From: Atriophallophorus winterbourni
Lineage: Eukaryota; Platyhelminthes; Trematoda; Plagiorchiida; Microphallidae
Direction of reading: 5' to 3'
Length of the DNA stretch: 64,000 nt
Assembly: GCA_013407085.1 (NCBI GenBank)
Contig: JACCGJ010001294.1
Location: forward strand, 62,001-126,000
Part shown: in pieces, positions 1 through 64,000 of the stretch
Layout of the letters: every line of letters starts with the position of its first letter
Numbering within the stretch: position 1 is the first letter of the stretch
Made by a program: the position numbers and the translations under genes
Notes under the pieces: generated by a model
Told to the model about the DNA's origin: nothing
Database searches by the model: none
What the model saw: the letters and a program-made list of their open reading frames with translations, nothing else

Positions 1-73
1 ACACGCGAAAATAAAAATAACGTTATTATCAAAATGTTTGAAGTTACTATTTTTAGAAATTTCTAGCACTCAC

Positions 74-122
74 CGACAATTATTATGGCACAAAATACGG
101 ATACAATGTTGAGTTTCAGCAT
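74..122 (-). CDS. Micro-exon gene exon 1 (signal peptide), copy A
   Basis: Minus-strand exon of 49 coding nucleotides. It starts at the ATG at 122-120 and ends at a GTGAGT donor (73-68). It encodes MLKLNIVSVFCAIIIV plus one base, a short basic start followed by a hydrophobic core, so a secretory signal peptide is expected. The equivalent exon at 56845-56893 reads MLKLNIVSALCAILIV and has the same length, donor and phase. The two differ at about six positions, three of them silent or near-silent. Later exons would lie to the left, outside the window. The start is chosen because it is the only ATG in this frame and both copies keep it. This copy could be an active paralogue or a dead duplicate; the window cannot decide. 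Confidence 0.65.
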
Positions 123-603
123 GCTGAATTTACTATTGCTCTCGTAAGTTTGATGTAGGGTGATTTCATTACTGGTTTTATAGTATTCAGTTGACCTTAA
201 ATTGCACTATATGTGAGGAAGTGAAACACTGTTCTTAGATAGGCTGGGGCATGACCATATTTGGTAGTGAAAATTTTTTTTTAACCACATACGTGTGCAC
301 CATTTAAAAACGGTAAATACAATTTTCAACCGTTTCTAAATACGCTTTGTTTTTCCAGAAACATTTAAGTAAAATTAATATTTAATGTCTATAATGAATA
401 ACCAGTAGCAAAAATTAACGAACAATTGTTTGCCAATACTTCAATATACAGTTCATCAATTTTGAATCAATGTGGAACACCTTGCAGACAAGCAGGGTTA
501 GAGGGAAAGAAAAAGAAAAATTGGAAGCTCTGCTTTTGTGCTAGTCTGATATAGGAACTTAATGTTCCGTGAATAACTTTAGAGCATTTCTTATTAATTC
601 AAA

Positions 604-618
604 AACGATTATATACTT
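604..618. repeat. Target-site duplication, left copy
   Basis: The 15-bp AACGATTATATACTT occurs here and again at 7921-7935. The uninterrupted paralogue at 57397-57411 has it once, with one mismatch. The insert between them is 619-7920. Confidence 0.85.
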
Positions 619-639
619 TCAGGTTTCAGGATTCAAGAA

Positions 640-697
640 TTTAAGGAATATAAAATCTTGAAGCTGTACAGCACCATAGGATATTCACATAGGAAAA

Positions 698-732
<35 letters not shown>

Positions 733-2500
733 AATTTGTTCCTGAAAATTCTTTCACTGGATGATTATACAACATCTGAGTTCCATAAGAAACAAACGCG
801 CACCGAATAGAAGAACCGACGGCAATTCCGGTGATAATGTGGAAAATCAAATGCTAATGGGATAGTACGTGTGGCAAGGCTTGACCGGAGGTGAAATAAA
901 TGCCTCATAGGAAACACCTTTGAGGTCATTATTTTATAAGTTATGATTAGATCCAATCGAACTGGTCTGCGAGGCAGTGTATCCAAATTATAATGCACCA
1001 GTGTATATTCATATGGTAGTTTGCGGGACAGCCAACCATTTTTGTTGCTCTGTGATAAATCCTATCGGGCAGCTTGATATCCTCATGTATCCATGGTGTC
1101 CAAGCTAGCACTGAGTAATATATCACAGTGTTAATATACGTATTTACGAGCATGGGAAATGTTTCACTAGAAAAATGTTAGAAGATACGCCGAAGCATAC
1201 CTAGCATGCCGCTACCTCGGTTGTACACTGCATCGCATTGCATGCTATTCTTGAGTCTTCCACTAATCCGTACGCCGAGGTCCTTATCTTTTGTTGCACA
1301 GTCCAGTTTTTATCGACCCAAGGTTGTGTGAGAATTGGAACTCTTCAACTATTTGCAACATTTTGCACTTTCTGGAGTTGAACGGAAGCTTGTTTCGCTT
1401 CGACCTTCTGTTAAATATATCTAAATTGCATTGTAAGAGCAAACAGTCCACGTTTGACGTGATTCGCTTTCAAAGTTCAGCACTATCCGCAAAGAGAACC
1501 ATTTTGGCTGTAACCAAGTTCGGAAGGTTGTTGATGTGGACCAAAAAAGAGAACCGGACTAAATACCGAGCCTTGTCGGACACAGCTAGTGGCTTCGATT
1601 TCCATAGACATCACAACATCGATACGTACACTTGCCTTGCCTTCAAGAAGGTAACTTCTCAGCCAGGTAAGAAAGCACTCAATGATACGAACAGCCTGCA
1701 GCTTGCTCAGGAGTATAGAATGGTCCACACAATCAAACGCCCACGATATGTCCAAGTAACACGCATGCACGCAACCACCTTCATCCACTGCCTGCGTCCA
1801 GTCGTCCATTGTCTCCAGCTGGTTAGTCAAGCACGAACGACATTTCCGAAATCCATGTTGCTCTCCGGACAACAAGTTTTGGGCTTCGAGGTAACTCACA
1901 ATTCTTTCGCACACAATTGACTCCATAACTTTTGAGATCACTGGAAGGATTGTAACATGATGGTAATTTGCTAGGTCATATCGAGTTACACCTTTGTAGG
2001 TCGGTGTTATGATTGCTCTCTTCCAGTCAGTCGTTAAAAAACCCTTCCTCAAAGAGTGATTTAAGAAATCACAAAGTGGTTCGCACAATTTACTGCCGTA
2101 TAACTTCAGGATTGCAGGTGTGATTGCGTCAGCTCCCGGGGACTTGTTGGTATTCAACCTGCGTTGGTGGTGCTGCACTATTTCAGAATTGATGTAATGC
2201 ATCCTTGGGGGTGAAAGCTCTCGAATAAAAACTGGCGATAGCGTTAGCGGTTTTTAGCAAGGAATAAGTTAGTCCGTTATCGATCATGATCAGAAAAACT
2301 CCTGGTTTCAGCTTCGAAGTGCTGTAAACGGTTTGATAAAGCAGTTCAAGATATAGCTGCATTTTTATTACCAGCCAAAGCTGGTGATATTTTTTATCCA
2401 CCCGGATTAGATTAGTGACTGGATTCCGCAATTCGCGAAAGGTTGTCCAAGCCGATTCTGCTCTGGCGACACTGTGAATAGTCCATGCCAAATTTCGCAT
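640..2500 (-). pseudogene. CR1-like reverse transcriptase and C-terminal domain, decayed
   Basis: The segment 2202-1483 is a 239-codon open stretch with reverse transcriptase motifs in order: NKSPGADAITP, a VISKVMESIV block, QHGFRK, YLDISWAFDCVDHS and CVRQGSVFSP. After a frameshift near 1550 the next frame shows the catalytic region as LFADS in place of a canonical F/YADD, so the active site is broken. Farther along come PFNSRKCKMLQ, a DLGV-like block and, at 1153-947, AWTPWIHEDIKL and HRATKMV, the usual CR1 thumb. The C-terminal FFYSVRVCFLWNS block follows near 800. The linker upstream of the RT is at 2500-2183. Confidence 0.85.
702..730. repeat. (TA)n microsatellite
   Basis: About 14 TA units near the 3' end of the CR1-like element. 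Confidence 0.95.
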
Positions 2501-2512
2501 TGTTAACTATTT

Positions 2513-3345
2513 TCTAGTGCGAATGCGGGACCGCTAGAAGACCTGGACTATGCGGATGATGTTGGCCTCTTGGCGTGCAAGATCAGTGACATCTAGAGCA
2601 AGAGCGATCGACTATCCGAAATTGGCAAGACGGCAGGTTTAGAAATTAACGCTGACAAATCGGAGGTAATGCGGGAGAATATTCTGGAGCAACCACAAGT
2701 GTTCGTGGACGGTCAACTGCTCAGTGAGGTTACAGATTCAGTTTACCTTGGGAGCAAACTTACTGTAAATGGTGACTGTGTAGATGAGGTAAGGAGAAGG
2801 ATCGGAGATGCGAACCAAGCATTCTGCATGCTGAATTCCATTTGGAAATCCTCCGCTCACAGCATCCCCACGAAGATCAGAATCTTCAAGAGCAACGTTC
2901 TGAGTGTGTTGCTGTATGCATCGGAATGCTGGAAGACGACCGATACTATTGAGCGAAAAATGAACGTGTTTCAAACTAAGTGCTTGAGAAGAATTCTACT
3001 GATTTTTTGGCCACACACCATTTCGAATGAAGAGCTCCTGCGAAAAACTGGTCTGGCGGTGGTATCAACCGTAGTCAAAAGACGACGGTGGAGATGGTTC
3101 GGTCATATCTGCAGGATGGATCCCAGTTCGCATACGAAGGTAGCCATTCACTGGCGTCCGCAAGGTAAACGAAAAAAAAGACGGCTCAAGGAAACTGGGC
3201 GCAGAACGTTGGAACGCGAACTACATGCACAAGGATTCACGGTGCAGACGGTAACGGAAGCAGCGGCAGACCGGAACCACTGACGTGAAGTTGTCTTCGC
3301 CTCATGTGCCACCCTGCACGGAGAGGACTAATTGAGAGTAAGTGA
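2513..3345 (+). mobile_element. RTE-like LINE, 5'-truncated copy
   Basis: The plus strand encodes the end of an RTE-type reverse transcriptase. It starts just before LDYADDVGLL, so the catalytic YADD is present, has one stop, and then stays open from 2669 to 3283. Typical motifs are ADKSEVM, VYLGSKL, LLYASECWKTT, KCLRRIL, TISNEELLRKTG and RRRWRWFGHICRM, followed by a basic GKRKKRRLKETG block. The 3' tail (3250-3335) matches the tail-only copy at 40336-40432. The element sits in the opposite orientation inside the CR1-like LINE, whose endonuclease resumes at about 3346. The exact left junction is uncertain by several bases. Confidence 0.8.
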
Positions 3346-4130
3346 ATGCGAAATGAAGTGGGATTCTTTGCTTTCACGTTAGAATTGAAATGTTTCATGT
3401 TGATGATGTAATCTGTCTGGGTTGTGCAATGCGAGTCTGGATCACTGAAATTTATATTGTGTTAATCGAAAGCTACCATTTTTTCCATCAAAGCAAAGTA
3501 ATCTTCTTTTATATTTTATTTTGTTTGCTTTACCATTCTGCTGGCGTTGCACACGTATTGAAAGAGCAGAACGTGGGGGTCGCTTCGAACCAGCGGAGGG
3601 TGATACTGAACATCTTCAACAACCGTGGCTTCAGAGGTTAAGTTGAGGTCTGTTGCAAATTTCGTTGTCGTGTATATTCGGAGACATGATTATACAAGGG
3701 GATGTAATCCAGCATCCAACCATGTGTAACTAACGTACAGTATAAACGTTCGTGGTAGCAAAAAGCTACTCCAAAGCGGTCTATCCTAAATAGGGTCATG
3801 TTTGGAATAGATCGACAACGTGAGGTTTTAACCATGTCTCAGTTATTGCTATGGCGTCCAGTGAATGCCGATAACAGAGATCCATTATTTCAGCAAGTTT
3901 GTTTACCAGGCATTGTGCGTTTGTAAAACGGCAATATTTTGTGGTTTTCTTATACAGTGATGGAGCTGAAAGCTCGTCAATTTGTCCGACCCTTCGAGAG
4001 TCGGACATCGGTCGTTTTTTGGTATTGCCACAGTGTTTCTCATCGGAGTCTCGTCTGATTGTAGAAACGTTTATCATTAGGCGGTTTCGGCGTCGATATT
4101 CTGGGGTCACTCATTCTGACATCCTTTGAG
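3346..4130 (-). pseudogene. CR1-like endonuclease domain, decayed
   Basis: On the minus strand this encodes the apurinic-type endonuclease of family A. TNAQCLVNKLAEIMDL and AIAITETWL (4000-3830) mark the N-terminal strand and catalytic Glu region, GVAFCYHERL follows near 3760, and DYIPLYNHVSEYTR near 3690. The block at 3640-3345 gives VEDVQYHPPLVRSD, the C-terminal part with the SDH motif altered to SDP. The middle is deleted and frames shift, so it cannot be functional. The intact homologue in the window is at 19128-20417. Confidence 0.8.
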
Positions 4131-5311
4131 AGATTCCTATGATTTACTTTTCAGGTGTCGTTAATTGATTTCATCATAGCGCTCGATAAAAAGTTTATTT
4201 TCCGAGGTTATGGTTCATATTTTGGTGACCGAGGAATTCTCCAAGTGTCCACCGCAACAGACTCGTGAGCTACGATGCTGTTGGCAACGTAGACCCACTG
4301 TTTGTTATCGTGGTGCTGTATTTTACTTCCCGAAGCAGTGTTAGTACGTTCGGGAACACCAAGAAGAAAAACATTACGTTGGTCAGATTTTTCCCCAATG
4401 TTTAAAACACATTTTCTCTTCTACCACGGAATAGCAGCATGTACGCGACATATAGTCTGTAAGAGTAAGATTTCAGAAGAACGAATTCCAACTGTTTTGG
4501 CTTTTGAGAGTTATCCTTAGTAAACGCGGTTCGTCAAGGTGTGAAGAATTGTGGTGTGAACTTAGGCGGGTTATTGAAGCAGGAAGTATCAAACTCATGT
4601 ACATCATTGAACACAGCTGGTACCATTGTTCAATGTCGTGAGTTCTTCAACTTGAGAAAAGTGTCCCGGATGTCTCCGGCACATTCGAGCAGAATTCACT
4701 GAGATTCAGAAAACATTTTTATATATCACTTTTAGTTTCGGAAATAGAGTAATTTTTGCTGATGGACAGTCAGTAGACTGCACATCGACTTTTAAGCTGA
4801 ATAACATCTGAGTCACAGCTAGCGTTTGCATCATTAAACTGTTCAGCCTTCCGCAAATTCTCTTTACGTAGCGGAGGATCTTGTGAACGTATGAAACGTA
4901 GCGTTGGGTTTAGGTTGGTTTCACTTTTTAGTGAGTTATTGTGGGCAATGACTATCGACTTCAATGTTTCCTCGAATTTTTGAGAACAGTTCTCTAATTA
5001 TAAGATTCCATATTCCGGGTTTCCTGATTGTGATACATTGGTCTCGGCGCCGTTTAACGGATTTCTCCTACAGACGCTAACAGACACCTGGAATTTCAGA
5101 ATTATTAATTAAGACAACTGCTTCTTTGGTCAAAATATTATCGCAATTAGTGTGTAACACAGGTGAGAACATGTAACACATGGCTACCTTCGATTTCACA
5201 CCTACACCATTTTGCAAATTTTACGCGAATCACGGGTAGTTTTCTTGGGTCCTGACATCTGACAGCAGTTGAGGTGAAGGTCGACTAAACGTTGTATATG
5301 GGTTTTGATAA
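4131..5311 (-). pseudogene. CR1-like ORF1 region, decayed
   Basis: This lies between the endonuclease and the leader of the same LINE on the minus strand. Near 4360-4220 a frame gives VFLLGVPERT and then SIVAHESVAVDTWRIPRSPK. That resembles the RNA-recognition-like part of CR1 ORF1 proteins, where a V/LFG(V/L)PE block precedes an R.PRP motif. Near 5230-5160 a Cys-rich stretch could be the remnant of the N-terminal zinc finger. No long frame survives. The assignment rests on position plus these short motifs. Confidence 0.5.
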
Positions 5312-5685
5312 TGCAAAGAAATTTGAGTGCAATCGGTGAGAGCAGTTTTCGGGTAACGTTTCACTTCCGACACAGAAAAGTCGTCAGACCAAGGGTGATA
5401 GTCAGGACATGATACATGATTAAGTAGTAGTCAACACCCACACTACTGATTTGACCTCATCACTAAATAGCATGTAATGAGCCCACACCTTGTCACGTCT
5501 CGCGGGAATGACCAGGATCAGTGGTCGATTTTCCGACTAGCGTGTATCGACATCAATCTAATACAGATTAACACGGTCATAGTCATTTGACACAGCGGCC
5601 CAAATGCGTAACCGTACATAACTACCGGGACTAAGGTAAAGCTATTTTTAAAGAAAAATAAAAATCTAATTAACTAAAAGGTATA
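5312..5685 (-). repeat. PLE-2 terminal arm, left
   Basis: Inverted partner of 7106-7470. It carries the better preserved hammerhead core. The shared part extends inward to an AT-rich stretch (about 5650-5685) that also recurs at 7106-7140. Confidence 0.75.
5352..5393 (-). ncRNA. Minimal hammerhead ribozyme, PLE-2 left arm
   Basis: Minus strand. GGT pairs with ACC (helix I) around the core CTGACGA, then an imperfect helix II with loop TGT, then GAAAC directly followed by GTT. The ACGT at the GAAAC-GTT step is self-complementary, so helix III would form between two molecules, as known for the minimalist hammerheads of metazoan PLEs. All conserved core bases are present. Helix II has two G-U pairs. 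Confidence 0.65.
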
Positions 5686-5743
5686 AGGTGAATGACAACT
5701 ATTTACTTTGCCATCACTGAGGAGAGCCAGATTGTGGAGTTTT

Positions 5744-7110
5744 CTACAGCATCCTCCTTATTGTCTGCCAGTTGACCTGCCTTGGCATTTTCGACCGCCA
5801 TCGCCGGTAGGCGTCTGATATGCGGTTTATTACCGCATCAGATCCGAACGGATAGTTTTCCATTTTTTTATAAGTTACGTGTATGGCCGCCTGGTTCAAA
5901 ATTCTACGTATCACTTTAGATGTGCATTTTACATACGGTTTACAAACTGTATCTCGCCAATTTTTATCCGATTGTTCGGACGGATAATTTACCTTCATCA
6001 ATGGCCGTTTTACAAAACGTTTTGGATAACCGTGGTCTATGAGGCTTTGGCTCGCTTCACGGTGCGCTTGTTTGCAGTCTCTTTCGTCGCGGCACAGGTG
6101 TTCTATTTTATGGAAAATGAAACAAGATATGAATCTGAACACCTGTCTTGGATGAGCTTAAGTGTATCGTCCCGTCTACATTTTGTGCTGATCAGATCAA
6201 AAATGAAAGACTACCTGTGCAAGATTCCACTTCCTTTGTGACCGTTATACAGGGGTCTATTTTATTTAAATAGTTGAAGAAAGCCTCTAAATATACCGCT
6301 TGATGTTAACAAATGTGTCATCAACATAGCGCCTTCATAGTTTTGGCTTAAGCCCTTCATTGGTAAGGGATTGTTTCTCGAAATATACATGTCCGTAAGT
6401 ACTGCAGATATCAGTGAATCCATTGCCAACCATTCTTTTAGTCTATATAATTGCTCATAAAATACGAAGTGGTTCATGATTAGGCACATCGATGCACCGT
6501 TTATAATTTGCTGGGCGCTCAAGTTTGTGCTATATGACAAACTGGCATCAGATTCCAAGGCCCGTCTAGCTAGTTGTATCGACGTTGGTGGTCAAAGCGC
6601 TCACGTCAAAGCTAACCATTATTTCATTGTCATTAATTGTTTCCGATTTTGAGCATGCTACAAAGTCATATGCGTTCTTGATTAGCGAGGCTGTATTGTC
6701 GACTAAAGGTTTCAACAAATAAACCGAATGTTTAGCTAACTCGGGCGCAGGTTACCCGATACCGTCGACGATAGGTCTTACGGGAATGTATTTTAGGTAG
6801 GCCGTAGGACCTGGGAGTTTAAGTAGACTTGGTATACACGTTATACCACAAGCCCTTTGCGAAACTCTTCTTAACGCCACGTAATTACCTAAAGACTACC
6901 ATTTCACACTTATTCATTATATTTTTCATTTTGCCTTTATCTATCAGTTCATAGTGGCCATTGGATAACTGTACCCCAACATTGTCTAAGTAATCGATTT
7001 TGTTCAAAATTACCGTTACTTTACCTTTGTCAGGCAATGCAGGTCGACTGGTGGTCAATAAGGTGGATGGGGCACAAATCTCTTTAATCTGGAGCTCGGC
7101 ACTGATTCAG
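5744..7110 (-). pseudogene. PLE-2 reverse transcriptase, decayed
   Basis: Read from 7110 down, the minus strand gives PDKGKVTVILNKIDY, then YGLPKIH, a frameshift, IVDGIG, VYLLKPLVDN, EIMVSFDVSALTTNVDTT, LSAQQIINGASMCL and KEWLAMDSLISAVL. Then comes the post-RT segment 6142-5744 with SDKNWRDTVC and SEVIRRILNQAAIHV-like text. These are standard PLE blocks from the ADKG motif onward. Several stops and frameshifts interrupt it, and no GIY-YIG domain remains before the left arm, so the copy is inactive. It is a different family from the PLE at 50-54 kb, although the blocks align. Confidence 0.85.
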
Positions 7111-7470
7111 AATTAGATTTTATCTTTTTCTTCAAAAATAGCTCTACCTTAGCCCCGTTAGTTATGTACGGTTACGCATGTGGGCCGCTGTGTCAACTCA
7201 CCTTGACCGTCTTCACTTATTATTAGATGGATGTGGATACACGCTGGTAGGAAAATCGACCAATGATCCCGCTTATTCAAACTAGACGTGATACAGTGTA
7301 AGCGTACTATAGTCTGTTTAGTGATAAGGTCAAATCAGTAATGTGGGGTTGACTACTACTCAATCATGTTCCCTGTCCTGACTATCACCCTTGGTCTGAC
7401 TTAGCTTCTGTGTCATAAGTGACACGTTACTCAAAAGCTACTCTCACCGATTGCACTCAAATCTCTTTGC
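7106..7470 (+). repeat. PLE-2 terminal arm, right (inverted)
   Basis: Reverse-complement copy of 5312-5685. The hammerhead motif here (about 7393-7430) is damaged: CTGACTT replaces CTGACGA, and GACAC replaces GAAAC, although the 3-nt TGT loop and a GTTACT cleavage context remain. Confidence 0.75.
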
Positions 7471-7920
7471 ATTATGAATGCAGGATCGGTCCTAAACTTA
7501 TTCCAATCGAATGCTGGGTTTTGGCAGCTTCCACGAAAGCAGCTAGGTGCGTATCGATTGATTAACGGTGGAGAGATGAGAATAGCAATGTTCGTGTGGG
7601 AATGCATTGCAATATATCGGATGCAAATCTTCGAATAAAACATTCGTGGTGACCGTAGATGTGACCCCACACAAAGGAAACGGATGTTGTTGAATTCAGA
7701 AGAAGAAGATCTTCCGAATGTTTCTGGTCTCGAACAAGTCAGAACAGCGACAATAAATTTTTCACGCGCACAAAATTTCCACGGTGATGTGAAAAATAGG
7801 AACTCAGGAAATATTGATCTCTTCAAGCGAAATCGAATGGTATATTAATGATCCAGATAGAGTCAGCGAGTGACGAGTAATGTTCAAAAGTGTCAACACA
7901 TGAGTATGCGGCCGCCCATT
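7471..7920 (-). mobile_element. 5' leader of the CR1-like LINE
   Basis: This is the most 5' part of family A in the 7.3-kb insert. It begins at 7920 with a GC-rich GCGGCCGC and carries an open stretch (7826-7431) whose product I do not recognise. It is separated from ORF1 only by the PLE insertion. It may be leader or the start of ORF1. Confidence 0.5.
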
Positions 7921-7935
7921 AACGATTATATACTT
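7921..7935. repeat. Target-site duplication, right copy
   Basis: Right partner of 604-618. From here on, the sequence again matches the duplicated block near 57.4 kb. Confidence 0.85.
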
Positions 7936-8507
7936 CTAATCTTTGAATGTATCAAACACGCTGACAGGTTGCTATCATGTAGATGTTTGTTTATTACTTC
8001 CTTTTCAGTGAAAAGATTGTTATTTATAGCACCATGACATTCGCTCACAACTGCAATCTTGCGAAGTGAAAGATTACTTCTAGATTCCGTTATGAACATA
8101 GAGTCCCCACGGTTTATTTATATTTTTAAAATTCATATACTCTCCAAACTATATATTGACAGGATTTCAGGGTTTTTACGTGTGAATTGTGTGAGTTTTT
8201 ATATTGTGATAGGTGGCTCCAACAACCTCATTGAAAAAAGTATGCCGAACAATCGTGTGTCGTTAGCCTAGGTTTCGGATGAAAATCGCATTGCTGATGA
8301 GGGCTAATCACGAACATACCGATGCTATTTAGAACAACAGTCTCCGATGTACCAAACGAGCAGCATGCACAGAAGTTTTCTGAGGACGACAATCTTGAGA
8401 ACACAATGATTTCGGTTTTGGGAGGACTGCATGTAAACGTTTGAAGCGACAATATCCTCGAAAGCATTAAGAGATGGACAACGTCAGAAGCAATAGAACG
8501 ATATGCA
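7936..8507. repeat. Duplicated MEG upstream block, copy A, part 2
   Basis: Matches 57412-57975 closely and collinearly. No gene was recognised: open stretches on the minus strand are shared by both copies but match no family I know. Confidence 0.75.
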
Positions 8508-9298
8508 ATTCGTTAAGGATGGTTAAAGGAGCCTTGCCTGCTGGGGGTTGAAGTGTTCCTGTTTGCACGAAATCGACTAGCAAATCAGATCGAATTGGCA
8601 ATTATGACATAAATATTTCATGATGTGTTGTGGTTGTTCATTTGCCTATATTAAATAGACGTGCGTTCAGTTCCTAGTTTCGAACTTGATAAAAGCTTAC
8701 GAGCAATCGTCTTTCTCCTGTGTAGTGAGATTGGTGGATTAACGCGTTGGAAATGTTGAACTCAGGGGTGAGCCAAAATGCAATCGATGTGCCAGTGTGT
8801 GATGTGTTACGATAAGTGATTTATTCTTTGGCTGATGACCCGAATGCTTTGATAAGCGGTCAATAATGATAATAATAATAATACTATATTCTTGGTAAAC
8901 CAAGGCATGCAAAACATTATCAGGTTTGTCAGCTGTCACTCGTTGACCTGGAATGAACTGGCGCAATCATTTCCAGACAGTCGCTGCACTCGCTCACTTT
9001 TATTGACGAGATAAATTATGAAGTCAATTAGATCCGAAATCCAACGAATTAAACCACTGTAGTGATGTTCATATACCGAATATTGATACAAGTGTGTTAT
9101 GTAGAACAATAAACGAAACTAGTAGATAAATGTTTAACTATTTCAATCGAACAATCGAACATCAATCTAAGTATCACGTATACAAGTAAATTTCCTTTAA
9201 GTGTAGCCATTTAACAATATAATCCTAGCTCATATTTGTTTAAAACATCAAATATTGCATTAGGTATTCGCCATATATTGTCAAGGAAAATTTAAGCT
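8508..9298. mobile_element. Insertion of about 790 bp, unidentified
   Basis: Copy B goes directly from sequence like 8507 to sequence like 9299 (near 57978). Copy A therefore gained, or copy B lost, about 790 bp. It has no coding similarity I recognise and holds a short (AAT)n run at 8866-8882. A few bases (AAT) recur at both ends but are too short to call a duplication. Confidence 0.5.
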
Positions 9299-10732
9299 AA
9301 ATCAACAATGAACGGTCGTATTGACCATAGTTCAAACCATCACAACTCCTGACAACTGAATCCTTTGCACTGACCGTGTACTCCAGGATTTTTTCACCGA
9401 GCTTGCATGGGTAGGAAAAGTCAGGATCGCGGCCCATCTGCCTAATCTTCGATATTGATTATTAAAAAAAGCAGTTTGGTGACTGTACAGAATTCTCAGG
9501 TAAGTAACACTATCGAAAATAGACTTATCAGTAAACCTCATCATCAATGCAGTCTACTTTGCGCTTTGTCGACCTTAATTGTACATCATAACTGGTTGAA
9601 TTCTCTATTATCATCATTGACTAAAACGTGCGATTTTGGAAAAAAGTCTCTTCCAGTTGCACGCTGATTGAGTTATCCACGATTATAAGTTATGAGCAGT
9701 ATCTATGATATCCCGACATACAAACGATGCTGAACACAATGACTCAAAATTGAGCGGTCAAGAGCAAATAGTAGGATCATTGTCTTTTTTCATTGCTTTT
9801 TATAGCTCGCTTGCAAACAACTTTTTTATCGCAAGTGCGGTCTGCTACAGGGTCTACTTCCGGGTTTCAATTTAAATTAATTAAATCTTAGGAACAGCTC
9901 CATTTTTTATGCTGCACACATGACCTAGCCAGCTCAAACGGCGCTATCTCAGTAGGATGAACATGCCATGTAGACTAGCATTTGAAAGCACTTCGACATT
10001 GGTAAGTTTGTCCATCCGCGAAAAGTTAAAGATACAGACACAAGCTTATGGTTTTCGAGCTGCCATCAACATTTGCTATCTGGATATGCCTAAAGCATTT
10101 AACGTAGTTGATGTCATTCGACCTCTGAGAAGCGGCATTAGATATGTATGACCGGACAGCTACCAGTGTGGTTTTTTGCCTGACTGAGCACAAGCAATCT
10201 TGCGACTAAACGTGGTACATTCATGGGTCATTGATGCATGTAGTGGCGTACCGCCTGGTTTCAATACTGGAGCTAATGCTTGTCTTGGCTGACAGCAACT
10301 GAAAGTGGATAAATTCTACAGCTTATTGTGTAAAGCTACATAGAGTTTGTAATGGTCTAAATAAATGGTCGGTAAGGAATGGGCTACCATTCAATTCACA
10401 CAAATGCAAGTTGATGCACATTGGTAAGCCGTCCGAGTACCAATATCACTTTGGACAGACTCGGTGAATAACATCTATAGGCGATTCTTAGATTTAGGTG
10501 ACTAAATCTGATAGAGTTATTTTGTTGAGCTCAGCTTTGAAAGCCTAATGAAATCGCACATCAAAATTAGGTTCAGTCTGCTTGAAGTCGATTTTTGAAT
10601 TAATATTCAATTGAGTTTATTAATCAAAAATTAGTAATATCCACCAACAGTTATAGAATGAATGAAACAAGAGTAGATAGCATATTTTCAATGGTGAAAT
10701 TTATGTGTACTTTCCATCTTTGTTCCAGAAAC
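9299..10732 (+). repeat. Duplicated block copy A, part 3, with CR1-like RT fragment
   Basis: Collinear with 57980-59500. The part from about 9957 encodes a CR1-like reverse transcriptase fragment: INICYLDMPKAFN corresponds to the YLD.SKAFD motif, followed by damaged GVPP and FADD regions and NGLPFNSHKCKLMHIG (about 10370-10430). The copy at 58716-59480 is better preserved. It is thoroughly dead. Confidence 0.7.
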
Positions 10733-11277
10733 TTTACTATGTGTAAAGAACGAAAGTTTTTACAAAATATATGTAAACAAGATTGGGACGCAATGAAACT
10801 TTTATAGTATCTAGACGGATGTTGAAAATAGGAGCCCATGATGCATCTTAGTATTTACGTACCAAGAGCACTGCAGCCTAAATAGTAGCTGCACTGAGGT
10901 TGCACATAATACCATAGTACATAAAGGAATGGATGTACTACGAGCACTTGCTTAGTTCGCATAAGCATATCAAGAAAAACGAAGCTTGTATAAGTGCACT
11001 TATTCTAACTGAAGTGGCACTTTCAATCAGAGCACAAAGAAAACTGATGTACTCGAAGTAAGTGCATGTTCAAGCATTAGCATACCGAGAGAAATGAATC
11101 GTAAAAAAACGAAATAATCCGAACTGAAATCGAGCAATTTATCACAGCGCTGAAACTACGTATGTTCTTAAAGAATTAACATAGTTCAGCATCTGCACAC
11201 AAACATAAATGGAGCGTACATCACTACAGACATTTGAAGAGAACTTGCACATTTAATCTAAATATCGATGGATCGGA
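10733..11277. mobile_element. Insertion of about 545 bp with degenerate about 118-bp repeats
   Basis: The paralogues at 59.5 and 25.3 kb run uninterrupted from TGTTCC to ATAAATGAGC, while this copy is split. The insert holds diverged repeats of a motif with AGCAAGTGCAT and GCATACCGAGAGA-like blocks, also found as a tandem array at 61990-62350. Confidence 0.5.
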
Positions 11278-11350
11278 CAAATAAATGAGCTTTCCGAGCC
11301 ATTATTACATTCGGAAACGAAACATAATTAACTATCTACAAACCCTTTCT
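11278..11350. repeat. Duplicated block copy A, last part
   Basis: The stretch from about 11281 (AAATGAGCTTTCCGAGCC) matches 25349 and 59541. Similarity ends near 11350. Confidence 0.6.
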
Positions 11351-12000
11351 GGTCTCATAAAGAGGAGGCAGTACGATCCGGTTCAGTGAGCCTTGAAACA
11401 GTGGCATAGTGCGATGGTATAGTGTAATAATATGATTTATACCGATAGACAAGCTAATGAATTTTTGTTTGTTTACCATTTTATCTCTTGTTCAAAGCGG
11501 GATAAACTTAATCAATACTCTCTCTAACTGAAGAAATCGAAAGGCAGAAACCAGTTGCGAAATCTATGTGTAAAGAACGTTTGCAATAATTACAGACGTA
11601 GCACCAACGTCGTAAAATTGAAGAAATTATCAAAAACCATTTTAAGAAAATGCTTTCTGGAATATTTATACAGTAGTGCAAAGAAAGTGATGCTTGTATG
11701 CCACTGTTATATAGGGTTCGTACAACGAACTACGATGTTCAGACGGCACACAGCCAGAAACCGGTAGTGGTGTGTAAGGGATGGGGATGTGAGCGACACA
11801 TTACAGTAGTGCACAGTTTATTGAGCTCTTAACTCGGGATCAATTATGAAGGCGGCTGAACTATCTGTGTGTCACGGCTGAGTAATTGTGACATCATAGC
11901 CTGCCATTCATCGCAACGACTGGAGAAAGCTGACTAAGATTTTCGATCTGATTTCACAAGAATTTACGCAGCCTGGATATATAAACTGACAGATGTTTCA
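11351..12000 (+). repeat. Dispersed repeat with damaged hammerhead-like core
   Basis: Shares GTGAGCCTTGAAACAGTGG (11386) and CAGCCAGAAACCGGTAGTG (11750) with copies at 39500-39640 and 43900-44330. The hammerhead-like core near 11735-11761 is mutated at CTGATGA. The parts between the shared blocks are not recognised. Confidence 0.45.
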
Positions 12001-12004
12001 CTTT

Positions 12005-12330
12005 GCGGCTAGCTCGGTTATACACTTATTTTCATTGCATGAAATTCTTAAGAATTCAAATGATCCATAAACCGAGGTCCTGTTCTCTTGTTGTTCATTT
12101 GAATTGTTTTAAACTATGGTTGTAGGAGAATGCGAAATATTTACATATTTCCAACATTTCTGAAGTTGAATAAATGCTTGTTTCGCTCTGACCAGCTGTT
12201 CAGTATATCCATAACGTTTTGTAAGCACAAACAGTTCAAGGTTGACATTATTCACATCCAAATTTTAGCATTATCTGAAAAGAGAACCATTTTTGCTGTG
12301 AAAATCGGGACAGAATAGCAGCGGCTATAT
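12005..12330 (-). mobile_element. CR1-like family A fragment (RT palm end)
   Basis: Matches 1207-1560 of the LINE in the 7.3-kb insert, covering the region after the catalytic motif. On the minus strand it has ATGGTTCTCTTT followed by an altered FADD region and a KCK-like block. It is truncated at both ends. Confidence 0.65.
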
Positions 12331-12411
12331 TAATACAATTGTTAAAACCCATGTTTAGCGAGTGGATATATTCAATTGATAAACCAAGATATATATGAAA
12401 ATCTGAACTAG

Positions 12412-12655
12412 CTAAAGCTTACCTTTTCCAATAGTCACAATGATAGGCGATATAGTCATGTGACAAGTACCGCTGGCTTGCTCATGCTGATTGTCAGAAT
12501 AAATTATTTGATTGCCGACGAAAAATAGCCATACTAAGCTGAATGTATTAGGGATAGTGAATAAAAATTCAGCATCGTCGACAAATAACATGTCACAGAT
12601 TAGCCCATCATATACTCTGGTTTGCGATTTTATCTGTTCCGGTTGAAAAATTGCA
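12412..12655 (-). mobile_element. Family C LINE fragment
   Basis: The minus-strand reading MLFVDDAEFLFTIPNTF aligns at nucleotide level with the family C piece at 33931-34080 (GACGATGC...AATACATTCAG). It carries the RT catalytic motif as FVDD. It sits between two pieces of CR1-like DNA. Confidence 0.6.
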
Positions 12656-13010
12656 ACTAAGGATTCAAGATTCAATATTCAAAAATTAATTGCATAAAAT
12701 GCGTACAGCTGTAGAACACTATAGAATATTCTTATAAAAACGGGGAGTTGGGAATATAGACATTTTGGTAAGCAGAAAAATGTCATGTATAATGTAGGAT
12801 GAAAAAAATTATTTAGGATAAATATCATGCGCCGTCGTTCACTTTATTTATATAAACATGTTGTAGGTTTGAATTTCTGAGCATAATTATATCCACTTTT
12901 ATGGAAAACGTTTCACTAGAGGATTGTACAACTTCTGAAAGGATGAAGATCCGCAATAAAAAAACACGAAACAAAAAAAGAATCGAAAACATTTCCAATG
13001 TGACGGTGGT
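12656..13010 (-). mobile_element. CR1-like family A 3' end
   Basis: On the minus strand this ends in the tail signature TTGAATATTGAATCTTGAATC (12672-12652). Its interior matches about 640-790 of the first LINE, including the block near TTTCACTAGAGGATTGTACAAC. Confidence 0.55.
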
Positions 13011-13349
13011 ATATCGAATGTCATTGTGTGGTCCATATACATTTGAATATTAATTTTTTTCTTTTATTTATTTTCCTTAAGGACATGAGACTACACATGA
13101 CTTGCAAAATCGTGAATCGCTTCATAATTTCATCATCATTTTCCAAGGTTGTCTGATTCTGCCATGATGGAATTCGTGATTAATCTTTAAATAGAACCGC
13201 TGTTCTGCATTTTGCTCTAACAAAGATTTTGCATTGCGAGCCGTTTGCGGAACATGCATGTACTTTCTCGCTGTTGTGTTCTCAAACGCATGCTTTGTAG
13301 CATTGTGTTCGACTATGCAACTAGGCAGTCGCTACTCCCATTGCAGCTT
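13011..13349. other. No gene seen
   Basis: AT-rich sequence turning GC-richer toward 13350, where the family C leader is thought to begin. The exact boundary is not defined. Confidence 0.5.
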
Positions 13350-14359
13350 TTCTTCTTTTCTTACTAGCCTGGACGACCAGCCAATGTTATCTCTCTGACA
13401 CACTCCATGAGCACGGATGTGCAATGGTGCAGTACTTCGTGCTGTGCGGCTAACTCCGTGCTAAATTGATTGACAAGAGGTAGTGAGCTGCATGCTGAAC
13501 CAGGCTGGAGTCTTACTACCATTTCCTGTTCTTTTTTTCCTCATATCTGTCTAGGCCACGACTCCATCACCAAGGTTGTCACGGCCGGGGCGGTTTTATG
13601 GATAAGCTCCTAATTCCAAAATTGCCCCAATGGCACGCGTGGTCCTGTGTGACCCGGCAAAACTGCTTCCAATGACAGGAAAAATGGCGAAGGCGGCTGA
13701 CTGACTTTTCAAAACCAGCATGCTTCGGGCAGGTGGAGCTCGTAAGTCCATGAAGGCGGTCCGCATGGGGAAAAGAAAACCTTTATCTCAAACCTCCGCT
13801 GCCTTGAGGCTACATCCAATCATGGAAAACGCTTCAGGGGACAACTTCGAGGAAATATCCGTAGCCCTAGTCTCATTAGGTAGACCGAAGTTTTATTTAA
13901 CTTCGCCCTGCCAACTCCTGCGACGGCATCCTTGTCCAAACGTATGAGCCTAGCTGTTTTTTAGGTTCCGGTGGTGCTGTTGAGAAAGAGCACTTGCTGT
14001 GTGGGTATCAGCTAAATCTCCATATTGAACTGCCCCGGCTTACATCACAACGCACCAATGGAGAGGACACTCCATTTTGCTTCTACGGAAAATAACACAG
14101 GGAGCAGCAGATACCTGTTAAAAGCTATGGATCGACTGGGGTAGAGCTGAGCGCCTGGGGCTGCTTTCGACGGTGGAAGAGACTTTCAGGTCTCATTGGA
14201 CGGCTACCGCCCGCCTCAAGCTTTGCAGCCCCCAGTCATTAAGGTGCCGTTTCGCCACGGTCTGCTAACCTCATTGGGGTTTATGTGGATTAGTAATCAG
14301 CCGACAAGCAGACTGTGTTTTTCCTCACCAGCTAAACGAATTAATAAAAACAAAGCTCA

Positions 14360-15400
14360 GTTCTTAAACTTGGAACCTGGAACGTCCGGTCCATGCTTTC
14401 CGAATTTGATGACGACGTCTCGAATAACAGATGCGTAAAGAAATCAGCTGTGATTATCAATGAGCTAAAGAGGCTGAATGTTGACGTGGCTGCCCCGCAA
14501 AAGACGCGATTACCGGACACTGATATTCTTACAGTAAAAGATTACACACTTTTTGGAAAGGAAAGGGTTCTGATGAGCCTCGACTGCATGGATTTATGGT
14601 TTGCCTGACGGAACGACTTACTAACAGAGGAAGAACCGAGCAGCAGTGGGAGCTATCAGATTTGGATTTTAAATCTGAAGTGCATTACTGGTACCATTAC
14701 ATTGGTCAACGATTATGCACCAACGCTCACTGCGACGCCTGCTGAAAAAGAGGATGTTTATCATAACCTCACAACAGTCCTCAAAAACGTACCAAAATAC
14801 TGTGCAGTGATAATAGGTGATTTCAATGCCAGATTTGCTGCAGATTACGAGTCTTAGCAAAACTGTCTCGGGAGGTTCGGTGTGGGTTCAGCCAATGAAA
14901 AGGGACAACGCCTCTTAGAAATATGCACATATTTCAGTCTACGTGTCACTTACACTTTTTTCAAACAAAACTACAGCATAGAGTCTCTTGGAAACATCAT
15001 CGCTCTAAGCATTGGCATCAGCTTGATCTTATTCATGTTTGGCTCACTAATATAGAAAGATTGCTTCTCACCAGATCATATCAAAGCACAGAATGCGACA
15101 CCGATCATTTGCTGGTTTGGGCAAAACTGAAGATTCCTCACACGAGATTTCACCGCACTGAATTGTCTGCTAAGCCTAGGATTGACGTCACGCGCACGTG
15201 CAAACATAATCTAGCTGCGCGATTTGCAAAAGCCTTTACAGCCGAGTTCAACAAGACAACCAAACTCGAATCTGGTTCAGGAAACTTGAAATGGATAACA
15301 AAAACTGCATATGCTGGGTCGCACTTTCCACTTACCTTTCGAAATATGCTCGAACGAGCGACTGGTTCGAAGCATTCTCGGGGTTCAAAGGTATGCTAAC
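14360..15400 (+). pseudogene. Family C endonuclease and linker
   Basis: The plus strand gives LGTWNVRSMLSEF, the entry motif of AP-endonuclease LINEs, then LNVDVAAPQKTRL where a Glu normally stands in the ETRL motif (here Gln-Lys). Next come VNDYAPT, VIIGDFNARF and, after a stop, QLDLIHVWLTN and CDTDHLLVWAKLK, the last holding the catalytic Asp-His pair. Frames shift at least twice before 14923. The first catalytic Glu appears lost, so nicking activity is unlikely even apart from the stops. Confidence 0.7.
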
Positions 15401-15699
15401 AGATAAAAACTTACGACATCTAAGCGCAGCTAAAAATAAGGTCTAACTGACAGCAAGACGATGTGCAAATGACCATTGGACAACAAATAGCCTCAGTATC
15501 AATAAGCTGCGGATACTGGGAATTTTCCCGGTATGTATCACGGGATCAAGATAGCCATTTATCCAAGCGAACTTAAAACGGCTCCCATTAAGTCTGTAAC
15601 TGGCAACCCGATTGTCGACAAAACTGAGCAGATAAGAAGATGGTTAGAGCAATTCTTTTCTCTCTACTCTAGGGACAGTAGGGTTTCACCGCATGTACT

Positions 15700-17440
15700 T
15701 GAAAATGTCAAGCGTTAGCCCACTATTGAATATCTAGATGCCCCCTACTCCTGATAAGGTCCTCAGGGCATCGACCGCTTAGGGAATGGGAAGACCGCTG
15801 GTGACGACGGAATTCCACCTGAGCTCATAAGATGCTGCTGAGCAGCATTATTACAAACTCTTCACCATTTGATTCTTCAGTGCTGGCAGTAAAAGTGAGT
15901 TCAACAAGAGATGAGAGACACAAAGATCATCACGCTATATAAGAATACGGGAGATTAAGGCAACTGCAACAATTACAGAGGAATCTCCCTTCTGAATGTT
16001 GTAGGCAAATTGTTTGATAAAGTCTCACAGGTCCGGGTACCGGTTTTACCTGACATGATTTACTTTGAATCTAAATATGGCCTCTGCAGGGAAAAATCAA
16101 CCGTTGAAATGATCTTCACCCTGAGACAACGTCAACAAAGGTGTTGGGAACAGCGTATGCCATTATACGCTGTTTTCATTGAGTTAATGAAGGCAATCGT
16201 CAAAGTTAGCGGGGAGGCATTTTGCAAAATGCTTGATCTCATAGGCAGCCCCTCAACAGTGCTCAAATTCTTTATTTCGTTCCAAACAGGCATGACGGGC
16301 TCAGTCCATTTTAACGGTTTCCGCTCATAAGCCATTGAAATTCGCCGAGGCGTCATACAATGGTGTGTTCTTGATCCGATGCTGTTCAGCATTTTGATGC
16401 TCTCCTTCTGAAGCACGCTTTTAGTACAAGGATAGAAGGCATTTATCCACACACGTGAAGTGATGGCAAGCTTTCAACCTGAACCGGTTGAGAGCACATT
16501 CCAAGGCATGAAATTTTCTAATCCATGACCTGCTGCTTGACAACGATACATTATTGCTCAATCCCGAGAGAACCTCTAGTTGCTAATGGAGCGTTTTTCG
16601 TCGTCATGCAAAGACTGTTGTCTGACAATCATCATGAACAAGACCGAAGTCCGCGGTGAAGGGACTGTATCGCCTCCAATATTCACTGTTGGAAACTCTC
16701 AGCTTAAACCAATACATCATTTCACATATCTTGGTTCAACCATTGCGAAGAACCTATAGCTAGACATTAGATTGATAAGCGGATTGGCAGAGCGGCTGTC
16801 ATTTTGTCCCCATTGAACTCTCGTGTTTGGGGTAAAAGCATGTTGACTGTAAAGACAAAGATGATGGTATACAGCGCGTGCATACTGAATGCTTTAATGT
16901 ACGGCGGTGGAACCTGTACCACCCACGCAAGAAACGAACGGAAGCTGAATGCTTTTCATCTACGAAGCATACGTCGTATCTTGAACATATGGTGGATGAA
17001 CAGAGTGACTAATGCTGAAGTGATTTTAAAAGCTGGTCTACAGAGCATGTTCAGCCTATTAAGACAGCGCCGCCTAAAGTGGATTGATCATGTCTACAGA
17101 AAGGAAAATAGTCGTATTCCGAAAGATCTACTATATGGTGAGTTGCAATCAGGACCGCACTTGCAATACAAAGACGTTTGCTATACAGATATGAAAGCTC
17201 TTGTCATTGACCCGGCGAGTTGGAAAGAACATACTCATGACCGCTCACTTTGGGTCATCGTGTAAAGCGTTGTCTGCAAGCTGGTGAGGAGCAGATACAG
17301 CTCTTGACTGCTGAACGCAGATCACGCCGCCGGCGTGCAACGGACGCCATACAACGGAGTTCTGACTGTCGTTGCAAGCACTGCAGTAGAAATTGTTCCT
17401 CCCGAATCAAACTGTTTAGTCATTCAAAAGCTGTTGAACA
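15700..17440 (+). pseudogene. Family C reverse transcriptase and C-terminal finger
   Basis: NNYRGISLLNVVGKLF (about 15970) is the NYR.ISLL motif. KSTVEMIFTLRQRQQR and AVFIELMKA (16100-16200) match the Q..F R..... fingers and the FIDL.KAFD site, with the aspartates replaced. IRRGVIQWCVLDPMLF is the GV.QGCVLSP block. The catalytic YADD was not seen intact. The last open part (16804-17265) has MYGGGTCTTHARNERKLNAF, IRRILNIWW and RRLKWIDHVYRKENSRIPKDLLYGEL. An out-of-frame CKHCSRNCSSRIKLFSHSKA finger lies near 17370-17430. Confidence 0.75.
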
Positions 17441-17636
17441 TGAACAATTATGTGATTTTGATATACATCAATGGTCGACATTGACTGAACGAGGCCAACA
17501 ACAACATCAACTTCGCATAGTGCATCACAGATCTGAGAGCGGCAAGCTGGATTCTATTGTGGTAGAAACTTTGTGGACCACATTTTTATTGTTCGACATA
17601 TCTTAGAAGTGCGTCCGAAATGGTCTAACATCTAGA

Positions 17637-18904
17637 TTGGGAACAAGCAGTGTTAAGTGAAACTTGGAGTTGCAGCCTTACGGACGCACTCTTGAATGAT
17701 CACCAATACAGCTAACACCACTGAGGTTTTCGTACATTTTTATGCCACAGGATTTTTGCCGGAAGAGAAACGTGGATATACAACGGGATCTAGGAATAAC
17801 GCATCCTGTACCATTGGACATAATGACCATTAGCAAGGAATACGTGATGGAAAATCTAATATCGTAAAATTCCAGAAAATATCCTGGTTACGTTAACATT
17901 ACACCAAATATACTCAAGCATTGTGCATAATTTCTATGACGACCTCTAACTCAGATATTCGGAGAATTGCTGTCTTAAAGTGTTATACCGAACGGCAATA
18001 AAACCGGCGTTCAGAGCACGCCTGTTGCGCTGTTGTCCGCCATCTCCTCAGTACTCGACAGGATCGTACTGAGCAAATAACTTCAAGAAAATAAGCCATT
18101 TTTGGGAGCGGGAAAAAGTTTTAGAAACGGATACGCCTGCATTAATAATCTTATACTTACCATCGATCACTAGATATTACGGATGACATCCATGTATGTC
18201 ACCTCGATATGTCAGAAGTATTGGACCGCGTACACCACAGTATTCTCTTGCAGAAGCTGCACCGTTATGGTATCACTGGCAGTATATTAGCCTGGTTATG
18301 AGATTAATGGACTGATCGGTTTGTTTGAGTCTGGACGGTGCTTTATCCAAGTCGGTAGCAGTGACATGTAAGGTGCCTCAGGGATGCGTCCTCAGACCAA
18401 ACCTCTTCACACTTTATTTCACTTATATACCGGCTCTAATATAATGTAAGATCGTACTATTTGTGGATGATAGATAAATGTGGTCGTGGGTTAATAAGCT
18501 GGAAGAATGCTTACTTCTCCAGCAGGAACTTGACAACCTCCACGTTTGGTCTCTGAAAATAACATATTTTTTTAATTTCAAATAGTGTCACATGTTACTC
18601 TTTTGAAAATATGCGGAGTAACAATATTTTCTTGGTGCACACAGCCCCCTGTGAACCATGGATCGACCGATATAGGTGCGTTATTAAGCGACACCATTAA
18701 GATGTCGATCAACTGCATATCCTTCTATCGCTAAACATCAGAGAAATTCTCACTCTCAAATAAAATCTTCGGTAATTTCTCGAACCAGAATATTGCTTGC
18801 ATTATAAATACGTACATCATATCCACAACGGAATATGCTGTACAAGCATGGTCGCCATTGCTTACAAAATAAGTTGCGACTTTGCAATGAATATACAATC
18901 GAGT
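17637..18904 (+). mobile_element. CR1-like copy 1, 5' part (outermost of three nested LINEs)
   Basis: Starts at NKQCSVKPG-like text, before the RT, and runs through decayed RT blocks: LLSAISSVLDRIV, RGYACINN, FVDDR in place of FADD, LEECLLLQQELDNLHVWSLKI and TEYAVQAWSPLLTK. It breaks off at about 18904 and resumes at 23677 with TKLVTEINEKPFDVRIKTLNLL. The reading then joins as the standard CR1 thumb, in which AWSP.L.KDI leads to RRATKLV. It is 5'-truncated against family C. Confidence 0.8.
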
Positions 18905-20499
18905 CGGTGTGACAATGACGGTTGTCTCAGTTTATGCCATCACACGACACCATCCATCTTTGCTTCCCAAAACTGTTCTTGGATGTCTCTATACCAATGC
19001 TCAATGCTTGATTAATAAATTTGCCGAACTTGTCGCTCGGTTTGAGACTAGACGACCTTAGCTAATTGCCATTACCGAAACTTGGCTGAGCCCGGAAATC
19101 CACGATTGTGAGTTAGAGATTGCTGGCATGTCACTGATCCGCCGAGACCGTGCGTCACGTGGAGGAGGTGTGGCACTCTATTATGATCAGAGACTCAAGT
19201 GCAAAGAACTGACGGATTCCGACTTGGTGCTTCAGGACACGATATGGTGTTTGTTGACAACGACTACAGGCGATGATTGCACAATCAGCGTGATTTATCG
19301 TCCACCAACAGCCCCAGAAGTTTATAATACGAATCTACTCGACAAGCGACGCTTGATTGCCTCGAGATATCATACCAGAATCTTGATCATGGGAGACTTT
19401 AATCTGCCTAACTTGCTGAAGACTAACCAAATTTCTCCAACCTCCACTGCTGCCATCTTCCAGCAACTGTTTGACGAAATTCCCTTGTATAATCACGTTG
19501 AAAGCAATACAAGATACAGAGGGAGAGATATGCCTTTAATGCTCGATCTTATCTCGACTACTGAAGAAGACCCCGTCGAAAACATTACATACTATTGTCC
19601 GCTAGGTTCGAGCAACCATTTGATCTGGAATTTTGACTACCTATGTCGAGCAGAGCGAACAAACGATACGACAAAAATCATCAGAAAAGTATGCCCATCT
19701 AAATTATCAAACGCCCAAAGTTTGATTAACGATTGGCAAATTGAAGGCATAGGAGTAAAAGAGCAGTGTTGTAGCATCTTGACCAAGCTAAACCGGGAAA
19801 TCAACTCAAAATCAGCATTCGTACCAAAACAGTGTGGAAAGGCATTCGAATTTGAAATCCGCAGTCGCAATCAGGATTGGATTAAACTGCTATATATGGC
19901 TTGGAGAAACCATCGCTGGTTAACCACCGATGCCACATGGGAGACCTTTAGAAAACTAAGAAACCAGGTCATTAAACTTATTGCTAAAGACAAAATACAG
20001 TATCAATCTGTCATAATGTCTAAAATGAAACGGAATCCCAAGCTTATTTATAAGATTGTGAACAAGCAGTGTTCAGTGAAACCAGGAGTTGCGGCCTTGC
20101 GGACGCCCTCTGGAATGACCACAAATGCAGCTGACACCGCGGATGCTTTGGTAAATTTTTATGCTACAGTATTTTGTCCAAAGGAAAGCGTGGATATACA
20201 AATGGATCGAGAAATAACGCATCCTCTACCATTGGACACAATAACCATCACCATAGAAGAGGTGCTGGGAATTCTACTATCGTTGAATCCCAGAAAATCC
20301 CCTGGTTTTGATAAAATTACCCAGAATATACTCAAGCATTGTGCACAATCTTTATGCGGACCTCTAACTCAGTTATTCTGCGAATCTTTGTCGCAAAGTG
20401 TCATACCGACTGAATGAAAATCTGGTATAATCTCCCCGATTTTCAAAGGCGGGTGCGTTCGGAGCCCGCAAATTACAGACCTGTTACCCCGATATCTTT
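18905..20499 (+). mobile_element. CR1-like copy 2, 5' part (middle of three nested LINEs)
   Basis: A second family A copy inserted in copy 1, in the same orientation. It begins just before TNAQCLINKFAELVARF and carries the best endonuclease in the window. It is interrupted by family B at about 20500, inside the RPVTPIS motif, and resumes at 23225-23230 with LLSAVSKVLERIV. Confidence 0.8.
19128..20417 (+). CDS. CR1-like endonuclease plus start of reverse transcriptase
   Basis: A 429-codon open frame, part of the CR1-like pol of copy 2. The frame upstream of the first Met (from about 18980) continues the domain as TNAQCLINKFAEL and, after one stop, LIAITETWLSPEI, so the Met is not a true start. 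Visible motifs: RGGGVALYYD, CTISVIYRPP, ILIMGDFNLPNL (catalytic Asp-Asn), EIPLYNHVESNTRYRGRD, MLDLISTT and LGSSNHLIWNFD, with Asn where SDH normally has Asp. Then linker text WRNHRWLTTDATWETFRKLRNQV and the first RT finger KSPGFDKITQNIL. It would nick DNA for target-primed reverse transcription, but the RT is cut off by a stop at 20417 and by the family B insertion. Confidence 0.85.
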   Translation: MSLIRRDRASRGGGVALYYDQRLKCKELTDSDLVLQDTIWCLLTTTTGDDCTISVIYRPPTAPEVYNTNLLDKRRLIASRYHTRILIMGDFNLPNLLKTNQISPTSTAAIFQQLFDEIPLYNHVESNTRYRGRDMPLMLDLISTTEEDPVENITYYCPLGSSNHLIWNFDYLCRAERTNDTTKIIRKVCPSKLSNAQSLINDWQIEGIGVKEQCCSILTKLNREINSKSAFVPKQCGKAFEFEIRSRNQDWIKLLYMAWRNHRWLTTDATWETFRKLRNQVIKLIAKDKIQYQSVIMSKMKRNPKLIYKIVNKQCSVKPGVAALRTPSGMTTNAADTADALVNFYATVFCPKESVDIQMDREITHPLPLDTITITIEEVLGILLSLNPRKSPGFDKITQNILKHCAQSLCGPLTQLFCESLSQSVIPTE

Positions 20500-20519
20500 C
20501 TAATTTTCAATCCCTCATT

Positions 20520-22802
20520 TTGATAAATACTTATGTTATCCCAAATTGTCAATCTAACGTTTTTAATGCATTCATTGATGAACTTCTTATAAAACTTGCT
20601 CCTTTTCAAAATTCTTTGATTCTCTTAGCTGGCGACCTCAATGACTGCAATGTATCTATGTTTTCCCTATTGTCGCTCAAAAATGTTGTTAATTTCTCAA
20701 CTCCAGCTGACGCATTTTTGGACTTTACCCTAACAAATACACCGCATCTGTTCCTCGCCCGCAAGTTTGCTCCAATTGGTAATTCTGACCATTGCATTAT
20801 CAAACTTCTCCCAAAAATTTATGGTAGCACTGGACATAGACACCTCACCCGCAGTAATGGCAAAAAGGTGACTTCCAGAGTTTGTCAGCATGACAATATT
20901 TCAACTCTCAGGGACATGCTTTCTACCACTGATTTCAACATTTTTCATGAAGATGATGTCTCTGTCGAATGTGATGTCGTGACATCCTATCTTAACTTTT
21001 TCTTTGAAATCTGTTGTCCTAAAGAAACTATCTTTGTGAGTCCTCACCGTTTTTCCTCTGTCCACCTAAAACGCCTAAAGAGATTGAAAGAGAAAGCCTT
21101 CAAAACACATGATCGTAAAACTGTTGCGTTGCTTTCCCAGTCAATCAAGCTCGAAATTCGACGTCTTGAAAAGCTGTACACGAACACACTTCTTGGAACG
21201 AAAGACAGTCGTCACTTATGGCGTGCGCTTAAGCAAATTTGTGGAAAGAACAACAGGAAATCCCCACCTATTTTTGATATTAATTCCTTGAACGAATCGT
21301 TCGTGCATCAAATTACTGATAATGACTGTGAAGATAACTTTATTTTGCCCCCATCCTCTTTTTCCGATTCACCTTTCACCAACGTATCCGAGGTCTTTTG
21401 TGCACTTTCGGCTGTCTCACGTTTTAAGGCTGCAGGACCTGATAAACTCTCACCCACTGTACTGAAAGAATGTGCTGGAGTGCTATCCTCCCCCATCACA
21501 TCCATTTTTAATCGTTGCATGGAAAGAGCAATTATGCCTGATTGCTGGAAATCTGTCTGCATTAGCCCGATTCCAAAGAAAGATCCTGGTAAATACCGTC
21601 CTATCGCGTGCACGTCGCAGTTGCTTAAGGTACTTGAGAAAATTGTTTTACGGCGACTCGTGTCCAGCTGTCAGGTGCATGATGTTCATCAGTTCGCGTA
21701 CCGGAAAAATCGTTCAACTGTCGATGCTGTTGCTGTACTCACAGATTTTATCTAACGTTCTCTAGATAGCAAATCTAGAGCAGTACAAACTTGTTTTTTG
21801 GATTACACAAATGCCTTTAACAGTGTTCTAAGAAACTCATTACTTCAAAAATTATCTGATCATGGCGTCACTGCAAATATTCTTCATTGGCTGGCATCCT
21901 AGTTTGAGGGTCATATCCAATACACAGCCGCGAACGGCCAAACCTCCCGTGAAATAGCTATTCCCCGTGGTGTCCTTCAAGGTGCAATATTGTCCCCAAT
22001 TCTATTTTCCCTTTATATTTCTGATCTTCCCTCTGACCTATCTGCACTTACCCTCAAATACGCTGATGATGTTGCCATTGCAGTAAATCAAAATCGTCGG
22101 ATCGAGCAACATGCCTTAGGATCAATGGTAACGAACATTGGTCAATGGTCCTCCACGATTGGTTTATCGTTGAATCCCTCTAAATGCAGCGAAATCGTAT
22201 TTTCCAACATTATTGGACAGCGTCGTTTAGCCCTTCACCAAGAAATTCCTCGCGTTTCTCTTAACGGCTTGGTGTTCGACAGATGTTGCAGCTTTAAGTA
22301 TCTTGGTGTTACAATATCTGAAAATCTTAGCTGGACTGAACATGTTACAAGGCTATTCACAAAAGTGCGCCAACTGTCGTTCTACGCACTACGTCTCCGT
22401 TCTTTCTCCGTTCCACCAAATGTCATTCAACTTTTCGTTTTTTCTTGCATCATTCCTCACCTTCTTTTCGCATCTCCTGTGATTTTTCACGGCCTCTTGG
22501 AAGAGGATTTTACGATGATCAGAAGATGCATTAAGCTCATCTCAAGACTGAGTTGTGTTTCCGCTGATGACATTCGTCACACTATTTTCAATCGTCATTT
22601 TCGTGAATGCAGCAGATTAATCGCGAACATTTCTACTGATAGTTTACATCCATTGAACAAAAGCCTTGTTTCTTGCAGATGTCTTTCCTCCACCCGAAAC
22701 CAGTACGTTATTCCTTATTCAAGAACGAATAAATTTAGAAATTCTTTTATCCCATACTTGGCCCGATGCATGGTACAGCAATCAAAGCTGTTACAGAGTT
22801 GA
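20520..22802 (+). pseudogene. Family B endonuclease-reverse transcriptase, two in-frame stops
   Basis: One reading frame runs from 20520 to 22802 and is interrupted only by TAA at 21753-21755 and TAG at 21900-21902, with no frameshift. It begins inside the endonuclease (LAGDLNDCN, IGNSDHCIIKLLP with the Asp-His pair). The RT follows with KAAGPDKLSPTVLKEC, PIPKKDPGKYRPIACTS, HQFAYRKNRSTVDAV, FLDYTNAFNSV, IPRGVLQGAILSP and ALTLKYADDVAIA, so the catalytic YADD is intact. Thumb motifs are LNPSKCSEIVFS and FKYLGVTISENLSWTEHV. The 5' half of the endonuclease is missing, so this copy cannot move by itself. Confidence 0.9.
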
Positions 22803-22877
22803 AAGAACGCTTGACAATTTTCTAATAATGCCACGATGCCCCAGTTATTTTTCGAGTTAATTTTTCAAATTCCCCTA

Positions 22878-23150
22878 ACATTTGTCTAGCCCATGGTAAC
22901 CTGACACTTTTTTAGCCCAAGTATTACTTTATTGTGTGGCACTTCATATATTATATTTTATTTGCATTATATAACGAACCTAATTTATTGATGCTATGAA
23001 GTTGGAGAAACGCTCACCTATTTTTAATTCACGCTGAGATGTCCTGCTTTTTAATTCTTTTTTTATTCCCGTCACATTTGTCTAGCCCGAGGTAACCTGA
23101 CACTTCATTGGCCTATGTATTATTTCATTGTGCGCACTCTATACATATTT
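22878..23150 (+). repeat. Internal duplication in family B 3' UTR
   Basis: ACATTTGTCTAGCCC begins at 22878 and again at 23074, each followed by about 75 bp of similar sequence (GGTAACCTGACACTT, then a GTATTA/TTTCATTGTG block). The units are about 196 bp apart. Confidence 0.8.
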
Positions 23151-23224
23151 TTGTATTGGTCTTATGTGGAGAAATTAATTTATTGCTGAAAATTCGTGAA
23201 CACGAATAAAGTCATTCTTCTTCT

Positions 23225-23676
23225 TCTTTGTTGTTGTCCGCCGTATCCAAGGTACTCGAAAGGATCGTGGCAAACAAACTGCGCAAATACCTTGAAGAAA
23301 ATAAGCTATTTTCGGAAGCGCAACACGGTTTTAGAAGGGGATACTCCTGCCATTACTATCCTTCTCCTTACCCTTAACGACTGGACTCGAGCAGTAGATG
23401 CTGGTGATAATATCCATAAATGTTAACTCGATATGTTAAAAGCATTTGACCGTGTAAACCACAGTATTCTCTTGCACCATACACCTACGTTTGTTTTCCT
23501 ACCATTCGAAAACAATTTCTGCCATTTGGATATTTACTTGATTCTTGAACTGATCAGAAAGCAATCTAATCCCATTTTCGCTTGTCATATTATTCGTTGT
23601 TGTCATATTATTATGTGGTTTTTTGTAAAGCTATATGCTTTTTAGACCATTAAAATTGAATTGAATAGAATTGAAT
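23225..23676 (+). mobile_element. CR1-like copy 2, 3' part
   Basis: Resumes with RT text (LLSAVSKVLERIVANKLRKYLEENKLFSEAQHGFRRGYSC in pieces) and decays around 23490. An internal deletion then joins to the 3' UTR, ending with GACCATTAAAATTGAATTG and a (GAATT)-type tail to 23676. Confidence 0.75.
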
Positions 23677-24130
23677 ACCAAACTCGTCACAGAAATCAAC
23701 GAAAAACCATTTGATGTGCGAATCAAAACCCTGAATCTATTAGATTATCCACGTCGTCGTCTCCGACATGATTTGATTTTGGTTTACAATATTTTTATTA
23801 TTTCAAATCACAATGCTTATTCAATATACCGGTCTCGTATAAGACAAGAGCTAATTCATTGAATCTAACGGTACCTTACTCGGGACTTAAGTGTATACGA
23901 CATTATTGCGTTGCGAGTTTGTTTCATGCGGAACAGTCTACCCTATTATGTTGCAAACTAACCAAATCAGCAAATGTTCAATATAAAACTTGCTGCCTTT
24001 TAGACCCACAACCAGTGCATCAAATAAAACTATACAACGTGGACACATGCATCTACATGTGTCGTCCCACCAATCGAAAACAATTTATGCCATTTGGATT
24101 TTTACCTCTTATATTTGTTTCATGTTAGAG
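23677..24130 (+). mobile_element. CR1-like copy 1, 3' part
   Basis: Continues copy 1 after the nested insertion: TKLVTEINEKPFDVRIKTLNLL, LRHDLILVYNI, then out of frame RVCFMRNSLP near 23915, the conserved C-terminal WNSLP block. The 3' UTR follows and shares CGAAAACAATTT.TGCCATTTGGAT with copy 2. Confidence 0.75.
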
Positions 24131-24700
24131 TGGCAGTTAAGCACATTTAATTTGCGTATTCCTTGTTCTGTAATAAATTCTCTTAAGCAGTTTGATGTCC
24201 GTTTGTAGCAATGGTGCCCAAGCTTGTAGTGATTATTCAAACATTGGGTGTATAAAAGAATTTGGAAACAGCTGGAATGTTTCGATGGAAAACTTCCAAA
24301 TATTCATCGTTGCATAGCTAGCATGCGGTGAACCACGTCTACTGCGATTAACAACAAGCAGTGAAATGGATATGAACACTGTTCTTTTAAATTCTCACTT
24401 ATATGATATTTCTGAATATAATACTTGAATCTACACCGACATACGCTGAAGGGAAAGAAAACGATGTCATGATGTTCACAAGAAGGGCAACGAGCGCAGT
24501 CTAATCCTTCTAGTTGTTCCATTGTATGCCAATAGAATGGAGACTGTTTAAAAAAACGACTACCAACAGTGGATTTACATAGCACAAATAATTGCAGCGC
24601 AAAGTGTGTTGTTGTGAGTACCTCCAGCATACTCCGGTCATTAATTACAAAATTGATGGACCAACGCCGTTAAAATTGCTTTCGTAACCACTGCAATGAC
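24131..24700 (-). mobile_element. CR1-like fragment, antisense
   Basis: The minus strand gives SENLKEQCS, RMLAMQR followed by IFGSFPSKHS, and then QAWAPLLQTDIKLLKRIYYRTR near 24240-24170, the DLGV-to-thumb region of a CR1-like RT. It is truncated on both sides and frame-broken. Confidence 0.6.
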
Positions 24701-25284
24701 ATACATTGTCCGAAATACTTGTTGAGTACACAAAAAACTAAACATAGCGACGTCAGAATAAGCACATTTAAGGATGTCTCATAAACACAAACTGAAGAAT
24801 TGCTGTGCAAGATAACCGCAAACTTACACTCAGAAGACAGTTCAAATAACCATGAAGATCCGACTGTCGAAGACTAGTGCATATACTGACACATTAAAAC
24901 TTAGGACGTTCACCATTGGAGTTTCACGCTTTACGGCCTGAGCTACCGTACACCGTTTGAACGATCGCGACAAAACCTTCATGAATGTTTCTACAGAAAA
25001 GCACATTTTGAGTAGCGTCATATGTCAGACCATTCGAGAAGGAGACAGCAACATTTGTTGTCGTCGTCCAACCGACCTGATCGCACATATTTTCCAATTA
25101 CAAAGTTACACCATTGAAGCCGGAAAATGTATGTACCATGAATTTTCGCCAGAGAGCTGGCGAAGAGCACTATGTACTGAAAACCGGTACATTGATGTTA
25201 AATAGGTGGTCAGCAATCTTGAAACTTCGGTCAGTGGCATATCGAGAAATACATTATGTAAGTACACCTTCGTGAAGATTCTAG
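24701..25284 (+). other. Unassigned, possibly LINE ORF1-like
   Basis: One open stretch of 82 codons (24957-25205) with no motif I recognise. It precedes a CR1-like endonuclease fragment in the same orientation, so it could be ORF1 of that element, but this is inference from position only. Confidence 0.3.
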
Positions 25285-26636
25285 CAACAGAGTAGATAGC
25301 ATTAGATTTAATGGTGAGATTTATGTGTTCTTCCCATGTTTGTTCCAGATAAATGAGCTTTCCGAGCCATTTTTACATACGGAAACCACAGATAATTTCA
25401 TATTTACAAACTCGCAATGTTTGGTACACAAACTAGCGTAAATAAACGTTCTATGTAATACGCACATATTTGACGTCATAGCATTAACTGAGACGAGTTT
25501 CCAAATCCTCCTGTGCGATCGCATTCTCTCTATTTGGTATATAACCCTGTTTTGGTGAGACTGCTTCAAAACAGGTTGGGGAGTAGCTGTTTAGAACCAC
25601 GATCTTTTATAATGCATGGTATTTTCATTCCCTGATTTCTATCTGGAATAGAATATAAGGTATAAGTTGGAGCTAGACTCAGCAGATATTTGTATCGTTG
25701 TAGTAGTTAAACTTTCACTATCTACAACGTATGTACACAAGGATATGTTCAGGAAAGCAATGCATTACGTTGGAAAATAGCGCGATTCCCGATTACTTAT
25801 TTTGGGAGACTTTAATCTGACTGAACTATTTAACTGAGTGGACCACCTGCTTTATTCACTAGACTACAAATTTGGCGAACTGCTCGATCACACACCCCTG
25901 TATAACCATCTTTTCGAATATACTCGACGAAGAAATTTGCAATATCTATCTATCTGTAATAGAGTGATTTTACCCTCAGAAGCAACGGCAGATGATGATT
26001 TTCAGTTTCACATTCCGCTAGTTCGAAGCGACCACATCGTTCTGCTCTTCCAACGCCTCTTGAATGCTAAAACAAACAGAACTAAATAAAAAGTGTAAAC
26101 CATTGGCTTCATGGCAACGATGGTAGCGTTCAATGATCATAATATGAATTTCAGTGATCCAGACTCACACTGCACAACATCACCATCATGACACATTTGA
26201 ATTTTCCATATGTCACGAAACATTAGAACAGTCGCACTAGTAAATGGTTGAGAAAGCGAAAATCGCCATAGGTTATTCATAGGAATGAGAGAAAAGAATT
26301 CTCCTGAGCACAGTTTCCGTATTTACGAAATTAAGTCACAAATTTAACCCAGGAGGATAAAAGATATGAACGTCTTCAGCAGCTACTATGAATGCAAGGA
26401 AATCACAAATTACTCGGTTTAACCTTTACCAACACGGTGAATCTTAAACCCGGTATTTTTCCGATCTTCTTATATACCGGACTAACATATTTTGTTTTAG
26501 AAAACGATAATGCTCTATTCAGTCTTCATTCTAGAGTTTTCAAAAACAAAAATGTATTACTACCAACTGAAATGTCAGCAAAACTCGTGCCGTAGATCAT
26601 AAGCGATATTCGTGTCATTGATTTTACAATCGAGCT
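25285..26636 (+). mobile_element. CR1-like endonuclease and linker fragment
   Basis: Collinear with 59480-61100. The plus strand shows, across frames, the altered GDFN motif near 25800, LDYKFGELLDHTPLYNHLFEYTRRRNLQ, then IPLVRSDHIVLLFQ with the SDH catalytic pair, and a linker with LKPGIFPIFLYTGLTYFVLEN. Many stops and small deletions are present. Confidence 0.75.
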
Positions 26637-26755
26637 ATTCTGTCAGCAGATTTGATTCACACCTGCCACGACCAAAACAATTAATGTATTATACGGTTTG
26701 TATGGGTGGTAGTGCGTGAATTTATATTAATCGCGCCTGTTTATCTTAACGAGTT
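26637..26755 (+). mobile_element. PLE-1 3' end fragment
   Basis: Matches 52536-52655 of the PLE at 50-52.7 kb: GTCAGCAGAT, ATTCACACCTGC, ATTATACGG, GGTGGT.GTGCGT and CGCGCCTGT occur in the same order. It ends where the TTA microsatellite begins. Confidence 0.7.
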
Positions 26756-26925
<170 letters not shown>

Positions 26926-28172
26926 TCTTCTAACTTCTTCTTCTTACTTCTTCTTCCTCTCTTTTCTTATTCTTCTTCTTCTCTTCTTCTTTCTTCCTTC
27001 TTCTTCTTCTTTTCGTCTTCTGCTTCCTGCTCTTTTCGTTCTTCTTCTTCTTCTTCTTCTTCTTGATTCTCTTCTTCTTCCTTCTGCTTCTTCATCTTCT
27101 TCTTTCTCTTCTTCTTCTTTTTCTTCTTTCTTCTCTTTTCTCTTCTTCTTCTTTTCTTCCTTCTCCTTCTTTCTTCTTCTTCTTCTTCTTCTTCTTCTTC
27201 TCTTCCTTCTTCTTCTGATTCGTCTTCTTCTTCTTCTTCTTCTTTCTTCTTCTTCTCCTTCTTCGTCTTCTTCTTCTTCTTCCTTCTGCTTCTTACTTCT
27301 TCGTCTTCATTCTTCTTCTTTTTTCTTCTTCTACTTCTTCTTATTCTTCTTCTTCTTCTTCTTACTTCTTCTTCTTCAACCTTCTTCCTTCTTCTCCTTC
27401 TTCTCCTTCTGATCTTCTTCTTCTTCTATCTTCAACTTTCTTACTTTGCGTCTTCTTCCTTCTTCCTCTTCTTCTTCTTCGTCTTCTTCTTCTTCTTACT
27501 TCTTAACTTCTCTTCGTCTTCCCTAGCTTGCTTCTTCTTCTTCTTCTTCTTCCTTTTCTTCTGTCTTCCTTCTTGTGCTTCTTCGTCTTCTTCTTTCTTC
27601 TCTCTTCTTTCTTCTCCTTTCTTCCTTCTTCTTCTTCTTCTCTTCTTCTTCTTCTTCTTCTTCTTCTTCCTATCTTCTTCTTCTTCCTTCTTCTAGCTTC
27701 TTCGTCTTCTTCTTTCTTCTTCTATCTTATATCTTCTTTCTATCTTCTTCTTTTTCTTCTTCATCATCTTCTTCTTCTCCATCTTCTTCTTCTCCTTCTT
27801 CTTCTTCTCCTTCTTCTTCTTCTTCTCCTTCTTCTTTTTCTTCCCCTTCTTCTCCTTCTTCTTCTTCTCCTTCTTCTTCTTCTTTTTCTTCTTCTCCTTC
27901 TTCTCCTTCTCCTTCTCCTTCTTCTTCTTCTTCTTCTTCTTCTTCTTCTCCTCCTCCTCCTCCTCCTTCTTCTTCTTCTCCTTCTCCTTCTTCTTCTTCT
28001 TCTTCTTCTTCTTCTTCTTGTTCTTCTCTTCTTCTTCTTCTTTTTCTTCTTCTCCTTCTTCTTCTTCTCCTTCTTCTTCTTCTTTTTCTTCTTCTCCTTC
28101 TTCTCCTTCTTCTTCTCCTTCTTCTTCTTCTTCTTCTTCTTCTTCTTCATCTTCTCCTTCTTCTCCTTCTTC
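26926..28172. repeat. Degenerate (TTC)n polypyrimidine tract
   Basis: More than 1.2 kb in which nearly every base on the plus strand is C or T, built from TTC with CTC variants. No gene: the long open frames are low-complexity Leu/Ser/Phe or Glu/Lys/Arg. Such a strand-asymmetric tract can form triplex structures and is hard to assemble. Confidence 0.95.
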
Positions 28173-29172
28173 NNNNNNNNNNNNNNNNNNNNNNNNNNNN
28201 NNNNNNNNNNNNNNNNNNNNNNNNNNNNNNNNNNNNNNNNNNNNNNNNNNNNNNNNNNNNNNNNNNNNNNNNNNNNNNNNNNNNNNNNNNNNNNNNNNNN
28301 NNNNNNNNNNNNNNNNNNNNNNNNNNNNNNNNNNNNNNNNNNNNNNNNNNNNNNNNNNNNNNNNNNNNNNNNNNNNNNNNNNNNNNNNNNNNNNNNNNNN
28401 NNNNNNNNNNNNNNNNNNNNNNNNNNNNNNNNNNNNNNNNNNNNNNNNNNNNNNNNNNNNNNNNNNNNNNNNNNNNNNNNNNNNNNNNNNNNNNNNNNNN
28501 NNNNNNNNNNNNNNNNNNNNNNNNNNNNNNNNNNNNNNNNNNNNNNNNNNNNNNNNNNNNNNNNNNNNNNNNNNNNNNNNNNNNNNNNNNNNNNNNNNNN
28601 NNNNNNNNNNNNNNNNNNNNNNNNNNNNNNNNNNNNNNNNNNNNNNNNNNNNNNNNNNNNNNNNNNNNNNNNNNNNNNNNNNNNNNNNNNNNNNNNNNNN
28701 NNNNNNNNNNNNNNNNNNNNNNNNNNNNNNNNNNNNNNNNNNNNNNNNNNNNNNNNNNNNNNNNNNNNNNNNNNNNNNNNNNNNNNNNNNNNNNNNNNNN
28801 NNNNNNNNNNNNNNNNNNNNNNNNNNNNNNNNNNNNNNNNNNNNNNNNNNNNNNNNNNNNNNNNNNNNNNNNNNNNNNNNNNNNNNNNNNNNNNNNNNNN
28901 NNNNNNNNNNNNNNNNNNNNNNNNNNNNNNNNNNNNNNNNNNNNNNNNNNNNNNNNNNNNNNNNNNNNNNNNNNNNNNNNNNNNNNNNNNNNNNNNNNNN
29001 NNNNNNNNNNNNNNNNNNNNNNNNNNNNNNNNNNNNNNNNNNNNNNNNNNNNNNNNNNNNNNNNNNNNNNNNNNNNNNNNNNNNNNNNNNNNNNNNNNNN
29101 NNNNNNNNNNNNNNNNNNNNNNNNNNNNNNNNNNNNNNNNNNNNNNNNNNNNNNNNNNNNNNNNNNNNNNNN
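28173..29172. other. Assembly gap, 1000 N
   Basis: Exactly 1000 unknown bases, so probably a placeholder length. It is bounded by the polypyrimidine tract on the left and TTA repeats on the right. Confidence 0.98.
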
Positions 29173-29220
29173 TTATTATTATTACTATTATTATTATTAC
29201 TATTATTATTAGTATTATTA
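29173..29220. repeat. (TTA)n microsatellite, right of gap
   Basis: Sixteen TTA-like units with three substitutions. Confidence 0.95.
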
Positions 29221-30249
29221 TCCGGCAAATGATTGCTCTGGTGATTGTAATGTGAGCTTTTTTTCTGTTCTTATTAGCACAGTTGGTCTGAAGATGATTT
29301 TGAATCTAAAAGAAAGGTTACAAATATATAATCGTAACCGATTCATTACAAAACGTCTTTTTCATAAATCTTCCATCACACTTTTAGTTGGTAGACCACG
29401 CTAGATTGACTTTTTCTAAAAGCAATGCACTTTTAACCGATTGTTTCGGCCAAATCATTTCATCGTGTACTCAAATGCTTAACTCCGATAATATCAGTTG
29501 TGTTTGTGCTCTGATTAAACGTTTAGACTCATATTAAATTTTTGACCAAATTTACGCTCCATTTCTCTCAGTAGACAAATTTAAAAATCTTCTCGAATAT
29601 GAGTTGTTTTGTGCTATGATTAAATGTGCATGTACTGTTCAAATTTTCCGATAGTTTTCTTCGCTCCACTTAATCAGACATTTCCATAATTATAAATCTG
29701 TTCCGTGCATCCAATTTTGTCATAGCTCCATGCATGGATTCTGGATCCTGTGTGCGACGCCGGAATCATTTTGTTGATTGTAGAATTGGTGAGGACGGCA
29801 TAATCGCGCATACATCCATTTTAATGGAACTTTTCGTGGAAAAGGAAAGGTAGATTTACCGCCATGGAAAAATGGTATCATGAAGAATAGTTGCATTTGG
29901 TGTACCAAAAATTACTTCTCGGGCATCGATTCAGTGAATCGTCTAGCACGACTTCAAGCAATGGCTCTACATTGCGTGTTCTATTGATATTTCTAATAAT
30001 TTTGTTGTGGATAATTTTTGAGTTCCGTTTTCGCCAAACTATAAAGGCGATTGAACTGAAACCCCTGCAGAGTACGTTTCTGTGGTTGAAGTTGTATGTT
30101 TGGAAAGGAAAACATGGAAAACATTGCTCAAGGATATAAGACTTGGCCCAACGAAACCCAAATTGATAAGTCAATCACTCCCACTTATTGAGATAGAGGA
30201 TAGCAGTGTTCCTGTTCAAATGGACGAAATTATTAAATTAAAAATCGTC
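29221..30249. other. Unassigned
   Basis: AT-rich. Short open frames on both strands near 29720-30170 overlap each other and match nothing I know. It may contain the 5' part of the CR1-like element that becomes recognisable at 30250. Confidence 0.3.
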
Positions 30250-31310
30250 GTATGTCCTGCTCACATCGAGTCGGAACGAGTAATTCCTATCGAGACCAGA
30301 ATTTCAATTCAAGCATTCAGCGACAAATAATAATCTCACGTGTTCCATCATCCCGGGCACTTACTATTCAGCGAGATCCGACATCACACTGCTCAACGAC
30401 TTATCACATACCACATGTTTCATCAATACATAAAGCAGTATCGATCAAATGTTTAGTCAACAAGTTGGCGAAACTGTGTAGACAATTTCCCTGGTATTAT
30501 TGATGTGACTGAACTTAGGTATCAATCGCGTACAACCGAACGTGAACTTTATATCCAAAATGTGACATTCCCCAGCCGTGACCGTGATGGCTTTGGAGAT
30601 ACAATTGCGTTGTATTGTCACATGCGGCTAAAGATAAATATAATCTCAGATACTAATCATTCACTCACTGACACGCTGTCGTGCTCATTTGACATAGAAT
30701 CGGGCTAAAGCAGTACAATCGGTGTCATATCACTCAACACCATCGACCACAGAACGAAACAACATGCTAATTGAAACAACACTGAGTATCAACAATCGAC
30801 AATAAAATCAAATGCTACTTGTCGTGTGACTTCGACCTTCCGCGGCTATACTTAGGAGACCATCATGCAAAAAAATCACTGGAGCAAACAATTCGCGAAG
30901 TATTCGACCTAGTACCATTGTAAAACCACGTGTTCAACCACACACGAATGAAATGAACAGATCAGTCATCAATTATGAACCTCTTTTGTCTTCGAACGCG
31001 TCGATTATCAAACCGAATGCTGACGAAGCTCCATTGGGGCAAAAGAAACCATGTTTTTCTCATGTTCCATTCTGTTTGCAGTTCTTTAAGATAGCGACCA
31101 TGCTAATGCCATCCCTAAAATTCAAATTTTGGAGACTCAGAGAAGAACACTGTAAACTAAACGTGGTCCATCTTCATTTTAGACATTCAAATACACATCA
31201 CGACCCATTATTAAACTAATTTAGGATCCAAATCCAATCAAAATCATAATTTATTCCAAACAAAAATGTCCGCACTTTCACTTCTCTGATGGCAGTAGAA
31301 CCAGAAAATG

Positions 31311-31350
<40 letters not shown>

Positions 31351-31900
31351 TCACACGAACGAGTGTGATCAGTCTGATTCGTATTCGGGTTTTTCCGTGC
31401 TTGATAGTTCAAGGAAGGTCTGCTACAGTACATGATTCAGCGGATGCTCATGCTAGATTTTACTACAGTAATTCTACCCGATCTGCAATTATCGCCTATT
31501 AGTTTAATAAACTCATCAAACCTTCAACTGAACCCATGATTGACCCGGTCGTTGATGACTCCCACATATGGCGATTATTTAAGAAGAAATGACCGGTTGA
31601 TACAACATTACCCTTGTTATTATTCGTGCGCGGTAAAGACAGCTTTCATACTTTCTAGCTGTGGTTCTCATCCGAAGCTTTTTCGACGGTTGCGTAGCAT
31701 CAGAATGGAAAGCTCGTTCTGACCTACAAAATTACAGACTTGTCACGTTCCTCCCTTGTATCTCGAAAATTATATGAGAGCATCCTTAGTAAATGACATT
31801 TTCACCAGCGCAATATGGTTTTCGCCGGAACAGAGCTTGTTGGTCAAATTTATTCATTACTCACGATGATTATGCAACGTTCAAACTGCTAACGCACAGA
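30250..31900 (+). mobile_element. CR1-like element (family E), decayed
   Basis: Plus strand: IKCLVNKLAKLCRQFP and ELYIQNVTFPSRDRDGFGDTIALYCHMRLK (30440-30640), then DFDLPRLYLGDHH (30830) and VFDLVPL followed by NHVFNHTRM (30900-30950), all endonuclease blocks. A linker resembling RPGVFP..VQGRSATVHDSADAHARFYYS occurs at 31395-31465, and RT text (ITDLSRSSLVSRKLYES, altered QYGF) follows to about 31900. A (TA)n run interrupts it at 31313-31347. Confidence 0.65.
31313..31347. repeat. (TA)n microsatellite
   Basis: About 17 TA units inside the family E remnant. Confidence 0.95.
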
Positions 31901-32859
31901 TCAGATTTTGAACTGGTTACCGAAAACCTCGTTATATATTTCCCGTATATAATCGAAACCTCTTGAACATCTGAAATGTACAATATTTAATTGTAATCAG
32001 CAATTAATTACTATTAGTATTAATTAGTATGGCGACAGAAAGTGTTTCTATATTTTTAAGAAATGAATGAGTTGTACGAGCCTCAAGTGCATGTGGTTCG
32101 ATTTTGTTGTGCAAATCAGTGTACTAAAATTAGAACAACCAAGCAGCAGCGGAATAGTATGGCTTGAAACCAAAAATCTAGAGTACAGTAAGAGTATCAT
32201 CAAGTTAGTCAACATTTGGTCTGCGACATTCTCCGAGATGCCTGCTGAAATAGACTTTTTCCAACCTGGTTCAACAAGAGTCGGAAAAATCCTGTTCGTG
32301 AAAAACACTGTTGTGTTATTCCGTGATTTCAAAGACGAATTTTAAGCAGATGAAGAATATTGGCCAAAATCTAGGAAAGTTCGGATTAAGAAGAATCAAC
32401 TGATATGCACAAACCCTTTTTGAAATGTATACAGAATTTTTGTCTCTGTCATCGCGTCGGGTCTTCGCATTGGATAAAGTGTAAGCTAACGCGGATTAAT
32501 TATAGCGGCACAATTGTTTATCGCGTGTTGAAGAATTCGTTATTAATTTTTGTGACTACTCATCAGTACCAAGTCCTTTGAAATAATCACAGATTAAATC
32601 ACGATGGTCCATAATGGAAGAAGCACTGGACTCGAGTTTCGCTCTTATGGACCATCTTGATCACATGTGTGAATATTTAATAAATGTTTAACTGGCATTC
32701 AACCATTAAAAAAGGTAAATCCAGTTGATAGGGTAGACATGGATTTAAAAATCTTTGGATTTTATTGAAGTTTTGGTTTACTGAGATAAAGTGTCGACAC
32801 CTCGAATGGAGCAGACATTCAATCAAAGTTTGTCCACGTGTAGTTTGACATCAGCATGG
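31901..32859. other. Unassigned
   Basis: Two opposing open frames of about 92 codons cover 32048-32345. Neither shows a recognisable motif, and overlap of this kind is expected by chance in at least one strand. No splice or promoter signal was convincing. Confidence 0.3.
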
Positions 32860-33330
32860 ATTTATCTTCGCAGCTTTTACTGTCACTCATCTTACTAAGC
32901 AATTAGAAGGTGCAAGATTCATTCCAAATATGGACATAATACTACCTAGCTTGCTCAGTATCGTCGGTGCATCAATTTGAAAGTCGAACATCAGAACCAC
33001 ATAATTAGCATAGTCCAAGTCAAGAAGCTAGCCATCTATCATTATTCGAATTCAAAAATCTTGGGTTTTATCGATGAACAATTCCAAAATGACATCATTC
33101 ACAAAATTGAACGCATATCCTTGTTGAACACCACTTGTGGCTTGGCTTACTAGCGGAAGGACTTTGTATAGCTTAATACGTTCCATTATATAATCATCGA
33201 ACACCTTCTCAACACAAGCCGTTGAACCGAACATTTCGAGGAAGTGAACAAAAAAGGACCATTGATGTCTTAAAAGTTGGCTATTGTCGGCTGCGTAAAA
33301 GTGTGCCTTATTTCTAAGCACTGTCAAAGA
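32860..33330 (-). mobile_element. RTE-like reverse transcriptase fragment
   Basis: Minus strand, 33327-33052: a fingers/palm piece with QATSGVQQGYAFNF where TSGVRQGC.LSP is expected. It continues past a stop as LDLDYANYVVLMFD (catalytic DYADD damaged to DYANY) and FGMNLAPSNC, the FGM.FAPSKC motif seen in fluke RTE-type elements. It is a different family from the RTE at 2513. Confidence 0.65.
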
Positions 33331-33815
33331 CTATAACTGTGATCAACACATTCTTTGCCAGGACGTACGACATCTTGATACTCTCAGATCTGTCATTCGC
33401 TAGGCGATGGTAATCAACGCAGGCATATGGGAGCTAATATTATCATGATGATGGTAGTGAAACTTATATCGCGCTGAGTCGGACGGCATTCGAAATATCA
33501 CCATTTCACCGGAATTGTTGTTGAATCGTCTTTTCTTTGCGAGATTGATTCTTACGGATCGTCTCCCCTTCAGTAGTTTTGCAAACATCTGGTGTAAAGA
33601 TTTCCATCAAAAATGGACATATTCATGCACAGAAATTCAAACCCACAACACGTTTATATAACTAAATTAAATAACGTCGCATGATATTTATCTTAAATAA
33701 TCTTTTTATTTATCCCTACATAATATATGGCATGTGTTTGCTTGAAAAAGGCGTTATTCCCAACGACCCATCTTTAAGCGAATATCTTAGTGTTTCATAG
33801 GAATATGTTTTTTAT
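33331..33815. other. No gene seen
   Basis: AT-rich sequence with one 62-codon minus-strand open stretch, not recognised. Confidence 0.4.
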
Positions 33816-33850
33816 GCTATGGTATTTTGAATATTGAATCTTGAAACTTA
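33816..33850 (+). mobile_element. CR1-like family A tail
   Basis: TGCTATGGTATTTTGAATAT followed by TGAATCTTGAA repeats the tail seen at 60640-60680 and, on the minus strand, at 12652-12700. Confidence 0.5.
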
Positions 33851-33919
33851 AATTGCAATTTTTCATCCGGAAAAGGTGAAATCGAAAATGAAGACTATAG
33901 GATGGGCTAATATGTGGAA

Positions 33920-34690
33920 ATTGTATGTAGACGATGCAGAATTTTGATTACCTCCCTGTAATACCTTCAGTAAGGTGGACTAGTCTTCGTCGGCATACAA
34001 AGACATTAGTTTGACAATAAGCATGAGCGATCCCGAGGTTTTCGTCAATTAACTATGTCACCTCCATTCATCACTTTTGGAAACTGTCAGCCAAATACAA
34101 ACCGAAGATAAACGCTTGCCTCAAAAGGAGCATCCGTCGTATCTTGAACATATCGTGAATGGGCAAATTAACGAATGCTGACGTCCCTGTAAAGCTAAAC
34201 TACAGAGCATTTGAACCGAAAATCGACAGCGATGCGTACGATGATTAGATTATGTGGAGAGAAATAGAAAATCGTCGTATTCCAAAACATCTACTCAATG
34301 ATGAGTTGAAATCAGGAAGTTGACAATTGAAAAGATGGCAATTGCGTTAAAAAGACGATTGCGAATAGGATATCAAATCTGTTGACATTAAGCACACGAG
34401 TTAAACATTACTTGCTCATCAGTAATCTATTCCAGAGCGTTTTGTAATTATTTATTTGTAGGCTGCTGAGGAGTATAATCTGCTTTCGGCCGCTAATCCT
34501 GGATCACACCATCAGAAAGCAACTAAAATCCATTTGTCCTAGTACTACCCATAGCTGTGAGCGCTATAAGAGAGGTTCAACCTCCCGAATCGAACCTCAT
34601 AATCATTCAAAATGCTCTGCAGCATGAAAACTTCATACGCTCATGATGTTCATCTATAGTCCTTATCGACCGAATAACGCCACAATATTT
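33920..34690 (+). mobile_element. Family C LINE 3' fragment
   Basis: Begins at the catalytic motif (LYVDDAEF), then SSSAYKDISLTISMSDPEV aligned with FSSSCKDCCLTIIMNKTEV of the main copy. IRRILNI-like and NRRIPKHLLNDEL text follows (34130-34310). An altered finger with TSRIEPHNHSKC lies near 34580-34615. Frames shift repeatedly. Confidence 0.7.
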
Positions 34691-36530
34691 CACATTTCCC
34701 ATCAACTGATTTTAAATGCTTGAACCCAGCCATCAATTTGTTTCATTAGTATCTCTTGAGATCTGAAGGTTCCATCAAGTTTCCTTCTTTAAACTAAGCT
34801 TCTTATTAAGGAATGTTTTCCAATCAAATTTATGAATTTGATGTGTATAATTTAAAAATTAATTTCATTGAGTATAATGCGAAGATATTATCCACAATAT
34901 TGGTTTTTATTATGTTTGGATAATACAAGTTCGGTTTGGCGATCAGAACATAGGTTGCTGCTCCTTCTAGAAAGGTGGAGCAAACAAAGCTATTCAAATG
35001 TGCCAGTCTGGAGAAAATTCATCAAAGCTTAATTGTGATCGATCAACCAGTGTACGGTAGCCTAGGTTGTTAGGTGTTACACTATAATGATGATGGTCAG
35101 GGGTTCGAATCCCACCCGAAGCGGACGATATGCACTGGGATGAGCTCCAATGAGAGTAAATATTTCGATGGGCTAGGCATGAATTATTGGTCACAAACGT
35201 TGATATTCTTCATTTTGTTTTTCATTTCTATTACCGCTTATACAATTCCGATGCATCAGTATCTATGTTGCATGTTGTAATTCTGAGCTCATCGGTTATA
35301 AGTCAAATGATAAATAGCTTTATATTCGAGAATAAAAAATGGGTATATTTGGCTTCATAGGAAGAACATGATTTGGTTGATCAATCAAAGGCTGTTCTGA
35401 TTGAAAGACGACAGAAAAATTGAAGTCATTCTTTCAACGTTCTTCCTTAAAATGTCTGCATATCATTTTATGCATTTTGTTTGTCGAACTGAAATTATCT
35501 TCAAATATTTTTGCTTTATCTCTTACTCCCTGTTGTTTCAAGTATCGTTGAAACAATTGATACTGTATTCACCAGATAAATGCACACAAAGAGAAACCGG
35601 TTCTAGCGTATCAGTTTGGGAAATGTGAATGTGAAATGTGTAAAACCGTCATTTCCATAATCATATCGTGTGACTTAGATAACTTTAATATTTAAATCAT
35701 CTGAAGTGTGATATCGACAATATGATTATTCGTGCCTTCCCAGTTAAATTGTGTTCACAACTATTTCAATTTTCTGATTATTACTGCGTCTAAACTTACT
35801 GCCTTCATATGATGTAAGTAAACATCCAGATATTCGTTGTACTACGGGAGTGTAGAGGATGTGAGCATCCAAAACTAATTATAATTGTTTTTACTCGACC
35901 CACCATCTCAAAGGAAAAGACAAAATTTATTTAATTTTCTTGTTGTTCAACCTCAATCTACTAACAAATAGCGCAACTACATTTCACTATAGCTAGCTAA
36001 AGTTTGCTTGCAACGGTTGAACAATTGCATGCGCTGAATCTGAAATGAAAGAAAATATGTGTAAACTTTATTTCTTTGGAATATGAATTTGAATGTGCTT
36101 TGAAAGGGCAACAATTGCGTTACAACATCTGGGACGTTAAACAACTCGAATCAATCTCACAATTTCAGCGAATTCAACGAAGTGACTTTGGTTTGTGATC
36201 TCTGTCATTTTAAATTCATAGTTTGAATGACAGTATCATTTAGATCAACATGAATACAAATAATTTGGTTCGCACTTCACAAATAAATTAATTTTCTGTA
36301 CTTTAATTACGAATATTCGTTTCGATTAAAATGTATACTCTGCAGATTAGCTATAAATGAATAAATAAAAAACCGAGTGGAAAGCTGAATAACTTAAGTT
36401 ACAAAAATATAATTTTGAAGCTTAAAATTAATTCTAATATTTTGTTTCAATGTTGGTCACATCTAGTTTGACACGGAAGAATCTTAACGAATATAGTTAA
36501 CTAAATCCTTGAACACGAACTACAATTTTT
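34691..36530. other. Mostly unassigned AT-rich sequence
   Basis: No convincing gene apart from a tRNA-like motif at about 35045-35125. It probably lies 3' of the micro-exon gene. Confidence 0.4.
35045..35125 (+). repeat. tRNA-like / SINE-like sequence with a perfect B box
   Basis: GGTTCGAATCC at 35101-35111 is a perfect RNA polymerase III B box, and TAGCCTAGGTTG (35058-35069) is A-box-like at a suitable distance. The T stem pairs in only three of five positions and the acceptor stem does not close, so it is not a functional tRNA. Its antisense reading gives GGIRTPD, a known signature of tRNA-derived repeats mistaken for protein. Confidence 0.45.
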
Positions 36531-36810
36531 CATTGTTTTAGCATATATTTATTGACCTGCTACAAGTAAATAGCTATCAGTTATGAAATCGATATTTTTG
36601 CACCCTTCTGAATATATCTTAATCATCTTTATTCTTCTTTCGTGTGGATTTGAATTTGAGTTATCGATCTACTATCTACACTACAAGAATTATTCAATGA
36701 CTTATCGCAAAATATCGGTGTGAATCTGATCTAGAAATCGCAATATTATTTCAGAAATGTCACCTCACGTGGAATGCTATTCGAAAAACAAAACTTACTT
36801 GTCCGCGTGT

Positions 36811-36823
36811 TTACAAACGTGAT
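36811..36823 (-). CDS. MEG candidate terminal exon with stop
   Basis: Acceptor TTTTGCTTTATGCCAG ends at 36824 (minus reading). Following exon 37613-37633 in phase, the frame reads LSRL and then TAA. AATAAA lies about 180 nt downstream (36633-36628). The same acceptor could also serve a 25-nt internal exon ending at a GTAAGT donor (36798-36793), but that would break the frame. Confidence 0.45.
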
Positions 36824-37612
36824 CTGGCATAAAGCAAAATTTACAGTGGGTTATCGTACATCATGCGTTGAAGCGTTAATGAAATTTATTATATCTGATC
36901 AGATTAAAAGTTGTAAAAATTCGAACATTTTGTTGTACGGCGAAACGCATATTTTATATTCGATAGATTGTCTGCCTACTAAGTGATTACATTAGCTTGG
37001 GATCAATCTGTCTTTTTTCCAATACGAAAACCCATAAATATTATAGTAATTCACAATATTCCAAAATTTCCGACGATTTTGCTTGTCATCTCTTTTACTA
37101 TACTCAAATTACTTCATACAGCGGATATGTAGTTAAGTCTAGGACAAACGAAAATATATTTAACCTAACGGGAACACATTATCACATGGATAACTTTTTT
37201 TCCCAAAATTGAGACGAGACATAAAATTTAGTATGTATTGAATCAAAAAATCCTATATAATGCCAATGCCAGATATGAAGTTGAATTGTTTCAAATTTTT
37301 ATCTGTGATTGTTTGAGAATAGTAAAATTCCTTGTGAATTTGCAATCTTGCAGTCGAGCGCACAGTTCTAACCAGCCGAAACTAGGATATAAATTGAGGC
37401 ACTTATCAAACAATGCATAATTTGGATTTATTCTGATGTAATATTTTTATATTTTACATTGAATGCTTATCTCGTTGTTTTTATTCTCAATTACCTACTT
37501 AATTCGATGACTTCATGATACGTTAAACTCGAGTAGTAAGCACGGATGTGTCTGATGCAATTTAAATCTCGAATACGGTATATTGATGGTTTTCGTATAA
37601 CGAATAACTCAC

Positions 37613-37633
37613 AGATGTCGCGTAGCATCTCTC
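37613..37633 (-). CDS. MEG micro-exon, 21 nt
   Basis: Acceptor TGTGTTTTATATCAG, donor GTGAGT. Adds RDATRH plus split codons in phase 2. Confidence 0.75.
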
Positions 37634-37709
37634 CTGATATAAAACACAGAATCGTTCGATTATTATATGAGGTTCAATGTTTTCGGATTACTCGATGAAT
37701 TAAACTTAC

Positions 37710-37730
37710 AATGATCTCATGATCCAACTG
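37710..37730 (-). CDS. MEG micro-exon, 21 nt
   Basis: Acceptor ATTTACTACAAACAG, donor GTAAGT. Adds SWIMRS. A CAGCAG at the acceptor allows an 18-nt alternative. Confidence 0.7.
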
Positions 37731-37821
37731 CTGTTTGTAGTAAATTAAATGTAGTTTATTTAGTTTTGTTTAGGAACACATGTTAAATGTTGATTAAGAA
37801 TGAAGTTTATCAACAACTCAC

Positions 37822-37845
37822 TAATCCTGTTTAGATAGCTGAATA
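37822..37845 (-). CDS. MEG micro-exon, 24 nt
   Basis: Acceptor CATTACAATTTTAG, donor GTGAGT. Adds IQLSKQD. Closed in phase 0, open in phase 2. Confidence 0.7.
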
Positions 37846-38400
37846 CTAAAATTGTAATGAAATTAGGAATTAATTGGTAAAACTCGCCAAGAGTTCCATA
37901 ATAATTTTATTGCAAACTTAAAGATGGCATTCACTACGAAGCATAGTTCATTAGTTAATTTTAAGAGCCTAGTTTTGCTTCGCAAGTATATAGAAAAAAA
38001 TATTTGCGGGAAACGAACACTTGATTGAAATTCTCTCTGTCCCGATTTAAAAATTTTTACACCCGCGCTGCACGAATGATTCATGAAGAAAATCTTTCGA
38101 AAAAGGTAAGTGATTTTTCATCAAACCAAGTGTAGAAATCTTGAACAGGTACATATTTAGGAGATAACCCAATTGATTTAATATAAAAACGCGTGGGTTG
38201 ATTGTCAAGTTGACTCATCAATATTAAATCAAATATCTCACTAAATTCGAATTCTTTTTGCTTGTAATTTAGGGATGCTTCAAAAGCAATTTTATCCAAT
38301 GCATGACAGTATTAGACATGATGAACACAAATATGATGAAAGTAGTTTAATATTATTCAAGCAAATTTCGCACAGTATGTTCATAATTACTGTAACTTAC

Positions 38401-38421
38401 ACTTCATCTGTGCAAATGCAA
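38401..38421 (-). CDS. MEG micro-exon, 21 nt
   Basis: Acceptor TCGATGTATTCCCAAG, donor GTAAGT. Adds CICTDE, the only Cys pair in the micro-exon series. An internal TTGCACAG would give a 7-nt, frame-breaking exon instead. Confidence 0.6.
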
Positions 38422-38539
38422 CTTGGGAATACATCGAAAATTATATTATTAACATTAGATGAGTAATACAGCATATCTATGTATATATATTGATTGTTAT
38501 ATGCACATAGGTTTTTATTATTGTATTCATAATGTATGT

Positions 38540-38586
38540 ATGAATCTATGTATTCATGCATGCATGTATGTATGTATGTATGTATG
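38540..38586. repeat. (ATGT)n-like microsatellite
   Basis: Imperfect ATGT/ATGC repeats in a MEG intron. Confidence 0.9.
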
Positions 38587-38825
38587 ATTGTAAATTTTTA
38601 TACAATTATACATATGCAATTATTCATTTAAATGCAAAATACTGAAAACCATTTTCCGCTTTAAATCTTGACTTCCTGTGTCAAAACAATATTTCTTGGA
38701 GTCTTAATTGATTACCATCATTGATTTTATCCTATAAATTTGGTTTGTTCATACAAACTGTCAATTTAAACGAAAGTTTATTTACGCAGATCAAATATAT
38801 TTTATATTACTGCCAGTTTACTTAC

Positions 38826-38846
38826 GAATCTCGTAAAAAAATTTCA
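38826..38846 (-). CDS. MEG micro-exon, 21 nt
   Basis: Acceptor CATATTTGTTTACAG, donor GTAAGT. Adds EIFLRD. It begins with TGA, so phase 0 is closed, while phase 2 is open. Confidence 0.8.
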
Positions 38847-38925
38847 CTGTAAACAAATATGTGATATTTCACAGTTAATCACGAAATGAAGTTTATCGTG
38901 TATGCAAACAATTTCGAAAACTTAC

Positions 38926-38946
38926 AGTTTCTGTGCGATCAAATAA
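38926..38946 (-). CDS. MEG micro-exon, 21 nt
   Basis: Acceptor TTTTACTTAATCCCAG, donor GTAAGT. Adds YLIAQK. Confidence 0.75.
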
Positions 38947-39146
38947 CTGGGATTAAGTAAAACAGATTTAAATGAATATCAATATATAAATAACGATAAT
39001 AAAAAGCGTAGCGGAGCATTTTTGATGGGCAATATCACAAAGAAGGCAATTCCACCGGTATGATTTCTTGTTCCAAGGATTTTGATAGGTGAATATTTAA
39101 GATAAATTTTAAAAAGCAGATTTCAAAATCACCATCTGGACGTTAC

Positions 39147-39152
39147 TGTATT
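39147..39152 (-). CDS. Possible MEG micro-exon, 6 nt
   Basis: Acceptor ATACCGTTTTTAG, donor GTAACG. Six-base exons occur in known MEGs, but so short a match can arise by chance. Confidence 0.25.
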
Positions 39153-39499
39153 CTAAAAACGGTATACGTACTCAATTTAAGCAGAGGTTTTATGAAGAGC
39201 CTTTTCAAAATCATTATTAAAAATGTGCAAGTGTAGTGGATTCGAAACCGAACCTTAATATTCGTATTGGAACATTATATTTGCTTTGCCACCTTGTTAT
39301 CACTGGATTGATTGACACTCGATTATACTGAGTGTCTCACATTTCTGCTGCATCATGTAGCATTACTGCTCAAAAAGGTCGATTGTATATCCCCAATGGC
39401 ACGGAATTTAACAGTAATCTTGAGAATAAATGGCACATATATAAATGCATTTATGCGTCAAATAGGTTTCAGTAATTTATGTCAAACACGGTTTCAATA

Positions 39500-39640
39500 A
39501 AACATAAACATACATTATCATGTGTTGCTCACATCCACCGACATTGCACTACACTACCGGTTTCTGGCTGTTTGCCGTCATCAGGTGGAAACAGTAAGAT
39601 TAACATCAGTGAGCCTTGAAACAGTGGATAAATGTACACA
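39500..39640 (-). repeat. Dispersed repeat with hammerhead-like core, best copy
   Basis: On the minus strand: CCACTGTTTCAAGGCTCAC, then TCCAC, core CTGATGA (39584-39578), a GGC/GCC helix II with an A-rich loop, and GAAAC (39564-39560). After about 18 nt comes GTC followed by GGTGGA, which can pair with TCCACC. It lies in a MEG intron. Other copies are at 11351-12000, 43900-44330 and 55550-55650. Confidence 0.5.
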
Positions 39641-39790
39641 CTGGTAAATACATCAATTATTCGTAATGTTAAAATGTGACATTCTTTATTCTCGATGTTA
39701 CACTCTACCAGCTAGAGCTGCTTCTTTCTGCTGGATTCGATTATTGATAGTGGTTCTGCGCAGATGAAAAAATATCAATTAAAACATTAC

Positions 39791-39811
39791 TTGTTCCTCC
39801 GATAAACATTT
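39791..39811 (-). CDS. MEG micro-exon, 21 nt (weaker)
   Basis: Acceptor ACATTTATAAAATGAG, donor GTAATG. Both sites are weaker than in the other exons. Adds NVYRRN in phase 2. Confidence 0.45.
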
Positions 39812-39874
39812 CTCATTTTATAAATGTAATATAGCTAACCCGAATTCTAATTATAATGTTATGTTGGAACTCAC

Positions 39875-39895
39875 AGATAATTTCCCAAACCGAAG
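39875..39895 (-). CDS. MEG micro-exon, 21 nt
   Basis: Acceptor GCTATTGAATTAAAAG, donor GTGAGT. Adds FGLGNY. Confidence 0.65.
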
Positions 39896-40335
39896 CTTTT
39901 AATTCAATAGCGAAAAATGCATTAGTCAGGCAAAGTATTGCTAATAAAATATTTTAGGTATGTTTGAGTTATTATTCTGTCTATGTCAAAAGATTACATG
40001 ATACGAAATACGTTTATTTACCCTGAATTTCAATGTAACAATTACGGTAAGTCGGCCTTTAATAAAGTAAAGCTCCAACGTTTAACATGTCATATATTTC
40101 GCGGAATATATTTCCTTTATGCCTGGGAGGTATGTGATGAAATGTCACGCAAATGAGGACATTTTCTTCATCCAATTTTGTTCAGTAAGCAACACATCAT
40201 TTTTAAAACAATTCCGCTATTGAACAGTGATAGATATACGTTTACATCATTCCACTATTCGAGTTTTCAACGATTTGAGGTTGAAATGTTATTACTTTAC
40301 AACAACACCTCCAAATATTGAAGTAATGAATTTCA

Positions 40336-40432
40336 GGCGGTAACGGAAGCAGCGGCAGACCGGAACCACTGTCGTGGGGTTGTCTTCTCCTCATGTGCCA
40401 CCCGGCACGGAGAGGACTGAGTGAGTGAGTGA
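40336..40432 (+). mobile_element. RTE-like LINE, tail-only copy
   Basis: About 97 bp matching the 3' end of the RTE copy at 2513-3345 (from CGGTAACGGAAGCAGCGG to CACGGAGAGGACT). It ends in (TGAG)n, a microsatellite-type tail typical of RTE elements. It is an extreme 5' truncation in a MEG intron. Confidence 0.85.
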
Positions 40433-40739
40433 TAGCAATTACGGTTAACAGTGACTCGACGAACAATACATAAGCTAGAAATACAATAAAATAAGATATG
40501 TCGAAGTGTCGCTTTCCCAATATACTCTTAAATCAATTGTCATAGTAGATTCTTTCGGTAGCCACAATTCTATAGACAAGAATAATTTAGCGCCGCATCC
40601 TCATTTGGGTAATGTCACCTAAACCTAGACTTTGCATTCAAGCGGTTTACGGAAAATCGCAAAAAACATAGGTAACTTTGTTGCGCTGTGTTATACTATA
40701 TTGGAGAAAGCTATATACTCTGCCTTTCGATATACATTC

Positions 40740-42400
40740 TGGCAGTGAACCTTGCTATTCAGGATTCCACTTATCAATAATTGAATGGTCATTCACGAAC
40801 CCAGCCCCTTAAGGAGTTACTGTTTATAAGTCGGTATGTCAAAGACATGATTTGGCAAATGTGGAGCATATTGCGTTTACGTGTGTTTGATGTCATATCA
40901 TTTAGAGCATCAACGAATAGAATAAAATTTGACGACATGAGAATGTGGTTAATAATGTATAAATATGAGAATATGAAGCGGAAATAGCACAGATCCGCGT
41001 GAAACTCCGCAGTATTCTTATTTGAAAGCACTCCATTTACTCTTGTGTGGCGATTTGACAACTAGAAACACAACCACTATTGAAGTGTATCACAGAATGT
41101 TAAACCTTCAAGCTTCTGACAAAGTAGATGGTGTTTGACTCTGTTAAAAGATCTGGAATTCTCCAAGTAACAAGCGTGAATGCAATTATATCTATTCAAC
41201 TCACTCTTCCAGTCGTTAAATGCGCGGGTGGCAGTGTGGATGAGCTCCCACTGCTTTCTTATGGCGCAAGTCTTAAATAGCCTCTTACAACCAAGTCCAG
41301 CTACTGGCCTGCACGAGTGGCTCCCCGAACTCGGCGAAATTGCTTCTACGAACACGAGAAGTGGTGATGGCGAGTGACTGGCTTCTGAAAATCAGTTTCC
41401 TCCGGGCAGATTGAGATCGTTAGCCTGGAAGGGATTTCATCTAAGTGAAGGAAAAGCCTGATTTTAACCTCGCTAACTTACGGGATACCCGATCGCGGGA
41501 AATGATCCGGGAGAAAACCCTGATGGGAAAATCTAGAGCAGTGTCTCGTATACGTTTAGTTGGTACACACCACTTCTTTCTGGCAAGTCCCTGCTGCCTT
41601 GCAGATCGCACTTTGTTGTGCAGAGGTTAGAGAAGCTGACTGGAACAAACGCCCAGTCGTGACTGGGGACTCCGCTTTGCAACCAAATTCCTGAGACTCT
41701 TCATTGAAGCTGATTCTTCCTCCAGAAGAAGATATTCGCACGAAAGTAAATTGAAGTGATATTGAAATCCATTCTGCGATGCCGTAAACAATTAACGCAT
41801 TTCAAATTTTGAGACCATTCTTTTTGAGGCTATACTATCTAAGACATTACCAATTAAAGGTATAAGTATGACGGCACGATAATTTCCAGTGTCAGCTCGG
41901 CAGCCGCTTTGAAGATAGGTGTAATCTTGCCGGATTTCTATTATTTTGTTGCCACTTCCTTGAGCAATGTATAATTAAGCTTGCTGGAAAGCAGTTCACT
42001 TAGCTGACAATGACTGCACCTAAGGCCTATTGGTGGGATGCCATCCAAACCTGCGGAGTTTCGTACATTCTGTTTAACCAGTTAAACAGTGGCAATCACT
42101 CTATGTATCAACATGTTTCCCGAAGTCTAGATTCCTAAGTCACCGGAATACCACAACGTTCCACTGAAAATTTTGTCACCAAAACTTCAGAGTAATAAAT
42201 TGCGAGAAACTTCGAGGTTTCCAAAGCGGCAACAGCAAGATTTTCACCATTTTGTATGGCGAAAATATCTTGTTTGATCTTTGCTCACGTGTTCACGATT
42301 TTGTATAGTTTCTTACAGCTGCCTATCAATTTCGACAGCAGCATCAATTGGTGCGATTCTTCATACTTTGGAATAAGGTTAATGTCATGGTTTTGATTCT
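40740..42400 (-). mobile_element. CR1-like reverse transcriptase, split by another element
   Basis: Read down the minus strand: NVRNSAGLDGIPPIGLR (42070-42010), GKITPIFKA (41930), GNYRAVILIPLIGNVLDSI (41890-41830). After an interruption (about 41764-41256) come WELIHTATRAFNDWKSELNRYNCIHACYLENSRSFNRV and FILFVDALND in place of the FADD motif (about 40920). All RT motifs are in order but frame-broken. Confidence 0.7.
41256..41764 (+). mobile_element. GC-rich insertion, possible family C leader
   Basis: It interrupts the CR1-like RT. Its layout resembles the family C leader near 13690-13800: GGCGA..GACTGGCTTCTGAAAATCAG, TCCGGGCAG, and a GAAGGAAAAGCCT block. The similarity is patchy, so the assignment is tentative. 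Confidence 0.4.
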
Positions 42401-42659
42401 TAAGTAATTGATTCTAAGTAATGGGAATATTCTTAGCTTTAGGCTGCATCCACGCTACTCGCTTCAGTATTATTCACTTGGTTGTTCAGCTGCAAATAAC
42501 AAAAAGCAGTTTCCGTTGGTATTTTTGAAAAGATTTGCGAGTTCTCGTCAGTATTCAGTTTCTCAATCGCTTGAAATTACGTTCAATAAACAACACAGAA
42601 TTCACCCTCGAGGAAGAACTTGGTTGGTGTTTAAATGCTAAATTCTGGTGAAACTTGTA
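42401..42659. other. No gene seen
   Basis: A 77-codon plus-strand open stretch here (42408-42641) shows no motif. Confidence 0.3.
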
Positions 42660-43030
42660 TTAATGGTGTGGTCTACCGCCCCAATTAATCTACTGAATCA
42701 CACAGCGGAATGTTGATCTAAGTGATAAAGTGCTTGACTCACACTCATCAAGCAACAATATTTATTGTATGTGATTGTACCTTGCCTACACTTTATCTCA
42801 GGGACGATCACAACCCATAAACGATCCAAATTGGATTTAGACATGCATTAATTTGCGTCTCCATATACAATCGTGTTAACGAATGTACTCATTGAACAGC
42901 TTATGATCACCTCTCCGTGTTGGATTTGGTGATAAATCAAAAGGACAATTTGTCGGAGCAACCACTCCACTGATTCTCAGTGACTATTCAGTACTGTATT
43001 TCGACTTTGTATGCATTACTCAAACCTCGC
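42660..43030 (+). mobile_element. CR1-like endonuclease fragment
   Basis: NGVVYRPN, then FIVCDCTLPTLYLRDDHNP (GDFNLP motif altered), SIYNRVNECTH and SVLDLVINQKDN, all family E-like endonuclease blocks, on the plus strand and so opposite to the neighbouring RT. Stops interrupt it. Confidence 0.6.
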
Positions 43031-43899
43031 TTGCTATGAACGGGGTAGTTTGCGGGGAAGATAAATTTGACCATATTGGACACTGGTGCAGATTTTACCG
43101 TTGTCGGATTAATTACATAAAACCTGATTCGGAATAATTATTACTGCTTACTGAGTGCTAGTCAAGCGCTAAAGCAATTGGATCAATTTTTCGTTAAATT
43201 TATGCGAACAAGCGACCATGTAGCAAACAAGCGCCTCTACACAACTTTAACGCACAAACATTTCATTTACATTAACTTTTGATTTACCCTATTTATACCT
43301 ATGGCATTTCAGAATGTGAATATTGGCTTTCTACGTCTCCCGACTATAGTCATTAATCGTAATTCAATCTGTACCCCGTCCGACCAAGTTTTGATTTGAA
43401 CCCACATGACAAAACGTACCTATAGCAGGAACTTCCAATCAAAGCCACAGAACACACTCTTTTGATCTCTTTCTTCTTTTAATTTACTAACATACCTCGT
43501 CACTCATCGACTCGTTTAAACTTCCATTTCTAACATTAGGGGAACTAAACTCATTGTGTGCCCAAGCAAAACTTCAGCCTTCAGTCGATCTATCGCTGGT
43601 CTACTAAAACCACATAAATAATTCAAACTGGATATCTCTACCGTAATCATTTGAGTAGAATACCATGTTGCTGTAAGGTGCAAGGATATTTTCATCAATT
43701 CTACCAATATGTTTGACAGTCTGATCTTTTTACATATAAATCTAATAAAGTATGTCGTGTTCGCGGATGTCATCCGTGGCCAACCATAAATTGGATCCTA
43801 AAACGTTGTGCAAACATGAATCCCTTTTTTTACGATGATCAAAATGAATGTAGGCAAATATTGAAGTTAACCGTGAAAATTATTTGTAGATTGAACAAT
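43031..43899. other. Unassigned
   Basis: Intronic AT-rich sequence. A minus-strand open stretch (43773-43516) shows no motif. Confidence 0.4.
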
Positions 43900-44330
43900 T
43901 TGGGCATGTATGCCACTGTTGGACAAGGTTGGTAAACCCAACCTGTTCAATCAATTGAGCACACACTCATGTAGACAGGGTTTGCACGCATGACCTCGAA
44001 CGAACAAGCTTATTTGCCTGCATTTCCATCGTGCACTCCATGACCGTTTATGTTCTGTTTGCAATTATCAGGTAGGGACTATAGAGATCATAATCCGCAA
44101 GCGCTTGAAACCGTGAAAGAATGATAAAAATTTGCCCTTTGTGTTTGCATACATACAAACCTTATTCAACAGTGGCATCATGTTTACCAGTCTGCCACTG
44201 TTTCAAGCACATGTAGAACATGATAGTACTGCCAATATCTGAGGAGTGTAAACAGCACGAAACCTGTCGTGGTGTGTGTGTGATGGAAATGCATATAAAT
44301 GATCTTATTCCGACATTACTTGATGCCAGT
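43900..44330 (+). repeat. Dispersed repeat with hammerhead-like core
   Basis: Carries CCACTGTT twice (43918, 44200). Then CTGAGGA (44239-44245), a GTG/CAC helix, GAAAC (44259-44263) and GTC soon after. Core bases fit CTGANGA...GAAA, but no helix I partner was found. Confidence 0.45.
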
Positions 44331-44591
44331 ATATCGCAGATGGAATCGGGTTAGCTGTATCAAATCTTGTAATTACAGGAATTGACAACACATTTGTTGA
44401 CAAATGCAAAATATCCCATTTTGTCGAAACAGTATGTACACAAAAATATCGAGTTGTTAAGATTCATTTGAAATGCTTTGCATGGGTTGATCAAAACATA
44501 TTAGCCGTTCGTAGCATTAGTGAATTGACTTTCGAAAGAAGCTAATTTTGAGAATGAAGTAAATACTCAATGAAAAAAAATGTTGACTCAC

Positions 44592-44615
44592 ATATTCAAT
44601 TCATCATGTTTATTG
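44592..44615 (-). CDS. MEG micro-exon, 24 nt
   Basis: Acceptor TTCATAATGCTTTTAG, donor GTGAGT. Stops close phases 0 and 1, and only phase 2 is open. Adds NKHDELN. Confidence 0.8.
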
Positions 44616-45851
44616 CTAAAAGCATTATGAAAAAATCGGTAGTTGAAAGATAGTATACCTCTGTATTAAAAACTAATTTCCACGAACGTTCATTCTCAGA
44701 TATTTTTATGATTATTATTTTTTTGGTTTGAAATATTGAAACTGTTGTTCACACACTGCATTTTATTCCCGGAAGATGAACATAATGTTAGAGTACTTCG
44801 AAACTATTCTTCAAATTATGAATGAGTATTGAAAATATACAGTTAATCATGACACAATTCATCTACGAAACCTAATCTTAAAAATCAGTAGTTCCGAAAA
44901 TAAAATTGCAATAATATTTTCTGTTATTTCTGTATATCCATTAACAGTTCCGTCCGTAGAATTGCCTGAAAACTTTCATTGTCAATAAAAGCTAATTTAC
45001 CATCAGTGCTCATTATATAATTCACATTTTTAAATTATCAAATACTGGGTTTGTTTTGCCTAGTCGGTAAAATTTCAGATGGACACTAAACCAATATGAT
45101 ATGAAAAATCAACCAAGTTGAACATTTGCTAATTCTCTCTACAAAATCCGTTGTATTTGGATGACGCTGGTAGACAGAACCAAAGCGATCTCGTAAGTGA
45201 AGCTGAGACTATCAATCCGAACAGATTTATGAAATATTAGCCTATGATATAATTGAAATATTTTCACGAAAATTTGCTCGAGTAAAAGAAAAGTCGTGTT
45301 CTACTTATTCCAATTAATATTATCCTGTTTGATCTTCATATTAAGGTCTCACTCTGTGAATAATTTATCCAGGTGACCTTTTGTTCAAAATATATTTATT
45401 GTTGACACGTTCAAAAAATAGAATACTTTTATGAATAAAAATACATCTGACGACGAAATTTCACACGTATATTGTTCATTTCCGTTGAGTCCGCAATGAA
45501 TCAGAATCTTAGCGAAAACCCAAAAATACTATCATTCCAAGCAACCTGCCATCCTGTTTAATCGGATCACAAATTCTAATGATTTCTGGAGTTTCGCTGC
45601 AGAAGCAAAAGTTTCCTGGATATCTGGTATAAATTGCGCAAGTGCTATTAATATGACAAATTTACCTCAACTTTAAAATACAATTTTGTAATGCGAATTT
45701 CCGTCGAGCTCGATAAATGGGAAGAATCTTATCTAACTGTTCAGATTATATAAAAGTTCAGAACAAATGTTAAAACAAACCATTTTAACTAATTTTTAAA
45801 AAAAGTAAGAAACATTACTTTCGAAAAATGTTATTGAAAATATAATCTTAC

Positions 45852-45869
45852 ATGTACCCACGAGTCAAG
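45852..45869 (-). CDS. MEG micro-exon, 18 nt
   Basis: Acceptor CTATTTTACGCAAG, donor GTAAGA. Phase 1 is closed. Adds LTRGY in phase 2. Confidence 0.7.
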
Positions 45870-46195
45870 CTTGCGTAAAATAGAAAAGAAATTATCATTT
45901 AAACATAAAACTAATCGTTTAATTCCTTGAGCGCCTACAATTAACGTTGATAGAGTTAGCGTATTAGTCGAACAATTTAAAAAGTGATCTGTCGAATAAA
46001 ACTCGGAAACCTCTTTATTTTCTATCTAAGGTTCAACGGTATTTGTATATTCATGTTATCCACAGGCTTGAATACTCATGCATAAATAACATGTTGGTAT
46101 TCGAAGCAACAAAATTGAGGCAAATATCGGAAAAGCTTAGTGTAAAACAACAGGCTTATCCAAATACACTAACAATGCACATGTAGATGCGGTGA

Positions 46196-46245
46196 AACGC
46201 ATACTAATACTAATACTAATACTAATACTTATACTAATACTTGCT
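46196..46245. repeat. (ACTAAT)n hexamer repeat
   Basis: Seven imperfect units in a MEG intron. Confidence 0.9.
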
Positions 46246-46777
46246 AATATAAATATTTTATTCAAATCCCTGTGTTTACCGCATTCGTATACACATTGCA
46301 TGGCACTGTGATTAAAAAATATTGGTATTGCTAAACGTACCCAACAGTCGCTTTGTCTAACACACGTTTACTGTTTTTTCGGCATGCAGATTTTGATCGT
46401 GTTTTTTATATGATGAGTAAAAACGGAACAGACATAATGTTGTGGCTTGTACCGGAAAAAAATAAAAATACGGCCTCTCGCATTCCTTACAAAGTGACAT
46501 GCGACTTACATGTACGCATCATTTTATTTGCACAAATTTAACCGGCATGATATATGAAATTTTTTTGAAGTCATGATTGAGATTTTAGACGGAAATTCGC
46601 GTGCACAATACGAATCAATTTTAGTCAGTATACGGAATCAGAAAATCCGAAAATAATCGAATTAGACCTTATTATGTGCAAATATACTAACCAAATTATC
46701 AGTTTTTAGAATCTGGCACGTCATACCATATAATATAATAAAAAGAGAGAAAATGTAAACTAATGACAAACGCTTAC

Positions 46778-46795
46778 CCAGAATATTTCCACAAC
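46778..46795 (-). CDS. MEG micro-exon, 18 nt
   Basis: Acceptor TTATTTTTTATACTAG, donor GTAAGC. Adds LWKYS. Confidence 0.8.
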
Positions 46796-47828
46796 CTAGT
46801 ATAAAAAATAAAAGATTTCGATTGATCCATGATAATGTTATGTGAAAACAAATGAGAAGTGATCAATATTCAATTATTTTCTGCTATACCTCCCTGATCT
46901 AGTGGATAAAATACGTAAAATCGGTGAACTATAATAATTCGATCCGTTTAAGCAGAAAAGAATGTGTTCCTAACTACTAAAATGTGGAAGACTATTTAAT
47001 GTCCGTCTAGTAACGGTTTATTGGTTAATCTAGACAAACCGTTTCTGAAATGATGCAATTCTAACAAATTGTAGGAAGTGGAATTATGGTCATACGATAA
47101 AAATTGACTCAAAAGTTTCTCTTTGCAGAAATTCTAAATCAAAGTTATAAAATCATTAACCGATTTGCAAAATGCATAGTCAAACTTTCCAGCCTTCAAT
47201 GAAAACGCATGTTGAGGAATTGTTTGAAAGTAGTCTGGTTTCATAATAGTATTCCTGGTGCAGTGTTACTAAAACTGTTATGGTTTAGCATACACTAATG
47301 GCATGCAACGCGTGTGTTTCATATGCTCCATGTTTTAATCGTGCAACCTGGGACGCTAGCACATCACAGACGAAATACAATATTCGAATAACATTGTTTT
47401 CAAAATTATCTCAAAATTTACCTGAACTGTTCGTTCTTTTATGTCCCGGATATAAGCATTTTAAGAGTTTTATCGAGTAGTCAATCGTGAGATTTACGTA
47501 GGAAACGTTTAACGATTCTCATAACATTCCAGTGTTACTACGGGCATAATCGTACTAAGTACTTGTTGTTGGAAGACAACTAGCAAATTATCTGATCAAT
47601 CTTAGTTACATCTTTAACCACAGTTTGTAAACTTTAGAAGACGCGTAGCATAATGATGTGCATGTTGACATAATTTTTTTGTTTAAGTCTAATTTCATCT
47701 AACCGACCGAAATACCTTCCAATAGTACCGAGTAAGTCTTAACAAAAATTACACGGCGTCGTTAAGTATGTTGGAGAAAGAGCTGTCCAGATTGTAAATT
47801 AACCGTGTTTAAATCGACGTGAACTCAC

Positions 47829-47849
47829 TTGTGCAATTCCGATTTAATG
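47829..47849 (-). CDS. MEG micro-exon, 21 nt
   Basis: Acceptor TTCTCTGTTTACAG, donor GTGAGT. Phase 0 is closed. Adds IKSELH. Confidence 0.85.
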
Positions 47850-48184
47850 CTGTAAACAGAGAATATAATTAGTTTCAAAAATTCAACCAACTTTTCGATA
47901 AGGTTGGCACGAACAAATTTACAATTACTGATGACCACTCACGTTGTGCCTGTGGTCATTATGTTTAATGTATGTGAAAATTTCACGATACATTTTTAAA
48001 GCGTTTTTGATTTATTTTGGCGACGTTTGTTGTTGAAATGTTTTACGTGAAGATTGAAGATAAGCCCATGATTTATTATAACGAGTTTGCTATATATACC
48101 ATTTACGGTGAATATTTATCGGTTATTTATAATAGAAATTGTAGAATGAAAGGTAGATGTGGATGGATGAAATTGGATACTCAC

Positions 48185-48205
48185 AGTGTATTCTGCTTTT
48201 TCATT
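48185..48205 (-). CDS. MEG micro-exon, 21 nt
   Basis: Acceptor GATATTTTCCAG, donor GTGAGT. Adds MKKQNT. Confidence 0.8.
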
Positions 48206-48383
48206 CTGGAAAATATCGTTGAAATAGTTCAACAATTAATCAACGATGAATTAGATTAAATTTTCTTTCCAAGTCTGCTATTAATTGTTTATTTGCGTTC
48301 GACTTCGAATATTAGAAATTTTTATGATCATTTATCTAGGTACATTATCAATAATATTTAATTACTGCAACTAAGAAACTCAC

Positions 48384-48404
48384 AATTTCGAATTTTCGTT
48401 TTCG
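48384..48404 (-). CDS. MEG micro-exon, 21 nt
   Basis: Acceptor GTACACATAACACAG, donor GTGAGT. Adds ENENSK. Confidence 0.8.
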
Positions 48405-48496
48405 CTGTGTTATGTGTACAAAAGTGTGGAGAAAATATATAAAAAGTTGTTACATCATTTTGTATTGTAATTTCACAGGAAATTGTGTACACTTAC

Positions 48497-48517
48497 GTGG
48501 TTGCGTTCTGAGAAAAT
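48497..48517 (-). CDS. MEG micro-exon, 21 nt
   Basis: Acceptor TTTCCAGATTTTCAG, donor GTAAGT. Adds FSQNAT, with an N-glycosylation sequon completed by the next exon's residue order (N-A-T). A second AG inside would give an 11-nt, frame-breaking form. Confidence 0.7.
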
Positions 48518-48590
48518 CTGAAAATCTGGAAATGCATTAACTAATCCAGAACGAAGTATCTTATTTTAATATAGTGAATAATTGAGTTAC

Positions 48591-48611
48591 CGTTTATAAA
48601 GTTCCTCAATT
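48591..48611 (-). CDS. MEG micro-exon, 21 nt
   Basis: Acceptor TTTTCTCTTACAG, donor GTAACT. Phase 0 is closed. Adds IEELYK. Confidence 0.75.
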
Positions 48612-48921
48612 CTGTAAGAGAAAATTAATTAAAGCATACATTATTTGCGAAATACTTATGTGAATCAAGAACACATTACTGGGTTTCGAAATAACAGTGT
48701 AAATAGGAAACAGATATTCGTTGAATTCACATGACATCCTATTCAGCAACAAATAATTATGTTTGCTCTGAATCGATACATTTTTGTACATTTATGTATT
48801 TTCTTTCACTCCCTCATCTATCCATGTTTAAGAGAAATTTTAACTGCTGATCTGAAGACTAATAAAAGATCATGATATTCGAACATTTCGGTATGATTGA
48901 ATTCCACGAAATGAAACTCAC

Positions 48922-48942
48922 TGCGCATCTTCCACCGTCAAT
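48922..48942 (-). CDS. MEG micro-exon, 21 nt
   Basis: Acceptor TATTCTATTCTAG, donor GTGAGT. Phase 1 is closed. Adds LTVEDA in phase 2. Confidence 0.85.
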
Positions 48943-49407
48943 CTAGAATAGAATAAACAAAAAAGCAGAATTATTTTATGCAGTGCAGATTTATTCTAAA
49001 GTGCCAAAGTTTCGGTAGATTTTAATAATATTTTTTCTGTGAGGAACATTTGATTCAAACTATCTAACTTTAAAATTTCAAATATAAATTTCAAGTTACG
49101 GAAATTTTGAATCCGGTGGTATACAAATTTGAATTCAATTGAACTGCGGTTATTCGTGCGCTGGTTGTAGCAAGATTTCATGCGATAATTTGCAGTGTCT
49201 ACTCTCGTACACAGGAAAGAGCAACCCGGTTTTTGATTTACCATATAGTAAGCCGTGCAACGTTTGGTATTATCTCCACGTCATAACATGCAAGAATCGT
49301 GTAAATATTGGGTAACAATTGCGGTACATTCAGATGAGCACAAATTTGTCACTTGATAACAAGTTGAAATTGACAAGCAAAATAAGAGAGTTCAAATAGT
49401 AACTCAC

Positions 49408-49425
49408 ATATCTGAATTTCGGGTA
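49408..49425 (-). CDS. MEG micro-exon, 18 nt
   Basis: Acceptor GTTCCACCCACAG, donor GTGAGT. Adds TRNSD. Confidence 0.8.
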
Positions 49426-49623
49426 CTGTGGGTGGAACGGAAAAAGATTAATTTAAGCTATTTTGTAGTCGAATGTCTATAAGTGATCATTTGTATGTCT
49501 TAATAATTCCATTATAGTAAATATACAATATGTTGCGGGATGATTTCGCAAAAAAAAATTGCTGGGTATGACTGGGTCCGAAAATATCAACAAATTATGA
49601 TTAGCGATTTGACAATAACTCAC

Positions 49624-49644
49624 ATATCATACAACTTCGCTTTC
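49624..49644 (-). CDS. MEG micro-exon, 21 nt
   Basis: Acceptor AATCTGTTTTCAG, donor GTGAGT. Phase 0 is closed, and phase 1 would create TGA after the upstream exon. Adds KAKLYD in phase 2. Confidence 0.85.
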
Positions 49645-49990
49645 CTGAAAACAGATTAGACAAATAAAGTAAAATTGCTTATCTAGTGCTTATTCGGGAA
49701 ACACAAGTGATATAGAAATTAACTGAAATGTGATTATTACCGAAACATTTGGACCATAAAAGTTCATAATATAAACTGAGTTCCATGAGCGATTCAAAAT
49801 ATGAAATATCCGGAACAATATAAAAACATAAACGTTTGAAAAAATCAAATAAATCGTTCATATACATTCAATATGCTGATTGAGTTTTGTCACTCCTCTT
49901 ACGTTGATTTTCATTTCTTTATCTATCCATCCACAAAGCGGTGTATCTAACAACCTGTCTATTTTTAGATACAATTATGATACAATTTGG

Positions 49991-52772
49991 AACGTTACCC
50001 ATAAACTACTCTCACCGATTCATTACAAACTTTATTTTTTCATGATTATGATTCCACGATTGGTCACAAACATTTTACATCCCATTGCTGACTCTCACGA
50101 ACCACGAGTTCGCAAATTGGCCAGCGAGTTGGTACGAACAGCTCAAGTAGAAGCCAGATGGACGAATCATCCCGTCATTAACCTGAGATGTCAACAGGAC
50201 AAAGTCATGAAATGGGATCTGGTGGTCACACCTCCAGATATTTCACGCAATTCGAGAAAGACTGCCTAAACCGCATCCAATGTTTTTTCTAAAACAAAGG
50301 ATCCACAGGGCCAACGAAAACCTGACACACGCGTGTGCGAAAGCCTCCAGGTTGAAGTCCGAATTGCGAGCAGAGTTATCTGATGTGGATTTCTGCAACA
50401 TCTGTGGAAACACGCCGAGGTCTTGGCCACACAGACGGAGCAAATTAGAGAGAAACAGAAACGTAAGTTTGCCACTCTTTTGACATCTAAAGATAAAAGT
50501 AATTCTACTAGTTCTTTTGATAACAGTGCTAAACAATATTCTAAAGTAATTAACTTTTCAGATCGGCCGCTTTCGCAGACCGAACAAAGATGGTTAAAAA
50601 ATGGTTTTAACTTCTCATTAAGTACGAAGGTCTTAAAACCTGAAGATTTCATTCAATGCATAGAATCTACTTAAACTCAGCTACCGGAAACACAGGCAGA
50701 CGCACTATGAAACTGTATAGCCAGTATTATTAAGAAACAACAGCCAGAAAGGTGTAACATTACGCAAGATAAACAGCGAGCATTTCCTAATCTGCGGAAA
50801 GAAGAGGGAATAGTGATCTCTAGAGCCGATAAAGGCAAGGCCACGGTGATACTCTCAAAAAGTGATTATAGAAAGAAGGTTGAATCACACTTTGCTGAAG
50901 GTCCTTATGAAGTTATTGACAGCAAGAGAACCACGTCGATTACTAATAACCGTCAGCGGGTGATTTCCAGATGCTTGCATGGAATTGAGGAGGTACTTGG
51001 TCATGGATTATGGTTCAGGCTATATCCGAAATCTGCTGCGACCCCTAGGTTCTACTGGTTCTCAAAAATACATAAGGTGGGCGTTCCTCTGCGACCTATT
51101 GTGGATGGCGTTGGATCACCAATACACGAATTAGCAGAGCATCTCGCTCATTTTTTGAAACCGCTAGTCGAGAACAAGGATTATCTCATTGAGAACTCCT
51201 TTGATTTCGTTCGACGTTCGAGTTTGATAACGCTCGACGAAATTGAGGTGATGGTTAGCTTCGATGTAGGTGCCTTGTTCACGAATGTGGACACCACGAG
51301 CGCTCTAGAATTAGCAAAAAATGCACTCAATTCAGACGCGACATTGACAGATAGTACAAACTTGAGTTTACAGCAAATCCTCAACAGTATAGCGATTTGT
51401 CTGAATCTGAACCACTTTTGTTTAACGGACAGTTATACAAGCAGAAGGGAGGTTTAGCGATGGGTTCACCTATTTCCCCAGGGTTAGCGGATATGTACAT
51501 GGAGCATTTTGAAGAGTTAGCTATAAAAAATGTAGCTCTTCGGCCAAAGATATAGTGGGGTAATGTCGATGATACATTCGTCATCATGAAACGTGATAGA
51601 TTAGAAGCATTCCATAGTTACCTTAAAAATTTGGATCTAAATATCCAAGTTACAAAGGAGATTTAGTCGATAGAGTGGACACTTCCATTCTTGAAATGTC
51701 TCTCGCGAAAGTAGAATGGTGAAATATGCACTACGGTCTATCGTAAGCCAATCGACACAGATGCGGTCTTGCGGTACCCATCAGCGCACTCCCAGAAGGT
51801 ATTCAATTCAGTTGCGAAATTGCTATTCTACAAAGTTGAACGCTTGTGCAGCGATGCTACCGATAAAAAGCGAGCACATTAAGAAGTTAATCGTCGACTC
51901 GATGATCATGGTTACACTGAGAGCCTAATTGAACGCCAACTGAAACGGGTTAAATACCCAGCACCCAAAACGGAAAAGTTTGGCGTGCAAAAGTTTCTAT
52001 ACCTTACGGTAAGGAAGCTTCATAGGGGATTCTTCGAATCTTGAATAACGCAGGTATACGAGTAATTCATGAAAGGGGTAGAACACTCAGATCCTTATTA
52101 ACGCATCTCACGGATAAAACATCTTCAGTCAGTGCGACGAATCGCGTATATAAAATCAACTGCAAAGGTTGCTCATGAGTATATATCGGGCAAACATCCA
52201 GAGAACTCAGTACTAGGATGAGTGAACACAAAAATCGAAATGATAAGCAGCCAGGCAATTCCAGTGAATATCAATCACTGATAAGAGATTCAGCACTAGC
52301 TGAACACGTGCTGGACACAGGTCACAGCGTTGATCTCGACAACGTAAAAGTGATAAGGCGGGGAATAAAACCATACATCGAAAGACTTCACGCTGAGGCG
52401 GTTGAGATAACAAAGGCTGGTAATAATGCAGTCAATAAGGTGGATGGGGCTGATATCTCCACAATCTGGCGTCCGGTTCTGCAGCGGATAAACATTAACA
52501 TGCGTCACCCCTTGTGCGCGCACCGAACTAATCGGTCAGCAGATGTTATTCACACCTGCAAAGACTAGAACCATTAAGGAATTATACGGCACGTAGGGGT
52601 GGTGGTGCGTCAGTTGATATTGAACGCGCCTGTCCTTTTTAACCAGCGCAGAACCTAGCATGGACTGTGCAGTTCTTAACCAGCTTATGATTGGTCAGGC
52701 GTATGCAATTTAAGCTTGATCTCTGTTCGTACTGACACCCTTGGTCTGACGAAGCTTCTGTGTCAGAAGCGA
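49991..52772 (+). mobile_element. Penelope-like element 1 (PLE-1), copy 1
   Basis: A near full-length PLE on the plus strand, antisense to the MEG and inside one of its introns. It begins abruptly at AACGTTACCC, inside what is the hammerhead motif in copy 2. N-terminal domain, reverse transcriptase and GIY-YIG endonuclease follow, then a 3' region ending at the hammerhead that joins copy 2. It carries several stops and frameshifts. Confidence 0.85.
50100..52568 (+). pseudogene. PLE-1 RT with GIY-YIG endonuclease, copy 1
   Basis: The N-terminal domain includes ATQTEQIREKQKRKFATLL and LSQTEQRWLKNGFNFSLS. RT blocks: ISRADKGKATVILSKSDY, LWFRLYPKSAATPRFYWFSKIHKVGVPLRPIVDG, EVMVSFDVGALFTNV and a frameshift at 51457 (G.AMGSP.SP region). 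Near 51545-51600 VDDTFVIMK-like text marks the catalytic YVDD region, out of frame. The end (52140-52470) has INCKGC followed by a stop, VYIGQTSRELSTRMSEHKNR, and LAEHVLDTGHS. That is a GIY-YIG nuclease with the YIG.T.R..R..EH signature and a Cys pair before it. It would cut DNA and prime reverse transcription, but it is inactive here. Confidence 0.85.
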
Positions 52773-52781
52773 AACGTTACC
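52743..52781 (+). ncRNA. Minimal hammerhead ribozyme at the PLE-1 copy junction
   Basis: Core CTGACGA (52746-52752), then a perfect 7-bp helix II GCTTCTG/CAGAAGC with a TGT loop (52754-52770), GAAAC (52771-52775) and GTT (52776-52778). GGT (52743-52745) pairs with ACC (52779-52781) as helix I. Predicted cleavage is after 52778. Helix III has no intramolecular stem, but ACGT is self-complementary, fitting the dimeric minimal hammerheads described in PLEs. Confidence 0.8.
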
Positions 52782-54167
52782 CATAAACTACTCTCACCGA
52801 TTCATTACAAATTTTATTTTTTCATGATTATGATTCCTCGATCGGTGACAAACATTTTCCATTACATTGCTGACTCTTACGAACCACGAGTTCGCAAATT
52901 GTCCAGCGAGTTGGTACGAACAGCTCAAGTAGAAGCCAGATGGACGAATCATGCCGTCTTTAACCTGAGATGTCAACAGGACGAAGTCAAAGAATGTGAT
53001 CTGGTGGTCACACCTCCATATAATTCACGCAATTCAAGGAAGACTGCTTGAACCGAATCCAAAGTTTTTATAAAACAGAGGATCCACAGGGCCAACGAAA
53101 ACCTGACACATGCGTGTTCGAAAGCCTCCAGGTTGAAGTCAGAATTGCGAGCAGAGTTATCTGATGTGGATTTCTGCAACATCTGTGGAAAACACGCCGA
53201 GGTCTTGGCCACACAGACGGAGCAAATTAGAGAGGAACAGAAACGTAATTTCGCCACTCTTTTAACATCTAAAGATGAAAGTAATTCTACTAGTTCTTTT
53301 GATAACAGTGCTAAACAATATTCTAAAGTAATTAACTTTTCAGATAGGTCGCTCTCGCAGACCGAACAAAGATTGTTAGAGAAAGGTTCAAAATTCTCAC
53401 TAAGTAAAAAGGTCTTAAAACCTGAAGATATCATTCCATGCGTAGAATCTACTTTAACTCAGCTACCGGAAACACAGGCGGACGCACTACGAAACTGCAT
53501 AGCCAGTATTATTGAGAAACAACAGCCAGAAAGGTGTAACATTACGCAAGATAAACAGCGAGCTTTTCCTAATCTGCGGAAAGAAGAGGGAATAGTGATC
53601 TCTAGAGCCGATGAAGGCAAGGCCACGGTGATACTCTCAGAAAGTGATTATAGAAAGAAGGTTTAATCACACCTTGCTGAAGGTCCCTATGAAGTTATTG
53701 ACAGCAGGAGAACCACGTCGATTATGAATAACCGTAAGCGGGTGATTGAAAGATACTTGCGTCGAATTAAGGTGGAACTTGGTCATGGGTTATGGTTCAG
53801 GCTATACTCGAAATCTGCTGAGACCCCTATGTTCTACTGGCTCCCAAAGATACATAAGGTAGGCGTCCCTCTGCGACCCATTGTGGATGGCATTGGACCT
53901 CAAATACACGAACTAGCGAAGCATCTCGCTCATTTTTTGAAATCGCTAGTCGAGAACAGGGATTATTTCATTGAGAACTCTTTTATTCCGTTTGACTTTT
54001 GAGTGCAATAACGCTCGACGAAGATGAGATAATGGTTAGCTTCGATGTAGCTGCCTTGTTCACGAATGTGGACACCATGAGCTCTCTAGAATTAGCAAAA
54101 AATGCATTTAAATCGCGACATTGACAAATCGTACAAACTTGAGTGTACAGCAAATCGTCAACGGTAT
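52773..54167 (+). mobile_element. PLE-1 copy 2, 3'-truncated, head-to-tail with copy 1
   Basis: Starts where copy 1 ends, with the same AACGTTACCCATAAAC. It repeats the N-terminal domain and RT up to the LSVQQIVNGIAI block and then stops short of the catalytic motif and nuclease. Sequence identity with copy 1 is high, so the pair is fairly young or was homogenised. Confidence 0.85.
53133..54002 (+). pseudogene. PLE-1 RT, copy 2 (partial)
   Basis: Open 53133-53666 and 53724-54002 in related frames. It begins ELSDVDFCNICGKHAEVLATQ, holds SRADEGKATVILSESDYRKKV followed by TAA (53664-53666), then FYWLPKIHKVGVPLRPIVDGIG, and ends SFIPFDF. Compared with copy 1 it keeps LPKIHK where copy 1 has FSKIHK, and Glu replaces Lys in the ADKG motif. 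Confidence 0.85.
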
Positions 54168-54215
54168 AGCGATTATGATTACCCGATCGGTCACAGAGAT
54201 TTTCCATTACAATTT
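54168..54215 (+). mobile_element. PLE-1 5' leader stub (third partial copy)
   Basis: GATTATGATTACCCGATCGG and the following bases match the leader of copy 2 near 52825-52860 and of copy 1 near 50042. The leader is therefore fused directly onto the truncated RT of copy 2. Confidence 0.65.
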
Positions 54216-54396
54216 GATTGCATTCTACGTAGTTAATCAACTTCAGACCAAAAATTTAGATCAGACGAGAGGCAAAATTATCAAGATTTATATGTATTCA
54301 TTTCGATTTTGGAAATAAAATCGTATTGCAAAGCATTTATCTCCAGATCTCTGACTTCAAGGTGTACACTAAATACGAGCATATGTTGCAACTCAC

Positions 54397-54417
54397 ATTG
54401 TATTCCATTTTTGAAGG
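54397..54417 (-). CDS. MEG micro-exon, 21 nt
   Basis: Acceptor GCTTCAACTGCAG, donor GTGAGT. Adds LQKWNT. Confidence 0.8.
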
Positions 54418-54853
54418 CTGCAGTTGAAGCGTGAGACTATGGTACTTGTAATTTGTAACTAAGCATGCGAAAATGACGATGACTTCTTTACGAAAAATGT
54501 GGTGAAGCATAAAATTAGAGAACTTTCTTTTTAATATTGATTTCAGCGGATTAGTTTTTGTGTCTGGCATGTCAACAATTCCTATTCATTATTATTGTTA
54601 TAGGAAACGAATAATCCTTTTGATAAAAAGTACATCATTCTAAAAACTGTAATTTTATAAAAGTGAAACATTATCTGTTCATTGATTACCAATGTCCTTC
54701 TTAATGTTATCCTTATTCATAATTTTCTCGTTACAACTACTCAGTGTTTATATGAAGCGTTTATCAAAGTAACGATTACAAATAATTCATTGTCATTTTT
54801 CATTGCAGCTTAATAAATGATTTTATTGACGCCAACAGTGCTTTTGTCATCAC

Positions 54854-54868
54854 ATGTTCTTAAATAAA
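54854..54868 (-). CDS. Possible MEG micro-exon, 15 nt
   Basis: Acceptor GAATTTTATGCGCAG is good, donor GTGATG is weak. Adds LFKN and stays open in phase 2. It may be skipped or not real. Confidence 0.3.
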
Positions 54869-55289
54869 CTGCGCATAAAATTCGTATATCTTTGTGTATG
54901 AATTCGTTCGCTAAATTATTTTGCAATCTATAATAATACCGATTCGAAAACTTGAATTTGCTTCATATGCCATATAACAAAAGCATATTGACCTTCGTTG
55001 TTCAAATCGAAAGTACTCATTGAGATTTCGCGAAATAATTAGTTTAACTTTTGTTTCAATTCGCACGGCAAAAAATTTTCTTGCTTGGCATTAACTTGAC
55101 TGATTTTCTACAGCGGAAATAATGTAATCGAGGGGAAAATTATATACGTATAAGATAAGTTATCGGAAGTGGAATATCTCTTGTTATAAAATGTGTTAAA
55201 TTAAATGGTGTGAGCATTAAGATTCTGTTTGCTATTGTCACGTTGAACTTGTTGCCCATCTGTTGTTTAAAATAATGTTGACTGTCGGA

Positions 55290-55346
55290 TCAGTATATAT
55301 ATATATATATAGAGAAGAGAGAAGGGATCAGTATATATATATATAT

Positions 55347-55378
<32 letters not shown>
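55290..55378. repeat. (TA)n tract with local duplication
   Basis: GGATCAGTATATATATATAT occurs at about 55288 and 55326, separated by an AGAGAAGAGAGAAG spacer. A longer TA run follows. Confidence 0.9.
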
Positions 55379-55381
<3 letters not shown>

Positions 55382-55427
55382 CGATACAGAAATCATTGAA
55401 ACCGAAATTAAATTACGGCTGACTTAC

Positions 55428-55448
55428 AATTCGTGTTGAAGTGTAATA
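55428..55448 (-). CDS. MEG micro-exon, 21 nt
   Basis: Acceptor ATTTATTTCCAG, donor GTAAGT. Adds ITLQHE. Confidence 0.85.
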
Positions 55449-55549
55449 CTGGAAATAAATAATGGTAAATAAATGAAGATTGGGAGATTGGTTTTCTTAA
55501 GTTTACTTTAAAACATATGCTTCATCAGCTTTATGTTTAAACTATAACA

Positions 55550-55650
55550 CTATGTCAAGGCTCAGAGAAGCTTATCCTACTGTCTCAACCGGACAACAGC
55601 AATCCACCAGATACCGGTAGTGTAAAATAAATTGAATGTGAGCACCACGA
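55550..55650 (+). repeat. Dispersed repeat, very degenerate copy
   Basis: GTCAAGGCTCAG and AGATACCGGTAGTGT align with the repeat at 39500-39640. The hammerhead core is lost. Confidence 0.4.
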
Positions 55651-55903
55651 CATATGAAGATTTTACCAATCCGATACAAAAAATCGTGCATGCTCAACAT
55701 TTATCTTTTTGCAGTAAAACGCGAGATGGCCTTGATAGAACGAACAATAGCAGCTCCGGATATGATACTCATGAGAAATTAGAATTAGGAATATTATGAA
55801 CATAATTATGAATAGCACTGAGAGAATTATTTCCGTACTGAAAGAGAATAAAAATGAATCTCAATGAATTTCGTTAAAACAAATAACACATTTTACGACA
55901 TAC

Positions 55904-55924
55904 AACTCTTTACGTAATTCAAAT
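55904..55924 (-). CDS. MEG micro-exon, 21 nt
   Basis: Acceptor TGTTTTTTCACAG, donor GTATGT. Phase 0 is closed. Adds FELRKE. Confidence 0.8.
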
Positions 55925-56394
55925 CTGTGAAAAAACATTTGAACGTAATTAGTTGATGAATATGAACGCATCTTGTCATTTCAATCCTCAAGGTTGTTAG
56001 CTATAATTGACAAAAAATATATTCAAATATCAATAATGAAAAATTATTAATTTTATTATTCAAACAGTGTTTATTAGTGTACAGCAAATTAGAATTCCAT
56101 GGCTGACGATGTATGCATATCGTTGATATTTTAATATAGCCGACAATGGTTTTTGCACTTCATCTTCGAAAACATAGTTACAATATACAAAGCCATCATA
56201 AAAAACGTTTATTTGCAGATGTTTAACAATTTTGTTCTTCACAATTTTTCAACTAATTATAGACTACAAGAAAATAGACTTTTTGATTTATCTAAACAAC
56301 TACTCATTCTACCGATAAAGCTTTATCTTATATATCTTTATTAATTCACATGATGTACATGAAGCAGACCTAAACAAACATTTGTAACATATAC

Positions 56395-56424
56395 CGTTTT
56401 CATATATAGCCAACATTGGTCGCC
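56395..56424 (-). CDS. Candidate 30-nt MEG exon, frame conflict
   Basis: Acceptor CACCTGCATATCTAG and donor GTATATG are both good. It is open directly after exon 1 (phase 1: RPMLAIYEN), but in phase 2, used by all later exons, it contains TGA. It could be an alternative exon or a non-functional relic. Confidence 0.4.
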
Positions 56425-56553
56425 CTAGATATGCAGGTGTGAGAAATGTTTCCGAATATTGTATGCTAGTTCAAATTTCCTTATTGAAATTCTGGAAAAA
56501 ATTTCATACACCAATATTCATTTCAAATATGAAAAACCAAAACAATTTCTTAC

Positions 56554-56572
56554 TGAATGCTTTGATGAATAT
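56554..56572 (-). CDS. MEG exon 2, 19 nt
   Basis: Acceptor TTCATAATAATTAG, donor GTAAGA. Its length (one more than a multiple of three) moves the frame from phase 1, as left by exon 1, to phase 2, as needed by all micro-exons. It adds DIHQSI. This fit is the main reason to accept it. Confidence 0.55.
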
Positions 56573-56769
56573 CTAATTATTATGAATCTCAAAATCAAAT
56601 TTAAATTTTTGGCAAATCACAAAACTATCACAGAAATGTTTTCTAGCGGAATCTCATTCGAGTTAGATCAACTCGATCTTATTTGCAATTAATAAAAAGC
56701 ACAGCGATTTTATGGAATTGAACATTCTTTGAAGTCGCACATACTTTGTTGGTGCTCCAGTGGCTGTAA

Positions 56770-57411
56770 GAAACAGACAAATAAAAATAATTATATTATC
56801 AAAATGTTTGGAGTCACTATTTTTTATGAATTTCTACCACTCACCGACAATTAGAATGGCACACAATGCGGATACAATGTTGAGCTTGAGCATGCTGAAT
56901 TTAATATTACGATTGTAAGAGTTATGTTGGGTGATTTTATCACAGATTTTATACTGTTCAGTTGACCTTAAATTGCAAAATATGTGAAAAACGTGAAAAA
57001 CTGTGCGTAGATGTGCGGGGGGCATGACCAAATATGGTCGTAAAAATTTTGTTTTCAAACATATAGGTGTGCACCATTTAAACACGGTAAAGTACAATTT
57101 GCAATGACGTTTCTCAAGGAACTTTGTTTTCCCCAAAAACATTGAAGTAAAAACAATATTTAATTGCTGTATTGAATAACCAATCGCAATAAAGAAAACC
57201 AGAAAACATTGAAGAAAATTTGTTTGACATAAATGCATTATTTACTTAACATATTTGAACCAATGTGGAACACCTCGCAGACACGCAGCGCTTAAAGAAA
57301 ATAAAACGAAAAATTGGACGCTCTGCTTTTGTGCTAGTCTATTATAGGAACTTAATGTTCCGTGTATAAAATTAGAGCCTTTCTTATTAATATAAAAACG
57401 ATTATTTACTT
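56770..57411 (-). repeat. Duplicated MEG 5' block, copy B (empty site)
   Basis: Paralogue of 1-618. It runs straight into 57412 onward without the 7.3-kb insertion, giving the pre-insertion state of that locus. Confidence 0.8.
56845..56893 (-). CDS. MEG exon 1 (signal peptide), copy B
   Basis: ATG at 56893-56891, MLKLNIVSALCAILIV and one extra base before a GTGAGT donor (56844-56839). The hydrophobic core and length suit a cleavable signal peptide directing the product into the secretory pathway. It is conserved with copy A (74-122), including phase and donor. The frame upstream of the ATG is short and shared by both copies, so the ATG is the likely start. About 400 bp upstream are also conserved and should contain the promoter, but I saw no clear TATA or initiator. 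Confidence 0.75.
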
Positions 57412-58299
57412 CTAATCTAGGAACACATCAAACACGCTATTACGTTACTATCATGTAGATGTTTTTATTGCTTTCTTGTAGGGTAAAATATTGTTATTTA
57501 AAGCACCATGACATTTCCTCACATCTTTAATCTTGGCAAGTGAAACATCACTTCCAAATTCCGTTGCCAACATAGAGTTTCCACGGTTTATTTATATTTG
57601 CAAAAATTCATATACTCTCCAAGCTATAAATTAACAGCTTTTCGGGGTTTTCACATGTGAATTGTGTGAGTTTTGATATTGTGGAAGGTGGTTCCAACAG
57701 CCTCATTGGAATAAGTATGCCGAATAATCGTGTGTCGTTAGCCTAGGTTTCGGATGCAAATCGCATTGCTGATGAGGGCTAATCACGAACATACCGATGC
57801 TATTCAGAACACCAACCTCCGATGAACCAAAAGAGCAGGATGCACGAGGTTTTCTGAGGACGACAATTTTGAGCACACAATGATTACGGTTTGGGGAGGA
57901 ATGCATGTAAAAGTTTGAAGCGACAATATCCTCGAAAGCATTAGGAGATAAACAACGTCAGACGCAATCCAACAATATGCGAAATCACACAATGAATGGA
58001 CGTATTGACCATAGTTTGAACTGTCACAACTCCTGACAACTGAATCCTTTGCATTGACTGTGTACTCCAAGATTTGGTCACCGAGATTGTATGGTTAGGA
58101 AACGTCAGGAACGTGGCCCATCTGCATAATGTTATATTTCGATTATTAAAAAGCAGTTTGGTAACTGTACAGAATTCTCATCGCCGTGCATAATAGGCAA
58201 GTTACACTATCGAAAATAGACGTATTAGTAAATTTCAACAGGAATGCAGTAAATGTGTTATTTGTGTCGCATTCGCGCTATATAGTCCTTCGATGTACA

Positions 58300-58430
58300 T
58301 CATAACCATTTGAATTCTTCATGTTCAAAAGCTTTTCGAATGACCAAACGGTGCGATTCAGGAGGAACAGTCTCTTCCACTGCGCTAACAGCGATATGCA
58401 GTAATCGGTTGAACGATCGAAGATGCACGC
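58300..58430 (-). mobile_element. Family C LINE 3' fragment
   Basis: The minus strand matches 17360-17450 of family C (GCAGT.GAAGAGACTGTTCCTCC, TTGGTCATTC.AAAGCT.TTGAACATGAA), the C-terminal finger region. Confidence 0.7.
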
Positions 58431-58715
58431 CGATGGAATGATCTACAATTATGAGTTGTGATACGTATCTATACTTTCCCGACATACAAACGATGCTAAA
58501 CACAATGTCTCCGAAATCAGGGGTCAAGAGCAGGTCGTAGGATCAATGTCACGAGCTTTTTATATTTCGCTTGAAAACACCTTTGTATCGCAAGTGAGGT
58601 CTGCCAAAAGGTCTGCTTTGTTTTGTTAACTCAAGTAGATCAAATCTTAGGAACACCTCCATTTTCTATAGTGCACACATGACCTAGCCAGCGCAAACGG
58701 TGCTATCTTAGTAGG

Positions 58716-59480
58716 TTGAACATGTTCTGTAGACAAGTATTTGAAAGCACTTCGTCATCGGTAAATTTGTCCATCCGTGATAACTGGACACAAGCATTTG
58801 ACGTACAATCTAGCATCAACATTTGCTATCTGGATATGCCTAAAGCATTTAACCGAGTTGACCACATTCGACTAATGAAGAAGGAGCATTGGATGCTAAT
58901 CACTCTACAGCTACTCGTATGGCTTGAATGTTGCCTGACTGAGCGCAAGACAATCGTGAGAATAAACGAGGTACATTCACGGGCCATTGATGCACGTACT
59001 GGCGTACTGTAAGGTTTCAATCATGGGGTGAATACTTGTCTTGGTTTACTTCAACAACCTACCGCGGACGCTCTATTGCAAGGTGATTCTCCATGACGAT
59101 GATATTAAAATTGAAAGCGGATAAATTCTACTGCTGACTTTGAACAGCTACAAAGTGTTTGTAATGCTTTACATCACTGGTCGGTAATAAATAGGCTACC
59201 ATTCAATTCACACAAATACAAGGTGAAGCACATTGGTAACCCGGCACAGTACCAATATTACTTCGGACAGAATCGGTGTAATAAATCTATAGGCGATTCT
59301 TAAATTTCGGTGACTAAATCTGATATTGTTTTTTTTTGAGCTCAGCTGTGAGCGCTTGTGGAATTCGCACATCAATATTAGGTTGACGCTGCTTGGCGTC
59401 GATTCTTGGCTTAAAATTTAATTAAGCTTATTTATCAAAAATTAGGTTTATCCAGCAACAGTTATAGAATGAAAGTAAAA
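58716..59480 (+). pseudogene. CR1-like reverse transcriptase fragment
   Basis: Open 58716-59012: SINICYLDMPKAFNRVDHIRLM is the YLD.SKAFD.VDH motif, then AIDARTGVL where the GV.QGSVL block should follow. The catalytic Asp pair is not recognisable intact. NRLPFNSHKYKVKHIGNP and FGQNR continue the palm and thumb near 59200-59275. The paralogue at 9957-10620 is more damaged. Confidence 0.7.
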
Positions 59481-61760
59481 AGAGTGGATAGCATTTGTTT
59501 TAATGCTGAGATTTATGTGTTCTTTCCTTGATTGTTCCTGATAAATGAGCTTTCCGCGAAATCATTATATACGGACACCACAAATAATTGCCTATATAAA
59601 ACTCAAAATGCCTGGTAAACAAACTAGCGGAAATAAAATTTCTATGTAATCAGCACTCATTTGACGTCATAGCATTAACTGAGACGAGGTTGCAAATCCT
59701 CGTGAGCTATCGCGTGCTCTCTATTCCTTACATAACCAAATTTTGGAGATACTGCTTCAAAACAGTTCGGTGAGTTGCTGTTTACAAACACGAAAGTTCA
59801 TATACCACGGTATTTACATTCACTGATTACTATCCGGATTACCGTATATGTTATAACTTGGAGCTAGACTCGGGAGATTTTTTATCGTTGGTGCACTTGA
59901 ACGTTCATCATCCACAACGTATGTACACAATAATATGCTCAGGAAAGCACTGCATTAAGTTGGAAAAGAGCGCAGTTCCCAATTTCTTATTTTGGGACAC
60001 TTCAATCTCCCTAAACTATTTAACCGAGTAGATCAGCCAGTCCAATCACTAGACTACAAATTTCGCAAACTGCTTGATTACACACCACAGTATAACCAAT
60101 TTTTTGGAATATATTCGTCGAAGAAATTTGCAAAAGTTATCTATCCCAGAATGGTCTTAACCTCCGAAGACAAGGCCGTTTAATATGTGCAGTATCACAT
60201 TCCGCTAGGTCGAAGCGACCACCTAGTTCTGCTCATTCAATAAGCGTGCAGCGTCAGTAGAGGAACGTTCGATAATCATAATATGAATTTCAGTGATCCA
60301 GACTCAAACATTTATTCAAATACCGTGAATCATTAATTACACGTAGCCACTCAGCGGCACTACAAATTCCCCATTCCCGTACTAATTGTCGCCGATATTT
60401 CTATTCGGTACGTGTTTGTTTCCTGTGGAATGCCCTTCCCGAAGCAATTATCACTTCTCCCTGTATCCAAACGTTCACTCGAACCTTGGACACTTATTTG
60501 TTACACAACGAATTGACGATGCCTGTGTATTGACTCAGGGTAAGCATATTACTTGACTCCAGTGACATCGTATAATTGTTTTTTTATACCTCTTATTGAA
60601 CGCATATTTACTATGATATGGTAATTGTGAAGCTATGTGCTTTTTGTAACCATAAATTCTTGAATATTGACACAACAATGACAGATTACATCACTATCAT
60701 GACACATTTAAATTTTGTATATGTCACGAAACAGAGCAGTCGCACTAGACAATAGTTGAGCAAGCGAAAATCGGCATAGGTTATTTATAAGTTTGTCAGA
60801 AAAGAATTCTCCTGGGCACAGTTTCCGTATTTACGAAATTTAGTCACAAATCTCACCTCGGGATGATAAATTAGTAAGAATGCAAAGAAATCAAATTGAT
60901 CCGTCGAACATTTACCAAAACGACGAAGCTGAAACCCGGTATTTTTCCGATATTGATTGATAAAAGGCTAACTTATTTTGTCTTAGAAACCGATAATTCT
61001 CTAGCCAGTCTTTATTCTCGAGCTTTCAAACCCAAACATTTATTACTACCAACTGAATTGTCAGCACATTTTTTGCCCTAGTTTATAAACAATAATTGTA
61101 TCAATTCTGAAATAGCGCGGAACCATTTGCGCAGGAGGATGGTAACAAATCACACCTGCAATCCTGAAGTTATGTCACAATTAATTGCGTGAACCAATCT
61201 GTGATTTATTTAATCATTGTTTGAGGGAGAGCGTTGCACCGGATGACTTAAAAGAGCAATCATCTAGAAAGGTGGCACTCGTTCGTAGCCAGAAAATTAC
61301 CACTTTATTGCACTTACTCATGTGATCAAAATATTATGGAGCGAATTTTCTGCGGAAGCTCGTGGGGCATCTCGAAATCCCACACTTGATGTCTCTTCCT
61401 CGCTTGACCAACATACTGTAGACAATGAACAGGTAATGGATGATGGTGTTTTAGTTGATTCATCTTAATTGGACATATCAATGGCGTTAGATTGAAGGGG
61501 ACATTGTATACTACTGTGCCTCCTGCAAGAAGCTGTTAATAATTGGTGCATTATTATCTGGCTGAGAAGCTGCCTCTTTAATTGTGAAGCAATTGTGCAC
61601 GTCGATGGTGTGAGGTCTAGTGTCATCGAAGCCACTAGTGGTGTTCCACAGGGTTCGGTTCTTTTTTGATTCACATCAATGACCTTACAAAACTAGTCAC
61701 AGTCAAGATGGTTCTTTTCATGGATGATGCGGAAATAAAGATGCGAGTTCCATCATGCAA
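59481..61760 (+). mobile_element. CR1-like element (endonuclease to RT), with nested 3' end of another copy
   Basis: Endonuclease: LDYKFRKLLDYTPQYNQFF (60045-60110) and HIPLGRSDHLVLLI (60200-60240). Linker: KLKPGIFPILIDKRLTYFVLETDNSLASLYSRAF (60930-61030). RT: LDISMALD, EATSGVPQGSVL followed by HINDLTKLVTVKMVLFMDDAEIK (61620-61740), with the catalytic motif as FMDD. Frames change several times. It aligns with 25285-26636 at its 5' side. Confidence 0.75.
60320..60680 (+). mobile_element. CR1-like family A 3' end, nested
   Basis: TRSHSAALQIPHSRTNCRRYF and SVRVCFLWNALPEAIITSP are the C-terminal block of the CR1-like pol, ending LTMPVY and a stop (60530). A 3' UTR with AAGCTATGTGCTTTTTGTAACC and a TTGAATATTGA tail follows. 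It interrupts the element at 59481-61760 between endonuclease and linker. Confidence 0.75.
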
Positions 61761-61989
61761 CGCCTATATAACTCCATTAAGCAACTTCATATAATATTTG
61801 TTCTACCAAATATATGTGCATCATACCTAGAACATATACGATATTTTTCTACAAACAAATATACAATCGATCTCATAATGCACCATTTCATGTCCTTATA
61901 CAAATAACATATTGTATTTAGAGCTATAAGCTTTTAAACCATATATTCATTAGTTACGAATCGTCCATTCTTGAAGCATACTTAGAGAA
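61761..61989. other. Unassigned, LINE 3' region
   Basis: Possible 3' UTR of a CR1-like copy, with AGAGCTATAAGCTTTTAAACCAT similar to family A tails. Confidence 0.4.
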
Positions 61990-62350
61990 AAGGAGCGTCA
62001 GGTAGCGTAATAATTTAATTTCAATTAGCACTTTTAGGCGGAGCACAAAACAACTGATGTTCTTGGAGCAAGTGCATATTTGAGTATCTGCATACCCAGA
62101 GAGGTGAAGCGTAAATTAGGCCACAAATTTGAATAAAGCTTGCATATTTCATCAGAGTCCAAAGTAACCCGAGGGTCCTGTAGTACCTGCATAGTTCGGC
62201 ATTTGTATGCTAAGAGAAACAGAGCGTAACTTAGGGTAATAAGTGATTTTAATTTGCACATAATACCGTAGCTCAAAAGAAATTGTTTCTTTGAGCAAGT
62301 GCATAATTCAGCTTTTGCATACCAAGAGAGGTGAAGCGTAAATTGTGGCT
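61990..62350. repeat. Tandem repeat, units of about 118 bp
   Basis: AGCAAGTGCATA with GCATACC(A)AGAGAGGTGAAGCGTAAATT occurs near 62070, in diverged form near 62186 (TACCTGCATAGTTCGG, GCTAAGAGAAACAGAGCGTAA), and again near 62303. Related units lie at 10870-11220. Confidence 0.65.
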
Positions 62351-64000
62351 AAAGTATAAAGAAATCGAAAGAAGTTTAATTGCAATCGGTTAAAGCAGTT
62401 TCTGGGCGTCTATTCAATTTTCAGCCTGTAGCTTGATCAGATCGTTGGTTCAAGTAGTATCTCAAATAGCATTGAAACCACAATTTCGGTTCGACTTCGC
62501 CGCTGACCAGCAACATTATAACATTCCGCTATGTACAAATTAACGATTACTTTTCAAAAGATTTTGAAATTAGATGAGTCCTCGAATAAACCAGTTTCGA
62601 TGGTCCAACGCTTTTAGAAATTTTTCACTCTGAGTCCCGCTTTTAAAGCGAGATCAGTATGGAATTACGTATACCGTTTTCGATAATTATTGAACCGCTG
62701 TTTGAGAAGAGGCAGCCAACATTGCCTACTCTGAAGCGCAGCTCAAGTCTGTAATAAATTGCATTTCGTTTTTATGAAAATACCACAGTTTGACAGTTAG
62801 GATGAGCAAGACAAAATTCTTTCATTGATTGAATGTATGGCCCCCAGCAACATTTTGCTAATTGACTTATAGAACCAGTATATCATTTCACAGATCTTGA
62901 TTAATGATTGCAAATATCCAATCGCTACCCACTGCGATTGAAATGCAGTTTTCAGAGCAACCGCTGTCGCATGAAACTAGATTCAAAGTACGACTAAATG
63001 ATTGGTGTAATCTCACACTCTCCGATCTGAAACGGTAAGTGATTAGTGAAAAGGCTGGACATAATATGCTACTATCAATTGACACTCACGAGGTTTTTCA
63101 AATTCAGGCAGTGATTTGCAAGATGGCGCTTCAACTGCAAAACCTTTCATTCGACTTTAATCTGAGATGTAAGGAGTGATGGTCCTTTTTTACGTAGTCT
63201 TTAATTCAGATCCACTGATTTTTAACACCACCAAGAGCCATTGACTGGAAAACGTTCGCTTCGCCCAATGCATTGACCATTCTTGTAAATTTGTAACGAT
63301 AAACGAAAACTTGACCCTAAAATATTCGGACAAAACGCATGTAAGTAGTGTGAACTCTCTCAAAAGCGGTTAATTAAAAGACAAGTCTTCGTCATTGGAA
63401 TCAGCAGCTTCAAATAATAATAACTATACCAGAAACATTCCTCTATCGCTACCGATAATGCAACGCTGTTTAGATGACAGAAAATGATGAAATGTTCATC
63501 GCCAAATCTTAGAAATCATTAGTTCACCGGCTTCGTTGATACGATTCATATAGTGCTAACGTATTTACAAGCTGTAGGGGACATGTTACACGTTTTATTC
63601 ACTTTTTGTGAAAGTATCCGATGTACTTATAATTCCCTGATGTTCCTGAGAAGACAGTTATGTTAACTTCAAATATTGTATCTAACAAGAGCTGTTATAG
63701 TGCATTTTATAACCGATTTGAACGAGCAATAATTCTGTAAACCATTGCAAAACGACTGCGCTGATTGATGGATTTTGAAAGATACTCGGTTCAAACCGCA
63801 CAAAAACAACTAGTGTTGTATATCTTAATTCGGAAAAGGAATCTCAACAACCCTCTTCTCTTAAATTTATTTCGGTACTGTCGAAATGAAAGATAGGTTA
63901 ATACGGGTGTGGTAACAATACCAAAAATTGGAACTCCCTGTAATGAGCAGCATACGACATAAAGCCCATGACCAATAATGATCCTGAATTGATTCATCCA
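62351..64000. other. Unassigned
   Basis: 62350-62400 (GAAATCGAAAGAAGTTTAATTGCAATCGG) weakly resembles the outer end of the PLE-2 arms. Otherwise only short, unrecognised open stretches are present. Confidence 0.4.

Follow-up and report, generated by a model that had tools for sequence, protein, structure and literature searches.

Schistosome micro-exon genes (MEGs) are the closest described counterparts of the locus analyzed here. The MEG superfamily of Schistosoma mansoni comprises 35 genes, with micro-exons mostly of 15 bp (PMC10526429). In the portions of PMC5825161 and PMC4350168 considered here, schistosome MEGs have phase-2 exon borders, a signal peptide, symmetric exons, a high dN/dS ratio in the mature part of the protein and exon duplication. 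Amphipathic MEG peptides in the oesophageal glands are described in portions of PMC4671649 and PMC5825161.

We analyzed a window of 64,000 nucleotides in which a preliminary description had proposed one MEG-type gene hidden on the minus strand. We conclude, with a probability of about 0.9 for the reading as a whole, that the minus strand of the window carries a predicted MEG-type gene split into 24 small exons. Of these, 21 are 18, 21 or 24 nt long and share one open phase; between sister copies, the exons compared have diverged further than the introns. Splicing would yield a secreted protein of 172 residues that likely faces the host. The type and strand of the proposed gene stand, but the gene is not single, the genome holding about 30 such loci.

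Comparison with described micro-exon genes

Like the S. mansoni MEGs (PMC10526429), this gene (A) and its two paralogues on the same contig (B and C) combine a predicted 5′ signal peptide, coding sequence mostly in small symmetric exons, introns of up to ~5 kb and clustered duplicates. As in schistosome MEGs, so far as the relevant part of PMC4350168 describes them, the mature part evolves fast and the signal peptide is quieter. The terminal exon starts in phase 2, its first base being the third codon base, as in MEG-8 and MEG-9, whereas their last exon, in the part of PMC5825161 considered, encodes a conserved C-terminal motif and ours encodes only LSRL. Exon duplication within a gene, seen here as a doubled E9 in one copy, can be likened by description to that in Schistosoma MEG-3 (PMC4350168, in part). 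Unlike the S. mansoni genes, with their micro-exons of mostly 15 nt and 10–20 exons per gene, gene A has 24 exons in total and micro-exons of mostly 21 nt, of which the 21 symmetric ones share a single phase, and it belongs to one family of ~30 loci. Of the published N-terminal motifs, neither FL-phi-phi-F-X6-W-p-(K/H/R) nor FxxLFL(I/R)(V/D/E)Fxx(D/E), with residue classes set by us, occurred in any of the three models A, B and C.

It is possible, although we lean somewhat against it, that the family descends directly from a known schistosome MEG family and has diverged past recognition, rather than having been built independently. Consistent with such descent, schistosome MEGs are reported to have exon duplication, symmetric exons with phase-2 borders, a signal peptide and a high dN/dS in the mature part (PMC5825161 and PMC4350168, in part), whereas the unmatched N-terminal motifs in A, B and C argue against it, as does the contrast between S. 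mansoni exons of mostly 15 bp (PMC10526429) and the 16 of 21 micro-exons that measure 21 nt here.

With an E threshold of 10, a protein search with the 172-residue model matched none of 53 candidates. This search is uninformative because a control eggshell protein from the same genome likewise found nothing (E ≤ 0.001; 0 of 26 candidates); the database seems to be without this clade. Pfam returned three families for the model at E 0.089–0.12, all below the cut-off, the PDB returned no match, and a literature search found no paper on the ~30-locus family or on 21-nt MEG modules. The trematode eggshell family PF08034 has six matches in the genome and none in 14 controls, which marks the genome as that of a flatworm. 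For two glutathione S-transferase (GST) exons of the genome, the top-scoring matches are 28-kDa GST chains (53.6 and 48.5 bits), which we take to be from Schistosoma; chain 2wb9, presumably from Fasciola, scores lower (41.4 and 27.9 bits). Identity to the best chain is only 33/74 and 30/72, which suggests a genus other than Schistosoma, although divergent paralogues may be the cause. The only additional hits of a GST_N search, two in number, coincide with the loci of a third GST_C match, which was left out of this comparison.

The gene model and its predicted product

Between positions 36628 and 56893, the minus strand contains 17 intervals of the form AG-N18/21/24-GTRAGT, counted as distinct donors with an AG 18, 21 or 24 nt upstream, and the plus strand of the same span contains none. 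Dinucleotide shuffles (n = 1,000) gave a mean of 1.23 such intervals and a maximum of 6; the preliminary description had named a permutation test as a possible challenge to its phase-consistent minus-strand intervals, and random sequence never came near 17 (0 of 1,000). All 17 are open in one common offset, with the first exon base as third codon base, an outcome reached in 6 of 20,000 runs of within-exon shuffling. Lengths peak at 21 nt (12 of 19 acceptor–donor pairs, among pairs of 6–45 nt). Four exons with weaker donors (E3, E9, E14 and E15) bring the set to 21 micro-exons, of 18 nt (n = 3), 21 nt (n = 16) and 24 nt (n = 2). The single open phase reported earlier holds for all 21, and the earlier figure of 13 intervals closed by a stop in other phases recurs exactly (13/21 closed in at least one). 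The pattern of 18-, 21- and 24-nt intervals stands, but the count of at least 22 becomes 21 plus one 19-nt exon (E2), and the claim that all lengths are multiples of three is true of 21 of the 22 micro-exons, which are thus symmetric, E2 being the exception.

A further passable interval at 52737–52757, which may be the earlier 22nd, was excluded from the model because it falls on the margin of a duplicated insert within intron 5, the stretch holding it recurs at 7367–7516, and the intron there in B and C measures ~0.8 kb, too short for the insert. This retroelement-like insert (49991–54174, plus strand) consists of copies at 49991–51397 and 52773–54174 that are 91% identical; one motif makes it probably Penelope-like, and three of its open reading frames match no Pfam family. 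Rfam and tRNA scans of the window returned nothing.

The model of gene A comprises a signal-peptide exon, the 19-nt exon, the 21 micro-exons and a terminal exon, all on the minus strand, and its 172 residues replace the ~179 first estimated. A likely core promoter, TATAAAA, lies at 56947–56953 and recurs in B and C. E1 (56845–56893), which corresponds to the signal-peptide exon of the preliminary description, carries the ATG and MLKLNIVSALCAILIV, has 49 coding nt, ends in phase 1 and is the same exon in B and C; E2 (56745–56763), also present in B and C, shifts the phase from 1 to 2. There follow E3 (55904–55924), E4 (55428–55448), E5 (54397–54417), E6 (49624–49644), E7 (49408–49425, 18 nt), E8 (48922–48942), E9 (48591–48611, donor GTAACT), E10 (48497–48517), E11 (48384–48404), E12 (48185–48205), E13 (47829–47849), E14 (46778–46795, 18 nt, donor GTAAGC), E15 (45852–45869, 18 nt), E16 (44592–44615, 24 nt), E17 (39875–39895), E18 (38926–38946), E19 (38826–38846), E20 (38401–38421), E21 (37822–37845, 24 nt), E22 (37710–37730) and E23 (37613–37633), of 21 nt unless stated. 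E24 (36628–36823) has 13 coding nt at 36823–36811, encoding LSRL and a stop identically in A, B and C, and a likely 3′ untranslated region extending to AATAAA at 36633–36628, in line with the terminal exon implied earlier; untranslated lengths in both flanking exons are inferred from the TATA and AATAAA signals. Exons shorter than 36 nt hold 457 of 519 coding nt (88%). The hydrophobic N-terminus, judged by eye to be a signal peptide, is kept in all three models.

Spliced in this order, the listed exons would yield a protein that the N-terminal hydrophobic stretch would direct to secretion. The strong GTGAGT and GTAAGT donors may help to define exons too short for ordinary exon definition. Because 21 of the 22 micro-exons share one phase and have lengths divisible by three, they could be skipped or doubled without loss of frame, which would produce variant proteins. 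Exon-to-exon comparison within gene A gave no similarity beyond overlapping flanks, and recent exon duplication there was rejected.

Of the 21 exons, 19 have a hydrophobic first or second residue (p = 0.0003 by within-exon shuffling). We rejected the idea that the 21-nt exons encode heptads or a coiled coil, as the 3.5-residue period in gene A is not significant (p = 0.73), nor is helical periodicity in the 95–109° band across E6–E13 (p = 0.39), so that only the hydrophobic exon start survives. Gene A also has an apparent periodicity peak at 104°.

Duplication and selection may diversify the proteins against host recognition or toward variable host targets, a role already proposed for schistosome MEGs. 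An arms race of real micro-exon genes with a molecular target, such as host-cell membranes or receptors, instead of with immune recognition is an unlikely but serious alternative: the hydrophobic exon starts and the amphipathic peptides of schistosome oesophageal glands (PMC4671649 and PMC5825161, in part) are compatible with it, and the non-significant helical period counts against it.

Related loci and the divergence of exons and introns

The stretch spanning E6–E13 recurs at 30 loci on 24 contigs of the genome, gene A included, some of which are perhaps alleles; the promoter with E1 matches 26 places. Genes A, B and C each have 24 exons with GT-AG borders and open frames, B and C encoding 172 and 170 residues. 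E1 of B, a tandem paralogue, lies in the window at 74–122 on the minus strand, its other exons being to the left of the window. The predicted phase is open in all 175 exon instances from the 24 loci read, while the other two phases carry stops in 67 and 70 of them. Splice sites in the E6–E13 stretch are kept across copies. Lengths vary at E15 (24 nt in B and others) and E20 (15 nt in the B and C models, with an acceptor 6 nt apart), 13 of 21 bases of E19 differ between A and B, and the doubled E9, in tandem, belongs to copy C6961_118k. E14 is unrecognizable in the seven second-clade loci compared, and a 21-nt exon lies ~1.1 kb after E13 in all five second-clade loci scanned. It is this comparison of copies that is decisive for the gene: together with the shuffles, the two 24-exon paralogues and the conservation of frame and E6–E13 exon length while introns gain indels sustain the earlier assignment of a MEG-type gene to this strand.

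Aligned to the columns of A across E6–E13, exons have no gap in 1,980 cells, against 485 of 17,664 in introns. Exon p-distance is nonetheless 0.258 versus 0.171 for introns, exons exceed introns in 66 of 66 pairs, and in 100,000 draws no set of eight random intron windows was as divergent as the exon mean. Among close pairs (intron divergence <10%; 12 of the 66, not mutually independent), pooled dN/dS is 2.06 (codon bootstrap of pN/pS, 1.16–3.80) and pN is 1.87–2.90-fold above intron divergence; in six non-overlapping close pairs, pN exceeds both pS and intron divergence in all six. The mature part thus changes more at nonsynonymous than at synonymous or intron sites, a pattern absent in the signal peptide: in the three pairs of A, B and C, dN/dS is 1.51–2.02 over E3–E23 versus 0.53–0.70 over E1–E2 (3 to 8 changes per pair in E1–E2).

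Several values count against such an excess in parts of the gene. Within A, B and C, dN/dS over the first half of the micro-exons (E3–E13) is 1.03, 1.19 and 1.10, and the excess sits in E14–E23. For E8–E13 in 15 copies, pooled dN/dS is 0.92, with exons exceeding introns in 94 of 105 pairs. E13 (variability 0.162) is not above introns, being reached by 46% of intron windows, and E10 is barely above them (19%). On the supporting side, variation is lower in hydrophobic than in polar columns (entropy, 0.71 versus 1.28; p = 0.006).

Taken together, the absence of exon gaps, the greater divergence of exons than introns and the dN/dS of 2.06 indicate that diversifying selection acts on this MEG-type family of a trematode, as judged from its genomic copies. 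Some animal toxin families likewise have exons that change faster than their introns: intron sequence and signal peptide are conserved, and the mature exons are hypervariable. The likeness is one of evolutionary pattern; the toxin exons are of ordinary size.

A decaying family of pseudogenes with freely drifting exons might show the same high nonsynonymous change and the loss of a recognizable E14 in the second clade, but it is highly improbable given gapless E6–E13 exons, 175 exon instances free of stops, retained splice sites, a conserved signal peptide and a pN so far above intron divergence in close pairs that drift cannot explain it. Chance splice-like signals in AT-rich DNA do yield low-score single intervals on the plus strand (11 at score 8, for multiple-of-three lengths of 15–27, and 1 at score 13), but as the origin of the intervals they are ruled out, to near certainty, by the shuffles, the two paralogues that keep 24 exons and the 175 open instances.

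Implications for micro-exon gene biology

We advance tentatively, as a reading slightly short of even odds, that a trematode other than Schistosoma uses one MEG-type family, spread over ~30 loci, to assemble a secreted protein from about 21 interchangeable one-exon, one-phase modules, mostly of seven residues. Under this reading, selection rewrites the modules at two to three times the rate of the introns around them, with module length and the hydrophobic start mostly preserved. This would be a combinatorial, modular system of variant proteins in a parasitic animal.

Ordinary gene finders miss MEGs. Our analysis suggests that they can be detected, and strongly supported as coding, from DNA through paralogue comparison, independently of RNA. 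This large family also carries its own neutral clock in the introns, against which one can measure, for each exon, how strongly diversifying selection acts and where. If splice variants exist, gene duplication, exon turnover and exon choice would all vary one secreted protein in the same parasite, and the function of MEGs, a long-standing question, would become directly testable.

Predicted micro-exon structure of gene A

The preliminary description had proposed a hidden micro-exon gene (MEG) on the minus strand at 36628–56893 of the window, here called gene A, and had named a permutation test against chance. We searched this interval on both strands for a strict pattern, AG followed by 18, 21 or 24 bases and GTRAGT, which is fitted by 17 distinct donors on the minus strand and none on the plus strand. 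Because 1,000 dinucleotide shuffles of the interval gave a mean of 1.23 and a maximum of 6, the intervals exceed chance. When bases were shuffled within exons, every exon stayed open in some offset in only 6 of 20,000 runs. Between 36000 and 57500, the minus strand holds 19 acceptor–donor pairs 6–45 nt apart, 12 of them at 21 nt, and no comparable length peak for such pairs occurs elsewhere in the window.

Exons were chosen using the strict pattern, a score trained on strict exons, a generic hand-set score and paralogue support. The generic score reaches at least 9 for 19 of 21 phase-2 exons (first exon base in the third codon position); E17 and E21 fall below 9, yet both have GTGAGT donors and counterparts in the paralogues B and C. 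At a generic score of 13, the minus strand contains 14 intervals of 15–27 nt that are multiples of three and 2 of other lengths, and the plus strand a single interval.

The predicted model, entirely on the minus strand, comprises 24 exons (E1–E24) and encodes 172 residues. E1 (56893–56845), which ends in phase 1, encodes MLKLNIVSALCAILIV. The 19-nt E2 (56763–56745) shifts the phase to 2 and is followed by the 21 exons E3–E23 (three of 18 nt, 16 of 21 nt and two of 24 nt). The terminal E24 contributes the residues LSRL and then a stop codon, and AATAAA is located at 36633. Micro-exons supply 457 of the 519 coding bases, 21 of the 22 are symmetric, and introns range from 73 to 4,752 nt. The phase-2 series proposed earlier is retained, with its 22 intervals and approximately 179 residues revised to 21 such exons and 172 residues. 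An interval that may account for the difference, 52737–52757, borders a duplicated insert within intron 5, whose counterpart in the paralogues is only ~0.8 kb long.

That insert, at 49991–54174 on the plus strand, consists of two retroelement-like copies that are 91% identical; in B and C, the corresponding introns lack the length to accommodate them. An open reading frame at 52179–52568 has YIGQTSRELSTRMSEHKNRN, and the insert is probably Penelope-like. Elsewhere in the window, non-LTR retrotransposon pieces at 1486–2253 (minus) and 19062–22799 (plus) match the Pfam families RVT_1 and Exo_endo_phos_2, and a long pyrimidine-rich simple repeat at 26750–28146 adjoins a run of N (1,000 N in the whole window).

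Paralogues and the wider family

In a self-comparison of the window, the promoter and E1 of gene A recur at its left end. Two more full genes lie on the same contig (C1146) and strand: B at ~45.1–62.1 kb (24 exons, 172 residues) and C at ~178.2–190.6 kb (24 exons, 170 residues). Every exon border in both has AG and GT, the frames are open, and the last coding exon is identical across all three genes. Exon 15 is 24 nt long in B, and for exon 20 of B and C we assumed a length of 15 nt, with the acceptor shifted by 6 nt. Two segments upstream of gene A, 57397–59541 and 59478–61103, have further copies in the window of 73–86% identity, at 7921–10729 and 25286–26617, respectively, likely traces of the segmental duplication behind the tandem genes.

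Across the genome (537 Mb, 15,840 contigs), the E6–E13 stretch matched 55 pieces, which we grouped into 30 loci, among them gene A, spread over 24 contigs; the promoter with E1 matched 26 places. Eight pairs of loci differ by less than 3% and may represent allelic copies or duplication in the assembly, so distinct genes would number fewer than 30; at least 15 are distinct over E8–E13. Exons were read in 24 of the 30 loci, that is, all but those on C12705, C8839, C6248, C12796, C11665 and C14131 near 21.6 kb. Of 192 possible instances of E6–E13, 175 were covered and singly aligned, and the predicted offset is open in all 175, the other two offsets having stops in 67 and 70. Acceptors are all AG and donors all GT, bar one GC. 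One copy (L033, on C6961) carries E9 twice in tandem at 4534–4828 of L033; the two E9 copies lie at a distance of ~250 bases, and both have an open frame and splice sites of their own. In a second clade, E14 was not recognized in the seven loci compared, and a 21-nt exon lies ~1.1 kb past E13 in all five loci scanned.

Divergence of exons and introns

We compared E6–E13 among 12 distinct copies, namely the 18 complete ones minus six that were <3% different; the other six of the 24 loci were incomplete or interrupted. Exons diverge more than introns in 66/66 pairs (means 0.258 versus 0.171), and random sets of eight intron windows reached the exon mean in 0 of 100,000 draws. Among single exons, E7 has the highest value (0.364) and E13 the lowest (0.162), which does not differ from that of introns. 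In gene A columns, gaps occupy 0 of 1,980 exon cells and 485 of 17,664 intron cells. Divergence at codon positions 1, 2 and 3 is 0.289, 0.254 and 0.231, and pooled dN/dS over all pairs is 1.13. The signal is weaker over E8–E13 in 15 distinct copies (of 21), with exons above introns in 94 of 105 pairs and a pooled dN/dS of 0.92.

In 12 of the 66 pairs, introns diverge by less than 10%; for these 12, pS (0.090) is near the intron value (0.073), pN is 0.173 and dN/dS is 2.06 (codon bootstrap of pN/pS 1.16–3.80, with 0.7% at or below 1); pN exceeds both pS and introns in 6/6 non-overlapping close pairs. Over full-length A–B, A–C and B–C, leaving out exons whose lengths do not match (E15 and E20, E20, and E15, respectively), micro-exon dN/dS is 1.55, 1.51 and 2.02. 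The corresponding values are 0.58, 0.53 and 0.70 for E1–E2, where changes are few, 1.03, 1.19 and 1.10 for E3–E13, and 2.29, 1.96 and 3.52 for E14–E23; intron flanks diverge by 0.14–0.17. In our reading, these values reflect diversifying selection on the predicted mature protein, which is most pronounced in the second half of that protein and between copies of recent origin.

Within E6–E13, conservation is higher in hydrophobic than in polar columns (entropy 0.71, n = 17, versus 1.28, n = 33; p 0.006). In gene A, the first or second residue is hydrophobic in 19 of 21 exons (within-exon shuffle p 0.0003). No helical period reached significance. At 14 of 23 donors in gene A, the exon ends in T, as it does in 42 of 96 cases over E6–E13 in the 12 copies, and the split codon is therefore often NTN, which is hydrophobic; either protein or splicing needs may drive this.

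Relation to known MEGs and a proposed mechanism

Passages of the schistosome literature describe MEGs as having a signal peptide, 10–20 exons, mostly of 15 bp and symmetric, and introns of 0.1–5 kb (PMC10526429); in the novel MEGs 26–32, 26 of 33 micro-exons are symmetric, flanked by two longer exons (PMC4671649). MEGs reportedly occur only in platyhelminths and show species-specific duplication, transposon enrichment and a dN/dS that is lower in the signal peptide than in the mature part (PMC4350168); they are reported in Trichobilharzia besides Schistosoma (PMC6362228, PMC5825161). The gene A family repeats most of these features, with a putative signal peptide, and adds an intron yardstick, but differs in its 21-nt modules, single phase and exon number, and published schistosome MEG N-terminal motifs are absent from the A, B and C models. 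For these reasons we call the family MEG-type by predicted architecture, rather than filing it under the S. mansoni sequence superfamily.

The trematode eggshell family PF08034 has 6 matches in the genome and 0 in 14 control genomes, which identifies the source as a trematode; these eggshell genes (L001–L004) lie on contigs C11415, with four of the six matches, and C15748. For two GST exons, the highest scores are to 28-kDa GST chains of Schistosoma, but identity is limited to 33/74 and 30/72 residues, and the source is therefore probably not a Schistosoma.

As read from sequence, gene A most likely acts through a chain from TATA promoter to splicing, secretion and host contact. Transcription would start from the TATA promoter, the 22 micro-exons would be spliced with the help of strong donors, and the product would be secreted and meet the host. 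At host contact, variation would be favored, whether it arises by duplication, by the turnover of exons or, possibly, by their skipping.
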